Below are positions 1-64,000 of a DNA stretch of 64,000 nucleotides, piece after piece. Origin of the DNA: Sparassis latifolia (lineage: Eukaryota > Basidiomycota > Agaricomycetes > Polyporales > Sparassidaceae); NCBI GenBank assembly GCA_018466975.1, contig JAENRS010000020.1, forward strand, positions 62,001 to 126,000. Reading direction: 5' to 3'. The translations under genes were made by a program, and so were the position numbers. Under the pieces are notes generated by a model. It did not search any database, was not told the origin of the DNA, and saw only the letters and a program-made list of their open reading frames with translations. Every line of letters begins with the position of its first letter. The first letter of the stretch is position 1.

Positions 1-2374
<2,374 letters not shown>

Positions 2375-4560
2375 TTATGAGATAGTGTGTGCCTCTACTC
2401 CATAGATTTTGACATTCCTCTACAAAAGCGTATATCAGCTTATCATCACAGGCAATCAGAGTGACACTCACTTTCCGCGGACAATCCTCAGACAATTTTT
2501 GGCACCCCCATACCTTGACCTCCTCAATATGATCACACTTGTCCATCAGCTCCTTGACCACCCAGTTGTCCACCTCCCGGCAGAACCCCACGTCCAGCCT
2601 GCGTAGGTCCCGCGCATGCTTCGCAATGGCATTCAGTGCGTCCGCGGACACTGCCTTCCACCCGTTAATATTCATCTGCACCAGTGTCGCCCCCGAGTGA
2701 TTGAGCACCGCTTTGAGTGCGTCGCCCGCAAGCTGATGGTTGTGTGCCAGGTCAAGGACAGTGAGCCACGGACGCGTACCGTCTTCCGTCTTCGTGCCCC
2801 AAGCGTCAAAGAACTCCGCAACACCGGCGTCGGTCAACTCTGGGACGTCCGCAAAGGCGAATGACGTCAGCTGGCGGGCGTGCGGCTTGACACCCTTGAA
2901 GAGCAGTGCGTCCCCGAGCTCGATGTTCCCCGACAGGTCAAGATGCGTGAGGGATGGTCCGACCGCAGCCAGCAGGTCCACCACCGCAGGCTCGCTCAGC
3001 GCATCAGGCGTGCCCGGGTACGACAAGTCGAGCGAGACGAGCGTACCCGCGAGGGCCTTGATGTGCTCGAGGAACTTGTCCGACATCTTGCCAATCTCCT
3101 TCAGCCGCAACTCCGTAAGTCTCGGGCAACTCTCTACCAGCGCCTGCATGCATTCGAGGTCGAAGCGCGGGCTCTGCGTGATCAAAAAGCCTTCGAGCGC
3201 TGGGTGTGCTTTGATGAAGGTCTGCCATGCGGGAACACGGACAAGGAAGGGGCCTAGCAGCTCGAGGCGCTTCAAGTGCGGCAGAGAGGTTGTCCAGGCT
3301 GCGATAGCCGAATCGTCGATGCGGCCGCATAGGTCGAGACGCAGGTTAGTCAAGTTTGGGTTGAGAGAGGCCATAGTACAGAATGCCGGAGGCGTCAAGT
3401 CTATCTTTGTGGTCAGCACGAGATGCGATGAGTGAAAAGAGAAACCACGTACTGGTGACATCGTAGAGAACTAGATTCTTATTCTCAATGTTGTAGAAGA
3501 GCGGTGCATTCTGTGGAGTTCTAGATGTCCGTCAGGATTAGAGCTGAACAATACCAGGGAAGCCATCACGACGTACAAACTCCTGTTTCGAGAGATCGCT
3601 TTGGCAATCAAATCCATATTGATGCTGCCAATATCACCGAGTGCTTCGACATCGTTGATGTGCTCACTGATCAACTGTGGGCAAGTGAGCTGGCAGAAAG
3701 TATGTTCCAAATTCTCAATACGGACCTGAATGCACATAAACGCAAGACTCGGGATACGATTCTCCTCGAACTTCACTACATTTCGCTTCTCAGCAGGGGC
3801 CTTCCGCTTCCGTGGTGCTGCGGGCTTCTTGAAAGGGTCTGCACCAGACGCCTTTGCGCACAGGTGGCATAGGTAGCCCGGAGGGGGGTTGGCGGCCATC
3901 GTGTACTTAGTCTATCCAAACACTGAGCTCAACACAATCGTAAGGCGGTGTAAAGGAGCACGCACCACAGTGAACTGTTTCTTGCATTTTGCACAGTTCT
4001 CGAAGCTCCCAACAGGCGGCTTCGGAAGGTCACTGCGCCACATCTTCGACAGGGCGGTGTAAGCGTCTTCGTCTTCGTCCTCGTCATCTTCGTAGTCTTC
4101 GTCATCTCCTCCTTTCTTTCCTTTCGCCTTCGCTTTGGCCTTTTCTTTCGCTTTTTCCTTCGCCTTGAGCTTCGCCTCGGCAGCCTTGCTCAGCTTGCGC
4201 TTCTTAGGCGCGGGGGCCTCGTTTGGCTCGTCTAGGTTGTCCGAGTCATATTCCGCATTCTGTTGCCTTCATCAATGGAGATAAAAGGACAGCAATCGAG
4301 AAACGCACCTCCTTTGCGCTAGCTCCCTCGTCTGCGTCTCCACCCTCATCCTGCGCAGTATTGCTCGGGCCAGCTGCAGGCTGCTGCTGGTTGGTATTTC
4401 GGGTCCGCACACGGCGTGCGACTGTCGTTGCAGTTATACCAGACTCCTTAGGAGGAATGAGAACCACAGATCAACAAAAGACGAAGAAGAAAATACCTAC
4501 CCGAAGGAACTCTGTCAAAGCAGAGGTAGGCCCGATGACTTGGTTCGCGCGGCGGCTCAT
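2375..4560 (-). CDS. RAD7: Rad7-like nucleotide excision repair protein
   Basis: Rad7 (Rhp7 in fission yeast) acts with Rad16 in global-genome nucleotide excision repair in the nucleus. The model complement(2375..2419, 2472..3400, 3453..3520, 3577..3674, 3726..3911, 3966..4259, 4309..4446, 4501..4560) has GT-AG introns of 49-56 nt and encodes 605 residues. The N-terminus (MSRRANQVIGPTSALTEFLR) leads to a basic/acidic region with a KAKAKGKKGG tract and a DEDEDEDAY run. A four-cysteine motif follows (CAKC...CHLC, the second pair in PPPGYLCHLCAKASG). The rest is leucine-rich repeats, for example NLTNLRLDLCGRIDD and RLTELRLKEIG. The C-terminus CPRKRNVKIYGVEAHTIS uses the last 45-nt exon, which is invisible without splicing. 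The length suits the family. Divergent from the MYND gene across a 3 kb gap. Confidence 0.92.
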
Positions 4561-7500
4561 CTGAAGTCGTGGGTCAGCTCACAATGCTGGACGAAGAACT
4601 TGGTGGGTACACGTAAGACTTGGTGGCGGTGGTGAAGAACGCGTGCGCGCCAAAACGCGACCGTGCTTCATTAGCGCCAAATATCACCAAACAACGCGTA
4701 CACATCGCCAACCCCTTGTGAGAACTGCTCATCAGGGAATCGGGATTCCTCCGGATGGAGGATAGATCTCCTCAGCTCCATCCGGAGCTGGATGGAGATT
4801 GTACCTCCGCATGGAGATGCCAGCTACAGACAGAGAGAGCTAAAGGCCCCAAGCAAGCAGATGTATCTAGACAGCATTGATATCTCTTCCTACATGCTCT
4901 ATGAGTATTTTCTGAGAATATCCAACAACTTGAGCCTGTCCCTGGTGCTCGCGAGTATGTCCCACGAGCCACGTGCTGTCTCCGTCCAGCTCCATGCAGA
5001 GATGTGATCTCCATCCGGCACGGCACGGAGACGGCCTGCTCCGTATGATGGGGGGGATTTCCATCACTCCGGGGCTCCGTCCGCTACCATATGGAGCCTA
5101 TGGAGCTATCCCAAGTTCCTGATGCTGTTTGTAACTTTCTGTTAGTAACAAAACATTAATGCTAATCACCGTGACGTGCTTGATCTCTGGACGCTCATGC
5201 CGCCATGTTGGTGAGTTCAACGTAAGCTAGTACTGCCGCGAAGAGCGCACATTGGGCTGTCTTCCGCATGTCAGTCGCTACCAATCCTCAAATCCTCCTT
5301 TGTGCTTCAGCACTATTTGTATCATGATGTTTCCTAACACGATCATCCCGGTGGACCGCTGCGCACAACACAATCGGACGTGTCGGGACCTTCGACTCTT
5401 CTCCTTTGCCCTAGGTAAGTCGTTTCCCTCTCCCGAACCTTTTTCGCTCCCATAGGCCTGTTGTGGTACAGATCATCGCCCATTATCTCAAAGATTGCCC
5501 GGCACACGAGACCTCACGATGCGACTCAACAGATAGTTATTACTTGGACTGTGTTTTCCCCACAACACCGCTCCCGTAGATCTGCGACATTGACCTTATA
5601 GTTAGGACTGGATACAGAACAGATGGGCATATCCGTCGAGACACGCTGCACTTTAACGATCCTTCCCAGCCTCTACGTTACTCCTTGCGGGATCTACAGA
5701 GCCGCTCGTACTTTCCCGTCCGCAAGTCGCATACATTCCCCGCTTCCTCGAGCATGCGTGAGCATGTGGAAAATTGCACCTTTACGAACGACAGCCACTC
5801 AAAACGGACGTTGGAGGCACTCGCCATAGTCGCATATTTGGGTCCGGGTGCGTGCTCGCAGAGGACATTTGCCCACGCTGCCGCAGGATTACCAGGACGC
5901 ACCAGCCAGCACGCAGTTCTTCGTCATCTTCTGTATTCGTTGTTTCACATGACTCCATCTTACAGAAATGAGAGACAAGCTACCAAGATCTGACTTGAAG
6001 TCAGCGGCTGCGTGGAGCTTTCCTCCTCGCGTGCCCCTACCAGGATGGCGATTAATTGACCGCTGTGTGTTACTGTCTCTCAGAAATGCGGGGCGCGTTT
6101 ACAGCCATTCGTTACAGAATCACTCCAACCTCGATGTTATGATCGTACCAGTGTCTCTGTTTGCTTGTGAGTGCTCTTTTACTTCATGCGCAGCATTAAG
6201 TACTCTACAGAGAAGTTATGGGTCGAATCGTCATGCTACTACCAGAGCGCGTGTATGTCGAGTGAGGCATGGCGTGCTACGTTGCCTGACTGACCATCGT
6301 CCTGCCAGTGGATCTCCGACGGTTTCCTTCAGACATGCGCACAATTGCATTCTTGCTCTCTAATCCAGAAACCCATATAAGTTGCCCAGTATCACTATAT
6401 AGATCTCCACCATACGTTGGCCATATAATATGAAACCGGAGCCTCTGTGTAAGGCAACCTGCACGTCACGCTCGGTGCAGTGACCCCTTGGCCGCCCGCC
6501 ATGGCACGATGCCAGGTAGAAGGCCCAGATCACCGTCCTCCCCACCTACATTCGCGCTATTGTCAGTCGCTAGCCGTACAATTCGGCTTGATTGCTTTTG
6601 GTTCTTCCTGTCCAGGATGAAAGACGCTCTGCAGGCTAGAAGAGCTGTTCCGGTCGTTCACGACGTATGTCGATTATCCTTTGGTTTTCGATTCATTCAC
6701 TTTTCTATCATCAGTTCCCGGCGAACATCTCTAGGCTTGATTCCTGGCTCCGGTATTACGGAGTACGATCGGCCGTTCGCATAGAGGCTGGGACGGAGTT
6801 TGGGGGTCCACCGAGGTCATGTAAACTTGAGTTTGAACACGAAAGTCGAACTGAAGTACTGAAGTCTCGCGTTTGTGGCACTGCATGGCTCGCTCGTTTG
6901 GAAGTGCGCTGATCGGAGACAAGCAGGATTCAGGTTCTCGACGGAAATCTACACTGGCGAGTGTCTCTGTGGCGTCCAACTGCAGCTCACATTGTCACGT
7001 CCAGGAAGGGAGATGCAGCAGATTCATTCGTGCCATGTGAAAGCCATTGATTAAGGAGTATCCTATACTCACAAATCTACACTTAACAATAACATACGTG
7101 ACGGGGATGAGCGCTCGCAATGGCAGGTACGCGGGACGTAATGCCGTTGCAACCTGTCAGTTGTGGTTAGCGCTTGGGTAACAATTTCGCCCTTCACAAA
7201 TGCAGCAGGATACTCTACAGGGTCTGTTTCCCGCATCCTAGAAAATGTTTTCCGTCAATGTATTGGTGGCTCACGTTGCATGACAGACCTCATTCCTCAA
7301 GTTTCCCCTCATAGCTCAATACGGTCTCCAGTACAGCCGTCAAATAAGCTCAAGGTTTCGAAGCCTCGCGGTGTCCGTGCGTCCCCTCACTCTTCCAGGT
7401 ATATAAGCTTTCATTCACCTGGTACACCTGCACGACACGCAATCGCCCACACTACAGCAATACCACGAGGCAACGTGAGCCACTCACCAACGAAACTGAA

Positions 7501-7638
7501 CAATGCTTACGCAGGTTGAGATAGTTTGAATCGAGCTCGAACACTTTTAAAACCGTAGTTCCGACTCGAAAATCCAATACACTCGACGCCAGCGGCTGGT
7601 GTTGATATTCCTTTTACTTCTCAGCTCACCTTCAAGCC
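4561..7638. other. 3.1 kb gene-poor gap with degenerate repeats
   Basis: Divergent intergenic region between the Rad7 and MYND genes. Only short open frames with no recognisable motif are present, the longest about 130 codons. About 4738-5100 is rich in near-palindromic CTCCATCCGG / CCGGATGGAG words (see the repeat entry). The promoter of the MYND gene must lie at the right end. Confidence 0.5.
4738..5100. repeat. Possible degenerate dispersed repeat
   Basis: A roughly 360 bp stretch in which variants of CTCCATCCGG / CCGGATGGAG recur in both orientations near both ends, including the near-palindrome CTCCATCCGGAGCTGGATGG. It resembles a decayed non-autonomous element or LTR fragment. No target-site duplication was identified and no second copy is present in the window, so the call is weak. 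Confidence 0.3.
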
Positions 7639-10152
7639 ATGGATGAAGTCACTGATCTTCTCTCCCGCCTTCTGAACCCGGAGGGGAGGCGAGCTGCGTT
7701 TCAGGCCTATAACCGTGACTTAACAAACCAAAGTGCGAGTCTTCGTAGATTGCCCCCAAGGGATGATCCTAATGAACTATCGAATCTGATGAACGCTCCA
7801 ATGGCCAACCAACCACTTCACGATCTCGATGCCTCTACCGAGGCTCAGGTTCGCGACCGTTTCCTTGAGTCCCTAAAAAAGTTAAGACCTCGGTTTCCAC
7901 CACCCGAGAATCTACCCTGCGCCAACGTTGAGGTCGAAAAACATCGATGTTGCCCAAACGAAGGTAGAATGGCCTGCGGAGGGTGTAGATTAGTATCGTA
8001 TTGTTCGAAAGTGAGTGGTCTTGATTTTTGATAGTGCGTCTTCTCAGCAGAATGTCCTGCAGGATTGTCAGAAAATTCATTGGCGCATCCACAAGCGAGG
8101 TCTGTACTCTCGTCGTTGCTGCACTGTGTGTTTAAGCTCTTCGCAGACTGTAAGAGTAAGATTCGCTCCAATACTTGGCAGCCAGCTTGGGTTGTTGAAG
8201 GTCGCCCTCCGTCGTTTATCTCAGAAGACTCAGATGAATCGCCCGCGGAAGAGTTTCACCGCACAGAAAGAGAAGAGTTTTCCACAGGTCTTGCGCTGTG
8301 TGTTCTTTGTAATGTGGCTATCATGTTATCAAATCTGATTCTTTGCATATGCAGGTGGGGGAATATGCCAGCGATTGATGTCATCAATTTCAACGAGAAC
8401 GAAAAAGACGCGAGCAAAGATCTCTCTGTCGCATTCGTCGGTATGCATAGGTTTGAATCGTTCACGACTATCTTCTGCACTAACATGTGATTTCAGCTTC
8501 CGGTGATCTGAGGCACGTCATGCGTACTGTCAATGAATTGCCTTCAGACTATTCTGGACATCTCACGATCTTACTCAATGACCGCGATCCCCACATAGTT
8601 CTCCGAAATATCGTCCTGCTTCTTTTGCTCGGGAATATCTCAGATGAAGTCATGGCTGCAGACATCGCTCTCCATTTCTGGTATTCCGTCTTCATGCCCT
8701 CGGAGTACCTTCAGTGCATGTCAGCCGTGGTGACACAATGCGTAGAACAGCTGACTGAGGGTCCATTTTGCATACCTCTCGGCCCACAGTCAACTTTGTC
8801 CGGCATTGTCCACCCTGGGGTGATTAGACTGCTTGCGAGTATCATCTCGGCATCCATCTCAGTCGGAGAAGTGCAAGATGAATATACTCGCGTGAGGTCA
8901 GCTCCGTCGCGCGAGGATTTTCGGGATCGCATGTACAGCAAACTGAAACCCTCGCATCGTCTTGCATTCTTCGAGTTTCGTAGATTCGGCATCGTTCTCC
9001 CTTTCGGTGCTATTAATGCGCATTTTAATGCCCCGAACCTTTCTCTGTTCTCCCCGGATGGTCGTTGGCTACAGACTGATTATGCGGATCCCTTGGAGTC
9101 TTGGGAGTACGTGGCATGTCGCAATGTTCTTCTAATATTCTGACGAGCCAATCAATCAGCACCGATGTAGTTATGCAAGAAGGGAAAGCACATGGAGCAC
9201 AGCAAGAAGACATCTACGGATGTCTGTATTTCTTCCTTTCTGATCAGCTACGATTATTCGTGCGCCGGCTCCGCCAATTCCGGGTTTCCTTCCTTACATT
9301 CAATGTGGATGCAAGTGCTCTTGCAGAGGGAATTCTAGAGGGCAAACTATCCCCCGCTGGCATCCCCGCTTCGATGTGCTTCGATCGCATCGATGTATCT
9401 AACATAATGGATGCGAACTACGTCGGCATCCAGACTGTCCTGACAAAGTGGAGCACACTCTTGAAGAAAGGCGACTCCGCAGCGATTATCGGGTACTTCA
9501 TGAACTGGGCCGTCAGTCAAAAAGATGCCCTCGTGAACCATGCCGAAAAGGGGGTCATCATCAACCTGTTGTGCCGTCTTGAGAAGATGGGTAAAGTGAG
9601 CATGGATTACTCTCCCTGCAGAATTTTAACAAACATGAGATGTAGCTCCCGTGGCTCAAGCGTTCTGGCCATTTCGACCCCAGTATGTCATCTGCTTGGC
9701 AAATTTTTGAACATTCAATCACTATATCTCGTTACTTCGGTTAGATAACTTCACGACTGGAATTCTCCTGGCCATGCATGATATGCAGGCAATCTACGAC
9801 GATTGGCCCATGTTCTCCAGATTCTTGAAGAGTCAGGGTGTTCCAGCTTTGCTGCTGCAGACAAAGCTCAAACTACGGGATGAACACTTGATAGTCCCTC
9901 ATGTGCGTGTTCCACGAATCGTGAAGTAATTTTACTGCTCAATAATCGTCGATAGCGCATCGGAGCGCCCTGGGTGGACCCCCCAATGGCCTGCCTGTGT
10001 TCCCGACCGACGAGAGTTGGTACAATCTTGTACGTTGACGTTCATTTCTTAACATTCGTGAGCTTATTCCTGGCGCGGGAAAATTATGGATAAAGATTCA
10101 AATTGGTGCTTCCTCGTTCACAGAACGCTACGTCGAGTTCGGCCATGCATAG
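7639..10152 (+). CDS. MYND zinc-finger protein with DUF4470-like domain
   Basis: The model joins 7639..8010, 8063..8099, 8147..8297, 8355..8440, 8497..9106, 9160..9595, 9646..9682, 9745..9906, 9956..10029 and 10096..10152. All junctions keep phase and give 673 residues. A MYND-type zinc finger lies at about residues 103-140 (CGGCRLVSYCSKDCQKIHW, then RIHKRDC). The next stretch (LWGNMPAIDVINF, VAFVASGDLRHVMRTVNELP, TILLNDRDPHIVLRNIVLLL) matches what I know of DUF4470, a domain common beside MYND fingers in agaricomycetes. The C-terminus ends SFTERYVEFGHA. MYND fingers bind proline-rich partners; the role of this subfamily is unknown. The third and eighth introns use donors (GTGTGT, GTGTTC) chosen to keep the frame. 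No membrane segment or signal peptide is evident. Confidence 0.9.
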
Positions 10153-12190
10153 GCATCATCTGTAGGTACCTTGCAGTGACTTAGGAGTAGACAAGTGGCG
10201 CGCAGCGTATGGTTCTTGTTGCGTGTCCACTTCTTCTGCAATTCTCGTCCGTCCCTTCTGACTCCCGTTGTATGCTAGTACACTTAGGATCACGTAGCTG
10301 CAATGTAACTTTCGCTGAAGCCACGGCGCCACTTGCACTTTCTGAATTCCTCAGCTGAAATGAAGTGTTCTTATAGCGTCTTAGTGTACTATTGCGAATC
10401 CTCCAATGAAGCCGTGTACAGCTTGATGCAAAGTTCCCCATCTTAAGGTTGATTTTCGTACAGCATCCTAGAAGCTGCTAACCACGGAATGGGGTGGTCA
10501 GGCAGGTCAGTGCATCCATTCGAGTGAATCACGAAGGTACAATATTTTCGTTTCCTGTATCTGGAGAAACGGCATCATCCTATCACGTTCACACAGCTCG
10601 GTGTAGGCGGATTGTGCAGCGAGGAGCTGACGCTCGAGCGACACGTGCGCCTTCCTCGACGTGGACGCCTGCGAGGCTGTTGGCGCTTTGACGACGTCAG
10701 CAGGGGTCTGGGTGCGCAGAAATGGGCGGAGATTGGTCTGAGCGATGAGCTTACTGGGACTAACCAGGGAGAGGTTCATCGCGTTCGAACTTGGCGGTGA
10801 GGGAATCGCGTTCGCCACCGTGTGTGCAGGACAAACTGCACACAACACGTGAATCGTTGCCGGGTGTTGAGCGGCATGGTGAATATTTGTCGTCGTTCGT
10901 AATGCATGAGAGGTACGGCAGCCTGAATGAAAGTGCACGGAGTGAGTCGCAGATATGGTTTTACTGGCGTAAAGTAAGTACCGAGGTGCACGTGAGACTG
11001 TTGGGTCACGGAGTCACGGACGCGCCCACGTGACACGTGACCTTGCCACGTAGGTCAGTGTCACATCCAATCCGGTCAATCGCAGGACCGTCAACGCAGC
11101 AGGGAAGTCTTGTTGGAGTAGGCCAGAGACATATGTCTGATAGCGTACTGTTCCTGCACAAGTCTATACCTGCATCAGTAAGCTTTGCCACCAGTGGGTC
11201 TGGTATTGCACACGAATTACCCGTGACAAATACTATACCCTCACACCACACTCATGATAAGTGAGTACCCACCACTCTGAACTCACCTGTATAATGCTCG
11301 TTTAAGAGACACAATCTACGGCAGAAGATCAAGGAGATAACATACTCATCCAGACCCGCCGTGCTATTCCCACATGACATTAACCTGTTCTCGGACAAGC
11401 ACCCATTGCGCGTCTCCGCTTCGAACCTAGACGACCATGCACACCCAAGCTGAGGACATAGCCGAACCGGGCCAAAGCCACCACGAACCCTAACGGCGCC
11501 GGAAGGCTGCAGCGCGAGATCTGCCAAGTGGACGATGCGCAATTCTGTGCGCACTCCGCAAGGGCGTTCGCGGGGGAGGAATTGCGCATTGCGTGATATT
11601 CGTGTGCATCGTGGCAGGTTGAGATGAAGGCGGTGCTCGCTCACGAGGAGGCCCAGGTGTCCGGATGACGCAGGATACGGCTCCGCGTGATTTATAGCGG
11701 GCAGAGGCGCAGGAGTCGAAATTTTAGCGTGGGCTAAATGAGGAGGCAGGAGCAGAGACTTTAAACGGAATGCGCAGGAAGTCTTGAGAGTCAGTGTCAC
11801 GTCACAGTGTGCTCGCACGTGGATTCGCCAATTGTTCACTTTCGCCACACTCACTCCTACTCCTACTCCTCCTACAAGATTACATTTTCCTGCTTTATCG
11901 TGGCATCGATAGGCATACGGTAGGCTGATTACGGTGAAATTTATCCGAGGACAAATCTAGCTGGTCCTTTATTGATTGAGATTCACAGCGCCGTGGCCCC
12001 ATTGCCCTTGCGTCTGCGTCTCTCTCTGACGAGGTACGCATTTCGGAATCATGCCTCTGTTCACTGTTCCCTTACTCGACTCGTGTGTCTCGAAGGACTC
12101 ACAAGCACACCGTTGAAATTCGCGCAGGAAAATCCGCACAGCATAGGTGGCAACTACGCGTCTGAACACCGACAAAAGCTACACCAATCG
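10153..12190. other. 2 kb gap without a confident gene
   Basis: Holds the 3' flank of the MYND gene, a weak small reading frame on the minus strand (separate entry) and a 200-codon minus-strand frame at 11252-11854 with no recognisable domain. The 5' end of the FunK1 gene probably lies in the last 200 bases. Confidence 0.5.
10507..10779 (-). CDS. Possible 90-residue orphan protein
   Basis: Not recognised. The frame starts MNLSLVSPSKLIAQTNLRPF and ends in a plausibly helical segment (LERQLLAAQSAYTELCERDR, then QIQETKILYLRDSLEW). The basic, hydroxylated N-terminus could be a mitochondrial targeting peptide, and the C-terminal half has protein-like composition. There is no supporting intron structure, conserved domain or paralogue in the window, so it may equally be a chance frame. 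Confidence 0.2.
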   Translation of the reverse strand: MNLSLVSPSKLIAQTNLRPFLRTQTPADVVKAPTASQASTSRKAHVSLERQLLAAQSAYTELCERDRMMPFLQIQETKILYLRDSLEWMH

Positions 12191-14719
12191 ATGTACGGCA
12201 AGTTCATCTTGACGTCTGTTGACGACTTTATACGCAACTTTGTCGCCGAGCCGAGCAATGCCATACCTCGACCTGATCCTGCCCTCTGGTTGGCCGCATT
12301 CACGGGCATGCCCCGCAACAACACTAAGGAGAACGCATTTTATGCTCCCCTCGTATGTCGCAATTTCCCTAATGTATCCCCTGTTTGACTAACATCAAAT
12401 GCCAGGCCAATTGTGTGAATGGCAGAAACTTATGTCCGGGCTACACGCTCAAGCTCGTTTATGATAGGCCTGACCTTGACGACCCAAGCAAGCAGAAAGT
12501 GGATGCGGCATTGTTCAGCGACTCGGATGTCCTAGACGATGGGAGGCCCCAATGGCCGGTACAGGAAATGTGGTTCGAGGTAAAGAAAGACTGCAATCTC
12601 GACGACCCTTCGTGGATCCGGACTTCGACAATCTTCCCTTGCGACAGGCCGTTGAGGGGGCATCTGGCAGACGACCTGCAAATAGAGGACAGATCACCTC
12701 TTATGCTGCAATGCTATTCTCACGCCAGCAGCGCTGCACCGCTTTACAGTCATCATCCTTGGCGACCATGCTCGTATAGTTCGCTGGGACAGGGCTGGTG
12801 CTATCGTCACCAGGAAGTTTTGCTACACCGAAACCACACATCTTGGCGAATTTCTTTGGCGATTCTCTCATATGTCTAGCGAACAGAGGGGTCACGACCC
12901 AACCGCGCACCGAGTAGCACATAACTCGGCTGACTATGAGCTTATGAAACGAGTGGCCTTCAGGGACGTGCCGCCGAGCAGAGAGTACATCCGCGAGGCA
13001 TTCCGTGCCTCGTTCGAGCAGTCCGAGTGGCCATTGTGGAAGCTCCGCATTGTCCCCGAGCCGCATCAAGCATCTAGCGACACACGTTCTAAGACCAAAG
13101 GAGGTCCCGAGGCGAGTGCTCGGTTTTTCCTAGTTGGAAAGCCTCACTTCAATGCAGAAGGTGTCGTCGGACGATGTACCCGGGGATATATTGCAGTCGA
13201 CTGTCAGGATGAAAGTTTTGTCTTCCTCAAAGATGTATGGCGAGTAGACCATCCTGACATGCCGAAGGAGGGTTACATCCTTGAGGACCTCAACCTCCAT
13301 GGAGTCGAGCACATCCCGAAGGTTGTATGTCACGGAGATGTCGAATCGCAACAAACGCTCACTCAACTATGCTGGTTGAGGACTATCGAGGACGAGACGA
13401 ATCCCTTCAAGACTCATACGCATTATAGACTCGTCTTTGACCAGGTCTACCTTCCTTTGAGCCAATTCGGTGATGGTCGAGATCTAGTGAAGGTTATTGC
13501 AGACTGTATCGAAGGTGAGACGTCTGCCGTTATTTGTTGACTCGTGTTATGAATCATGTTTTTCTAGCTCACCGACAAGCTATGGAACTGGCAGGTCTGA
13601 TACATAGGGACGTAAGCATAGGCAATATGCTGATGTTGCCCAAGCTCGTGAAGGACATGGATGACAAAGATGGTGTATGCTACGACGGAGTTTTGAGCGA
13701 TTGGGAGCTCTGTAAACCCATATGCGATGAGACCAGTAAAGATGGGGAGAAAGTGAGACAGCCTGACCGAACCGTGAGTGTCACCTTGCCAATGTTGTTC
13801 GTCCGCTGAGAGTTCCCTTGTAGGGCACTTGGCAGTTCATGTCGGCGATGTTGTTGGACAATCCGTACAAGCCCATCGAGATCCCGGATGAGCTTGAGGC
13901 CTTTTTCAATGTCTTTCTATATGTCGCTGTACGCTACACGCCCACCAATTGGCTCTCCGTCGCATCATTCATGGCAGAATACTTCGATGGCATCGACACT
14001 CTTTCAGAGACACAAGAATACAAGTGTGGCCGCATCCGAAACGCGCAGCAATGGCGAACGGATCCATCAAACGCTCGGACAAGCTTCTTCTGTTCGTAAA
14101 CCCAGAATCATCTGGAGTTCATCCATTCAATGTGATCATGGGGCAAATCCTCTTCTGGTTGAAAGCTCGCTACACTCTGGCTTCCTCCAGTACGCGACAG
14201 CTCGGATCAGACACAGTACCGCTGAATACCGGGAATCACAACTCGGATGATCAGAGTATTAGCGCTGCAATACTGGGCGACGACCCCGGCCATGGAAATA
14301 TGTCGAAAGTTGTAAACTTGGATTGCAGAGATGGAGGGGTGGATGTCTTTGCCCAGGTGGCAGCGGCTTTGGCTGCAAGAGCGGCAGCAGAGATTGAGCA
14401 GGCCACACCAATCGCGCGAAATCTTGAAACTCATCATGCGATGCATGAACTGTTGATGAAGTTGTACAACGCGAAGGGGATCAAATGGCCAAAAAGGGTG
14501 GCTGATCGTGTCCCGACTGACTGCAACTACGAGAGACGCAGACGAGGGGACGTCCACGCTGGTAAAGTCATTCCGACATCGCAGCTGAAGCGCCGTGCGT
14601 TGCCTGATCAGCAGGACTCTATGTCCAGCAAGCGTCCCAGAACAGAGACTTCCCACCTCCCCCACCCTCGCCATCGCCCATGCGCTGGCTCACAAAAGGC
14701 AGCTCATCCATGCCAATGA
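12191..14719 (+). pseudogene. FunK1 fungal-specific protein kinase with three apparent frameshifts
   Basis: FunK1 kinases are a large agaricomycete-specific family. Exons run about 12191..12352, 12406..13514, 13568..13773 and 13824..14719, with clean GT-AG introns. Family hallmarks are present: a GRPQWPVQEMWFEVKKD segment, NRGQITSYAAMLFSRQQ, HARIVRWDRAGAIVT, FLWRFSHMSSEQRGHDP, the catalytic loop LIHRDVSIGNML, DWE in place of DFG (VLSDWELCKP) and GTWQFMSAMLL. The frame breaks at about 12601-12612, 12729-12735 and 14041-14050, each equivalent to one missing base. A GT-AG intron at about 12577-12647 could bypass the first break but would delete conserved residues; no intron explains the other two. 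The true start is unresolved: the frame is open upstream of 12191 but lacks an ATG. Either a young pseudogene or indel errors in the assembly. Confidence 0.8.
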
Positions 14720-15029
14720 CCAGGTTGAACGGCCGACCAATGTGGCCGCTTGCTCAATTGCTTTATTGTCCCTATTCCGTCCTGCAGCACCGGTATACTT
14801 CTATTTGCTACTGTCGTTTCTGTTTCACTTTCTCCGGTTATCCCTGCTTTCGTTACTCTCGCTGACAATGTTGTATATATGAATCATTTTACGTGCGCGC
14901 ATCTGGATTAGATGTTATTCTTGCCGTACTCAAGCTAGAATACATTTGATACTCATCGACTGTCCTGTTTCAGAAATCAGCGTTGCGATGAATTTTATTC
15001 GACCATCAAATCCCTGTGTCCCGGAGTGA
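14720..15029. other. Short gap after the FunK1 gene
   Basis: AT-rich 3' flank of the FunK1 gene running into the 3' side of AKR relic A. Nothing else seen. Confidence 0.5.
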
Positions 15030-16560
15030 ATTGTCAAAGACAACGATAAGGCTCCTCGAGGCTGATGGTTTCTTCCTTCGCGAGCTGGACAGATATCACG
15101 GCGGCTGATAAAACAGCGAAATAACCATCTAAATGCATTTACCAATGACACCATTGAAACCTCTATAGTTGTTGTGCCGGCGATGGGCACGATGACGCCT
15201 GAAATTCAGCACGAGCTTCTTTAGCACCCGGACAACGATAATATCTGACAGATTTGGCCTACTTTCCAAGGAAATGCTCCAAGCGATCGCAACTTGGGCT
15301 CGTACTGGTGCTCTTCTGCACGGTTTCCTCCATGCTGCATGTGCACATGAGGTCAGCAATGACAGAATGCCAACGAGAGGCGATTGCGCCGTTGGATAAT
15401 CCGGGGCTATCCGCGTAGAGTGTAACGAACCTACATCGATGAACAAGTGAGCTGGAATGACGGCCTAATCGGCCTCCCTTCGCCTCACCTGTGCAGATGG
15501 AGATCGTGCGAGGACACTGCTAGCAAGTGGAGACCACGGCATCGCGCCGATGCCGAAATCTGCAGGATATACCGTAAGTTATGGTGATACGGATACACAA
15601 CAAGAGTACCTTGAGCGTGCCGAACATCCCGCACTCTTCTTTGACGTAGACCTCGTTGTGATGATTCTGCATCGACGTGAATGGACTCAACCTGTCCTTC
15701 AAGTCGATGGCGGAGTCTGATAATGCAATGAGACCGAGCACTCTCGGCAGTCTGCGAAGGAAATCTCAGTCTGCGTCGCATGGACATATCGTGCTTAGTG
15801 GGTACACGGGCAGACTCACAAGTGGCCATAGCATGTTGCACGGCCAATGGCGACGTAACTTACATATCCCACTTGCACGACGTCGTCACGCGTGATCGAA
15901 TTGGTGGTTTATGGTTCGGCTAGTCTGCGACAGTTTCACTCGTACCGCAGGGAGGGAGTCGATGGAGCCGAGCTAAGGATAATTGAAGCCTACCTTCACA
16001 GCTGAGAAAATCCTGCTAATGTCTGAATCGTGGAGAAATTGCAGCACGAGAGGATAGACTTACCTCTGTCTACGCTGGTCGACAAGGGCGACCAAGTTTG
16101 GCTGAAGTTTCAATGGCCTCGATCAAAGCCGTACATCGGCGAGACCGCACCAAATATCTAGTATTCCCTAAGCTGTAGATTGCTTCAAGGATACTAGTGC
16201 AGCGATATAACGCATCATGTTCATCACGGCGGTCTTCGCCGCCGCTCCGGAGAGACCGTTGCATTGTCTTGGTGGCATGAATCTACTGTAAGGTGACAGG
16301 AAGTTAGCGTTATGTGGTTGAAAATCGAGAATACCAACGCAAGGCGGCCTCAAAGCTCCGGATACCGTTGCTGTATTTGTCGCACATCGACTGTAAATCA
16401 GTTGTATTAGCCGAGGCAAACTTGCCTACGCATAAAACTCACGCAAGTTTGATGCGCTCCATTGCTGCATCAGGTTCAATACTCCGTGTGTCCAACGTGT
16501 ACGGCTGTACGGCAGCGTTCCCAGTATGATCTTCGACATGTTTAGGTCGACGCTGTCGCA
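15030..16560 (-). pseudogene. Aldo-keto reductase relic A
   Basis: Degenerate copy of the AKR gene that is open at 26.3-28.1 and 30.3-32.1 kb, in the same exon order on the minus strand. Recognisable pieces, in gene order: KIILGTLPYS, YSNGIRSFEAA (compare NGIQTFDTAN), RLSPFTSMQNHHNEVY, DFGIGAMPWSPLASSVLA, and a final SLEEPYRC close to SLEEPYQP-type ends. Frame breaks and stops separate them, and the first coding exon (MPYG...) is not found, so the relic is truncated at its 5' side. Relic B is about 85-90% identical by eye over many stretches, so the two probably arose from one already diverged AKR subtype. Confidence 0.8.
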
Positions 16561-16808
16561 GGGGGTCGAGCTCCGTGTTCATCCGCGAGTTCGCACCCGG
16601 GCCCTCGAGTGTGGACGTGTACTCCGCCTGATGGTGCAGCCTGCACCGCCAGCTCGGCCTTCTGCGAGTTGATTGTATGGTCAAGTGAGACGCGATCGCC
16701 ACGTGGAACATATCGTTCTTGCCAAGAGCGAATTTTCAGTCTACATCTGAGCACTGTGAGTTTTCGTGGTTCTCATCCGCTGTCCCATTGACTGATCCTT
16801 TGCCGAGA

Positions 16809-19054
16809 ATGAATCCTGCACCCACCGGAAGTGATGCAAGCGGGACTTCAAACGCTTCACCGGGGTCAAACAACAATACCTCTGGTGATGCCATAACTGC
16901 ATTCTGGAACCTGATTCAAGCTGCAGCGAATGTTCAGCCACACCTTGGGCCCGTCATGCCTCAGGTTCATACCCCCTATCCGGGGCACTTTCTGGCACAA
17001 GATCAGTATGGCTTCCCTAATGTGCCACTTCCATCATATTTTCGTCAAATCCCTCCTACAGGTCACCATCTCATGCTGCCAGGTTTCAATGGCATGCAAA
17101 CATTTCCTCAGTACATGCCAGGTCTCCCTGCTCAATTCCAGAATCTACCAGCCTTCAATATGTTCAATCTTCCGATGGTTCCTTCACAAACCTCGACTGA
17201 TGGGACTGCAAGGACTAATGTTACGCCTATATCTCCTGACGATGAAGATCTTCTTGTGCAGAAGCTTCATGCAAGCATTGGAACTGGACAACTAGACAGT
17301 GATGTTGTAGAGACTCTGCATGGGGTATGTTATTCTCATGCTTCTTTTCTCTGGCCTTAAGACACTAGCACTACACTGCAGGTATGCAACCATACTGCCA
17401 CTCAATGGAAAGATCATTACATGAATAACTACAAGCGAATCCATGATCAAATTTCTACCATATCTGATACAAGTCGATCCAATGACCCTCTGGCACCAGA
17501 ACAAGCACCACTGGCAGGGCAGAATGCAGATCCTGGCTCCCAACCTGCTGGCATTCCACTCAGCATGGAATCATCATTCTCAGTGCCTTAGAAATCCAGT
17601 GGCATTTGAATCTCACCCTCAACCAACTGGTAATTCATTGGCTTCAGAACTCCATTCTCAGCCTGCTGGCATTTTAGTGAGTACAGAATAAGAGGGCCTT
17701 TAACAAAACTCACATCTGTTGACCTCCTAACAGCCTGCAGTAATATCACAGCATGGCCACACAGAGGCATCCACATCAATGCATCCTTTGGCACTCCCTC
17801 GACATTATCTTCGGTCTGCTCATCACAGAGTTCTTCTTCCTCGATTCTCCAATAGCAATTCCAAAAATTCCAGACATAATGCTACTCATGCTGCCTTGCA
17901 CATTCCCACACCACCATCACGATCTCCAACTCCTCCAGCACCTCATCCACCTAAGCGAACAGGAAACCCTCGCTTTGCTAATGCATATACCGATGAGGAT
18001 GATAGCTTCTACATCAGATCAATTCAATGGTACCTTCAGCAAGATCATACTTTGTCCAGGTCAGTTATAACAGGTAAAATTGCAAAGAAGGTAAGTTTGG
18101 AGTATTAGCCTTGTCCAAGTCATTGTGGCTGATCTTTGTGTTTCTACACAGGCACCTCACCATTCTCTTGACTCATGGAAATCATATTACAAGCGTCGTG
18201 CCAATCTTGTGGATACAATCTTTGCTAAGGCACAAGAATATGTCAACGTGAATATCCCTACTGCAGAACAGGGTTCAAAGCATGTTCCTGCTGGAAGTAG
18301 TCCACTTACCTCATCCAGCAATGAGGACAATGATGACTCGGACTCCAATCTGTCCAGTATTCCAGGTGATGAACCCAGAACTGAGGATGATGCTCGCAAC
18401 ATGGGTGAAACCGGTGGACCCTACACTGATGCTGATCTTCGTATTGTTGCCAAATTTATTGCATCAACTTCAGACTGGGATGAGAGGTTGCGGCATGAGA
18501 AATGGGAACCTTTTCAGGACAAGGTGGGGCATTTTAAAATATTATCACTGAAGTTTTGGTTGACTTTTGGAGTCCTCCGTTGATAAATAGTACCCTGGGA
18601 GAGGATATAGGTCATGGGCCGAGTTTTATCGCCGACAAGCTCCAGGTGCTGTTATATCCGTTTCTTTTCAAAACCATCTGTAATTTCATCTGCTCTTTAC
18701 ATTACAGCTATTGACAGGCTCGTGCGGAAGTATAAGCGCAGGGATCAGAGGAATGCGGCCGCGAAGAATGCAACAAATCCTACCATAGTGGAACCCGCAG
18801 AGAACCAGATAACGATGAACCCTCTGAAGCGCAAGGCTGACTTGCAGCCCCATGGGATAGATCCTTCCGCTGTTAGCGCGAAACGTCGGCACACTGCTCC
18901 GAATCCTGGTGCTCGACAGAAACCATTGAACACATCTACCGGCTTGACCAGTCAGGTCGCATCTTCCAAGGGTAAGGAGCGTGCGGTGGAGGTGGAGGTG
19001 GATGTGATCGATCTCACCATTCTCGACGAGGATTTTAAAGAAGAAGATTTCTAG
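16809..19054 (+). CDS. Rap1-type Myb/SANT-like protein with three Myb-like repeats
   Basis: Exons: 16809..17324, 17382..17676, 17734..18090, 18152..18523, 18591..18645 and 18708..19054. The N-terminus is rich in Pro/Gln/Asn/Met. Three Myb-like segments follow: one ending GVCNHTATQWKDHYMNNYKR, one DDSFYIRSIQWYLQQDHTL...APHHSLDSWKSYYKRR that recalls the Rap1 Myb domain, and one YTDADLRIVAKFIA...YPGRGYRSWAEFYRRQ. The C-terminus is basic and ends with VDVIDLTILDED, a likely SUMO-interacting motif in acidic context. Such proteins are expected to be nuclear and DNA-binding; a telomere role is only suggested by the Rap1-like pattern. The second exon needs a +1 shift near 17580-17592, or alternatively a weak 91-nt intron (17473-17563, donor GTCGAT). 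The ATG at 16809 opens the best N-terminus. The gene sits between AKR relics A and B. Confidence 0.72.
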
Positions 19055-19439
19055 ACAGATGCTTTCACCACTTTTTGTCCTTCAGCTGGATGAGTCCGAC
19101 GCATTGTACGATAGATGTGTTACAACGGATTTCATCCGTTCGTCTCTGCGTATTATTGCTGTACTGCAAGTCCTACTATCATCTGATTTGACATTTTCTC
19201 CTGGAATTCCAGCTACTTCACGATTATATCAATCATGTCAGTGCTGGCTATTCCCCTTGCACCGCTGTAATACTCCGGAAATGCTGTTATTTGTTGTGTA
19301 AAACAGTTGCGCTCAAGTACTTCCGCGTATCAATAGGAAAATAGCTCATAATGGTACCCTAGACATGGCAAGTTCGCTAGTGTATATTGATAATGAACAA
19401 TATCAGGGGCAGTAACACACAGGCCCGTCAATGAGAAAT
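19055..19439. other. 3' flank of the Myb-like gene
   Basis: Non-coding stretch between the stop codon of the Myb-like gene and AKR relic B. Likely 3' UTR; no other feature seen. Confidence 0.5.
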
Positions 19440-21112
19440 ACAACGATAAGGCTCCTCGAGATTCATGATTTCTTCCTTCTCGAGCTGGACGGATATCACG
19501 GCAGCTGATAGAACAGCTCACCAGCAGCAGCACCGAAATAACCTTCTAAATGCATTTACCAATGACACCGTTGAGACCTCTGTGGGTGTTGTGCCGACGA
19601 TGGGCACGATGACGCCTGAAATTTAGCACGAGATTGTTTAGACGAGGATAAGGCCCGATGGATTTGGCCTACATTCCAAGGAAATGCTCGAAGCAATCGC
19701 AACTTGGGCTCGTATTGATGCTCTCCTGCACAATTTCCTCCACGCCGTAAGTGCACATGAGATCAGCAATGACAGAATGCCAACGAGAGGCGGTTGTGTC
19801 TTCGGACGATCCAGCGCTATCCGTGTAGAGTGTAATGAACGTACACGGACGAACAACTGAGCTGGGATGAAAGCCCAATCGGCCTCCCTTCGTCTCACCT
19901 GTGCAGATAGAGATCGTGCGAGGACACCGCTAGCAAGTGGAAACCACGGGATCGCGCCAACGCCGAAATCTGCAGGATACACTGTAAGAAATGGTGGCGA
20001 TATGGACATACGACAGGAGCGCCTTGAGTGTCGACCCACTCTCTTGATTGCCGTGGACCAGGTTGTGGTGGTTCTGCATCGAATGAATGGAGTCAACTTG
20101 TCCTTGATGCAGAGTCTGATAAAACAATGAGACCGAGCACCCCGGGAGTCTGCGAAGGAAATTTCACTCTACATGGCATGGACATATCGTGCTTAGTGAG
20201 TATGGTCTGTGACATGACACGGGGTAGGCTCACAAGTGCCCATTGCACGTTGCACGGCCCACAGCGACGTAATCTAGGTACCCCGCTTGCACGACATCGT
20301 GCAAGGTGTGGATCTGATTGGACATCATTCAGCCATGAATACGCAAAATAAAAACTCACAGTCTCCCCGATAGGTGACGCATGACCAAATCGGCGGCCTA
20401 TGGTATGAATCATCATGACTAGTCGGCGATGGTCTCATTCACCCCGGGCCTGTAGGGAGTTGATGTAATCAAGCTGAAGAAGGATAATTAAAGCCCGCTT
20501 ACACAGCAGAGAAAATCCTGCGAATGTCTGAGTCATGGAGAAATTGCAGCACCAGAGGATAGACTTATCTCAGTCTATGCTGGTTGACTAGGGCGACCAA
20601 GTTTGGCTGAACTTCAGATACCCCGAGATCAAAGCCGTACATCGGCGAGACCCCACCGAATACCTAGTATTCTCCAAACTATGACTTGCTTCAAAGATAC
20701 TGGTGCAGCGATATCATAACGCTTCTTGATCATCACGGCGGTCTTCACCGCCTCTCCGGAGAGACAGTTGTATTGTCTTGATGGCACGGATCGACTGTAA
20801 GGTGACAGGAAGTTAGCGTTATGTGGTTGAAAATCGAGAATACCAATGCAGGCGGCCTCAAAGCTCCGGATACCGTTGCTGTATTTGTCGCACATCGACT
20901 GTAAATCAGTCGCATTAGCTGAGGCAAACTTGCCCCACGCTATTTTGATGGGCTCTATTGCTGCATCGGGTCAAATACTCAGTCTGTCCAACCTTTACGG
21001 CCGTACTGCAGCGTTCCCACATGTTTAAGTCCGAGTTACCCAATCGAACTAAGAGAGACTAGGGTCAATGCAATTGGCGCAGAACTCATGGTGTTACTCA
21101 CCGTAAGGCATT
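19440..21112 (-). pseudogene. Aldo-keto reductase relic B
   Basis: Second decayed AKR copy, collinear with relic A but keeping the 5' end. The short first exon ending ATGCCTTACG with a GTGAGT donor is intact at about 21098-21111 and matches the first exons of the open AKR genes. Further pieces: NKYSNGIRSFEAAC-like exon 3, a degraded exon 4 (QYNCLSGEAVKT), HSMQNHHNLVH in exon 9, DFGVGAIPWFPLASGVLA in exon 10, and a damaged C-terminal exon near 19450-19500. Several stops and shifts rule out a working enzyme. Relics A and B are direct repeats on either side of the Myb-like gene. Confidence 0.82.
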
Positions 21113-21421
21113 TCTCCTTCTGAGGGGAGGCAATAATAGCAGTGGTACTGCAACGTCAGCCTATGTGATCAGCAATGAGCCCGCTAACCACCCACCAGGT
21201 TCAACGCTCGTTCGGCTTGCGGTCTGTCTTGCTAACAGTTTGTTGTTCTTCAAAGCTTCATATCGGACTGGACGATTAGGAGTATCATGAGTTCTTAGCA
21301 AAGAGGACGAGCGGGACAATAGCGGACAATCCACACGTGCGCGATACGTGCTCAAACGCCCGTGTTAGTTCAGTTGAACCTCCAGCATCGCCTGCACCAG
21401 CTTATAGCTTTCGTCTGCAAC

Positions 21422-21949
21422 ATGTCAGAAAACCCGCCTGTCGTTCTCGAGCCGAACTCCCTCTATCTCTCCACAGAAATCCTCATGTCAGACGGCTTTC
21501 ACTACGCTCTATTCGTCACCGACGCCAATGGTGCATCCACACGCCACGACTGGGCGGAGGATCTCTCGCGCGAGACACCTGAACGCTACTTCCATCGCTC
21601 AATAGACTCGGTAGCCACATACACGCCGGAGGGCAGACTCATATTTGCCTACTTCAAGGTCAGAGGATACGTCCCACCCCCGCCCGACTTTGACTGGGTG
21701 GCGGAGTTCAGCGGGATCTTCCCGAATGGCAGCTACCCGTCGTGGATCGAGAATCGCAAGCATAAGATGTCATGCCGTACATGGGTGTTACGCGCGTTGG
21801 CGTTGCTGCGCGATCGTGGCGCACTTACGCGGTCAGACAAGGTAACGGATATAGAGGCTGCAATTGAGGAGCAGAGCCAAGCGCTGGAGAAAGGACTGGG
21901 AAATGCTGCAGAGGGCGAAGAGTACCATGCTCGCGTTCTGGAAGTGTAG
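21422..21949 (+). CDS. Orphan family protein 1 (175 aa)
   Basis: Function unknown. Single open frame. Key segments: NSLYLSTEILMSDGFHYALF, TDANGASTRHDWAE, FKVRGYVPPPPDFDWVAEF, and WIENRKHKMSCRTWVLRALA, followed by a Gln/Glu-rich helix. It is paralogous along its whole length to the protein at 23942-24481 (shared HWALxxxDAxGxxTRHxW, GY.xPxPxFD and CR.W...AL patterns). The cysteine and histidines in these blocks are shared and could be functional. I believe related small proteins occur widely in agaricomycetes. I chose the ATG at 21422 because it matches the start position of the paralogue; the frame is open further upstream without an ATG. Confidence 0.7.
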   Translation: MSENPPVVLEPNSLYLSTEILMSDGFHYALFVTDANGASTRHDWAEDLSRETPERYFHRSIDSVATYTPEGRLIFAYFKVRGYVPPPPDFDWVAEFSGIFPNGSYPSWIENRKHKMSCRTWVLRALALLRDRGALTRSDKVTDIEAAIEEQSQALEKGLGNAAEGEEYHARVLEV

Positions 21950-23941
21950 CGGAAGGAGAGGAAGCACGTTTCTCTTCGTTAACCCAAGCGCGATAGTATG
22001 TTTTTCCTTATTGCTTTCACGTTACACTGTATCGTTCGTCATGTTCATTGCTATGTTCACATCTGTCGTCGATTTCTTCCAGTTGTCATTGCATTTCATA
22101 CGTAGCTGATAATGTTTTACAGTGCCCGAGTCGTCCTTCGGTTCTCCGTCGCTGCCATAATATAGAACGAACACCATTGATATATTCAATGACTTCTGCC
22201 TTAAGACGAAAAATGCCGTTCATCTTAACGGCTCAGGGATCTTGCCAGCGCACTCTGTATGCGGAAAAAGTCTCGCAATTTGCATCGATCCTCGTCCTGA
22301 TATTTACCCACCACTCTGAATGTGGTTCCACTGACTCGTCAAGCTTGAACGTAGCGCAGAGTGAAGGGAGACTGTATCTAAAAGCTCCGCACTGGGCCTA
22401 ACCGGATAAAGATCCAGTAAGTTACCATAGAAAAGAACTACTGATTATCCATCGGTGCTCATCTTGACCGCGTAGGGACCGTGCACGAATGAGGGAGAAG
22501 CTGCGGCTTTCCGATGGGCCGGCGAGTTTATGGTATGATTCTCCTTAGTTTTGTCACCGTGCAAGACTTGAACACATAGAACCGAAAAAAACTTGGGACT
22601 TGCGGTTGCTCTAGCAGTCTGCCCCAACCACAAGGTACCAAATATAGAATCTCCGCATCTCCGATCCACGCCACATCTCGATCCGTGAGCACCTGTTCAC
22701 GCTCTCCACCTGAGCAAGAAAGCTGCACGGTCAGGTCAAACTGCGAGCCCCTGGTCCAATAAAGATTTAGAAAGACTATTTAGGGTAAATTCTCATTCTT
22801 TCCGTCCCCTTTCCGTGCTGAGCGCCTCTGCAACTTGCATTCAGCGAGTCATCGCACTGGCGGCCGTGTGGCGGCCAAGCGGAAGGTAACCGCGTTGGGA
22901 CAAGGAGTTAATGCACGCCTTCCATCAGACTCTAGCCTATGATGTACGTGGTCTGGATTGATAGATAAACAGATCAAGGTACTATCTATTGTCTCCTACG
23001 GCTGATCTTCAGTCTTAGCTTTGCGCAGAAGACGTTCCCGCCTTGAGGGCGCGGCGAAAGCAGGCAATTTGTTATAGAATTCAAGGACAACCTGTATGGA
23101 GTGATGTCGTAAAGAAGCGGCAGGGCATTCGAAGACTACGTACTTATCGAAAAACAGGTTCGGCTTGATCGTGTCTATGAGGTGGCGGTTAGACGCGGAA
23201 GGTGAGTCCCTGTGGGTCATTTCATTACGACGTCCAGCATATGTAATATCTCATCCTTCAAAAACTTTCGGTAGTCTGTTGAGGATCCCATGCTAGAACG
23301 ACGCCCAAAGTCAAGGATGGTATCATCTGGTTCTACGTGTCTTCGTGGGCACTGATATCAATGCGATAGTTCGCAGGCGCCTGATATTACGAAGACTGAA
23401 TTTTTGAGGCTCTTCCATGGTGTCGACCTGCCTCTCTTGAAGGCGTGGCGATTTTGTATTGCACGCCACGTACTCGCCGAAAGGTCGACCATCCATTTTG
23501 GCCTGAATGACTCGGTTTACTCCACTTCACCTTCCAGAATCTCGTGCCGTTATGATTTGATAAAGCCAGTAGGGCAGCAGTACCATATCCCTCATACGCA
23601 GGAAGCAGGAACACCCTTTGTACCTTCATATGGTGATATTACAATTTCCATCCTCACTGATGCCGTGAGATGAGTGACGCGATCCCAGGCATGCTCGTAT
23701 AAATACGCTAGGAGGGTAACAGGCAAGGAACCTATCATCACCGGTCGCCTATCTCCTGGTGAGTGATGTCTATCCGTTGCGTATGGTCGTTCGCTCAACC
23801 TTCCCGTGTGGTTGCGTCGTAGTGATTCCTGCTTAACCTCCCGTCTGGACATCCTCAACAAATGTAAGTATCACCTTTCTTCTTGAACAGCCGTTTGTTT
23901 CCAACTGATCTTCTTATGCTTCAAGTTCACCCTCTTCTACC
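21950..23941. other. 2 kb gap between the two orphan paralogues
   Basis: No confident gene. A 74-codon minus-strand frame at 22996-23220 (with FFDKYVVFECPAASLRHHSI) has protein-like composition but no recognisable relative. The TATA box of the next gene is at the right end. There may be a 5' UTR intron just before 23942, since a GTAAGT lies near 23864. Confidence 0.45.
23698..23705 (+). promoter_or_regulatory. TATA box of orphan family gene 2
   Basis: TATAAATA about 240 bases upstream of the ATG at 23942, a distance compatible with a 5' UTR containing a short intron. Confidence 0.5.
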
Positions 23942-24481
23942 ATGGACACGGACACCGACGATGATAATCCTCCCGTTCATCTTTCCGCCAACTCTATATA
24001 CATATCCTTACAGCTCATGCTGTCTCCTGGCTCTCATTGGGCATTGCTCATCGTGGATGCTCATGGATCCACAACCCGTCACCACTGGGCTGCAACGATT
24101 GGTGCAGATAGGGCGGTAGCGGAGCGATATAGTCACCAATGCATCGACCCGGTATCTACGTACACACGAGGACACAACTTGAATCTTTCTTTCTGCAAGA
24201 TCGTGGGATACAGCGCCCCCGCTCCCGGTTTTGACTTCGTCGGGCTCTTTCAAACAATTTTCCCGGAGAGTTCATCGAGCATTAGAGCTAACAGGAACGA
24301 CGGCAGCAATTGCCGTATCTGGATCATCGAGGCATTGATGCTCCTGCAGCAGAATGGCCTTATCACTCGTGCAGATACTATGGAGGATGGTCGACGGGCT
24401 ATCGCTACTTTGGAAGCGAAGGCAGAGAACGCGCTTGCCGAGCTTGGGGGCGACTTTGCGCCTATTATGTCTGAAATCTAG
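23942..24481 (+). CDS. Orphan family protein 2 (179 aa)
   Basis: Paralogue of the protein at 21422-21949, unknown function. It begins MDTDTDDDNPPVHLSANSIY and carries SPGSHWALLIVDAHGSTTRH, CKIVGYSAPAPGFDFVGLF, an RNDGSNCRIWIIEALMLLQQ block and a C-terminal helix rich in Ala/Glu. Single exon in the coding part; the frame has no stop and no shift. No signal peptide or membrane segment is apparent. The pair lies tandemly on the plus strand between AKR relic B and the APH-like gene. Confidence 0.7.
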   Translation: MDTDTDDDNPPVHLSANSIYISLQLMLSPGSHWALLIVDAHGSTTRHHWAATIGADRAVAERYSHQCIDPVSTYTRGHNLNLSFCKIVGYSAPAPGFDFVGLFQTIFPESSSSIRANRNDGSNCRIWIIEALMLLQQNGLITRADTMEDGRRAIATLEAKAENALAELGGDFAPIMSEI

Positions 24482-24900
24482 TTATAGCACGCATGTCATT
24501 TCGAAGCATGTACTTACTTCTCTTGTTAGGTACGTAGGTGGACCTCCAGCTGTACATGTCTCGACTTGCCTCCGGAGTCAGCAATAATGTACTGTAGTGC
24601 GATCGTGACGAGCATGTAACACGTTTGTGACAAGAGCGGCCAGTCACAGTGCCATCCGCACCTTTGCACTGTCAACGTCAGTCAACGTTTCAACAGGCCT
24701 TCGTCTCGTCCATCAACGTTCAACTACTGTTTTGGATATCAAAGATACATGACTTACGATGTCAAACTATCGAGGTGTTAATCTCATCCTGCTTAACGCG
24801 TAACTTCATCTGAGATGATTCTAATGCAGCTTCCTTCCGCATTTCCCGTTACATTGGGGGTGTATTCCAGACTCTCCTCACCGAGGCAAAGTTCAGGGTT
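24482..24900. other. Gap upstream of the APH-like gene
   Basis: 3' flank of orphan gene 2 and, toward the right end, probably the unresolved first exon and promoter of the APH-like gene. Confidence 0.4.
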
Positions 24901-24972
24901 TACCTGCTTATCACTATACCCCATAAAACTTTCTACAACATCAGAGTCTTTCGGTTTGGATTACCGCTCATC

Positions 24973-25665
24973 ATGAAAATCACTCGTCGAACTTCAAGCA
25001 CTGAGGCTCATGCGCTACGTTTCCTACACAGCACAGGCCTGAATCTACCCATTCCGCGCTTGGTAGATTCCTATGTCCGTGCGGAATGCACGTACACCAT
25101 CATGTCGCGGCTGCCTGGCATTCCCCTTATCAAGATATATAAGAATATGGACAAGGAGCGGCAATCTGTGATATGTTCTGAGGTGGAGGCCGTTATGAAG
25201 ATTCTGTGGGAGATCAAGCAGCCAGTGGACATTACTGGCCAGGTCATGATGAGTGCCTCCGGCGACGGTCTCCCCGATCCTATATTTTTCTTCGAGGAAC
25301 ACTCCGGCCCTTTCCCGTCTGCACTTGCCTGCTATGCCCACGTCTCCCGCCGCACGCCCGAGGAGTTCGATGAGGATGTAGACATCTCCGTACAGAAGAC
25401 TCTTGCCGCGGATCCCATTGTATGGGTGCACACGGATCTTCGCATGCAGAACATCTTCATTAAGGATGGCCATGTTAGCGGTGTCATCGACTGGGAGGAC
25501 TCCGGCTGGTATCCGTTGACATGGCAGATCCACGCTATGCGTTGGTGGCACCGTGGATGTAATGGTTGGTGGCGCGGATATTGGTCAACCAATTACAGGT
25601 TCCCTGCAGTGTCGGAGCATGCATATGAATGTTCGTGCAAAGTTCTGACCTATTCGGTGGTCTAG
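24973..25665 (+). CDS. APH/choline-kinase-like phosphotransferase, N-terminus unresolved
   Basis: Belongs to the aminoglycoside-phosphotransferase-like kinase fold, used in fungi for small-molecule phosphorylation; the substrate is unknown. The open part encodes 230 residues. The ATP-site lysine lies in LPLIMKITRR at the very start and is followed by EAHALRFL. The Brenner-type catalytic motif reads WVHTDLRMQNIFI, with Asp and Asn spaced as in APH. The metal-binding Asp lies in SGVIDWEDSGWYP. Because the Lys strand already sits at the first ATG, the real start must be upstream. The frame stays open back to about 24815 (VFQTLLTEAKFRVYLL is shared with copy 2), but I could not place a start or intron. 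The C-terminus is Trp-rich (WWHRGCNGWWRGYW). Confidence 0.75.
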   Translation: MKITRRTSSTEAHALRFLHSTGLNLPIPRLVDSYVRAECTYTIMSRLPGIPLIKIYKNMDKERQSVICSEVEAVMKILWEIKQPVDITGQVMMSASGDGLPDPIFFFEEHSGPFPSALACYAHVSRRTPEEFDEDVDISVQKTLAADPIVWVHTDLRMQNIFIKDGHVSGVIDWEDSGWYPLTWQIHAMRWWHRGCNGWWRGYWSTNYRFPAVSEHAYECSCKVLTYSVV

Positions 25666-26296
25666 CGCTTCCCCCGGGTGGATCGTCCATAGACGTATGG
25701 TGCATTGTCTTTGTGGCGTGGATGATGTACTGCTTATACCCCTTCACGATGACTTCACAAGATCCATCTGCCGTGAGTAGTGAATATCTGTTACTATTCT
25801 GTCGCATCTCCACAATAATACTCTAGCATTGTCGCAATATACGTGGCTCTGGGAGTATCAAGCATAGCGCAACGTTGACTTAGGTGTCAGAATCCTGGTC
25901 TAGTGATCGTGCGTATGGGTAGAAGGTGTCCTGGCCTACTTCTACATAACCTGCCCATAATGTCACCCGTTGTTCTCGGAAACTTGGTGTACAACTTAGC
26001 ACTACCATTGGGATGCCCAGTTACTACAGTGCCGACGGAGCAAACATACTTGAGTCTTTTCAAACAACCTGTGTGGACAGGCTGCATGCCATGTCATGAT
26101 CTCTCATCCAAATTCTTTATGACCATTCACTATATCCGGCTGGACTACAGATAGTGTTCGTACATTCGGGTGACCGTAAACACGCCGTGTTACGTCCCGC
26201 AACGATACGCGCCTCCAAACCTAACTTAAACACATCGTCTAGGAACTTCACCCGCACAAAGTAAATGCTTCCCCCCGCTATAGTGCGCATACCCAC
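25666..26296. other. Gap between APH-like copy 1 and AKR copy C
   Basis: Convergent 3' flanks of the two genes. No gene or clear repeat seen. Confidence 0.5.
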
Positions 26297-28111
26297 TCAT
26301 TTGTGCCCGTCAATAGCCATCGGCTGATACGGCTCCTCGAGATATTTGATATCCTCCGGCGAGAGTTCCACGTTCACAGCACCTACAAGTCACTCCAATC
26401 AACATTTCCCTGGACCCGCATGAAAGAAATAGTTTACCGATGATATCGGTCAAGTTCTGCAGGCTTGTCGTGCCGATGATCGGCGCTGTGACGCCTACAC
26501 GCGCGAGTCAGTCAGTCAGAGGGCCTGTAGCAAGACGACGACCCACGCACCGTCCTTTGCCATGCTCCACGCGAGAGCGATCTGCGCCATGCTGACCGTC
26601 TTCTTCTGCGCCAGTTCCTCGACTCTGCTGGATTTTCAGCCTCAAGCTACCTGCACGTAGTGCGGGACGCACCGTTTCACGATCTCGGGCGTGCCTGCCC
26701 CGCGCGTGTACCGCCCGATCAGACTGCAAGTCCACCATCAGCGACACTCGCATTCTCTCCCACAGGAGGAAACAACAGCTCACTTCTCTGTCTCACCTCG
26801 CTTCGTCTGCTCCCCCAGCGGGCGGGTGAGGATGCCGCGCGCAAGCGGGGACCACGGGATCGCGCCCACGCCGAACATCTGTGACAAAAGACAGTCAGCC
26901 CGTGACGAACCTGCGGTGACTCAGAAAAAGGGAGAAAGGGAGGGGCGTACTTTGAGCGTTGGGAACATCTCGCGCTCCTCCTCGCGGTACACGAGACTGT
27001 GGTGGTTCTGCATCGAGACGAAGGGAGTGAGATGGTTGTTGATCGCGTAGTCTACCGTAAGGCGTGATGTCAGTGGGCCCACATGTGCGCAGGGTTGAGC
27101 AGAGGGGACGCACTCTGCATCGCCTGAACTGCGGGCGGGGTGGTCAGCACGGTCATAAGCCGTTAGACTGTTTTTGGAAGGGTACACACATTGGTAGGCG
27201 TAGCAGGAGCTCATCCCGATATAGCGCACGTATCCGGCCTGGACGACGTCGTGCAGGGCTTGCATCTGAAGGTGCACCAGAACCAGTAAGCTTCGTGCAC
27301 GCTCAAATTCACTGAAATGCTTACGGTCTCCTCGATGGGCGTTTCGTAGTCGAAACGATGGCCTGGGCAAAGTTCATTTGTAAGCTCGTCACTTGGCCAT
27401 GGAGCATGAGCATGGGAGATAAATCGGCGTACACTGAAGGAGATCGATGTAATCCAGCTGCAGACGCCTCAGGCTCGCCTTGACCGAGTCGAAGATGTGC
27501 TTGCGACTGAGGCCGTGCTGGTTGACGAGCCCCATTTCCTCAGGCGGCACGGCGGATTTAAAGAGGTTGGTGTCATGCGATGGAGCAACAGTGAAGTAGA
27601 CCTGGAATGGTTCAAGTCAACAAGCAAGGGTGTCATATGTCAACGTACACACCTTTGTCATAACGACTATCTCAGCTCGAGGAAGGCCCAGTTTTTGGAT
27701 AGCGTTCCCGAGAATGATCTCTGACAAGCCGTTGGAATAGACCTGATATAAACGCATAAGAAAGCCAGCGCATCCCAGAAAAGGATAAGTTACATTTGCA
27801 GTGTCGAAAGTCTGGATGCCGTTGTCGTATCTGTCGTGTCACAAAGTATGAGTGCAGCAGAGGTGCTAGCCGTGGGCCAGTAGGTACATACGCAAACTTG
27901 ATGTGCTCAATGGCCTTCTCCTGGTCATCGATCACCCACTCCTGCCATCCAGAACTTCCGTACTGCATTGTGCCCAAGATGATCTTGGAGACTTTGAGAC
28001 CGGAGTTGCCCAGCCTGACTGTCGTGTATTCCAAGATTGTGTGAGAATTTAGGCTAAACCTAGGGCCTAGTAACGCTCACCGTAAGGCATAGTTTTCTTC
28101 TGGAGAGGCAT
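26297..28111 (-). CDS. Aldo-keto reductase, copy C (348 aa, 14 exons)
   Basis: NADPH-dependent aldo-keto reductase of the fungal aryl-alcohol-dehydrogenase/AKR9-like type, reducing aldehydes or ketones in the cytosol; the substrate is unknown. Exons: complement(26297..26382, 26438..26494, 26551..26624, 26673..26723, 26784..26878, 26951..27051, 27114..27128, 27190..27265, 27325..27362, 27433..27601, 27653..27742, 27794..27830, 27892..28018, 28081..28111). It includes a 15-nt microexon (27114-27128). The product starts MPLQKKTMPYVRLGNSGLKV. The catalytic tetrad Asp-Tyr-Lys-His is intact: FDTAN, VYSNG, VVMTK and LLQCHRF. NADPH-site features follow (SMQNHH, GAIPWSPLARG, PIIGTTSLQNL), and it ends LEEPYQPMAIDGHK. 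All 13 introns are GT-AG and in phase. Confidence 0.93.
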
Positions 28112-28199
28112 GATAATGTTCTGCGACGGTGGTGCGACCTAACTGCGGCACTGCCGGATAAGTGGGTGAAGGTAAAGGAAGAAGAGATACAGGCGAGAG

Positions 28200-28226
28200 G
28201 TTCTTATATGTGTGTTGGACGGTCCG
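28200..28226 (-). promoter_or_regulatory. Promoter elements of AKR copy C
   Basis: A TATA-like ATATAAGA (minus strand, near 28203-28210) lies about 95 bases before the ATG. Directly upstream is TGGACGGTCCG (plus strand, 28216-28226), which matches the perfect CGG-N5-CCG site of copy D except for one arm base. The surrounding 150 bases are also conserved between the two AKR upstream regions. Confidence 0.5.
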
Positions 28227-28914
28227 ACAGAACGCGGGATTCCGATGAATGTCTTCGTCATGCAGGACATGCCGGTGGCCGATAGCAGTGACGTGACTGA
28301 CCGTGACTGACGCGATCGATACAGACGCGTTGGCACGTGCCGACGCGTGATGGAACCTTGCTGGAGATATAGGAATCAGATGAAATGCAAGGGTTTCTGT
28401 GGTGTGGGCGTAAGGGTCAACGTTTCAACGGTGGGATTATTCGTCGCTGCTACAATGGGGGAAATTTCGCAATCCATCATTGCGCTGGGAGAGCAGGTAT
28501 AAAAGGAGCTTACTGAGCACTGCGACACAAGAACAAGTTTTGGCCCATTGTGATACATGTACTGTCGTGAAGGCTCTGTGGACCCACGTACGAAATGTGT
28601 ATCACATCATGTACTTGGTAAATTTAGTCTCCCTTAGCTTTGAAATTTGCCCCTGAATGCATCTGTAAACTATACGTCCACAGGGAAGAGAGCCAACTAT
28701 TGACAGTCTTTGTCATATAACCTAAGAGCCGCTCCTGTGGCGGTTTGGGTTTGAATGAATGTCAGAATATCAGAGGAATATGCGTATTTGCAACTGAAGG
28801 CTTTTGCTCAGTGCCAGCCCTCGGACTGCATGGATATCACTATAGTAGTGCATCAACCACACCACAAAGGGAGAAGGGACGGCGTGCAATACGTACGCGA
28901 TCCAACAACGAAGG
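28227..28914. other. Rest of AKR-C upstream region and gap before APH copy 2
   Basis: The first 120 bases are conserved with the region upstream of AKR copy D. The rest, up to the end of the APH-like relic, shows no supported gene. Confidence 0.5.
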
Positions 28915-29710
28915 TCAAACCACCGAGTACGTTAGCACCTTGCAAGAGCAATCATAAGCGTGCTCTGAAACTGGAGGGAACCTGTAGTCATCCGACCAAT
29001 AACCGCGCCACCAACCATTACATCCACGATGCCACCAACGCATAGCATGGATCTGCCATGTCAACGGATACCAGCCGGAGTCTTCCCAGTCGATGACACC
29101 GCTGATATGGCCGTCATTGATGAAGATGTTCTGCATACGGAGGTCCGTGTGTACCCATACAATGGGATCCGCGGCAAGAGTCTTCTGCACGGAGATGTCT
29201 ACGTCCCCATCGAACTCCTCGGGCGTGCGGCGGGAGACGTGGGCATAGCAGGCAAGTGCAGACGGGAAAGGGCCGGAGTGTTCCTCGAAGAAAAATATAG
29301 GATCGGGGAGACCGTCGCCAGAGGCACTCATCATGACCTGGCCAGCAATGTCCGCCGGCTGTTTGATCTCCCACAGCGTCTTCATAACGGCCTCCACCTC
29401 TGAACATATTACGCCCTGCTGCTCAGGCTCCATGTTATCGTATATGTTGAGGAGTGGAACACCAGGGCCGCGACATAATCGTATACGTGCATCCTGCACG
29501 AACGAACGAGTCTACCAGGCGCGGAATGGGTAGATTTAAGCCTGTGCTGTGTAAGAACCTCAGCGCATGCGCCTCAGTGCTTGTAGTTCGACGCGTGATT
29601 TTCAGGATGAGCGGTAATCCGAACCGAAAGACTCTGATGTTGTAAAATACTGCACATGGGGCACAGTGGCAAGAAGGTAAATCTTAAACTTTGCCTCGGT
29701 AAGGAGTGCA
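28915..29710 (-). pseudogene. APH-like phosphotransferase copy 2, frameshifted
   Basis: Near-copy of the gene at 24973-25665 in the opposite orientation. From about 29460 to the stop it reads the same protein, including WVHTDLRMQNIFINDGHISG and DWEDSGWYP, with roughly 90% or higher identity by eye. Against copy 1 it lacks two bases at about 29463-29470 (CGGCTGCCTGG became CGGCCCTGG). This shifts the frame between the N-lobe (LKITRRTTSTEAHALRFL) and the catalytic lobe. A second two-base length difference lies near 29640. The ATG of copy 1 is CTG here. I judge it non-functional unless both changes are assembly errors. Confidence 0.78.
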
Positions 29711-30284
29711 CGCAGTACGCCTGAAACGCAGTGGAAGATGTGGAAGGGAGCTGTGTTCGGTTCAGAAGAAGAAATCCGCCAAAGAGGAAGAGACACAGAC
29801 CTAGGTCTAAGGTCATCGCAGGTAATAAATATTAGATCCCTGATATCCAAGGGTAGAGCAGGTGAACGTTGAGAGCTGACACAATGTTGGCGGTATGCGG
29901 ATCTGCAGGACTCTGGGTATGCGTCACGATCACGTCACCCGTTGCACGTTACCGTTACCGTGACATCACAAGTGAGCGCTCGGGGCCGGAGTCCTACATT
30001 AATCTTGGAATGAAGCATTAATCCAAGACTAGCATACAGGGAATGCCAGCGCTCTGCCTGTTTGGAGGAGGCACACCCAATGCTTTCCGGAGCTCTATTC
30101 AAGACGGTGCGAGGCTCTCCGTCAGATGGCCCGGATCCCTGGCAGCCCGGGTTCACTACGAAAGTGTGTGCAACCGCGGGAACACATACTCTACCTGTTA
30201 CATTCTTGAATATACTCCACGAAATCTACGTTACACATTCTTTGGCACAGCCAAACTTCACCTCGACAACGCGTCCACACACGC
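29711..30284. other. Gap between APH copy 2 and AKR copy D
   Basis: Upstream flank of the APH-like relic and 3' flank of AKR copy D. Short open frames only; nothing recognised. Confidence 0.5.
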
Positions 30285-32051
30285 TCACTTGTGCCCGTCG
30301 ATAGCCATCGGCTGGTACGGATCCTCGAGATACTTGATATCCTCTGGCGAGAGTTCCACGTTCACAGCACCTACGAGTTATCCCAATCAGCATTTCCCTG
30401 TACCCGCATGCAAAAAATAGTTTACCGATGATATCAGTCAAGTTCTGCAGGCTTGTCGTGCCGATGATCGGCGCCGTGACACCTGCACGCGCGAGCCAGT
30501 CAGTCAGAGAGCCTGATGTAAGAAGACGGCGGCACACGCACCGTCCTTTGCCATGCTCCACGCGAGAGCGATCTGCGCCATGCTGACCGTCTTCTTATGC
30601 GCGAGCTCCTCGACTCTGCTGCAATTTCAGCCTCAAGCTACCTGCACGCAGCGCGGGACGCACCGCTTCAGGATCTCAGGCGTGCCCGCCCCGCGCATGT
30701 ACCGCCCGATCGGCCTGCAGTTCCACCATCAGCGACGCGCGCGTTCTCTCGTACACAAAATAGCAGCTCACTTGTCCGTCTCACCTCGTTTCGTCTGCTC
30801 CCCCAGCGGGCGGGTGAGGATGCCGCGCGCGAGTGGGGACCAGGGGATCGCGCCCACGCCGAACATCTGTAGGCGATGCAACGAGACGATAGTCGGAGAA
30901 AAGAGGGAGGGCGCACCTTGAGCGTGGGGAACATCTCGCGTTCCTCCTCGCGGTACACCAGGCTGTGGTGGTTCTGCATTGAGATGAAGGGCGTAAGCCT
31001 GTTATTAATCGCGTAGTCTACGGCAAGGCGTGAAGTCAGCCATCATTTTGGCAACGCAAGGCGGGCTGGACGCACTCTGCATCGCTTGAACTGCGGTGCG
31101 GGCGGTCAGCACGGCCATTAAACGTCAGATTTTTCGAAAAGGTGCGCACATTGGTAGGCGTAGCATGAGCTCATACCGATGTAGCGCACGTAACCGGCCT
31201 GGACGACGTCATGCAGGGCTTGCATCTAGGAGAGCAGCACGTAGGGTAAGCTTCGTTCGGGTACAAATTCATTGGCACACGTACGGTCTCTTCGATCGGC
31301 GTTTCGTAGTCGAAACGATGGCCTGGTCAGAGTTCGTTGATCTGATCAATCCGCCGTCGACCATGACAGCAGACAGACTCACATTGCAGGAGGTCAACGT
31401 AATCGAGCTGCAGCCGTTTGAGGCTCGCCTTGACCGACTCGAAGATGTGCTTGCGACTGAGGCCGCGCTGGTTTACGAGCCCCATTTCCTCAGGCGGCAC
31501 GGCTGATTTCAGGAGATTGATGTCATACGATGGAGCAACGACGCCGTACACCTGCAAGTGATCTAATTCAGAAAGAATGGGTACGCTATATGTCAATGCG
31601 CATGCCTTTGTCATAACGACTATCTCGGCACGAGGAAGGCCCAGTTTTTTGATGGCGTTCCCGAGGATGATCTCCGACAAACCATTGGAATAGACCTAAT
31701 ACAATGCATGAAAAAGCCAGCCATCCCAAAGACATCAAAGTTACATTTGCAGTATCAAAGGTCTGAATGCCGTTGTCATATCTGTTGCGTAGCGCGTTCA
31801 AGTGCAACATACTGAGCAGTGTATCGGTATATACCCACGCGAACTTGATGTGCTCAATGGCCTTCTCCTGGTCATCGATCACCCACTCCTGCCAGCCGGA
31901 GCTTCCGTACTGCATTGTGCCCAAGATGATTTTGGAGACTTTGAGGCCGGAGTTGCCCAGCCTGACTATTCCACGGTTTACTAGGAATTCAGGCTAATCA
32001 TAGGGCTTAGTAGCACTTACCGTAAGGCATGGTTTTCTTCTGGAGAGACAT
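30285..32051 (-). CDS. Aldo-keto reductase, copy D (348 aa, 14 exons)
   Basis: Paralogue of copy C with identical exon structure and length: complement(30285..30370, 30426..30482, 30542..30615, 30664..30714, 30772..30866, 30917..31017, 31076..31090, 31150..31225, 31285..31322, 31383..31551, 31606..31695, 31745..31781, 31839..31965, 32021..32051). The 15-nt microexon is at 31076-31090. The product begins MSLQKKTMPYVRLGNSGLKV. The Asp, Tyr, Lys and His of the AKR tetrad are present, and it ends LEDPYQPMAIDGHK. One splice site differs: after VVMTK the donor is GC (GCATGC, 31600-31605) where copy C has GTGTGT, so this intron is GC-AG or the site is damaged. The first exon of copy D lies 461 bases from the divergent MFS gene. 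Confidence 0.9.
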
Positions 32052-32157
32052 GGTGGTGTTCTGGGATACTGGTGTACAGGTGACTGCGATATTACAGTAA
32101 GTGGGTGGAGGGAAAGAACCAAAGAGAAGGAAGAGACACAGGTGTATATGGATGTTC

Positions 32158-32196
32158 TATATAAGAGGCAGATAATAATATGTCGCGGACGGTCCG
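32158..32196 (-). promoter_or_regulatory. AKR copy D promoter: TATA box and CGG-N5-CCG site
   Basis: TATATA at 32158-32163 lies about 107 bases before the AKR-D ATG. CGGACGGTCCG at 32186-32196 is a perfect inverted CGG/CCG pair with a 5-base spacer, the layout bound by many fungal Zn(II)2Cys6 regulators. It is conserved in the promoter of copy C and lies in the intergenic space shared with the MFS gene, so it could serve both. Binding is inferred from layout only. Confidence 0.55.
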
Positions 32197-32512
32197 ACAG
32201 AGCGCGGGACTCCGATAAATATCCTCGTCGTGCAGCTGGGACATGCCGGTGGTAAATGGCATTGTGTACCTGACCGGCGTGACTGACGCGATCGATATTG
32301 CAGACGCGTCGGCACGTGCCGATAGGTGGCACGCCCTTCTAAAAATAGGACGCGTACCATTATCTCGCCGTGACCAGGTCACACATATCCCCCTCTTTGA
32401 GTGACGGCTCTTAGTGCGCCTGCTCTGCTTATGGTTCACTGAGCGTGAAGGGCCAAATATTCTCCTGGACTAGTTTCATCTTTCCCTGATCTATGCGACT
32501 AGCTTAGTTTCT

Positions 32513-34550
32513 ATGGAGTCGGAAGAAACATCCCTTTTGGACCCCCAGAGCTCAGTGGACGTAATCGTCCTGGAACATGAAAAGGTATACCTGCGCTTCA
32601 GTCCCCGGCAGAAGAGAGTAGTCGTAGCTGTGGTGTCTTGGGCGGGTCTCATTCCCCGTACGTGCATACGCGAAACTCCAGGAAATTCCCCGCAGAGCAT
32701 TTCGGTGCTGCAGTATTCGTGTCTGGCTCTTTCGTACCGTCGATACCCCAGATTGCGAGGGAATTGCATTCTACCGGGCCTGTGATTAGGTGAGTTGCTC
32801 TCCAGTTTCACAATATTGATCCTTGCACGTTCGCTCCTTCTTCTGCATAGTTTGGCTGTCAGTGTTGCGATGCTCTCCGGGGCCATCAGCAGCCTAATAT
32901 GGGCGACATACTCCGGCCACTGTAAAGTTGATTGTCACTCTCTCTCCACCCCCCTCTGACCTCTCACCCAGACGGCCGCCGACCCGTCTTCCTTGCCTCC
33001 TTGCCCTGCCTCTGCGCCGGCTCGCTGGGTGTCGGGACAGCCACGTCCATCCGTTCGCTCATGGTATGGCGCGTCGTTCAGGCTTTCGGTGCGTCCAGCG
33101 GGCTCTCTGTCGGTGCGGGCGTGATCGGCGACATCTACAAGCTCGAGGAGCGTGGGACTGCGATGGGAATCTTCTTCGGTGTACGCCTCCTCCGGCGCGC
33201 TTTTTTTCCTTTACGCCACTGACGGTCTGACTCTACAGGCGACGCAGCTCGGCGTTGCGCTCGCGCCCGTTGTCGGTGGCATCGCGACGCATTATGCGTC
33301 GTGGCGCGTCACGCAGTACGCGCTGTTCTTCGCAGGCGTGCTTGCGCTTATCCTGACTGCGGTGTACCTCCCCGAGACGAGCCACCCTGGCGCGCGGGGC
33401 GTGGACAAGTCTGCTGAGGACGAGCCTGAGGGGTGGCGGTGGGTGTGGCTGAACCCGTTTGCGAGCATCGCGTTGCTCCGCAGTCCGAACCTCTTCGCGA
33501 TCGTGAGTGAACTCTGCACTGGTAGTGCGGTGTAGGGCTAACCGTTGGTCGTAAGACGCTCGCAGCGACGTTTGTGCTCCTGACGGATTTTGGTGAGCGT
33601 CACTCGAGAGTCACGGTGGAATTGCTGACACTTATCTTGTAGTTCTCCTCGTTCCGCTTCCCTACACCATCGTAAGCCCATCCTTCCCACACTCTGTCGT
33701 GGTCTTCACACTTTCCAGGCTGCACGTTACAACATAACGAATGAGGCCCTCATCGGCGCGTTCTTCATGGCAGCCGGCTGTGGTAACGTCAGTCAGTCAC
33801 CTCTTCCCCATTCCCCTTCTCACACCACTGACCATTAACTCCACCAGTGGGCGCGCCCATCGCAGGGCGGATCTCCGACAAGATCGTGGTGAAATGGCGC
33901 GCACGCCGCGGCGGCAGGTGGGTGCCCGAGGACCGACTTCGTGCGACGGTCCTGCCCGCCCTCGCGTTCGTCCCCTGCTCGATCCTCTTTTCCGGACTCA
34001 CGACGCGGTTCGTCGCCGGGCGCGTTGGGATCGTCCTCAACCTCGTGTGTCTGTTCATGAACGGCATCGGGGTGCGTCTCCATTCGCTCAAGCGACTATT
34101 TCTGATGGTGCTTATTTGTTTATTTATTTGTGTGGGTGGGCGCAGGTCGACCTCGTGTTGAGCCCGCTCGCGGCGTACATGGTCGACGTGATGCACTCGC
34201 GCAGCGCGGAGCTCATCGCCGCGCACAAGTAAGCTCTCGCTCCCCTCTTCTCCAGAGCACGACTGACCATGAGTCGCGCGGCCAGGGGCACGCGCAACCT
34301 GATCGTCGGCGCGGTGACGTCGGGTGTCCTGCCGCTGATCAACCTTATCGGCGTCGCGGCGACAGACGGGATCGCAGCGGTGCTTGCGTGGGCGGGGTTC
34401 GTGTGAGTCGTATTCGTTATTGCTTTGAGCTTGGCCGGTGCTGATAGGTGTGTGCTGTGTGGCTTTAGACTGTTGTGGGCGACGATACGATATGGGGAGA
34501 AGATGCGGGCGTGGCTCGACGTGGGATACTCGACGGTGAGAGATAACTGA
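32513..34550 (+). CDS. MFS transporter, DHA1-like drug:H+ antiporter (467 aa, 12 exons)
   Basis: Plasma- or vacuolar-membrane exporter of the major facilitator superfamily. Exons: 32513..32657, 32714..32789, 32851..32921, 32972..33180, 33239..33506, 33566..33592, 33643..33671, 33719..33791, 33848..34071, 34146..34228, 34286..34402, 34469..34550. Two of them are tiny (27 and 29 nt). All junctions keep phase. The N-terminus MESEETSLLDPQSSVDV is cytosolic. VVVAVVSWAGLIPLFVSGSF opens the first membrane segment. SGHYGRRPVFLASL is the loop 2-3 signature (G-x3-GRRP). The Pro-rich VALAPVVGGIATHYASWR suits TM5 of the DHA family. The second half has APIAGRISDKIV, LVLSPLAAYMVDVMHSRSAE and VGAVTSGVLPLINLIG. 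About 12 membrane segments are expected. The substrate cannot be told. Confidence 0.9.
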
Positions 34551-34649
34551 TGCTAGGGATCGACATCACAGGACGGTCTGAGGCGATCTTGACTTCGTGA
34601 GGGGTGGCGGTAAAGGAAGCTTGAGCGAGACGTGGACCACTGTATTTTC

Positions 34650-35090
34650 TTGGTATTGTATTTTACGGGACGCCGGAACTGGCTGTATCGTGATTCTCGG
34701 TCGTTACGATTGGTCTTGGTGGATCTCCAGATTCTTCGGTATTAATGCCCCTGCGGTTTCTTCTACTCCTACTCTCCAAGGTGGTGCCAATCCCGAGCCT
34801 CATCAGTGAACCGATTGAGCTCCCCGCTACTGCAGGCCGATGGGGACTGGAACACGCCCTGCGCAGATCTAGGGGTCTGCCATAGCTACGCGCCGTAGTT
34901 AAAACAAATATAACCGCAGTCATGTTGTATTTCTCACAGTACACCGGTATCAGAGCCGCGTCTCGTCGAACGCACAAAGTGGTGGCGTTGCAATCTGGGT
35001 CATTCTATATGGGCAACTTACCTTCCCTTTCTGCTCTGTCATGCCGTTCTAAGCTGCATACGCCCGCCTCATCAATTCCGGGAAGTACGG
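34650..35090. repeat. Spacer repeat, copy 1 (about 440 bp)
   Basis: Direct repeat of 37205-37620. Shared blocks include GTATTGTATTTTACGGGACG, TTACGATTGGTCTTGGTGGA, CGCCCTGCGCAGATCT and ACCTTCCCTTTCTGCT. It lies 3' of array member P1 and non-coding character is likely. Confidence 0.8.
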
Positions 35091-35113
35091 GATCAATGTG
35101 ATACATTGTACAA

Positions 35114-35671
35114 TCAATCATTCTGGGTGACGTCCAACGTCTGCTCCTCGTTGCCTTCCGCTTCCTCTTCCTTGCCTCCATCCTCCTCGTCTCCCTTCTC
35201 CACTTCCTTATCACCTCCTGCCTTCTTTTCAGCTCCATCATTCTCAGGCGGCCTGCCCGTCTCAGGCCAGAGGGCGTAGTTTCGGGGATTCTTGTACACC
35301 ACAGGGTACTGGAAGTACGGGTCGACGACAGTCACCCAGCGCAAGTCGTCGTCCTTAAACCCGGTCTCCTTTATGACCCGTCGCTTGATTGCGCGATCAA
35401 CATTTCGCTCCTTGAAGCGCGTCCAGTGCGCCACCGTCGCAGCGGGATCCTGGTAGTATCTCGTTGTCAGAATGATGACTGGCTGCTTGCTTCCGTGAGG
35501 ATAGTCAGTCGGGATGGGAGCCATGTTCCCAATGTGCCTCTCCTCGAACCAATCCTTGAGTGCTCCGGAAAGCTCATAAAGCTCGAGATTCTTGCAGTCG
35601 CGCCCGCCCAGCTCCAACCATGTTCGAACCTGGTCGTGAGTCAACACCCAACCGGCAATTCTGAGGACCAT
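35114..35671 (-). CDS. Array family protein P1 (185 aa)
   Basis: Function not recognised. The family consensus starts MVLRIAGWVLTHDQVRTWLE and has YELSGALKDWFEER, PIPTDYPHGSKQPVI, TRYYQDPAATVAH, a VDRAIKRRV-type helix, ETGFKDDDLRWVTVVDPYFQ and NYALWPETGRPP (about residues 1-130). A low-complexity Lys/Glu/Asp/Gly tail follows. No signal peptide or membrane segment is visible; a soluble, possibly nuclear or nucleic-acid-associated protein is conceivable but unproven. P1 is single-exon as read, and its ATG position is shared by all nine copies. Its tail ends EEQTLDVTQND. Its 5' flank has two element insertions and lacks the E-box/inverted-repeat module of the other copies. Confidence 0.85.
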   Translation of the reverse strand: MVLRIAGWVLTHDQVRTWLELGGRDCKNLELYELSGALKDWFEERHIGNMAPIPTDYPHGSKQPVIILTTRYYQDPAATVAHWTRFKERNVDRAIKRRVIKETGFKDDDLRWVTVVDPYFQYPVVYKNPRNYALWPETGRPPENDGAEKKAGGDKEVEKGDEEDGGKEEEAEGNEEQTLDVTQND

Positions 35672-35759
35672 GATCCCTGTGTTGGAAATTCACATCAGGT
35701 TGAGAAGTGCCGAATGATACGGGCAGCACTGACGTTATCAACGATGAGTTAAGACGAAT

Positions 35760-36215
35760 TTAGTGCGCGGGGAAACATGTACATTGGCGCCACCGCGGGT
35801 CCTATTTTACGTATGTAAATTACGGTAAATTTACTGGAGCAGAACTTTCTCTAGAAGTGACTTTTGTACGGCCTTCCACGTTGGCCGCAGCCTAACAGCA
35901 GGTGCATGTTGAACATATAAATACAGGTGGAAAGAGGTGCTGAGTAGCCTAGATGATTGGTGGAGTGTGGCTTAGCGTCTGGAAGGGCCTGTCACTTCTG
36001 AGGGTTCTCAGTAGTAAATTCACCTTCAATAAACGAGGCAGCACTACGAAAATGTTATTTGATTCTCCAGGGGCGTAGAATATCCCTGCTGGTATCGACT
36101 TTGCCGCCGCGCACTCGTTGGAAATCCGGGTCTAATTTACCTTATTTTACCAGGCGTTTTCGGCCAGTCTGAATTTCTATCATTTACCGGTAATTTACCT
36201 ATGCTAATTAGCCAG
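35760..36215. mobile_element. Probable insertion with TA-rich inverted repeats
   Basis: Inverted arms GTAAATTACGGTAAAT (35815-35830) and ATTTACCGGTAATTTAC (36182-36198) bound about 380 bp. The homologous 5' flank of P3 (40150-40265) lacks this stretch, so it looks like an insertion in the P1 flank. Exact ends and target-site duplication are not resolved. No coding capacity. Confidence 0.5.
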
Positions 36216-36225
36216 TAAGAGCTGC

Positions 36226-36459
36226 ATGCACCACATCAGGAAAACCCAACTTTTCCTTAGGGACTTATTTAGACTTTTGGGTCTGGCAACCCTTATTTAA
36301 GGCCATAAGTGTTTAAATAAGTCTCAATAAGTCGAATTTCAGACACTCAGGGAATATGCCTTAGGCCCTTTTTGTCCTTATGTCCTTAAATAAGGACCAT
36401 AAGTTTATATAAGTTATTTAAGTGTCTTCTTAAGGAAAAGTGGGGTTTTCCTGATGCAC
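36226..36459. mobile_element. MITE-like element with 26-bp terminal inverted repeats and ATGCAC flanks
   Basis: The left arm (36234-36259, starting CATCAGGAAAACCC) is matched by the right arm (36431-36456, ending GGGGTTTTCCTGATG) over 26 bases with a single mismatch. The interior is AT-rich, with smaller TTATTTAAG-type palindromes and no open frame. ATGCAC occurs at both edges (36226-36231 and 36454-36459). The corresponding place upstream of P3 (about 40270-40285) has one uninterrupted GCATGCATCACGTGATA, consistent with an empty site. Confidence 0.8.
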
Positions 36460-36464
36460 GTGAT

Positions 36465-37200
36465 ATGACGCCACAGCGCTTTCGGCGGAGGTTGGTTTGT
36501 GGGTCCTTGTTGTCATATCTTCGACACAATTGCCTGTTTGTCCTTATTGCCACCAAAGTGCATGCAGACTGGCCTGGAGACGACGTTCTCCCATGATAAG
36601 GACCGTGGAATGTTCTTGATATGATGGCACCGCCATCTTCTCCGGAGCGCGTCCACGCTGGTATAGAGTCAGCGTTTCGTCCCCTCCAACGTGGGGTCAA
36701 GTTGAGTTTCCGTTTCCATCCTTCCTATCGCGGAATAATTTCAGAGGCACGAAGCTAGGACAAATTTCTCATTATCAGATCTTCAGGCGAGGCGGTGCCG
36801 GCTGGCACTAGTACCACGACGCCGCATCATTATCCCGCATTCCGCGAGGTATTCCTGTCATCTGATTGTGCAGTAAGAGATGCAAGAGATTACCGTAGAA
36901 GCTCATCCAAGATCGTCCTACAATGTGGCAGCAATGTGCCATTGTGTCTTGTGATTTGCGTGTCACAATGCAATTGTCTTCAATGGGCTCCTGACTCACT
37001 TTGGTAGTCGGCGACTGCAGTATGGAAGAGGTCGTCTGTTTCAAATGTGGAGAGGCTTTACTCAATCTTCTAGATTTTGTGTAGCCATGCAAGATAGGGC
37101 TGCTGTCACGTACGTGTTGTCGGTTCTAGCCTGTCCATCTGTTTCGGAACGTGTCTTTTTCTTTCGTTCTCAGTTGGTCAATACTCATGTTGCAATCATG
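36465..37200. repeat. P1-type upstream segment, copy 1
   Basis: About 700 bp that recur at 40280-41010 upstream of P3. Shared blocks include GTGGGTCCTTGTTGTCA, GATGGCACCGCCATCTT, TATAGAGTCAGC and GGGCTCCTGACTCAC. No reading frame is conserved between the copies, so it is a non-coding part of the larger duplication unit. Confidence 0.75.
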
Positions 37201-37204
37201 TGGC

Positions 37205-37620
37205 TTCAGACTGTTGGTATTGTATTTTACGGGACGCTGGCTGTATGATGATTCTCGGTTGTTACGATTGGTCTTGGTGGATCTCCCCGATCCGTCAGTA
37301 TTAATGCCCCTGCAGTTTCTCTATCCTACTCTCCAGAGCATCAGTGCACCGATCTGATACGGCTGAGCTCCCCGCTACTGAAGGTCAATAAGCACTGGAA
37401 CACGCCCTGCGCAGATCTAAGGGTCTGCCATAGAAAGCACCGTAGGTAAAGCAACATGGCCGCAGTCATATTATGTTTCTCAAAGTACACCGGCCGCGTC
37501 TCGTCGAACGCATCAGGTGGTGATGTGGCAATCTGGGTCATTCTATATAGGGCAACCTACCTTCCCTTTCTGCTGTGTCATGCCGTTCTACGCTGCATCC
37601 GCCCGCCTCATTAATTCCAA
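37205..37620. repeat. Spacer repeat, copy 2 (about 415 bp)
   Basis: Direct-repeat partner of 34650-35090, with a few short deletions. It ends with the same GTCATGCCGTTCTA motif. Confidence 0.8.
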
Positions 37621-38106
37621 TGCAGAAGACTCGAGTACGGCTGATATGAGATTGAGTCGGTGAAGGCAGTCCTAGTGTGCGTTGACGAGTTCCTGTGTAA
37701 GCTGACAGTACTTATGTTAGGACTGCGCGAGGCTGGAAACGGGCCAACGAATTATGGCGGTCGTCGCGCCCCCTATCAAGCCAGCCTGAGAGTTGGCCTT
37801 GGGACGGTACCGCGACGATGTGCACATCATATTCCCCGTCCAACGTCCTTCGTTTGCCGGAGACGACGTAGCATTACCTGTGAATCCATTACTGGCTGGC
37901 CTATCGATGTGGAGAAGGCAAGGCGTTTACCGTCGGATGCTGAATAGTACTGGAAGAGCTTATCAACCTTCAAGTTATTCATCGAATTTCCAAAGCCCCA
38001 CAGTACTGGATGACAAAATGTTTTGTTTGTTCACCGACATCCACTGTTATTATTCTTGTGTTCGAACACAAAGGAGTACCGGAAGTACGGAATCAGTACG
38101 ACACAA

Positions 38107-38655
38107 TCAAGCACTCTCGGTGACCTCCGATGTCTGCTCCTCCTTATTGTCTCCCTTCTTGTCTCCATCCTCATCTTCCTTCTCCAATTCCTTGTCTGCA
38201 TCTTCCTTGTTCTTGGCTGTGTCTTTCTTGGGCGGCACGCCCGTCTCAGGCCAGAGGACATAGTCCCTGGGCCTCTTGTACACCACAGGGAACTGGAAGT
38301 ATGGGTCGACGACAGTCACCCAGCGCAAGTCGTCATCCTTAAACCCGGTCTCCTCCAACACCCGCCGCTTCACTTCGCGGTCAACGTTTCGCTCCACGAA
38401 ACGTGTGTAGCGCGCCACCGTGGCAGTGGGATCCTGGTGGTATCTCGTTGCCAGAATGATAACTGGCTGCTTGCTTCCGTGAGGATAGTCAGTCGGAATG
38501 GGAAGCATGTCGTCAATTTCCCGCTCCTCGAACCAATCCTTTAGTGCTCCGGAAAGCTCATAAAGCTCGAGGTTCTTGGTGTCCTGCCCGCCCAGCTCTA
38601 ACCACGTTCGAACTTCGTCATGAGTCAACACCCAACCGGCAATCCTGAGGACCAT
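38107..38655 (-). CDS. Array family protein P2 (182 aa)
   Basis: Full-length member. Differences from P1 include DEVRTWLELGGQDTKNLELY, the EREIDDMLPIP segment and a tail with KKDTAKNKEDADKELEKED, ending TSEVTESA. No stop or shift. The upstream flank carries the complete promoter module at 38846-38906. About 580 bases to the left (37530-38106) are spacer and show no other gene. Confidence 0.88.
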   Translation of the reverse strand: MVLRIAGWVLTHDEVRTWLELGGQDTKNLELYELSGALKDWFEEREIDDMLPIPTDYPHGSKQPVIILATRYHQDPTATVARYTRFVERNVDREVKRRVLEETGFKDDDLRWVTVVDPYFQFPVVYKRPRDYVLWPETGVPPKKDTAKNKEDADKELEKEDEDGDKKGDNKEEQTSEVTESA

Positions 38656-38845
38656 GACAACTGAAATTTCACATCAGCTTGAGAAGGACCAACTTTTTGC
38701 ACGGGCGCCACTAACGTTGACGAAACAATGAGCAGTTAGAGATGATGCTGGTGGACTAATGCTGGTAACTGAATGAGGTAGAAACCAGTGTACCGTAAGT
38801 AATAGACTTTATGACTTGAAGTACGCAGGTACATCTCGCTGTGGA

Positions 38846-38906
38846 CACGTGGTTACCAGTGTTCAACTGTGTCCTTCTATATCGGGAAGGGCACCTTCCC
38901 TTTCCG
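38846..38906 (-). promoter_or_regulatory. Array promoter module upstream of P2
   Basis: CACGTG E-box (38846-38851), then CTATAT and the inverted repeat GGGAAGG-GCA-CCTTCCC (38884-38900). On the minus strand the order is inverted repeat, GATATAGAAGG (TATA-like), E-box, then the gene, about 190-250 bases before the ATG. The same layout recurs upstream of P4, P5, P6, P7 and P9, and in damaged form upstream of P8. Confidence 0.65.
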
Positions 38907-39561
38907 TCCGATTCTAGTTCGAATATCGCCAGCCTGCATTCCTGTATCCTTCAAAGATTCAGTAGTACTTCACACTGCGTGCTCAATCTCTGTATCTAGT
39001 CTCTGTTTCAGATGTTCTACTGTCAGTAGCACCGGAGTGGAACCAATGCAGAGTAGAATGTCTCGTGTACTTGGATAGGCCAGGCGTAGGCGACCCCAAT
39101 TCTCACATCTCGCCTTCAGAAACACTCTTTCCGGGGACTTTAGGGCCCGCCGCCTGTTCGACAACAATTACGGCTTTCCATCGCGCGTTTCCTACTAGAA
39201 GTAGACGCCTGCTCCTCGTCCTCGTGCAGCTGTAAGTTGTTCAATTTTTATCTCCTCGGCTTTACGGCCCCTACGACGACGACCCGCTGCATGTCGGACG
39301 TATGCCCAGTCGGAAAAAGTTCCTCATCTGCCGGTAGCATTAGCTGTTGAAATCCACTGCCGCGACTGGCTGGCTAGCCTGTCGATGCGGAGAAAGCACT
39401 GGCAAGGTTAGTCCCGTCAGACTTGGTAGTACTAGGCCTATTCATCGAATTTCCGAAGCTCCTCAGTGGATGTAGAAACTTCCGTTTGTTCCCCAACACT
39501 GTTGTTACTCTTGCATTCGGACACAAAAGAATACTGGAAGTACCAAATCAACGTAACATAA

Positions 39562-40143
39562 TCAAACAGTTTGGGTGAGCTCCGACTCCTTGTCGCCCTG
39601 CTCATTCTTGTCTCCATCTTCCTTGTCGCCCTCCTCTTTCTTGTCTCCACCTTCCTTGTCTTCCTCCTCCCCTTTCTCGTCTCCATCCGCCTTTTTCTTG
39701 GTTTTGTCTTTCTTAGGCGGCCTGCCCGTCTCAGGCCAGAGAGCATAGTTCCTGGGCTTCTTGTACACCACCACAGGGTACTGGAAGTATGGGTCAATGA
39801 CGGTCACCCAGCGCAAGTCGTCATCCTTAAACCCGGTCTCCTCCAGCACCCGCCGCTTCACCTCGCGCTCAAAATCTCGCTCCGCGAAAAGCGTGTAGTG
39901 CGTCACCGTCGCAGCAGGATCCTGGTAGTATCTCGTTGCCAGAATGATAACTGGCTGCTTGGTTCCGTGAGGATAGTCAGTCGGAATAGGAACCATGTCC
40001 TCAATTTGCCTCTCCCGGAACCAATCCTTTAGTGCTCCAGAAAGCTCGTAGAACTCGAGATTCTTGGAGTCTCGCCCGCCCACTTCCAACCACGTTCGAA
40101 CTTGGTCGTAAGTCAACACCCAACCGCCAATCCTGAGGACCAT
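39562..40143 (-). CDS. Array family protein P3 (193 aa)
   Basis: Full-length member, with the longest tail together with P5: a run of Lys/Asp/Glu/Gly with repeated GDK and KKE units, ending ESELTQTV. The core has an extra Val in YPVVVYKKPRNYALWPETG, shared only with P6. Its 5' flank is of the P1 type (repeat at 40280-41010) and lacks the E-box/inverted-repeat module. P2 and P3 start 1.49 kb apart. Confidence 0.88.
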   Translation of the reverse strand: MVLRIGGWVLTYDQVRTWLEVGGRDSKNLEFYELSGALKDWFRERQIEDMVPIPTDYPHGTKQPVIILATRYYQDPAATVTHYTLFAERDFEREVKRRVLEETGFKDDDLRWVTVIDPYFQYPVVVYKKPRNYALWPETGRPPKKDKTKKKADGDEKGEEEDKEGGDKKEEGDKEDGDKNEQGDKESELTQTV

Positions 40144-40279
40144 GACAACTGTACTGAAAATTCACGTCAGCTTGAGAAGAGCCAGATGATTTGGGTAGCA
40201 CTGACATTATCAACGATGAATAGTAAAGACGATGCTAGCTGTCGGAGCCGCGATACGCTGAGTCTATATACGCATGCAT

Positions 40280-41010
40280 CACGTGATACTGACACAGCGC
40301 TTCGGTGTTGCTTTGTGGGTCCTTGTTGTCACATCTTAGAAACAATTGCCTGTTTGCCCTTACTGTCACCAAAAGGCTTGCAGACTGCCCTGGAGACGAC
40401 GGTTTTCCATGATCAGGTCCCTGGAAGTTTTTTGATGTGATGGCACCGCCATCTTTTCTAGGACGTATCCGCGCAGGTATAGAGTCAGCATTTCGTCTCC
40501 TCCAACGTGTTGTCAATCACTGAGTTTCCGTTTCCGACCTTCCTATCGTGGAGAATCTCGATGTGTGAAGTCGGGGCAAATGTCTTATTATCAGAATCTT
40601 CAGGTCCCGGCCGAGTATGTTGGTACTACCCTAGTACCAATGTGACCTAGCACCGCAACACCACATGTGAGTCGTTATCCCATAAGTGGTATAATACTAC
40701 TTCGTTGGTGCGCGTGGTATTCGATAGCTTAGCGCAGGCACCAGAGATGACACAACGATGTGGCAGCGATGCCCCATTGTGTGGTGTGCTGGTTGTAACG
40801 CAATTGTGTTGGGCTCCTGACTCACCTCGCTGCATTATGGAGAGATCTTTTTTGTTCCAATTGTGGGTAAGCTTGACCCAATATTCTATACAGAACCGAT
40901 TTCATGTACTCGTTGTTGGTTCTAGCCTCTCAATACCTCGAAACGTGAAATTTTCTTTCGTTCGCAGTTGGTCATTCCTCACGTTGCAGACATGTGTCTT
41001 CGGATTGGTG
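40280..41010. repeat. P1-type upstream segment, copy 2
   Basis: Partner of 36465-37200. Just beyond its end, the TATA box and 5' UTR of the nuclease-like gene begin, so that gene may have been captured next to this segment. Confidence 0.7.
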
Positions 41011-41045
41011 CCGTGTGTGGGCGTCTTAGACACTGCCCATGCAAA

Positions 41046-41194
41046 TATATATATGGGTGCCTCTAGCTCGCTACCCTACAGTTGCGCTGTTCATCATTCT
41101 CTTCTAGTGAGTATCATATGTTGCTCACGGATAGTGAGTTCTCTCACATATTGCTTCCTACATTACTGACCAATGCTACTGCTTTTTCATCCAG
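41046..41194 (+). promoter_or_regulatory. TATA box and 5' UTR intron of the nuclease-like gene
   Basis: TATATATAT at 41046-41054. A likely 88-nt 5' UTR intron follows (41107-41194, donor GTGAGT, acceptor TTCATCCAG), ending five bases before the ATG at 41200. Confidence 0.5.
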
Positions 41195-41199
41195 TCCCT

Positions 41200-41928
41200 A
41201 TGCCTGCAATCCCTGCGTGGTTAAGAGCACGGTTTCGCCAGATGTCCCTTTATCCACCTTCACTGGAGGCGTCCTGGTATGGTCCTATAGATCGACTCGC
41301 CAACCTCGTTTTTTCAGATGATCACTACATGGTCAAGCCACAGACTAAGCTTAGAGAGTCTGTATACGCTGGCGAAGAACCTAATGATGAAGAACCCGAT
41401 GACGAAGAGCCCGACGACGAAGAAACCGATGACGACGAATCCAGTGACGAAGGATCCGACGAAGAAGTACACAATGCGGAATTGTGGCAGGAAGGATTGT
41501 CGACAGACTCCATGGGAAAGGTAGTCCAGGCATTGTCTCGAGACACAAAAGTCTACATTCCCGACTTCGTCGTTGTTCTCTGTGATGGCATCCGAGACAT
41601 CCCAGTCATGTGCATCGAAGTCAAGAAGAATGATGAGTCACAGGAATCTTCAATAATCCAGCTGCGCGAATACATGTCGATTATAGGTGGCAAGGATCCA
41701 CACGAGGATTTCGTGGGTATGCTGGTACTGGGCGGGCGGTTTTACACATTCCGCTTTCAAATCACAAAGGAGGATGACAGCGAAGGCGAGGCACAGAAGC
41801 AGGTCACGGCGAGGAGGAACCCCACCCCAATGGGCAAGGGGTGGGACACTGCGGAGAAACTGGAGGGTGCGTTTTTGACTGTCGTAAAAAATGTGGCAAA
41901 GAGGGAGAAGCTGGAGGCTGAGGCCTAG
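41200..41928 (+). CDS. PD-(D/E)XK-nuclease-like protein with acidic tract (242 aa)
   Basis: Residues 59-90 are an acidic tract (EEPDDEEPDDEETDDDESSD). Then comes a compact domain with YIPDFVVVLCDG (P121-D122) and, after a beta-like spacer, MCIEVKK (E140-V-K142) and a Q154-L-R-E-Y helix. PD...EVK...Q is the pattern of the PD-(D/E)XK superfamily, which includes restriction-like nucleases and catalytically dead relatives. A following GMLVLGGRFYTFRF strand fits the fold. A nuclease or DNA-binding role is inference from the motif alone. Single coding exon after a probable 5' UTR intron; I chose ATG 41200 because the upstream in-frame ATG (41173) falls inside that intron. It sits within the array on the opposite strand. 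Confidence 0.65.
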   Translation: MPAIPAWLRARFRQMSLYPPSLEASWYGPIDRLANLVFSDDHYMVKPQTKLRESVYAGEEPNDEEPDDEEPDDEETDDDESSDEGSDEEVHNAELWQEGLSTDSMGKVVQALSRDTKVYIPDFVVVLCDGIRDIPVMCIEVKKNDESQESSIIQLREYMSIIGGKDPHEDFVGMLVLGGRFYTFRFQITKEDDSEGEAQKQVTARRNPTPMGKGWDTAEKLEGAFLTVVKNVAKREKLEAEA

Positions 41929-42404
41929 GTTCTCAATGCATGATACTTCCACATATCGGTCTGCTGCGTTCGTCTGTCTATTATCGTACCAAAGAAATGT
42001 GCACCTGCTGAATATCGGATGAATCGCCCCAAGACTGACATCGAGACTTGCTATGACGGACATCAACAAGCGTAGATCACGCCACTGAGATTAATGTTGC
42101 TAGGTAAGTAGCCAGGGTCTCGGTACTGTTTTAAGTATTCATCACAGGGCTTATGCCATTCAGGAGAATCGACGTCTTACACGCGGCTCGTAATGAATAT
42201 GACCGCCAGACGGCAGGAAGTACCATTCTCATTCTCTTGTACACATCTAAATCCCTTCTAGTAAGTGGAAGGAGTAAAGAGGAGCGCATCGCTCTTGGCG
42301 GGTACTAGGAAGCGGTTAAATGCGAAGATATGACAACGGAGAATGGGCTCCAGCGCCGCGCAGTAGTATTTGGCAGCAGCCTCGCCAAGCCTTGCGCATG
42401 CAAG

Positions 42405-43510
42405 TCAACTGATTAATGCGTGGAGAGTGACAGCTTCATTCGCAAAGTGGATACGGCTCCAAGACACGAACTGTGAACTAAATGCAACTTGAATGCCGCT
42501 GTATAGAACACTATTAGGATAATGCCGCAAAGAAGAAGGCCAAGAACTTACTGCTTGTATATGTAGGCGAAAAGCGTCAGGATTCAGATCCTTGACCAGA
42601 TCGTCATCTCTCATATCTCGCCGCAGGCTTCGATATTCTCCTCTAACTCGTTATACTGAGTCAACGACCACCCGAAGCATCCCGGAATCCTCCTGCATAT
42701 TTTCGTTCTCTCGAATCGCGAAAATCTTCCTTCTGTGTCTGCAAGTAACGCTTTCCCCACCTCGGGTCCGTTCATCCATCCCTTGAGACACACCATTTAT
42801 TCCTGAAGCGCAACAGGGCTTGGCACAGAGCCCTTCATGAGAATCCTGTCGATGATGGTCCGAGCCGTCTCGAAGGTGCCTAGGAACCTAGCAGTTACCG
42901 ACCCGAGATCTAGTATAGGGTTCCACCATCTCTCTTGAAATTCTTCCTCCCAGCGCCGACGAAGATTAGACGGCACCCAGCCCCGTCGAATAGTGATAGC
43001 TATGATGACATTCCACGTAACACAGGGCTCGCATAAGTTCATGAATATGCGAACGTTCACGAGCGGGGTTCTGGCAATGCGCTTGTCAGAAATCCGGTGC
43101 ATGCAGATGAGATACCCACAAGTGTGATGCGTCTCGTGTGCCTAAAATCGCAAAAAAAGTGCGAAAGCTCTTCCACACCAGAACTTACGTCTTGGAGAGT
43201 AATCTCGCGGTCGTTCTGAGTATCTCGGTATCTGACTTGTTGGTATCGTCGAATTCAGGTGTGTCGACCAAAGACGACCTCGCGAGAGTCAGCAAGTTGG
43301 ACGCGAATGGTTTGAATTTTCGTCGGTAAGTGGTTGAAGATTGTGCCCCGTGATTTCTGAGCCTTGTTGAATTGTAGAACTCGTAAGCTAGATGCACGAA
43401 GTCAGTGCAGCTAGCGTCAGAGTAAGGAAACGATCCCACTGTACTCTTCTCCACACAAGTTGGACCCATCAGTAACAGTGCGCGTAACACATAACGCGTT
43501 TCGCGCATGC
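42405..43510 (-). pseudogene. Decayed AIG1-like/P-loop GTPase gene
   Basis: Recognisable in order on the minus strand: a damaged Walker A motif (MGPTCVEKST, with Glu where the last Gly is required), SLVDTPEFDDTNKSDTEIL (normally VDTPGFDDT), then MHRISDKRIARTPLVNVR and a C-terminal helix (GKALLADTEGRF). These match the P-loop GTPases that are abundant in agaricomycetes. The frame shifts between SKT and MHRISD near 43140-43190, and a stop (42797-42799) interrupts the line before the C-terminal part. I consider it dead. Confidence 0.7.
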
Positions 43511-44651
43511 TATGATGAAACCTTCGAGGAAAATATCATCAGCTTTCGCTTTACCCATCGTGAGCCGAAGATAAAGGACGAGAGTACCGTACGCCAGAAA
43601 GCCTCAGAGGAAAAAAAGCTCCTTGCTGTCGCAGTTCGTAACGATTCAGCGACTTATAGTTCTGCGATACGGTAGAAGCAGCCAGGAGACCTCATATTGC
43701 GACCGAAAAATCATCCAATCGGTAGTCGCGTTAATCGCGCTTAGAGAAGGGTCGATAGCTACGAAAAACGCTGATCTGAAAATACAATAACTCACAGAAT
43801 AGTGAGAGAGTACACCCTTGAAAGTATACTGCCGTCGGTGCCAGTGTAATCAGATAAAGAGAAGTGAGAATGAAGGGGCACTGAATCAAACAAGGGGGAT
43901 CTTCACCGTGCTTATCAGCAAATCTGCAGACACAATTCCTGTTACACCCGCTCTAAGTGTACGAACATCTGCCAACTAGGCAGAATCAGTCTGCGAAAAA
44001 TGTTATGTAACGGCAAATATGAGCATAGTCACCTTGAAGTGTCATGGCAGCCTAGTAGCGTCGGTCATCAGTTAGCCCGACGTCCGCCGCGATCCGCTCG
44101 ATGATCCATAGCGGGCTGTACGCCACGCGGCGAGGAAGCCAACAAATTCGGTGTGCTCGACAACACGCAGGACTGCCTCCAGCACAGCGAGCACATAGGG
44201 ACGACGTACAGCGACGACGGGCGCGTTGTTCATTAACGACGCCACTGCACGAGGACTACTCGGCCCGCGTCCCGCTAGTCCTGCTGGGAGAACTTGCGAA
44301 TTCAGCGACAACGTATATACAGTGGGAGCTCGTCGTCGACAACAGGTCGGGCCCTGCCTCCCCGCCGTCGTGATCCTGCTCCCCATCGTCACGCAGCTGT
44401 TCGAGTTTAATTTCCCAGTTTTAATGCCATGCCGCTGTCTTACCACGACCCGCTGCTCGCGCAGCCTGAGGGCACACAGGCGTGTCGGACATAGTATATC
44501 CAGTCCGTCGTCCCTTGTCCGCTGGTACCATTAACTGTTGAATCCACGACTGGCTTGCCAGGACCGTAGCCTATCGACCTAGAGGAAGCAAGGCGATTAC
44601 CCTTAGTACTGGAAGAGGTATCTGTTATTATCAAACCTATTCATCAAATCT
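43511..44651. other. Spacer between GTPase relic and P4
   Basis: 43.5-44.07 kb is AT-rich with nothing recognised. From about 44.35 kb the sequence becomes array spacer (AGCTGTTCGAGTTTAATTT and the GACCCGCTGC block recur between other members). Confidence 0.5.
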
Positions 44652-45236
44652 CTAAAGCACCATAGTGCCAGATGTTATAGAAACTTCTGTTTGTACACCG
44701 ACACTGTTGTGCGTACCACTCGACGTCTGCTCCTTCTTGTCCCCATCCTCCTTGGCTTTCTTCTCCACTTCGTTATCTCCATCCCCCTTATTCTCCGCTT
44801 CATCTTCCTCTGGCGGCGCGCCCGTCTCAGGCCAGAGGGCATAGTTCCTGGGATGCCTGAACATCACAGGGTCATGGAAGTACGGGTCAATGACAGTCAC
44901 TCAGCACAAGTCGTCATCCTTGAACCCGGTCTGCTCCAACACCTGCCGCTTCACTTTGCGGCCAACGGCTCTCTCCACGAAACGCGTGTAGTGCATCACT
45001 GTCGCAGCGGGATCCTCGTAGTATCTCGTAGTCAGAAGGATGATCGGCTGCTTGCTTCCGCGAGGATAATCAGTCGGGATGGGAGCCATATATCTGATTT
45101 GCCTCTCCTCGAACCACTCCTTGAGTGCTCCGGAAAGCTCATAATACTCGAGAGTCTTGTATTCCCGCCCGCCGCACTGCAACCGCTTGCGAACTTGGTC
45201 GTAAGTGAACATCCAACCGCCAATTCTGAGCACCAT
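44652..45236 (-). pseudogene. Array family member P4, with an internal stop
   Basis: Reads the whole family core (MVLRIGGWMFTYDQVRKRLQ ... DDDLC), then TGA at 44899-44901 where all others have TGG (DDLRWVTV). After the stop the frame continues correctly through VTVIDPYFHDP and NYALWPETG to a Lys/Glu tail. Unlike the others, the tail runs straight into NSVGVQTEVS, a segment that in the other copies lies downstream in conserved 3' sequence. About 55 bases are missing here compared with P5. Truncated at about 111 residues unless the stop is read through. Confidence 0.85.
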
Positions 45237-45515
45237 GACAGCTGAAAATTCACATCAGATTCAGAAGAGCTAAATGGTACGGGTAGCACTGACGTTATCA
45301 ATGATGAATGACAACTGAAAGTTCACATCAGCTTGAGAATAACCAAATTGTACAGGCGGCACTGACGTTGACGACACAATGAGCAGTTAGAGATGATGCT
45401 AGTGAAGTGATGCTGGTAACTGAATGAGGTGGAAACCAGTGTACCGTAGCAATAGACTTTACGACTGTTCAGGCCTTCAGGTACGCAGATACGTCTCTTC
45501 CCAAGTTGCGGTGGA

Positions 45516-45576
45516 CACGTGATCGCCAGTGTTCAACTGTGTCCTTCTATATCAGGAAGGGCACCTTCCCTTTCCG
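45516..45576 (-). promoter_or_regulatory. Array promoter module upstream of P4
   Basis: CACGTG at 45516-45521, CTATAT and AGGAAGG-GCA-CCTTCCC at 45554-45570. The first arm base differs from the consensus. Confidence 0.6.
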
Positions 45577-46368
45577 TCCGATTCTGGTTCGAATGTCGCC
45601 AGCCTGCGTTCCTGTATCCTTCAAGGATTCACTAGTACTTCACACCGTGTGCTCGATCTCTGTATCTAGTCTCTATTTCAGACGTTCTACTGTCGGTAGC
45701 ACCTGAGCGGAGATCAAAATAACCAGTGCAGAATAGAATCTCTGGTGTGCTTGGGTAGGTCAGGCGCAGGTAAGTAACCCCAACTCTTACATCTATAATA
45801 TCGCCTTGCGAAATACCTTTTCAATGCCTCAGTAAACCTGTAGTTGGCGCACAGTTGTGCGCGGACAGCAAATCGCTTGCAAGATCTCGCGTTTCCTCAG
45901 ACTGGCAGTATACACACATTCTCCACACCACAAGTCGAGCACGTACTCCTCAGTCGGGAGCCTGCTCCTCATCGTCGTGCAGTTGTAACCTGTTCAAGCT
46001 TTTACTTCCCTGGCTTTACAGCCGTTTGGACCACCATCTGCTGCTCTAACAATGCACGGAGGCGTGTCGGATGGACGCCTAGTCCCAGGTTCCTCGTCTG
46101 CCAGTAGCATTAGCTGTTGAAGCCACGGGCGCGACTGGCTGGCCAGGGCTGGCCTGTCGACGTGGAGAAATCACTGGCAGGACGAGTTCCGTCAGAATTG
46201 GTAGTATTTCGAGTGGAAGAGAAGCAATTACAACACTGTCGGATCTATTCATCGAATTTCCGAAGCTCCACAGTGGACATAGAGACTTCTGTTTGTTCAC
46301 CAACGCTGTTGTTATTCTTGCACTCGGATACACAGGAATACTGAAAGTAATGACTCAACGTGACACGA

Positions 46369-46950
46369 TCAAACCGTCTGGGTGACATCCGACTCCTCGT
46401 CACCCTCCTCTTTCTTGTCTCCGTCCACCGTGTCTCCCGCGTCCTCTTTCTTTTCTCCATCTTCTTTGTCCTCCACCGTCCCCTTCTTGTCTGCATCCGC
46501 CATCTTCTCGGCTCTGTCTTTCTGAGGAGGCACGCCCGTCTCAGGCCAGAGGACGTAGTTCCTGGGCCTCTTGTACACCACAGGATACTGGAAGTATGGG
46601 TCGGCGACAGTCACCCAGCGCAAGTCGTCATCCTTAAACCCGGTCTCCTCCAACACCCGCCGCTTCACTTCGCGGTCAACGTCTCGTTCCACGAAACGCG
46701 TGTAGCGCGCCACCGTGGCAGCGGGATCCGGGTGGTATCTCGTCACCAGCATGATAACTGGCTGCTTGCTTCCGTGAGGATAGTCAGTCGGAATGGGAAG
46801 CATGTCGTCAATTTTCCGCTTCTTGAACCAATCCTCTAGAGCTCCGGAAAGCTCATAGAGTTCGAGATTCTTGGTGTCCTGCCCGCCCAGCTCCAACCAC
46901 GTTCGAACTTGGTCGAAAGTCAACACCCAACCGCCAATCCTGAGGACCAT
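46369..46950 (-). CDS. Array family protein P5 (193 aa)
   Basis: Full-length member. Core variants include TFDQVRTWLELGGQDTKNLE, DWFKKRKIDDMLPIP and TRYHPDPAATVARYTRF. The tail is rich in EKK, GDK and VDGD units and ends ESDVTQTV. No stop or shift. The start is 126 bases from its promoter module. Confidence 0.88.
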   Translation of the reverse strand: MVLRIGGWVLTFDQVRTWLELGGQDTKNLELYELSGALEDWFKKRKIDDMLPIPTDYPHGSKQPVIMLVTRYHPDPAATVARYTRFVERDVDREVKRRVLEETGFKDDDLRWVTVADPYFQYPVVYKRPRNYVLWPETGVPPQKDRAEKMADADKKGTVEDKEDGEKKEDAGDTVDGDKKEEGDEESDVTQTV

Positions 46951-47040
46951 GAGCTGTACTGAAAATTCTCATTAGCTTAAGAACTCGAAAAGCCAAATGG
47001 TACGGGCACAGACGTTTATCAATATTGACGAATGAAACAA

Positions 47041-47097
47041 CACGTGGTTCAAGTTCAACTGTGTCCTTCTATATCGGGAAGCCCACCTTCCCCTTAC
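47041..47097 (-). promoter_or_regulatory. Array promoter module upstream of P5
   Basis: CACGTG at 47041-47046, CTATAT and GGGAAG-CCCA-CCTTCCC from 47076. The loop is altered but both arms are kept. Confidence 0.6.
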
Positions 47098-47863
47098 GTT
47101 AGAATCTAGTTCATCGTCAACCGTGTTCCTGTGATCCTTCAAGAGTTCACTAATGCTTATAATTACTCGTCAAGCTTCATGCCTTGGTCAACGTTTCTGT
47201 ATCTATTTTCGGTTCCAGAGACTCTACAGTCGGTGGCACCTGAGCGGAAATCAAAACAAACAATGCTGCTAGTACCTTGTAGAACGGATAGGTCAGCTAT
47301 AGGAGTCTCACATCTCGCCGCCTAAAATGGCCTGTCGGCACGTCAGGAACCCTATAGTAAGCATATCGTTCTGCGTAGACAGCGAAACAAATCTCCATAC
47401 TCTTTCCGGGCCCGCCACGCACTGCTCTTGAACCGCGGCGATCCAAATCAAGACCTCCTGTTTCCTAGCGGTACGGTACATAAACATGCTAGACAGTATA
47501 AAAATATCCCGGTTTTATGATGTAAGGCCGTGCCTCTTAGTGCCTCTGTCTTACGACGACCCGCTGCTGGCTCATAACGAGGAAGCATGTCAGAGGTATG
47601 TCCAGTGTAACGTTTCTCATTTGCTTGTAGTATCAACTGTTGCAGCCGACGCGGGAGAAAGTACAACTCGGACTAGAACTAGAAGAGAGGTAATTACATT
47701 ATTGTCGAATCTATTCCTAAATTTCCGAAGTCCCGCAGCGCGTATAAAGAAACTTCCGTTTGTTCACCGGCACTGTTGCTATTCTCGTGTTCAGACACAA
47801 GCACTCCAGAATTTACCTAGTCAATGCGATACAATCAAGCATCTGGCCGGCATCCAACTTCTA

Positions 47864-48430
47864 CTATTCCTCTTTATCGCCGTCCTCTTTCTCTACTCCA
47901 CCGCCCTTGTCTTCCTTCTCCACTGCCGTGTCTCTATCCGTCTTGTCTCCCTTCTCCACTTGTTTGTGTCCATCTGCCCTCTTCTTGGTTCTGTCTTTCT
48001 TAGGCGGCCTGCCCGTCTCAGGCCAGAGAGCATAGTTCCTGGGCTTCTTGTACACCACCACAGGATACTGGAAGAACGGGTCAATGACGGTCACCCAACG
48101 CAAGTCGTCATCCTTAAATCCGGTCTCCTCCAACACCCGCCGCTTCACCTCGCGGTCAAAATCTCGCTCCACGAAAAGCGTGTAGTGCGTCACCGTCGCA
48201 GCGGGATCCTGGTAGTATCTCGTTGCCAGAATGACAACTGGCTTCTTGGTTCCGTGAGGATAGTCAGTCGGAATGGGAGTCATGTCCTCAATTTTCCTCT
48301 CCTTGAACCAATCGTCTAGTGCTCCGGAAAGCTCATAGGGTTTGAGGTTCTTGGTGTCCTGCCCGCCCAGCTCCAACCACGTTCGAACTTGGCGGTAAGT
48401 CAACACCCAACCGCCAATCCTGAGGACCAT
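47864..48430 (-). CDS. Array family protein P6 (188 aa)
   Basis: Full-length member with TYRQVRTWLELGGQDTKNLK, DDWFKERKIEDMTPIPTDYP and the YPVVVYKKPRN insertion seen in P3. The tail ends GGGVEKEDGDKEE, shorter than in P3 or P5. An in-frame ATG seven codons upstream (48451) exists, but the family start at 48430 is preferred. Confidence 0.87.
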   Translation of the reverse strand: MVLRIGGWVLTYRQVRTWLELGGQDTKNLKPYELSGALDDWFKERKIEDMTPIPTDYPHGTKKPVVILATRYYQDPAATVTHYTLFVERDFDREVKRRVLEETGFKDDDLRWVTVIDPFFQYPVVVYKKPRNYALWPETGRPPKKDRTKKRADGHKQVEKGDKTDRDTAVEKEDKGGGVEKEDGDKEE

Positions 48431-48516
48431 GTGCTGTATGAAAACTCTCATTAGCTTAAGAACTCAAAAAGCAATATGGTACGGGCACCGACGTTTATCA
48501 ATGATGAACGAAACGA

Positions 48517-48576
48517 CACGTGGTTCAAGTTCAACTGTGTCGTTCTATATCGGGAAGGGCACCTTCCCCTTACGTC
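48517..48576 (-). promoter_or_regulatory. Array promoter module upstream of P6
   Basis: CACGTG at 48517-48522, CTATAT and a perfect GGGAAGG-GCA-CCTTCCC from 48552, about 90-145 bases before the ATG. Confidence 0.62.
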
Positions 48577-49396
48577 TAGTTCATCGTCAACCGCGGTCCT
48601 GTGATCCTTCAAGAGTCCACTAATGCTTATAATTACTCGTCAAGCTTCATGCCTTGGTCTACGTTTCTGTATCTATTCTCTGTTCCAGAGACTCTACAGT
48701 TGGTGGCACCTGAGCGGAAATCGAAACAAACAATGCTGCTAATACCTTGTAGAACGTCTGGCATACTTGGATTGGTCGGGTATAGGTCTCACATTTCGTC
48801 CCCGAACATGGCCTGTCGACACTTCAGGAACCCTATAGTAAGCATATTGTTCTGCGTAGACAGCGAAACAAATCTCCTCCATACGCTTTCCGGGCCCGCC
48901 ATGCATGTCGGCGATCCAAATCAAGACGTCCCGTTTACTAGCGGCGCATAAGCATGCTAAGCAATCTAAAATTATACAAAAAGTCAGACGCCACTCTCCC
49001 ACTGGGAGCCTTCTCCCGTCATTGCGCGGCAGTTCGAGTTTAATTTTCCCGGTTTTATGTGAGGCCGTGCTACTGTCTTACAATGACTATCCACTCGCAC
49101 ATAAGGGGGACGCATGTCAGAGGTATGTCCAGTGCCACGTTCCTCATCTGCCTGTAGTATCAACTATTGAAGCTACTGGCTGGCCTGTCGACGCAGGAGA
49201 AAGTACGGTCAGACTCGGAATAGAACGGGAAGAGAGGCAATTACATTATTGTCGGATCTACTCATAAATTTCCAAAGTTCCACAACGCAGATATAGAAAC
49301 TTGATTTTGTTCACTGTTATTCAGACATTTAAAAAATACTGGAAGTACTGAATCAACGCGATGCAATCAAGCATTCTGGGTGACACTCAACTTTTA

Positions 49397-49960
49397 CTAC
49401 TCCGCTTTGTCGCCTTCCTCCTTCTTAACTCCGTACTCGTTGTCTCCCTTCTCCACTGCCTTGTATCCATCCGCATTGTCTCCCTTCTCTACTTCCTTGC
49501 CTCCATCCGCCTTCTCTTCGGCTCCATCACTCTCAGGCGGCCTGCCGGTCTCAGGCCAGAGGGCATAGTTCCTGGGATTCTTGTACACCACAGAGTACTG
49601 AAAGAACGGATCGACAACAGTGACCCAGCGCAAGTCGTCGTCCTTAAACCCGGTCTCCTCCAACACCCGCCTCTTGATTTCCCGGTCAACGTCTCGCTCC
49701 ATGAAGCGCTTCCAGTGCGCCACCGACGCAGTGGGATCCTGGTAGTATCTCGTTGTCAGAATGATAACTGGCTGCTTGCTTCCGTGAGGATAGTCAGTCG
49801 GAATGGGAGTCATGTCCTGAATTTTCCTCTCCAGGAGCCAATCATCTAGTTCCCCGGAAAGCTCGTAAGGCTCGAGATTCTTGCAGTCGCGCCTGCCCAG
49901 CTCCAACCACGTTCGAACTTGGTCGAAAGTCAGCAACCAGCCAGCAATTCTGAGGACCAT
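49397..49960 (-). CDS. Array family protein P7 (187 aa)
   Basis: Full-length member with AGWLLTFDQVRTWLELGRRD, a YELSGELDDWLLERKIQDM variant and VDREIKRRVLEETGFKDDDL. The tail has repeated EKGDN units and ends KKEEGDKAE. The frame is open 16 codons upstream to another ATG, but the shared start is at 49960. Confidence 0.87.
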   Translation of the reverse strand: MVLRIAGWLLTFDQVRTWLELGRRDCKNLEPYELSGELDDWLLERKIQDMTPIPTDYPHGSKQPVIILTTRYYQDPTASVAHWKRFMERDVDREIKRRVLEETGFKDDDLRWVTVVDPFFQYSVVYKNPRNYALWPETGRPPESDGAEEKADGGKEVEKGDNADGYKAVEKGDNEYGVKKEEGDKAE

Positions 49961-50164
49961 GACGGCAGTGCTGAAAATTCCAATCAGCCTGGGAACTCGA
50001 AGAACCAAAGATGGTACGGGTAGTACTCACGTTCATCAACGATGAGTGAAACAACGAGCAGTTAGGGATGATGCTGGCGATCTTAGACCGGTAACTGAAG
50101 GTGTAAGGACCAGTGTACTGTCAGTAATAGTTTATGACTTCAGGTACGTCGTTGTCGCCGTGGA

Positions 50165-50224
50165 CACGTGGTTGTAGTTCAACTGTATCCTTTTATATCG
50201 GGAAGGGGACCTTCCCTTTCCGTC
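50165..50224 (-). promoter_or_regulatory. Array promoter module upstream of P7
   Basis: CACGTG at 50165-50170, TTATATC and GGGAAGG-GGA-CCTTCCC from 50200. Confidence 0.6.
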
Positions 50225-50983
50225 CGGGCCAACCTGCTTTCTTGAGATTCACTAGTACTTCACAGCATGTTCTTATGTCTCTGTATGAATTCTATGTTCT
50301 AGGTGTTTTACAGTTGCTAGTAGCTAAGCGAAGATCAATAAATTAATGCAGCTACATAGGACCTCAAGAGAACGTCTGCACTTGGGTAGGTCAGGTGCCA
50401 TAGGCGACCTCAAAATTTCCCGTACTCTTTCTCGGCTCTCTAGCTTCACGCCATTGTGTTCTATGGCGCTGCTCTCGAACGGGGGCAATCCAAGCCAAGA
50501 TCTCGGGTTTCCTACCGGGATATAAACATGCGACACAATATACAAATACACAATGAATTGTGCATGAAGGGATCCGGAACCTCCTCCTCCTCGTCGTACA
50601 GCTGTTCGAGTTTAACTTTCCCGGCTTTACGGCTGTACAGCTACACGACCCGCAACACGCGCATCGCACGGAGGCATGTCGAACGTACATCTGGTCTGAC
50701 ATATTTCATCTGCTGATGCTAGTATTAGCTGTAGAATCCACGACTGGCTGGTCACGGTTGGCCTGTCGACGTGGAGAAAACAAGGTGAGTATTGTCATAC
50801 TAGTAACGCTGGAACAGAGAAAATTGCATTATTTTCCACCCGATTCATCGAATCACCACAGCTATACCGAGTGCCAGATGGAAACTTCTGCTTGTTCCCG
50901 ACACTGCTGTCATTGCATTCAGACATAAAGGAATACCGGAAGTACGGGGTCAACGTGATACACTCAAGCATTCTGGGTGATGT

Positions 50984-51517
50984 CTACTGTTTCTCCTTGT
51001 CTCCCGCTTCCTCTTTCTTGTCTCCATCCCCCTCGTCTCCCTTCTCCACTTCCTTGTCTCCATCTGCCTTCTTCTCGGCTCCATTATTCTCAGGCGGCCT
51101 GCCCGTCTCAGGCCAGAGCGCATAATTTCTGGGATTCTTGTACACCACAGGGTACTGGAAGTATGGGTCGACGACAGTCACCCAGCGCAAATCATCATCC
51201 TTAAACCCGGTCTCCTCCAACACCCGCCGCTTGATTGCGCGGTCAACATCCCGCTCCATAAAGCGCGTCCAGTGCGCCACCGTCGCAGCGGGATCCTGGT
51301 AGTATCTCATTGTCAGAATGATGACTGGCTGCTTGCTTCCGTGAGGATAGTCAGTCGGAATAGGAACCATGTCGTCAATTTGCCTCTCCTCGAACCAATC
51401 CTTGAGTGCTCCGGAAAGCTCATAAAGCTCGAGATCCTTGCAGTCCTGCCCGCCCAGTTCCAACCATGTTCGAACCTCGTCGTGAGTCAACACCCAACCG
51501 GCAATTCTAAGGACCAT
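50984..51517 (-). CDS. Array family protein P8 (177 aa)
   Basis: Full core, closest to P1 by eye (THDEVRTWLELGGQDCKDLE, WFEERQIDDMVPIP, VDRAIKRRVLEETGF, YKNPRNYALWPETGRPPENN). The tail is short and ends KKEEAGDKEKQ. The stop falls a few bases before the position where P2 and P3 continue with a Thr-Ser-Glu-Val-type end, so the tail may be prematurely closed. Confidence 0.87.
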   Translation of the reverse strand: MVLRIAGWVLTHDEVRTWLELGGQDCKDLELYELSGALKDWFEERQIDDMVPIPTDYPHGSKQPVIILTMRYYQDPAATVAHWTRFMERDVDRAIKRRVLEETGFKDDDLRWVTVVDPYFQYPVVYKNPRNYALWPETGRPPENNGAEKKADGDKEVEKGDEGDGDKKEEAGDKEKQ

Positions 51518-51715
51518 GATAACTGTGTTGGAAATATACGTCAGCTTCGGAAGATTGTACGGGGAAACAAGGAGTAGTTAGAGATGATGCTAGTCGACTG
51601 ACGCTGGTAACTGAATGAGGCAGGAACCGGTATGCTGTTGGTAATAGTAGACTCTGAACTCTAAGATTTGAGGTACGCCACGGCAGGTACTTCTCTTCCG
51701 AGGTCGCTGTGGACT

Positions 51716-51775
51716 CGTGGCTGTCGTTCAACTGTGTCACTCCTTCTATGTCGGGAAGGGCACCTTCCCTTTTCA
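51716..51775 (-). promoter_or_regulatory. Damaged array promoter module upstream of P8
   Basis: The E-box position reads CTCGTG instead of CACGTG. The inverted repeat GGGAAGG-GCA-CCTTCCC (from 51753) is perfect, and the TATA-like stretch is CTATGTC. Confidence 0.5.
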
Positions 51776-52315
51776 TTCGAGTCTAGTTCATCGCCAACCT
51801 GTGTTCCTGTGATCTATCAAAGATTCACTAGTCTTCGCACTGTGTTCTAGATCTCCGTATCTACTAGGACATATACTCCTGAAGGCATCTGGAGCCTGCT
51901 GCTCGTCGGCAAGTAGTTGCTCGAGTTCAACTTTCCCAGCTTTACTACGGCTGTACGGCTGCGCAACCCGTTACACGCGTATAGAACGGAGACGTGTCGG
52001 ACGCACGTCTAGTTCGACGTTCCTCATCTCCTGACCCTAGTGTTCGCCGTTGGATGCACGACTGGCTGGCCGGGGTTGGTCCGTCGACGGAGAGAGAGCA
52101 AGGTAAGCATCGTCATACTGGTCCTGGAATTGTGTTATCGTACACCCTATTCATCGAATCATCACAACTCCGCAGTGCGCGATAGGAACTTCTGCTTGTT
52201 CCTCGACATTGTTGTCATTATTGCATTCAGACATGAAGCTTGAAGGAGTAGGAGTACGGGCCGTAAGCACGGGATCAACGTGATACAAGCAAGCACTCTG
52301 GGTGACCTCCGACGT

Positions 52316-52849
52316 CTACTCCCCCGCCTTATCTCCCGCTTCCTCTTTCTTGCCTCTATCGTCCTTGTCTCCCTTCTCCTCTCCCTTGTCTCCACCCTCC
52401 TTATTCTCGGCTTCATCTTCCTCAGGCGGCATGCCCGTCTCAGGCCAGAGGACGTAGTTCCTGGGGTACTTGTACACCACATCGTGGTGGAAGTATGGGT
52501 CGACGACAGTCACCCAGCGCAAGTCGTCATCCTTCAATCCAGTCTCCTCCAACACCTGCCGCTTCACTTTCCGGTCAACATCTCTCTCCCTGAAACGCGT
52601 GTAGTGAGCCACCGTCGAGGCGGGATCCTCGTGGAATCGCGTAGTCAGAAGTATAATTGGCTGCTTGCTTCCGTGAGGATAGTCAGTCGGGATGGGAGCC
52701 ATATATCTGATTTGCCTCTCCTCGAACCACTCCTTGAGTGCTCCTGTAAGCTCATAATACTCGAGCGTCTTGTATTCCCGACCGCCGCGCTCCAACCATT
52801 TACGAACTTGGTCGTGAGTGAACACCCAACCGGCAATCCTGAGGACCAT
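52316..52849 (-). CDS. Array family protein P9 (177 aa)
   Basis: Rightmost (first in minus-strand order) member. Together with P4 it forms a subtype: THDQVRKWLERGGREYKTLE, YELTGALKEWFEERQIRYM, MAPIPTDYPHGSKQPIILLT and VDRKVKRQVLEETGLKDDDL, with EDEAENKEGGDKGEEKGDK in the tail. Ends EEAGDKAGE at a stop; conserved sequence beyond it would read TSEVTQSA as in P2. The frame is open upstream to 52996, but the shared start is 52849. Confidence 0.87.
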   Translation of the reverse strand: MVLRIAGWVFTHDQVRKWLERGGREYKTLEYYELTGALKEWFEERQIRYMAPIPTDYPHGSKQPIILLTTRFHEDPASTVAHYTRFRERDVDRKVKRQVLEETGLKDDDLRWVTVVDPYFHHDVVYKYPRNYVLWPETGMPPEEDEAENKEGGDKGEEKGDKDDRGKKEEAGDKAGE

Positions 52850-52930
52850 GACAACTGTGATGAAGATCCACGTCAGCTTGGAAGAAGCCAAATAGTATGG
52901 GCGCTTCATATCAATATTGCAACTGTTGGG

Positions 52931-52985
52931 CACGTGGTTAGTGCGGTAACCTTCTATATTGGGAAACGCACCTTCCTTTTCCGTT
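52931..52985 (-). promoter_or_regulatory. Array promoter module upstream of P9
   Basis: CACGTG at 52931-52936, CTATAT and a weaker inverted repeat GGGAA-ACGCACC-TTCC from 52961. The right boundary of the array lies shortly after. Confidence 0.5.
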
Positions 52986-52999
52986 CGAGTCGTCATCTA

Positions 53000-54258
53000 T
53001 CCTTCCAATTTTCATCCTTCAAGCTCTTGCAAGCTTCAAAGCTTCAAGCTTCAAGGTTTACACGGTGTTATATCTCGAGCTCTTTATATGTGGTAAGCGC
53101 ATCTGCACATACCTATATTATTCTAGATTCTGTTGCAGACTGTTTCGACATGCTCTTTCCTGGTTGTCCTGGTAAGATTACTAGTATCGTGACCAAAAAA
53201 GCATTATTTCTCAGATTGCAGCGAGTTCAAGCAGTAATCCGTGTCATTTTTCGATGCTTTTACTTCCCCGGAGTATTCACCTAGGTGCCAGCTGCAATTT
53301 ACGGGCTGCGCTGACCTGCAGGCAATGTATCCAGGTTCCCCCATTGCTTGACGAGCTCGCGATGGAGATTTTAAACCCAATGGTTCGGTATTCGAGTAAT
53401 TGTCCCCGACGGACATGGTGAAGACTGTGCGGAATGTCGCTGTAGAGGGAGTGGTACCGACTTCCAGGGTGCGTAATCTTATCTTATCTCGCGGTAACTC
53501 CACTTTTCCGAAGTTACCGTGCTGCGGTGCAAACCTATCCAGCTCCCCAGCTGATGACCAACTCCATGCAGCCCGCAACACCTTGTTCTCTCCATCGGGT
53601 TCACGAGAAAGAGGCTCATCGGCTCGGGAGGCGCGGCCTGCGGGGTCGGCTCAGAATCGAGCGATAAGATGTCGGACATCTCGTCGTCCTTGCTTCTGAT
53701 AGTTGAACTAAGCAATGCCTACAGCGAAGACCAGTAACTGAAGCGATGGGCGACGAGAGAAAGCTACAGACAGGAAGTCTGGCAGAAGAAGTGAAAGCTA
53801 GAATGTCGCAAGTGGGAGTGAAGTAAAGTGAAGCATCGTCATATAACGTAATTAGGGGGAAAGCCCGAAAAGTTACGGTTACGTGAAAAAGTAACTTTAT
53901 ACGCACTCCTACCGAGTCCATCTCGTGCTCAGGCCCTAGCTACGCGGTACTATGCGTAAAATATATAGTTATCTCCTCGCGTGCTCGACTTCACTAGCTT
54001 GCTGTCTTCGCCTTACCAGGTAGCGGGTCCTGCCGTGCTTGCACGGCGCTACAACCTTATCGTTCATTCGATTCTTCAAGCGCTAGCAGTTGAACTTATT
54101 TCAATGAATTGACCACCTTGGATGGAAACCTTCCGTCTAGCCACTAATCTGCCTCTTCTTTGTTTCACACTCTCAATAGGGTAGCGCATCCTCCAATGTA
54201 AGAGTACAGAAGTCTATCTCTGCCATTTAAGCTGCTGAATCTTTGTAGTATCGGGCCA
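53000..54258. other. Gap between the array and the BTB gene
   Basis: Two overlapping minus-strand frames (53204-53581 and 53479-53715) look mildly protein-like. A start MSDILSLDSEPTPQAAPPEP is followed, in another frame, by a stretch with GNFGKVELPRDKIR. I cannot join them by an intron and recognise neither. The rest, including the promoter of the BTB gene, shows nothing. Confidence 0.4.
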
Positions 54259-55258
54259 ATGTCGGAAGGGCCCGTAAGGAAGCTCAGTCAAGAGCCAGCA
54301 AGACACCAGAGATTGTGGTTTTATGATGGGAACATCATCGTTGTTGCTGAAAATGTCGCATTTTGTGTACATTCCGGGTTGATCTCGCGGGATTCGAGCG
54401 TAATGCGCGACCTCTTGGAGTCTGTCACGGTCGTGAAGTCGAAATCAGAGAAGACCCCAAGAATACAGCTCTCCGACTCCGCGCTAGACATCGAACATTT
54501 GTTTACAATGCTGTACGACAGCCAGCGGTGTGTTTTCTCGCCGCACATTTCATCGGCTTACGCTGATAATCCTCTACCTTAGATATTTCAGTCTGAGCTC
54601 CGGTCCCGTGGAGTTTTCCACGGTCCTATCCCTGATACGTTTAGGACACAAATACGAGATGACTACGCTCAGAGATGGTGCACTGGAGCGTCTCAAAACA
54701 TGTTTTCCCGCAGACTTTGAGGAGTGGTGCGAGCTTGACGAAGATGGGAGCGCGTATGTGACGATGAAGCCAGAAGATGCCACAGCTGCGGTCAATCTTG
54801 CGCGTTTGACACAGACGGACAGTATTCTCCCGAGCGCGCTGTACGGTTGTTGCTGCTTAGACACCCATACGCTCTTGCACGGCATGCGCCACGCAGACGG
54901 CTCTTCGGACAAGCTTTCCCAAGAAGACTTGGAACGATGCGTCGAGGGAAGAATCAAGCTTATGGAGGCCAACACAAGAGAGCTGCGTTGGGTGCTGAAA
55001 CTGGACCAAGCTAGCCCGGCGTGTTCGCAGAAGTGGCATTGCACCGTCAAGCTGCGAGAATTACCAGCGAAGGCGCACCGAGAAGCGCACGGATCTTTTT
55101 ATGCATTGACTCAATGGAATGCTGTTTTCCAACTGGGCGTATGCGATAAATGTGCGGACATGGTCACAGCCGCAGAGTTGGAAGGGCGGCGCAAGGTCTG
55201 GTCAAAACTGCCCTCGTTCATGGGAGTCACTGCCGAAGGTTGGGGGAGTGATTCATAG
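54259..55258 (+). CDS. BTB/POZ domain protein (314 aa)
   Basis: Two exons, 54259..54527 and 54583..55258, joined by a 55-nt GT-AG intron (product reads DSQRYFSLSSG across the junction). Residues about 20-100 form a BTB fold: RLWFYDGNIIVVAENVAFCV, HSGLISRDSSVMRDLLES and IEHLFTMLYD. The BTB-extension region follows (LSLIRLGHKYEMTTLRDGAL), then a Cys/His-containing C-terminus (GCCCLDTHTLLHG, QKWHC, GVCDKCADMV). Fungal BTB proteins of this kind are numerous; BTB folds mediate dimerisation and sometimes cullin-3 recruitment. The specific role is unknown. Confidence 0.88.
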
Positions 55259-56370
55259 CCTAGGTGAGTTGAGTTGCGACCATGAATACAATACTTCTGA
55301 TTTCATTAGGAGTTGTCCATCTTAATTTTTGTTCTACATTTTCGAGGAGAGTCTGCGACGGCCAGGACCCAGGGATGCAGTGCACAGTGCATGCGAGCGA
55401 CGATAGGCTACCAATTGCACGGCTCCCCTCGCTTGTGCCAGGGTGGGAACGTCAGGTCGTGTCAGTGCTTTCGCAGGACGATTCTGCCAGAAGTACTCTA
55501 CTGGCCCAACTATGTAGGCAAGTACGTCTACTATTAGACTGCAGATTCGTGAAAAGTCACGTCGATTGCATCACAAAATCAGCACATTTGACAGATGGCA
55601 GCCATTCGCCTAGAACCAGCGGAGTACCACCAGTTGCTCCTCATCATCCGTGCGTGGTAGACGTCGTATACAATGAAAGCACTTCTAATCAAGTACATGG
55701 TCTCCCGCTACACGACTGCCAGTCTCCGCCCTCATGCACAGAAACGATACTTCTACATCAAAGACATTTCGCGTGGACTAGGAGAAAACGAACAGAGCGA
55801 GGAACGAGACATCACGAGACTTTTAAGACGGGCATGTCCGAGTCGTTCTCGTGGCCGAACAAGCCTCTGCGTCTACTCTTGAGTGTGGCGCCATTCGCAG
55901 GACTAGGAGATCTCACAGTGGTTGGAGACGCGAAGGAGACAATTGATGGTTGTCTCATAACGCTTCTGGATGGTCCCTCCGAGTACGTGTCCCTGTCATC
56001 TGTTTTCTATGACGGCAAGGCGTAAATTTCCTACGACTCCCTCATGTGTTACGACGTATTGACTGTTTTTCGGTGTTCACAGGTAGGGTCCACTGGAGCT
56101 CGACCCTGGATTGTAATATGAATAGGACACGTAGCGTACTAAAACGGGAAGGTAAGATACCGGAACAGGAAATAACGCGAGCCTCACCGTGCTCGAATTG
56201 TCAGAGTAGGGGATACTCAGATGCCCGACCATTTCAGCCTTCAAACTATCCAAGACACTGGATTCTCAAAGCTCGAGGAAGGTGGCCTGAGGGGTAGTGT
56301 GAGTTTCATCCAGAGATGTGCGTTGAGTGGGCATCTACCAGTGAGCGTTGCATAAATAATGATCTCCTCC
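55259..56370. other. Gap after the BTB gene
   Basis: Contains a 247-codon plus-strand frame (55282-56025) starting MNTILLISLGVVHLNFCSTF. It has a hydrophobic N-terminus but no recognisable domain and random-looking composition, so I do not call it a gene. Confidence 0.4.
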
Positions 56371-56374
56371 ACAC

Positions 56375-57560
56375 TTGTTTATGAGAGCCGGACACCGAGA
56401 CAGCACGCGAACGGCACCAACAACCGAGTGAACGAATCAGGGTGGGCGCATGCGCAAATTGGCGACAATATTAGCAAGCATCCTTTACCGCCCGAAGTGG
56501 GTGAAACACATCCCTGTAGACTCGGATGCGGTTGGCGCGATTTAGTAACATCGCAGAGACGCATCACTCCGACGGATGAAGTACCGATTTCGTGGTTGAG
56601 ATAGCCATGCATAACACAACAATACCAATCGGACCTCACCACCGTGCCCGTACGCGAACTGGCCCCCACCCGCATGTGCGCATGGAGACGCGACGCGACA
56701 AGCTTGTCTCTATCTAGTAGCACATGGCGTTGTCGGTCTGCCAGTACCATCGCGCGGTTGTTGCGCTGGCATGGTTACTGAGGACGGAAGTGTACACGAA
56801 ATCCGGCGCGAGGTCGACGTTACTGGGACTGCAAAACAATTCGACGCAGCCAGCTGCGCGGCTGGCGAAGCGTCACGCCACTATCGCAGTCCCGCTCGAG
56901 GGAGTCGTGAGAAACACAGATAACGACGTGCGACAGCACAATGAGGAGTATCTTCGACTCATGTCAGGTCGGCTGCGCAGCTGGTGAGGCATCGCGACGC
57001 AGTACTTCCTGTAGAGAGAAGACAATGACGTACAACAGCACGATGGGGTATATCCCTAACCCCGTGCGAGCTTCTAGATCGACAGTGCAAATAACACAAT
57101 TGAATTGGGTGGGAAACAATGGCCTGGAGGGTAACATTCATCCAGACACGTAGAATTCGCAGCAGGGACTTCGGGTGCAGCTTCGATACTTGGTTGTACA
57201 AGTATTGGCAGTGTTACAGACCAGTTTGCAATTCCCAACGGACCTCGAGGTAAATCAGAGAAGGTGACAGACGACAGACAACAGCGCCGATGAGGTATAT
57301 CCTCGACTGCATGCGAAGCTCTAGGTCATCGAACAAACGTGCAAATAACAGCGATTGAATTGAGTGGAAAACAATGACAGCGAGTATAAAGGCTCGTCTC
57401 GACGGATTACGGCATTGCACTGCACGACACGAACCTCGTGCGCAGCTTCGATACTTGTCTTGCGATTACCGGTCGGACGCAGAGAGTAGTTTGCAATTTC
57501 GCGACGGACCTCGAGGCAGATCAGAGAAGGTAACGGGCAACGGCGGCCCGTTAGTGGATC
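56375..57560. repeat. Left arm of a large imperfect inverted repeat
   Basis: Matches 59270-60680 in reverse complement in many blocks. For example, AAGCATCCTTTACC here pairs with GGTAAAGGATGCTTGT there. GATTTAGTAACATCGCAGAG pairs with the GTTACTAAATCGCGC region, ACCAATCGGACCTCACCACC with GGTGAGG...GGTTGGTATTG, and GTGGAAAACAATGACAG with TTGTTTTCCACTCGATTC. The arms also contain internal tandem repetition. Probably remains of a transposable element present in opposite orientations. Confidence 0.65.
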
Positions 57561-58121
57561 GTGCACTGCAGGTGCATGGGCCGATGCCGTTCCGACCGGT
57601 GCAAGCATATCATGGCTGCAGCAGAAACTGCGAGCTTTCTGGGTATAGACTGACAGGTGCAGGGGTGGTGGAATGGAAAGGCGGAAATCGAATGGACACA
57701 GCTTGGCACTGGCGCGCAGCTGCGGAACTGAGGACTGAGACAGCAGGCCACCGCAGGCCACAGCGTTTAGAAGTCAGTGACTGAATTAGACGAGCGTCTA
57801 GGAGACGGGAGCCCGTGGGTGCTGGAAAAGCGAGGCGTGTTGTTGCGCGACGTGGCGGGCGCTGGAGGACAAACAGGAGAATGGACGACAACGGCCATTG
57901 TTCTTCAGCCGAAAAATGAACGTTATCCATTTTGGCAGATCTGACGGTAGCCGGGACCGCTGGCACTAACCAACGGCCATGCCTCGGCCCGCCCCTGATA
58001 CCATATGGGAACATCCGCCTTCCTAAAGAGGGAGTGTCTGAGGTCCAGGGGCTGTGTGGCTGGGCCTCATGTCACTTAAACTCGACCGCCATCGGCCCCT
58101 TACGACACGTACGACCTCGAT

Positions 58122-58129
58122 TATATATA
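58122..58129 (+). promoter_or_regulatory. TATA box of the proline-rich gene
   Basis: TATATATA 173 bases before the ATG at 58302, followed by a long CT-rich stretch of the kind seen at fungal transcription starts. Confidence 0.55.
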
Positions 58130-58301
58130 CCCCACCAATCCGTCCGTCCCGCCCCCTATCCTTTGCTCTTGTGCTCTCATCTCACCTCGCATCTCTCTCC
58201 TCAAAAGCAGCACGAATATTGTTATTTGCTTCATCACTCATCCAATAAACCGCATCGACCGAACAATAGTCCCGTTTGTAACCTCAGCACAAGAGCATAC
58301 A

Positions 58302-58939
58302 ATGGCCAGCATCACTGCCCCGCACTCTATTCACGGCGCGTTTGGCGGTCTCTCCTTCACGCCCTCCTACGCTGTCCCTGCCCCTTCGGCCGCATCTCCC
58401 CGCGCGGCCGCGTTCGCCCAGATACCCAACATATCCCTCCCAAGCGGGCGCGGTACGGCCGGTCATGGGCGCGCCCGCGGCCTCTCCATCCTCGCGTCCC
58501 GCACCGCGTCTGCGCCCACAGAGGTCTCCACCCCCGTAGTGCGCCGAGCCCCACCGCCGCCGCCGTCGCGCATCCCACACATCCCCGCGCAGGTCGAGGA
58601 CCCCTTCGCAGACGGCCCGGCCGTGCTCCCCGACACGGACGTGGAGATGCGGGAGGTGGAGAGCTACGGCCCCATTATTATCAGCCTCCCGCCGCCACCC
58701 CGCCCGCACCCCCGCTCTCTCCCCGCCTCCCGGACTTCGCGCCGTCCCAACCGGCTGCCCCGGTTCGCTTCGAATCGCAGCCACTGCCAGAGCGCCAGCG
58801 CGGCCGCCTCGTTGCGAGCGTGCTCCTCAACAGAGGGTGCGGGTGTGGACGCCCGATGATGCGCAGGCACTTCGGCGGTGCGCGCGAATACGTGAAGAGC
58901 GGGCTCTCGCGCGTCCTCGTGCCCGTCGAGTGCGCCTAG
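58302..58939 (+). CDS. Proline/serine/alanine-rich orphan protein, reading frame uncertain
   Basis: Not recognised. The product begins MASITAPHSIHGAFGGLSFT and runs through Ala/Pro-rich sequence to VEDPFADGPAVLPDTDVEMR. In this frame it ends at 58859. A better C-terminus is in another frame: PLSPRLPDFAPSQPAAPVRF, then RLVASVLLNRGCGCGRPMMR and a stop at 58937-58939. Either a frameshift in the C-rich stretch near 58690-58720 or a very short intron (44 nt, GTGGAG...ATCAG) connects them. A good TATA box and CT-rich leader argue for a real gene. High GC and Pro-rich, and isolated between the arms of an inverted repeat. Confidence 0.45.
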
Positions 58940-59269
58940 CGCTGCCGCGGTGCCCTGGTGGCGTCCGCGGAGCCGCCGTTGCTGTCCCCATTCAAATCGG
59001 ATTATTTACTTTCCACACGTTGCTTTAACTCGTTATCGATCTCGCTCCTCGCTCACATCTCCCATCATCTGTAGAACCACCTAACATTGCACGTCTACTC
59101 ACGCATCCTTGTCACGTTTCATGTCCGTATACTGGTGTTATCTTAGATTCCTCTCCCTCGGGTTCCCGTTGTATATCTCTCTAGTGTACTCTATAATCGT
59201 TCGCGCTAATCGCACAAATGCCGATGTCTATGCGCTGTTTGCCTGTCGCGTTCTCTGAGTTACCGAGAG

Positions 59270-60680
59270 GTCCGAAGCTGCACACGACGCGCGTGTTGCG
59301 AATGCTGTCGACGTCTCTGGATGAATTTGATATTCCAGGACGTTGTTTTCCACTCGATTCAATCGTGGTATAATTATTTCTCATTACGCTGTTGCGCGTC
59401 ATTAATTCATTGTCTGTGCTTCTCACGACTCCTTCTGTGATTAATATTGCGATGTGGCTTCACCAGAGGTTCACCAGCTGCGCAGCTGGCCTGATCAGTG
59501 CGTCGACCCAATTATTTTGCAGCCCGCGGGTCATCAGCTTCGCGCTGGTTTTTGTCTGCGCGCCTGTCTCCATACGCTCTGTTGCGAGTACATGCGGGCT
59601 GTTCGTGTATGGGCGCTGCGGTGAGGTCCGGTTGGTATTGTTATGTATGTCACGCCTATGCCAATTCGAACACCGGGGCCTCGTCCGTGGTGCGTCTCTG
59701 CAATGTTACAAAATAGCGTGGACCGCGTCCACGGGTATGTGTTTCGCTTCGGGCGGCAGAGGATGCTTGTCACTTTGCGCGTGCGGCTACGCTGATTTGT
59801 CCGTTTGGGCGCTGTTCGTGCCATTCGGGTGCGAAGCTGCGCACGCGCAGTTCGTGTTGCGAATGCTGTCTCTGGATGAATTTGATACTCCAGGACGTTG
59901 TTTTCCACTCGATTCGATCGTGTTGTTTTTTCTCTTTACGCTGGTGCACGTCATTGTCTGTGCTTCTCGCGACTCCTTCTGCGAGATGGCGATGGGCTTT
60001 TCACCAGCTGCGCAACTGCCGGATGTGCGTCAACCCACTGGCAGTTGTTTTGCGGTCCGCGGGTCATCGACTTCGCGCTGGTTTTTGGGGCGCAGTTGGG
60101 ACTGCAGTTCCTTCGCTCTCCGTCGACTCTGGCGTTGCGACGGTGATAACGCTACAGCTGCACGATGTTACTGGCATTGTACTACTGGCACACCGAGCGT
60201 CTCGTCTGAGCGCCTATCTCCATACGCTCTGTTGCCAGTACATGCATGCTGGGGGCAATTCATGTATTGGCGCGTTCGCGAGGCCTCGAGGTCCGGTTGG
60301 TATTGTTATATTATGCTATGCCAATTGGAACACGGAACCGGGACTTCGTCCGTCGCAGTGATGCGTCTCTGTGTTACTAAATCGCGCTCGTCTCCATACG
60401 CTCTGTTGCGAGTACATGCGTGCTGGGGGCAATTCGTGTACGGACACCGTGGTGAGGTTCGTGTGGTATCGTTATGTTATGCCTGTGCCAATTCGGGCAC
60501 GAAACCGGTACTTCGTCCGTCGCAGTGATGTGCCTCTGTGTTACTAAATCGCGCTCACTTCGGGTGGTAAAGGATGCTTGTGCTGTCTCCAATTTGTGCG
60601 TACGACCACGCTGATTTGTTCGTTTGGACGTTGTTCGTGCCGTTCGGGTGCTGTCTCGATGCCCGGCTCTCGTGAACAAG
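59270..60680. repeat. Right arm of the large inverted repeat, with internal direct repeats
   Basis: Within the arm, blocks recur in tandem: TCCATACGCTCTGTTGC occurs three times (about 59570, 60220, 60395), GGACGTTGTTTTCCACTCGA twice (about 59339 and 59893), and CACCAGCTGCGCA twice. The long plus-strand frame here (59392-60528) follows the repeat and has no domain, so I do not call it coding. Confidence 0.65.
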
Positions 60681-63600
60681 TCTGATTGGAGATTGTTATA
60701 CCTGCAAGCCACCCAACCGGACGAAACTCACTTAAATAATTCCCTCATGATCAGGTCTTCTAATTAAGTTCGCCAATCCTTGGAATCTAGTATTTGGCTT
60801 TGTTGAGCCCTGAAATATATAGGTATTGTCTGTGGGCGTGCACACTGCTCAGACTAGGTCAGTATTCCGCAGTGACACTGAAGTTATTTCCTTTTCTGGC
60901 ATTTTGCTTCCCGTTTTAGTACGCCACCTGCATCGGCCCTCTACGTCATCGACTGACGTCCGACCACTTAGCTGCCCTTCGTGACGCACCAATGAGAAGT
61001 CAAGGATAATTCCGGACTCGATGGGCAGTATGGTACTTAAGGTGCACTGCAGGACTCTCCGACGATGGGGCGATGCACCTTTTCCCCGACACTCATGTTC
61101 CTGCGTCCGCGACTTGTCCACGACGACATGTCCGGCATATCCTGCAGCTACAACAAATTTTGGCCAATTTATCTGCTCAGCTCTCCTGTTTTGACCCAAA
61201 TTGGCTACACATAGGATCAGGTGGCTAATATGGAGGGCATGTGCAGTCGGACATCAAAACACGAGCACCCTCTGCAGGCTTCGGTGACCGAGTCCGGGAC
61301 CTCCAATCCATGTCAAGTGTGCCGCTCCGGATTCCTGTTGACGCTCTCCGGTCGCTGTCCAGGCTTTGGGGTCTTCACCCTTCTCTCCGCATTGTGGATC
61401 GGACATGACGACTATTTTATATCCGCACGATTATCACGGACATGTGCAATTTTTCCGACCATTTTGACCGAGCTAGGATCGCAGGTAGGCTGTTTTTATT
61501 CGCATACAGATCGGACATATTGGAGGTTATGCTGTGGTCCTACAAGTCCTGCAGAATGTGTGTTGCGCCAATGCGACTCGGAAGTTCACAGACTTACAGC
61601 ATTTCTTGTTCTGCAGCGTTCACGTCTGGCGGCCTTTGCCCCTTCCATTCCCACACTTGTCAATTTTCCACCCGTCGGACGCGTTTATACCCTTTCCCGA
61701 ACACATGGTGAGTTCTTCCTCCTTACGCAACGCCCGCAGGAAATTAGAATTTGATGCCTAATGTTTCCGAAGACTTCAAATATCTGAATTCTCCTGTGGC
61801 GACTTTTCCGTGCGCCGCCACTGTTTGTGCCTGGGCTAGTGTGAATCGTGCTGCCCAGACTGCTATGCTCTGTGGTCATACATTATTATCTGTGTGGACT
61901 GCGCGATCAGGATGGAGGATGCTGTTCGAGATATGTCGGCCCGGAGCGGTAAGTGTTGCCGTTTGCGAGCGGCTCAAGAGAGTGAGGTCGCTGCTATCGT
62001 GCGCGCTCGTCTCGCTTCCCTCCAGTCCTTCAGGCGACCCTGCTTGATCGTGACTGCAATAGTAGTCCGTCGCTGAAGTGCACTGTGATGCTCATATCTC
62101 GTTGAATGTGTCCGGCGTCGTATCGCTGCGAGCGCGGGGTGTATCGTGTATCGTCGTGGTCATGTACGCATTCCTTCATTTTCCGATTGTTTATGTGATA
62201 CTCAGTATTTGACTTTATATGTTCGCAGTTGCATTTCGACACAGGTTAGGAGGGCGATGCTATCGCATCTATCGCCTCACCCACCTCACCTCTTGGTAGC
62301 CATTTTCCTTTTCGCCATGTGTCCAAGGAGCGACCAGCGAGGGACCCGATTTCGAGGAACGAGGACTGTACACTGCGTGAGAGCGCTCTTCGCGATTAAC
62401 ACGATATTTCCCTTGACGCACCTCATGTTCTCCCTGTGGATTGCTATGGTATTGTCTTCCGGAGGTGAATTATGCCTCTCGAGGTACGCTTTAGCTTTGG
62501 GAAGTAACTGTCAGCGCAGTACTAACGTACTCGTCTCTTCCACAAGTGACACCTCAAATTCGGTGCTGGGCTGCGCGTGTTGGTACATTGTCAGCCTGAG
62601 GTGCGGGCGCCAGGTGTGTCGGGGTGTCCCTTGTGTTTCCGCGCTGGAGCCATGTGTGTACAGAGACGACGCTCAAGACGATCTGCTTCGGCCCTCACCT
62701 CCTCTGGAAACTCCGCTGCCAACGCCGCATTGACCGTAGCTCATCTCCCGAGGACTGGCGCTCCCCGACGGATGGAACGCAGCTATTACCCTCGGTCTTC
62801 GTCTTGACCAACAGCTCGCCCACCGTCGGTTCAAACACAAAGCTCTGCCTGTGCACCTTGCCACAAGCACCGGGAACGGCTCCCTCATCGACGAACATGC
62901 ACTCCCAGATGACTGCCCCGACACTCCGAGGTTTTAGTAGTGTAGATTCCCTTTGGCGGAGCTGGGTACAGTCTCCACCTTGTAGTGGACCGTTGAGAGC
63001 TGCTGCCCAAGGTAGCCTGCTCAACGACACCCGTCACCACTCCAAAAAAACGATCTACTTCGGCCCGGTGCATAGGCTTTGCTAAAACACTCACCTTGCA
63101 CTCTGCTTCACCTGATATCACCCTTGAATTAAGCTGACTATGTTGTCCTCTAGGCACGCACAAACTCCGTGTCAATTACAGTCGATACTGGCGACGTCGG
63201 GCGAACACACTCGTCTGAGCTTCGCATTTGTGCGCCGCTAAACTCACCGGTCTGCCTCGTTTCCTTGTTACCCTTTCTGGGAGTTGGATTGCATGACGTG
63301 GAATTACTGCTCGTAGCCAGTGGCCGGCCTAGTCCCCGAATGCAAATGCGGCTTGCTCTGAAAGATGCTATAATTTGGGGGCGACTGGGGATATCCTTGA
63401 TGGTAACCAACCCAAGTTGTCAAAGCCACGCTGTGCCAGTGTTGACGTATGTGTGTATTCTTCTATTTGCCTACCCAACCGTAATATTGGAATTCTACCG
63501 CGTGTCTTTGAACACACTGTGCCAAAAATTGGCTGGAGATACCTCTTTACTTTGTTGTTGGGACATTCTCTCGAACCAACGTGCGTCAATCTGATATTCA

Positions 63601-64000
63601 GGCATCATTGTATATTTCCTCTCCCACTCTGGCAACCCTCATGGTGTCTCCCGTCCGCTAAAACAACTCCTAGTGGCCCATTCTGATCAAGCGATGCTGC
63701 GGAAATTCTATGCAATCCAAGCATTTCTGGGAGTTTATTGACCTCGTACATACTTCAAGACGGGTGAATGCTCTTCAGTACAGATAGCGAAAGAGTCCGG
63801 CCTCAAACGCTGTGCGTTCTCTTGTGGAGCTCCCCTTTGCGGCTCTGACAAAGGCGTCGCAACGCCATGCACATCTGTGTATCTCTATTGCGTGCTTGTT
63901 CTGGTAGCCTGGTAGCAAGATTCAGCGCAGGGACCGCGGGCGTATCGGGCATGCGCTCCCAAGGTATGTAGTATGTACTGCATCCGATTCGACCGGTCGT
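60681..64000. other. 3.3 kb without recognisable features
   Basis: Only short or overlapping frames on both strands (for example 62624-63085 plus, 62695-63030 minus), with no motif that I recognise and no consistent splice signals. A gene of an unfamiliar family could be hidden here. Confidence 0.4.

Follow-up and report, generated by a model that had tools for sequence, protein, structure and literature searches.

A tandemly amplified small-protein gene under purifying selection and its head-to-head pairing with PD-(D/E)XK nuclease-like genes in Sparassis latifolia

In the Spok spore killers of Podospora, as these are described, a PD-(D/E)XK nuclease domain kills and a separate function neutralises the killing (PMC6660238, PMC9972908), and modules consisting of a nuclease toxin and an immunity gene have been described in bacteria (PMC3482391). 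The window analysed in this work is a stretch of 64,000 nucleotides from Sparassis latifolia (assembly GCA_018466975.1, contig JAENRS010000020.1, positions 62,001 to 126,000), in which an initial annotation had pointed out an array of a small-protein gene. New here are a nuclease-like open reading frame (ORF) within this array and the head-to-head pairing of nuclease-like genes with members of the small-protein family.

In agreement with the initial annotation, nine members of the gene were found in the same orientation on the minus strand, spanning positions 35114–52849 (Table 1). The reading frame is open in eight of them, as had been stated, and c4 alone carries a single in-frame stop inside the core; its intact counterpart, P0009, is present in S. 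crispa. The core, extending from MVLRI to LWPETG, comprises 139–140 codons and is well conserved, as claimed before, the core DNA of all eight other copies being 82–92% identical to that of the first copy (300 nt compared). Since the repeats are spaced at 1.3–5.1 kb and their homology continues into the flanks, the copies are not a product of chance. The spacing is irregular because larger gaps, between c1 and c2 and between c3 and c4, interrupt the array; the latter gap contains the nuclease-like gene. The intergenic sequence at 40280–41010 is 69% like that at 36457–37216, upstream of c1.

Table 1. Features of the array region (positions in the window).
Feature	Positions	Strand	Description
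c1	35114–35671	-	185 aa, open; small core and charged tail
c2	38107–38655	-	182 aa, open
c3	39562–40143	-	193 aa, open; head-to-head with nuclease-like gene
Minisatellite, 33-bp (and 15–18 bp)	39587–39685	-	codes for part of c3 tail; TRF
Divergent intergenic stretch, c3 to nuclease-like gene	40144–41172		1.03 kb
PD-(D/E)XK/QxxxY nuclease-like gene	41173–41928	+	251 aa, open; lies inside the array
15/30-bp tandem repeat	41373–41476	+	codes for acidic insertion in nuclease-like protein; TRF
c4	44652–45236	-	one in-frame core stop; pseudogene in this strain
c5	46369–46950	-	193 aa, open
c6	47864–48430	-	188 aa counted from MVLRI, open
c7	49397–49960	-	187 aa counted from MVLRI, open
c8	50984–51517	-	177 aa, open; structure predicted
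c9	52316–52849	-	177 aa counted from MVLRI; open frame extends upstream to 52996

The core dN/dS showed a median of 0.36 (range 0.18–0.60) and exceeded 1 in none of the 36 pairs of copies, with dS values of 0.13–0.61. Pooled pN/pS was 0.41 in the sense frame versus 0.57–1.43 in the other five frames, and that of the core was 0.34 (Fisher p 2e-11) in four sister pairs, one of which includes the pseudogene c4. The array has arisen by old tandem expansion of a gene for a small single-domain protein, and the core of this protein is under purifying selection. The tails, previously described as variable, rich in Lys, Glu and Asp and 30–60 residues long, were indeed of this kind and measured 38–55 residues, with K+R at 11–31% and D+E at 25–42%. 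Their pooled pN/pS was 0.60 in the four sister pairs, and a value above 1 was obtained for 3 of the 28 pairs of the eight intact copies. In addition, tandem repeats with every period in frame were detected by TRF in five of the nine tails; slippage is therefore the simpler source of length variation, and the sequence variability of the tails fits in-frame slippage of purine-rich minisatellites. Taken with the tail pN/pS values, these repeats leave the earlier suggestion of selection for diversity unsupported. The charged tail was modelled with low confidence and is probably disordered.

No Pfam model reached its cut-off with the 15 small proteins and the first members of two alignments that were searched, and the NCBIfam score of P0013 (16.3 of 83 bits) was below the cut-off. 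The named relatives are solely hypothetical proteins of Sparassis, Suillus and Rhizopogon, and as far as tested the family is thus the unrecognised, non-housekeeping one that had been supposed. Both S. latifolia and S. crispa have counterparts of the array proteins in their gene sets. P0012–P0033, which are Suillus and Rhizopogon hypothetical proteins plus metagenome proteins, possess a core homologous to that of the array, with identities to c8 of 43–54% for P0012–P0026 (n = 15) and 32–34% for P0031 and P0033. In contrast to the array proteins, P0012–P0033 are mostly of about 122 residues and lack the LWPETG segment and the charged tail; the predicted element order of a Suillus member is the same as that of the array protein. 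For c8 and this Suillus member AlphaFold2 gave a beta-alpha(-alpha)-beta-beta-alpha-beta core; the models showed no confident match of any kind to PDB structures, and Foldseek, which listed nothing at E ≤ 0.001, reported a weak similarity to PII-type regulatory ferredoxin-like proteins (best E 0.13). The Rpb5 C-terminal domain (PF01191), weakly matching 13 of 19 members, was rejected at 12.3–16.9 bits, in members with bits listed, against a cut-off of 23.5. Elsewhere in the same Sparassis genome the searches revealed distant paralogs, relics and frame-damaged copies, with damaged copies on contigs C4, C11 and C8; 28 family loci were listed.

Judged from its motifs, the ORF located within the array resembles a PD-(D/E)XK nuclease of the QxxxY type. 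Such nucleases are defined by P-D...E-x-K followed downstream by Q-x3-Y. Four clear nuclease-like loci, with ORFs of 192–251 aa, were found in this genome, and the alignment of their proteins has 27 invariant columns, among them P-D, E-V-K and Q-x3-Y, so that both motifs are invariant in all four homologs at 24–44% identity. The class assignment is motif-based, because the Pfam TnsA-like N model matched one of the four at 18.4 bits, short of its 26.5-bit cut-off, PADLOC Cas4 matches were weak (E about 0.03, in two of the three proteins scanned) and PDB sequences gave no match. Pfam detected no kinase domain in the four ORFs. A weak fifth match (C8:2863665, 29 aa, E 0.018) has no family member known nearby.

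At each of the four clear loci a member of the small-protein family lies head-to-head with the nuclease-like gene, all pairs being divergent and separated by 1030, 1218, 1518 and 1793 bp (1.0–1.8 kb). The chance that a random gene start has one of the 28 listed family loci within 2 kb is 0.0022, for a linkage that was noticed post hoc. The two pairs on C1 (C1a and C1b) have in common an 806-bp inverted repeat, 95.7% identical, and the independent pairs therefore number three rather than four. Across pairs the partners are 24–60% identical, and both proteins group the C10 and C1 pairs to the exclusion of the C20 pair. Homology from pair to pair is partly transitive: the C10 partner, which as a query missed the array copies even with the threshold set at E ≤ 10, is joined to them via a C1 member. 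With the C20 nuclease as a query the C10 nuclease was the sole match at E ≤ 0.001; the C1a nuclease reached C20 at E 0.035, and the C1b nuclease did not reach it. When ORFs of at least 40 aa from 6 kb of C10, 8.1 kb of C1 and 30 kb of the window were compared (blastp, E ≤ 1e-3), nothing was shared but the two families with their antisense shadows and one 37-aa match (E 4e-4). Partner loci are many and nuclease-like loci few: the majority of family loci lack a nuclease in their vicinity, and no clear nuclease-like locus without a partner was found in this genome. The pairing is shown as a linkage in one genome, seen post hoc, which could descend from one ancestral gene pair.

A core dN/dS median of 0.36 means that the array is no dead satellite, for which values near 1 in all copies, together with absent expression, had been named as the sign. 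The pseudogene c4 and the damaged copies elsewhere would suit a dead array, which is made highly improbable by eight open frames, a dN/dS of at most 0.60 in every pair and the counterparts in both gene sets. Equally remote is a degenerate Nudix hydrolase, suggested by profile searches against PDB sequences in which Nudix proteins made up 9 of 10 matches for a Sparassis-rich alignment (best E 0.0029) and 6 of 18 for a wider one (best E 0.0016), and by Pfam NUDIX matches, the strongest at E 0.0014, in 3 of 7 members of the one and 3 of 19 of the other. The matches are partial, mostly covering one helix-strand stretch, and where bits are listed those to PF00293 fall below the 21.1-bit gathering cut-off (c8 19 bits, the best; three others 14–16 bits); Rpb5_C matches the same stretch equally weakly. 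The Nudix box is GX5EX7REUXEEXGU, with REUXEEXGU as its minimal form. Neither form occurs in any of 23 family members, 13 of which contain the loose xxUxEExGU; distant paralogs lack the EExG motif, and most Suillus-type proteins stop directly after the Nudix-like stretch. The small proteins, short and boxless, resemble Nudix hydrolases locally, over about one helix and one strand, and their predicted element order presumably differs from the Nudix order.

More weight attaches to the possibility, in our view a real if doubtful one, that the two genes are functionally unrelated, one ancestral locus having contained both, its duplicates having retained the order by descent and the array reflecting ordinary birth-and-death of an orphan gene with another cellular role. 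The pseudogene among the tandem duplicates, the relics and damaged copies elsewhere, the origin of the C1 pairs with an inverted duplication, and the absence of a neighbouring nuclease at most family loci favour such a history; adjacency and orientation kept at 24–44% nuclease identity, in regions with no other common ORF save the 37-aa match, speak against it. The same linkage would also fit a functional module in which the small protein, instead of inhibiting the nuclease, serves it as a subunit for targeting, DNA binding or assembly, for instance against transposons or viruses. A small compact domain that carries a charged tail could well be an adaptor for nucleic acids or proteins, and the weak PII-type similarity would agree with this, but it is harder to account for so many partner copies that lack a nuclease and Pfam shows no nucleic-acid-binding family above cut-off in the small proteins, which makes this role unlikely. 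Our tentative preference goes to an old divergent module of a nuclease and a small partner, perhaps an inhibitor, in which the partner has been amplified. In this reading, in which both the module and the inhibition are inferred, the two genes would work together: nucleic acid would be the target of the nuclease-like protein, and its small partner would most probably be an inhibitor or antidote dedicated to it and binding it. Extra solo copies may raise the inhibitor dose or cover several nucleases; this would account for the amplification of partner genes and their dispersal to places where no nuclease lies, and for the presence of a partner at every clear nuclease-like locus. With a nuclease-like gene as a neighbour, the earlier proposal that the array may be linked to conflict would take a more concrete form. 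It is a rather improbable extension that mushroom-forming fungi possess an undescribed eukaryotic module, a stand-alone PD-(D/E)XK nuclease paired divergently with an antidote of ferredoxin-like fold, whose antidote arrays with slippage-tuned charged tails are possibly resistance libraries in intragenomic or nuclear conflict.

If the pairing is not functional, the locus still documents a lineage expansion under purifying selection with minisatellite tails; if it is, the tandem array of an orphan gene would be explained. The pairing also turns an orphan family into a testable hypothesis. In bacterial nuclease modules a small immunity-type gene is linked to the nuclease gene and often duplicated. 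The Sparassis pair differs from these in being fungal and divergent rather than co-directional, and no secretion cassette was noticed. Toxin and antidote genes stay linked, and linkage was found here at all four clear loci (three independent) of one genome. With Spok the locus shares a fungal PD-(D/E)XK nuclease-like part, which would do the killing, and would share a separate neutralising function. Spok is described as one polypeptide with a kinase domain as its resistance part (PMC6660238, PMC9972908), whereas the Sparassis nuclease-like ORF stands alone and its candidate partner is separate and not a kinase; identity with Spok was therefore rejected. A functional pairing would represent a basidiomycete two-gene nuclease/partner system, with a logic like that of Spok or of bacterial nuclease/immunity modules and built from different parts.

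The array of nine same-orientation genes, eight of them open, that the initial annotation had described was borne out by ORF reading of the window, with all copies on the minus strand. In the protein search its products matched entries annotated as hypothetical in Sparassis latifolia and S. crispa, an identity suggesting that the source is a Sparassis. The core of copy c4 carries a single in-frame stop, and its S. crispa counterpart (P0009) is intact. The described conservation of the core was upheld by a dN/dS check, with a median of 0.36 (range 0.18-0.60, 36 pairs); over 139-140 codons mean dN was 0.121 and mean dS 0.341 (pair range 0.13-0.61), and YN00 and pairwise maximum likelihood gave comparable values for five core pairs. 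For the tails of the eight intact copies the median was 0.56, with values above 1 in 3 of 28 pairs. In four sister pairs picked from the tree, one of which contains the pseudogene c4, pooled pN/pS came to 0.34 over the core and 0.60 over the tail, with Fisher p of 2e-11 and 0.005, respectively, the counts being rounded and the tests approximate. The array copies are old, constrained genes. Purines make up 69-83% of the coding strand of their tails, and TRF identified tandem repeats in five of the nine (c2, c3, c7, c8 and c9), every period (12-36 bp) being a multiple of three; because of these in-frame repeats, slippage is the simplest origin of the variation in tail length.

The AlphaFold2 model of c8 (26 sequences) showed pLDDT block means of 79-91 for residues 1-120 and pLDDT <50 across most of the tail, and that of a Suillus member a mean pLDDT of 82.9 and pTM of 0.77. 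The order of elements in both models was beta1, helix pair, beta2, beta3, helix, beta4, which we read as a predicted ferredoxin-like arrangement; structural comparison of the models gave no confident match backing this reading.

Searches of about 5.8 billion proteins, which detect only relatives with short exact words in common, gave 12, 33 and 32 matches, from Sparassis, Suillus and Rhizopogon as well as from metagenomes (unnamed proteins). Suillus-type members are mostly of about 122 residues, without the tail. Own-genome searches with divergent members as queries extended further than the protein-set search. Part of the family links are transitive: with C1:1622558 as query, both C10:4778476 (E 6.5e-30) and array copies (best E 8e-7) were matched, and with C10:4778476 itself as query no array copy came up at E <= 10. 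Invariance across the 23 aligned members is limited to G, T, D and P, the last three forming a TxxDP ending. In the tree, a split with support 92 sets the array copies apart from the members of Suillus, the C6 member and the distant ones, which points to a probable expansion of the array inside the Sparassis lineage.

Features of the window and related loci (C20, contig of the window; C1 to C10, other contigs of the assembly; partner, small-protein family member as candidate partner)
Feature	Location	Strand	Remarks
Nuclease-like ORF	window 41173-41928	+	between c3 and c4
Clear nuclease-like relatives	C10:4780071, C1:1641894, C1:1635696		each an open frame
Partner of nuclease-like gene	C20: c3		1030 bp, divergent
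Partner of nuclease-like gene	C10:4778853		1218 bp, divergent
Partner of nuclease-like gene	C1:1640376		1518 bp, divergent
Partner of nuclease-like gene	C1:1638064		1793 bp, divergent
More distant family loci	C6:557602, C10:3060821, C8:455932, C7:2553829, C10:4727504, C10:4778476		divergent-member queries
More distant family loci	C1:1622558, 1634282, 1638064, 1639981		divergent-member queries
APH phosphotransferase-family ORFs	window 24814-25662, 28918-29511		near array
Fungal protein kinase (PF17667) ORF	window 12686-13537		near array
MFS-like transporter region	window 30277-33532, 26288-28343		MFS_1 30 bits, slightly under cut-off 33.4; same-contig tandem copy, 80% identity
DUF4470 ORF	window 8484-9140		score above cut-off
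Nested cluster of dispersed repeats	C20:156001-161300		many 90-100% copies across genome

The genome comprises 41.4 Mb in 22 contigs, and the window spans positions 62001-126000 of C20. The segment C20:193978-223903 of the 223,903-b contig corresponds to the end of C4 in reverse orientation (98.9-99.0% identity), so C20 is probably a continuation of C4, and C20:210695 and C4:3354795 would then be a single locus. Counterparts of this segment lie at C4:3341776-3372000 (C20/C4 overlap about 99%) and C11:2886501-2906000. The 98% identity between C11:2876831-2906000 and C4:3332001-3361321 reflects either segmental duplication or redundant assembly, which leaves the total family copy number uncertain and some redundancy among the 28 listed loci. 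Sequence resembling the right flank of the array (window 54000-56500) at 86-93% identity occurs close to the copies on C4 and C11, in inverted orientation with respect to the genes; by eye we take this flank to be a BTB/POZ-type gene, and Pfam gave no match in the two ORFs scanned there.

The TnsA-like match of the nuclease-like ORF was below threshold. The C10 nuclease-like query linked all four clear loci in the own-genome search, mutual matches between the C20 and C1 members being weak or absent, and the stop counted for a C1 relative is the end of its open frame. A fifth match, at C8:2863665, was weak (29 aa, E 0.018). The E, YGP, PDF, EVK and QxxxY motifs, presumably the PD-(D/E)XK/QxxxY signature, are retained in the four-way alignment.

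All four clear nuclease-like genes are divergent from a small-protein member. The chance of a random gene start falling <=2 kb from any of the 28 listed family loci is 0.0022, and 0.0006 head-to-head, as computed after the linkage had been noticed. On C1, 1637440-1638245 and 1640195-1641000 form an 806-bp inverted repeat (95.7% identical). It takes in the sequence upstream of two family members that share just 60% identity at the protein level, which suggests gene conversion. Since both C1 pairs carry this repeat, the independent nuclease-partner pairs were counted as three.

The divergent linkage is kept at 24-44% protein identity, which suggests that the nuclease-like gene, as a putative effector, and its small partner form a module. 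Alternatively, the linkage may be purely inherited, or the partner may serve as a positive subunit of the nuclease. Within such a module the partner may act as an inhibitor of the effector, and the many solo partners versus few nucleases would be compatible with amplified antidote genes, a step that we infer. In Spok (PMC6660238, PMC9972908), killing requires the nuclease domain and resistance comes from another domain; the candidate inhibitor role of the partner is drawn by analogy with this system.
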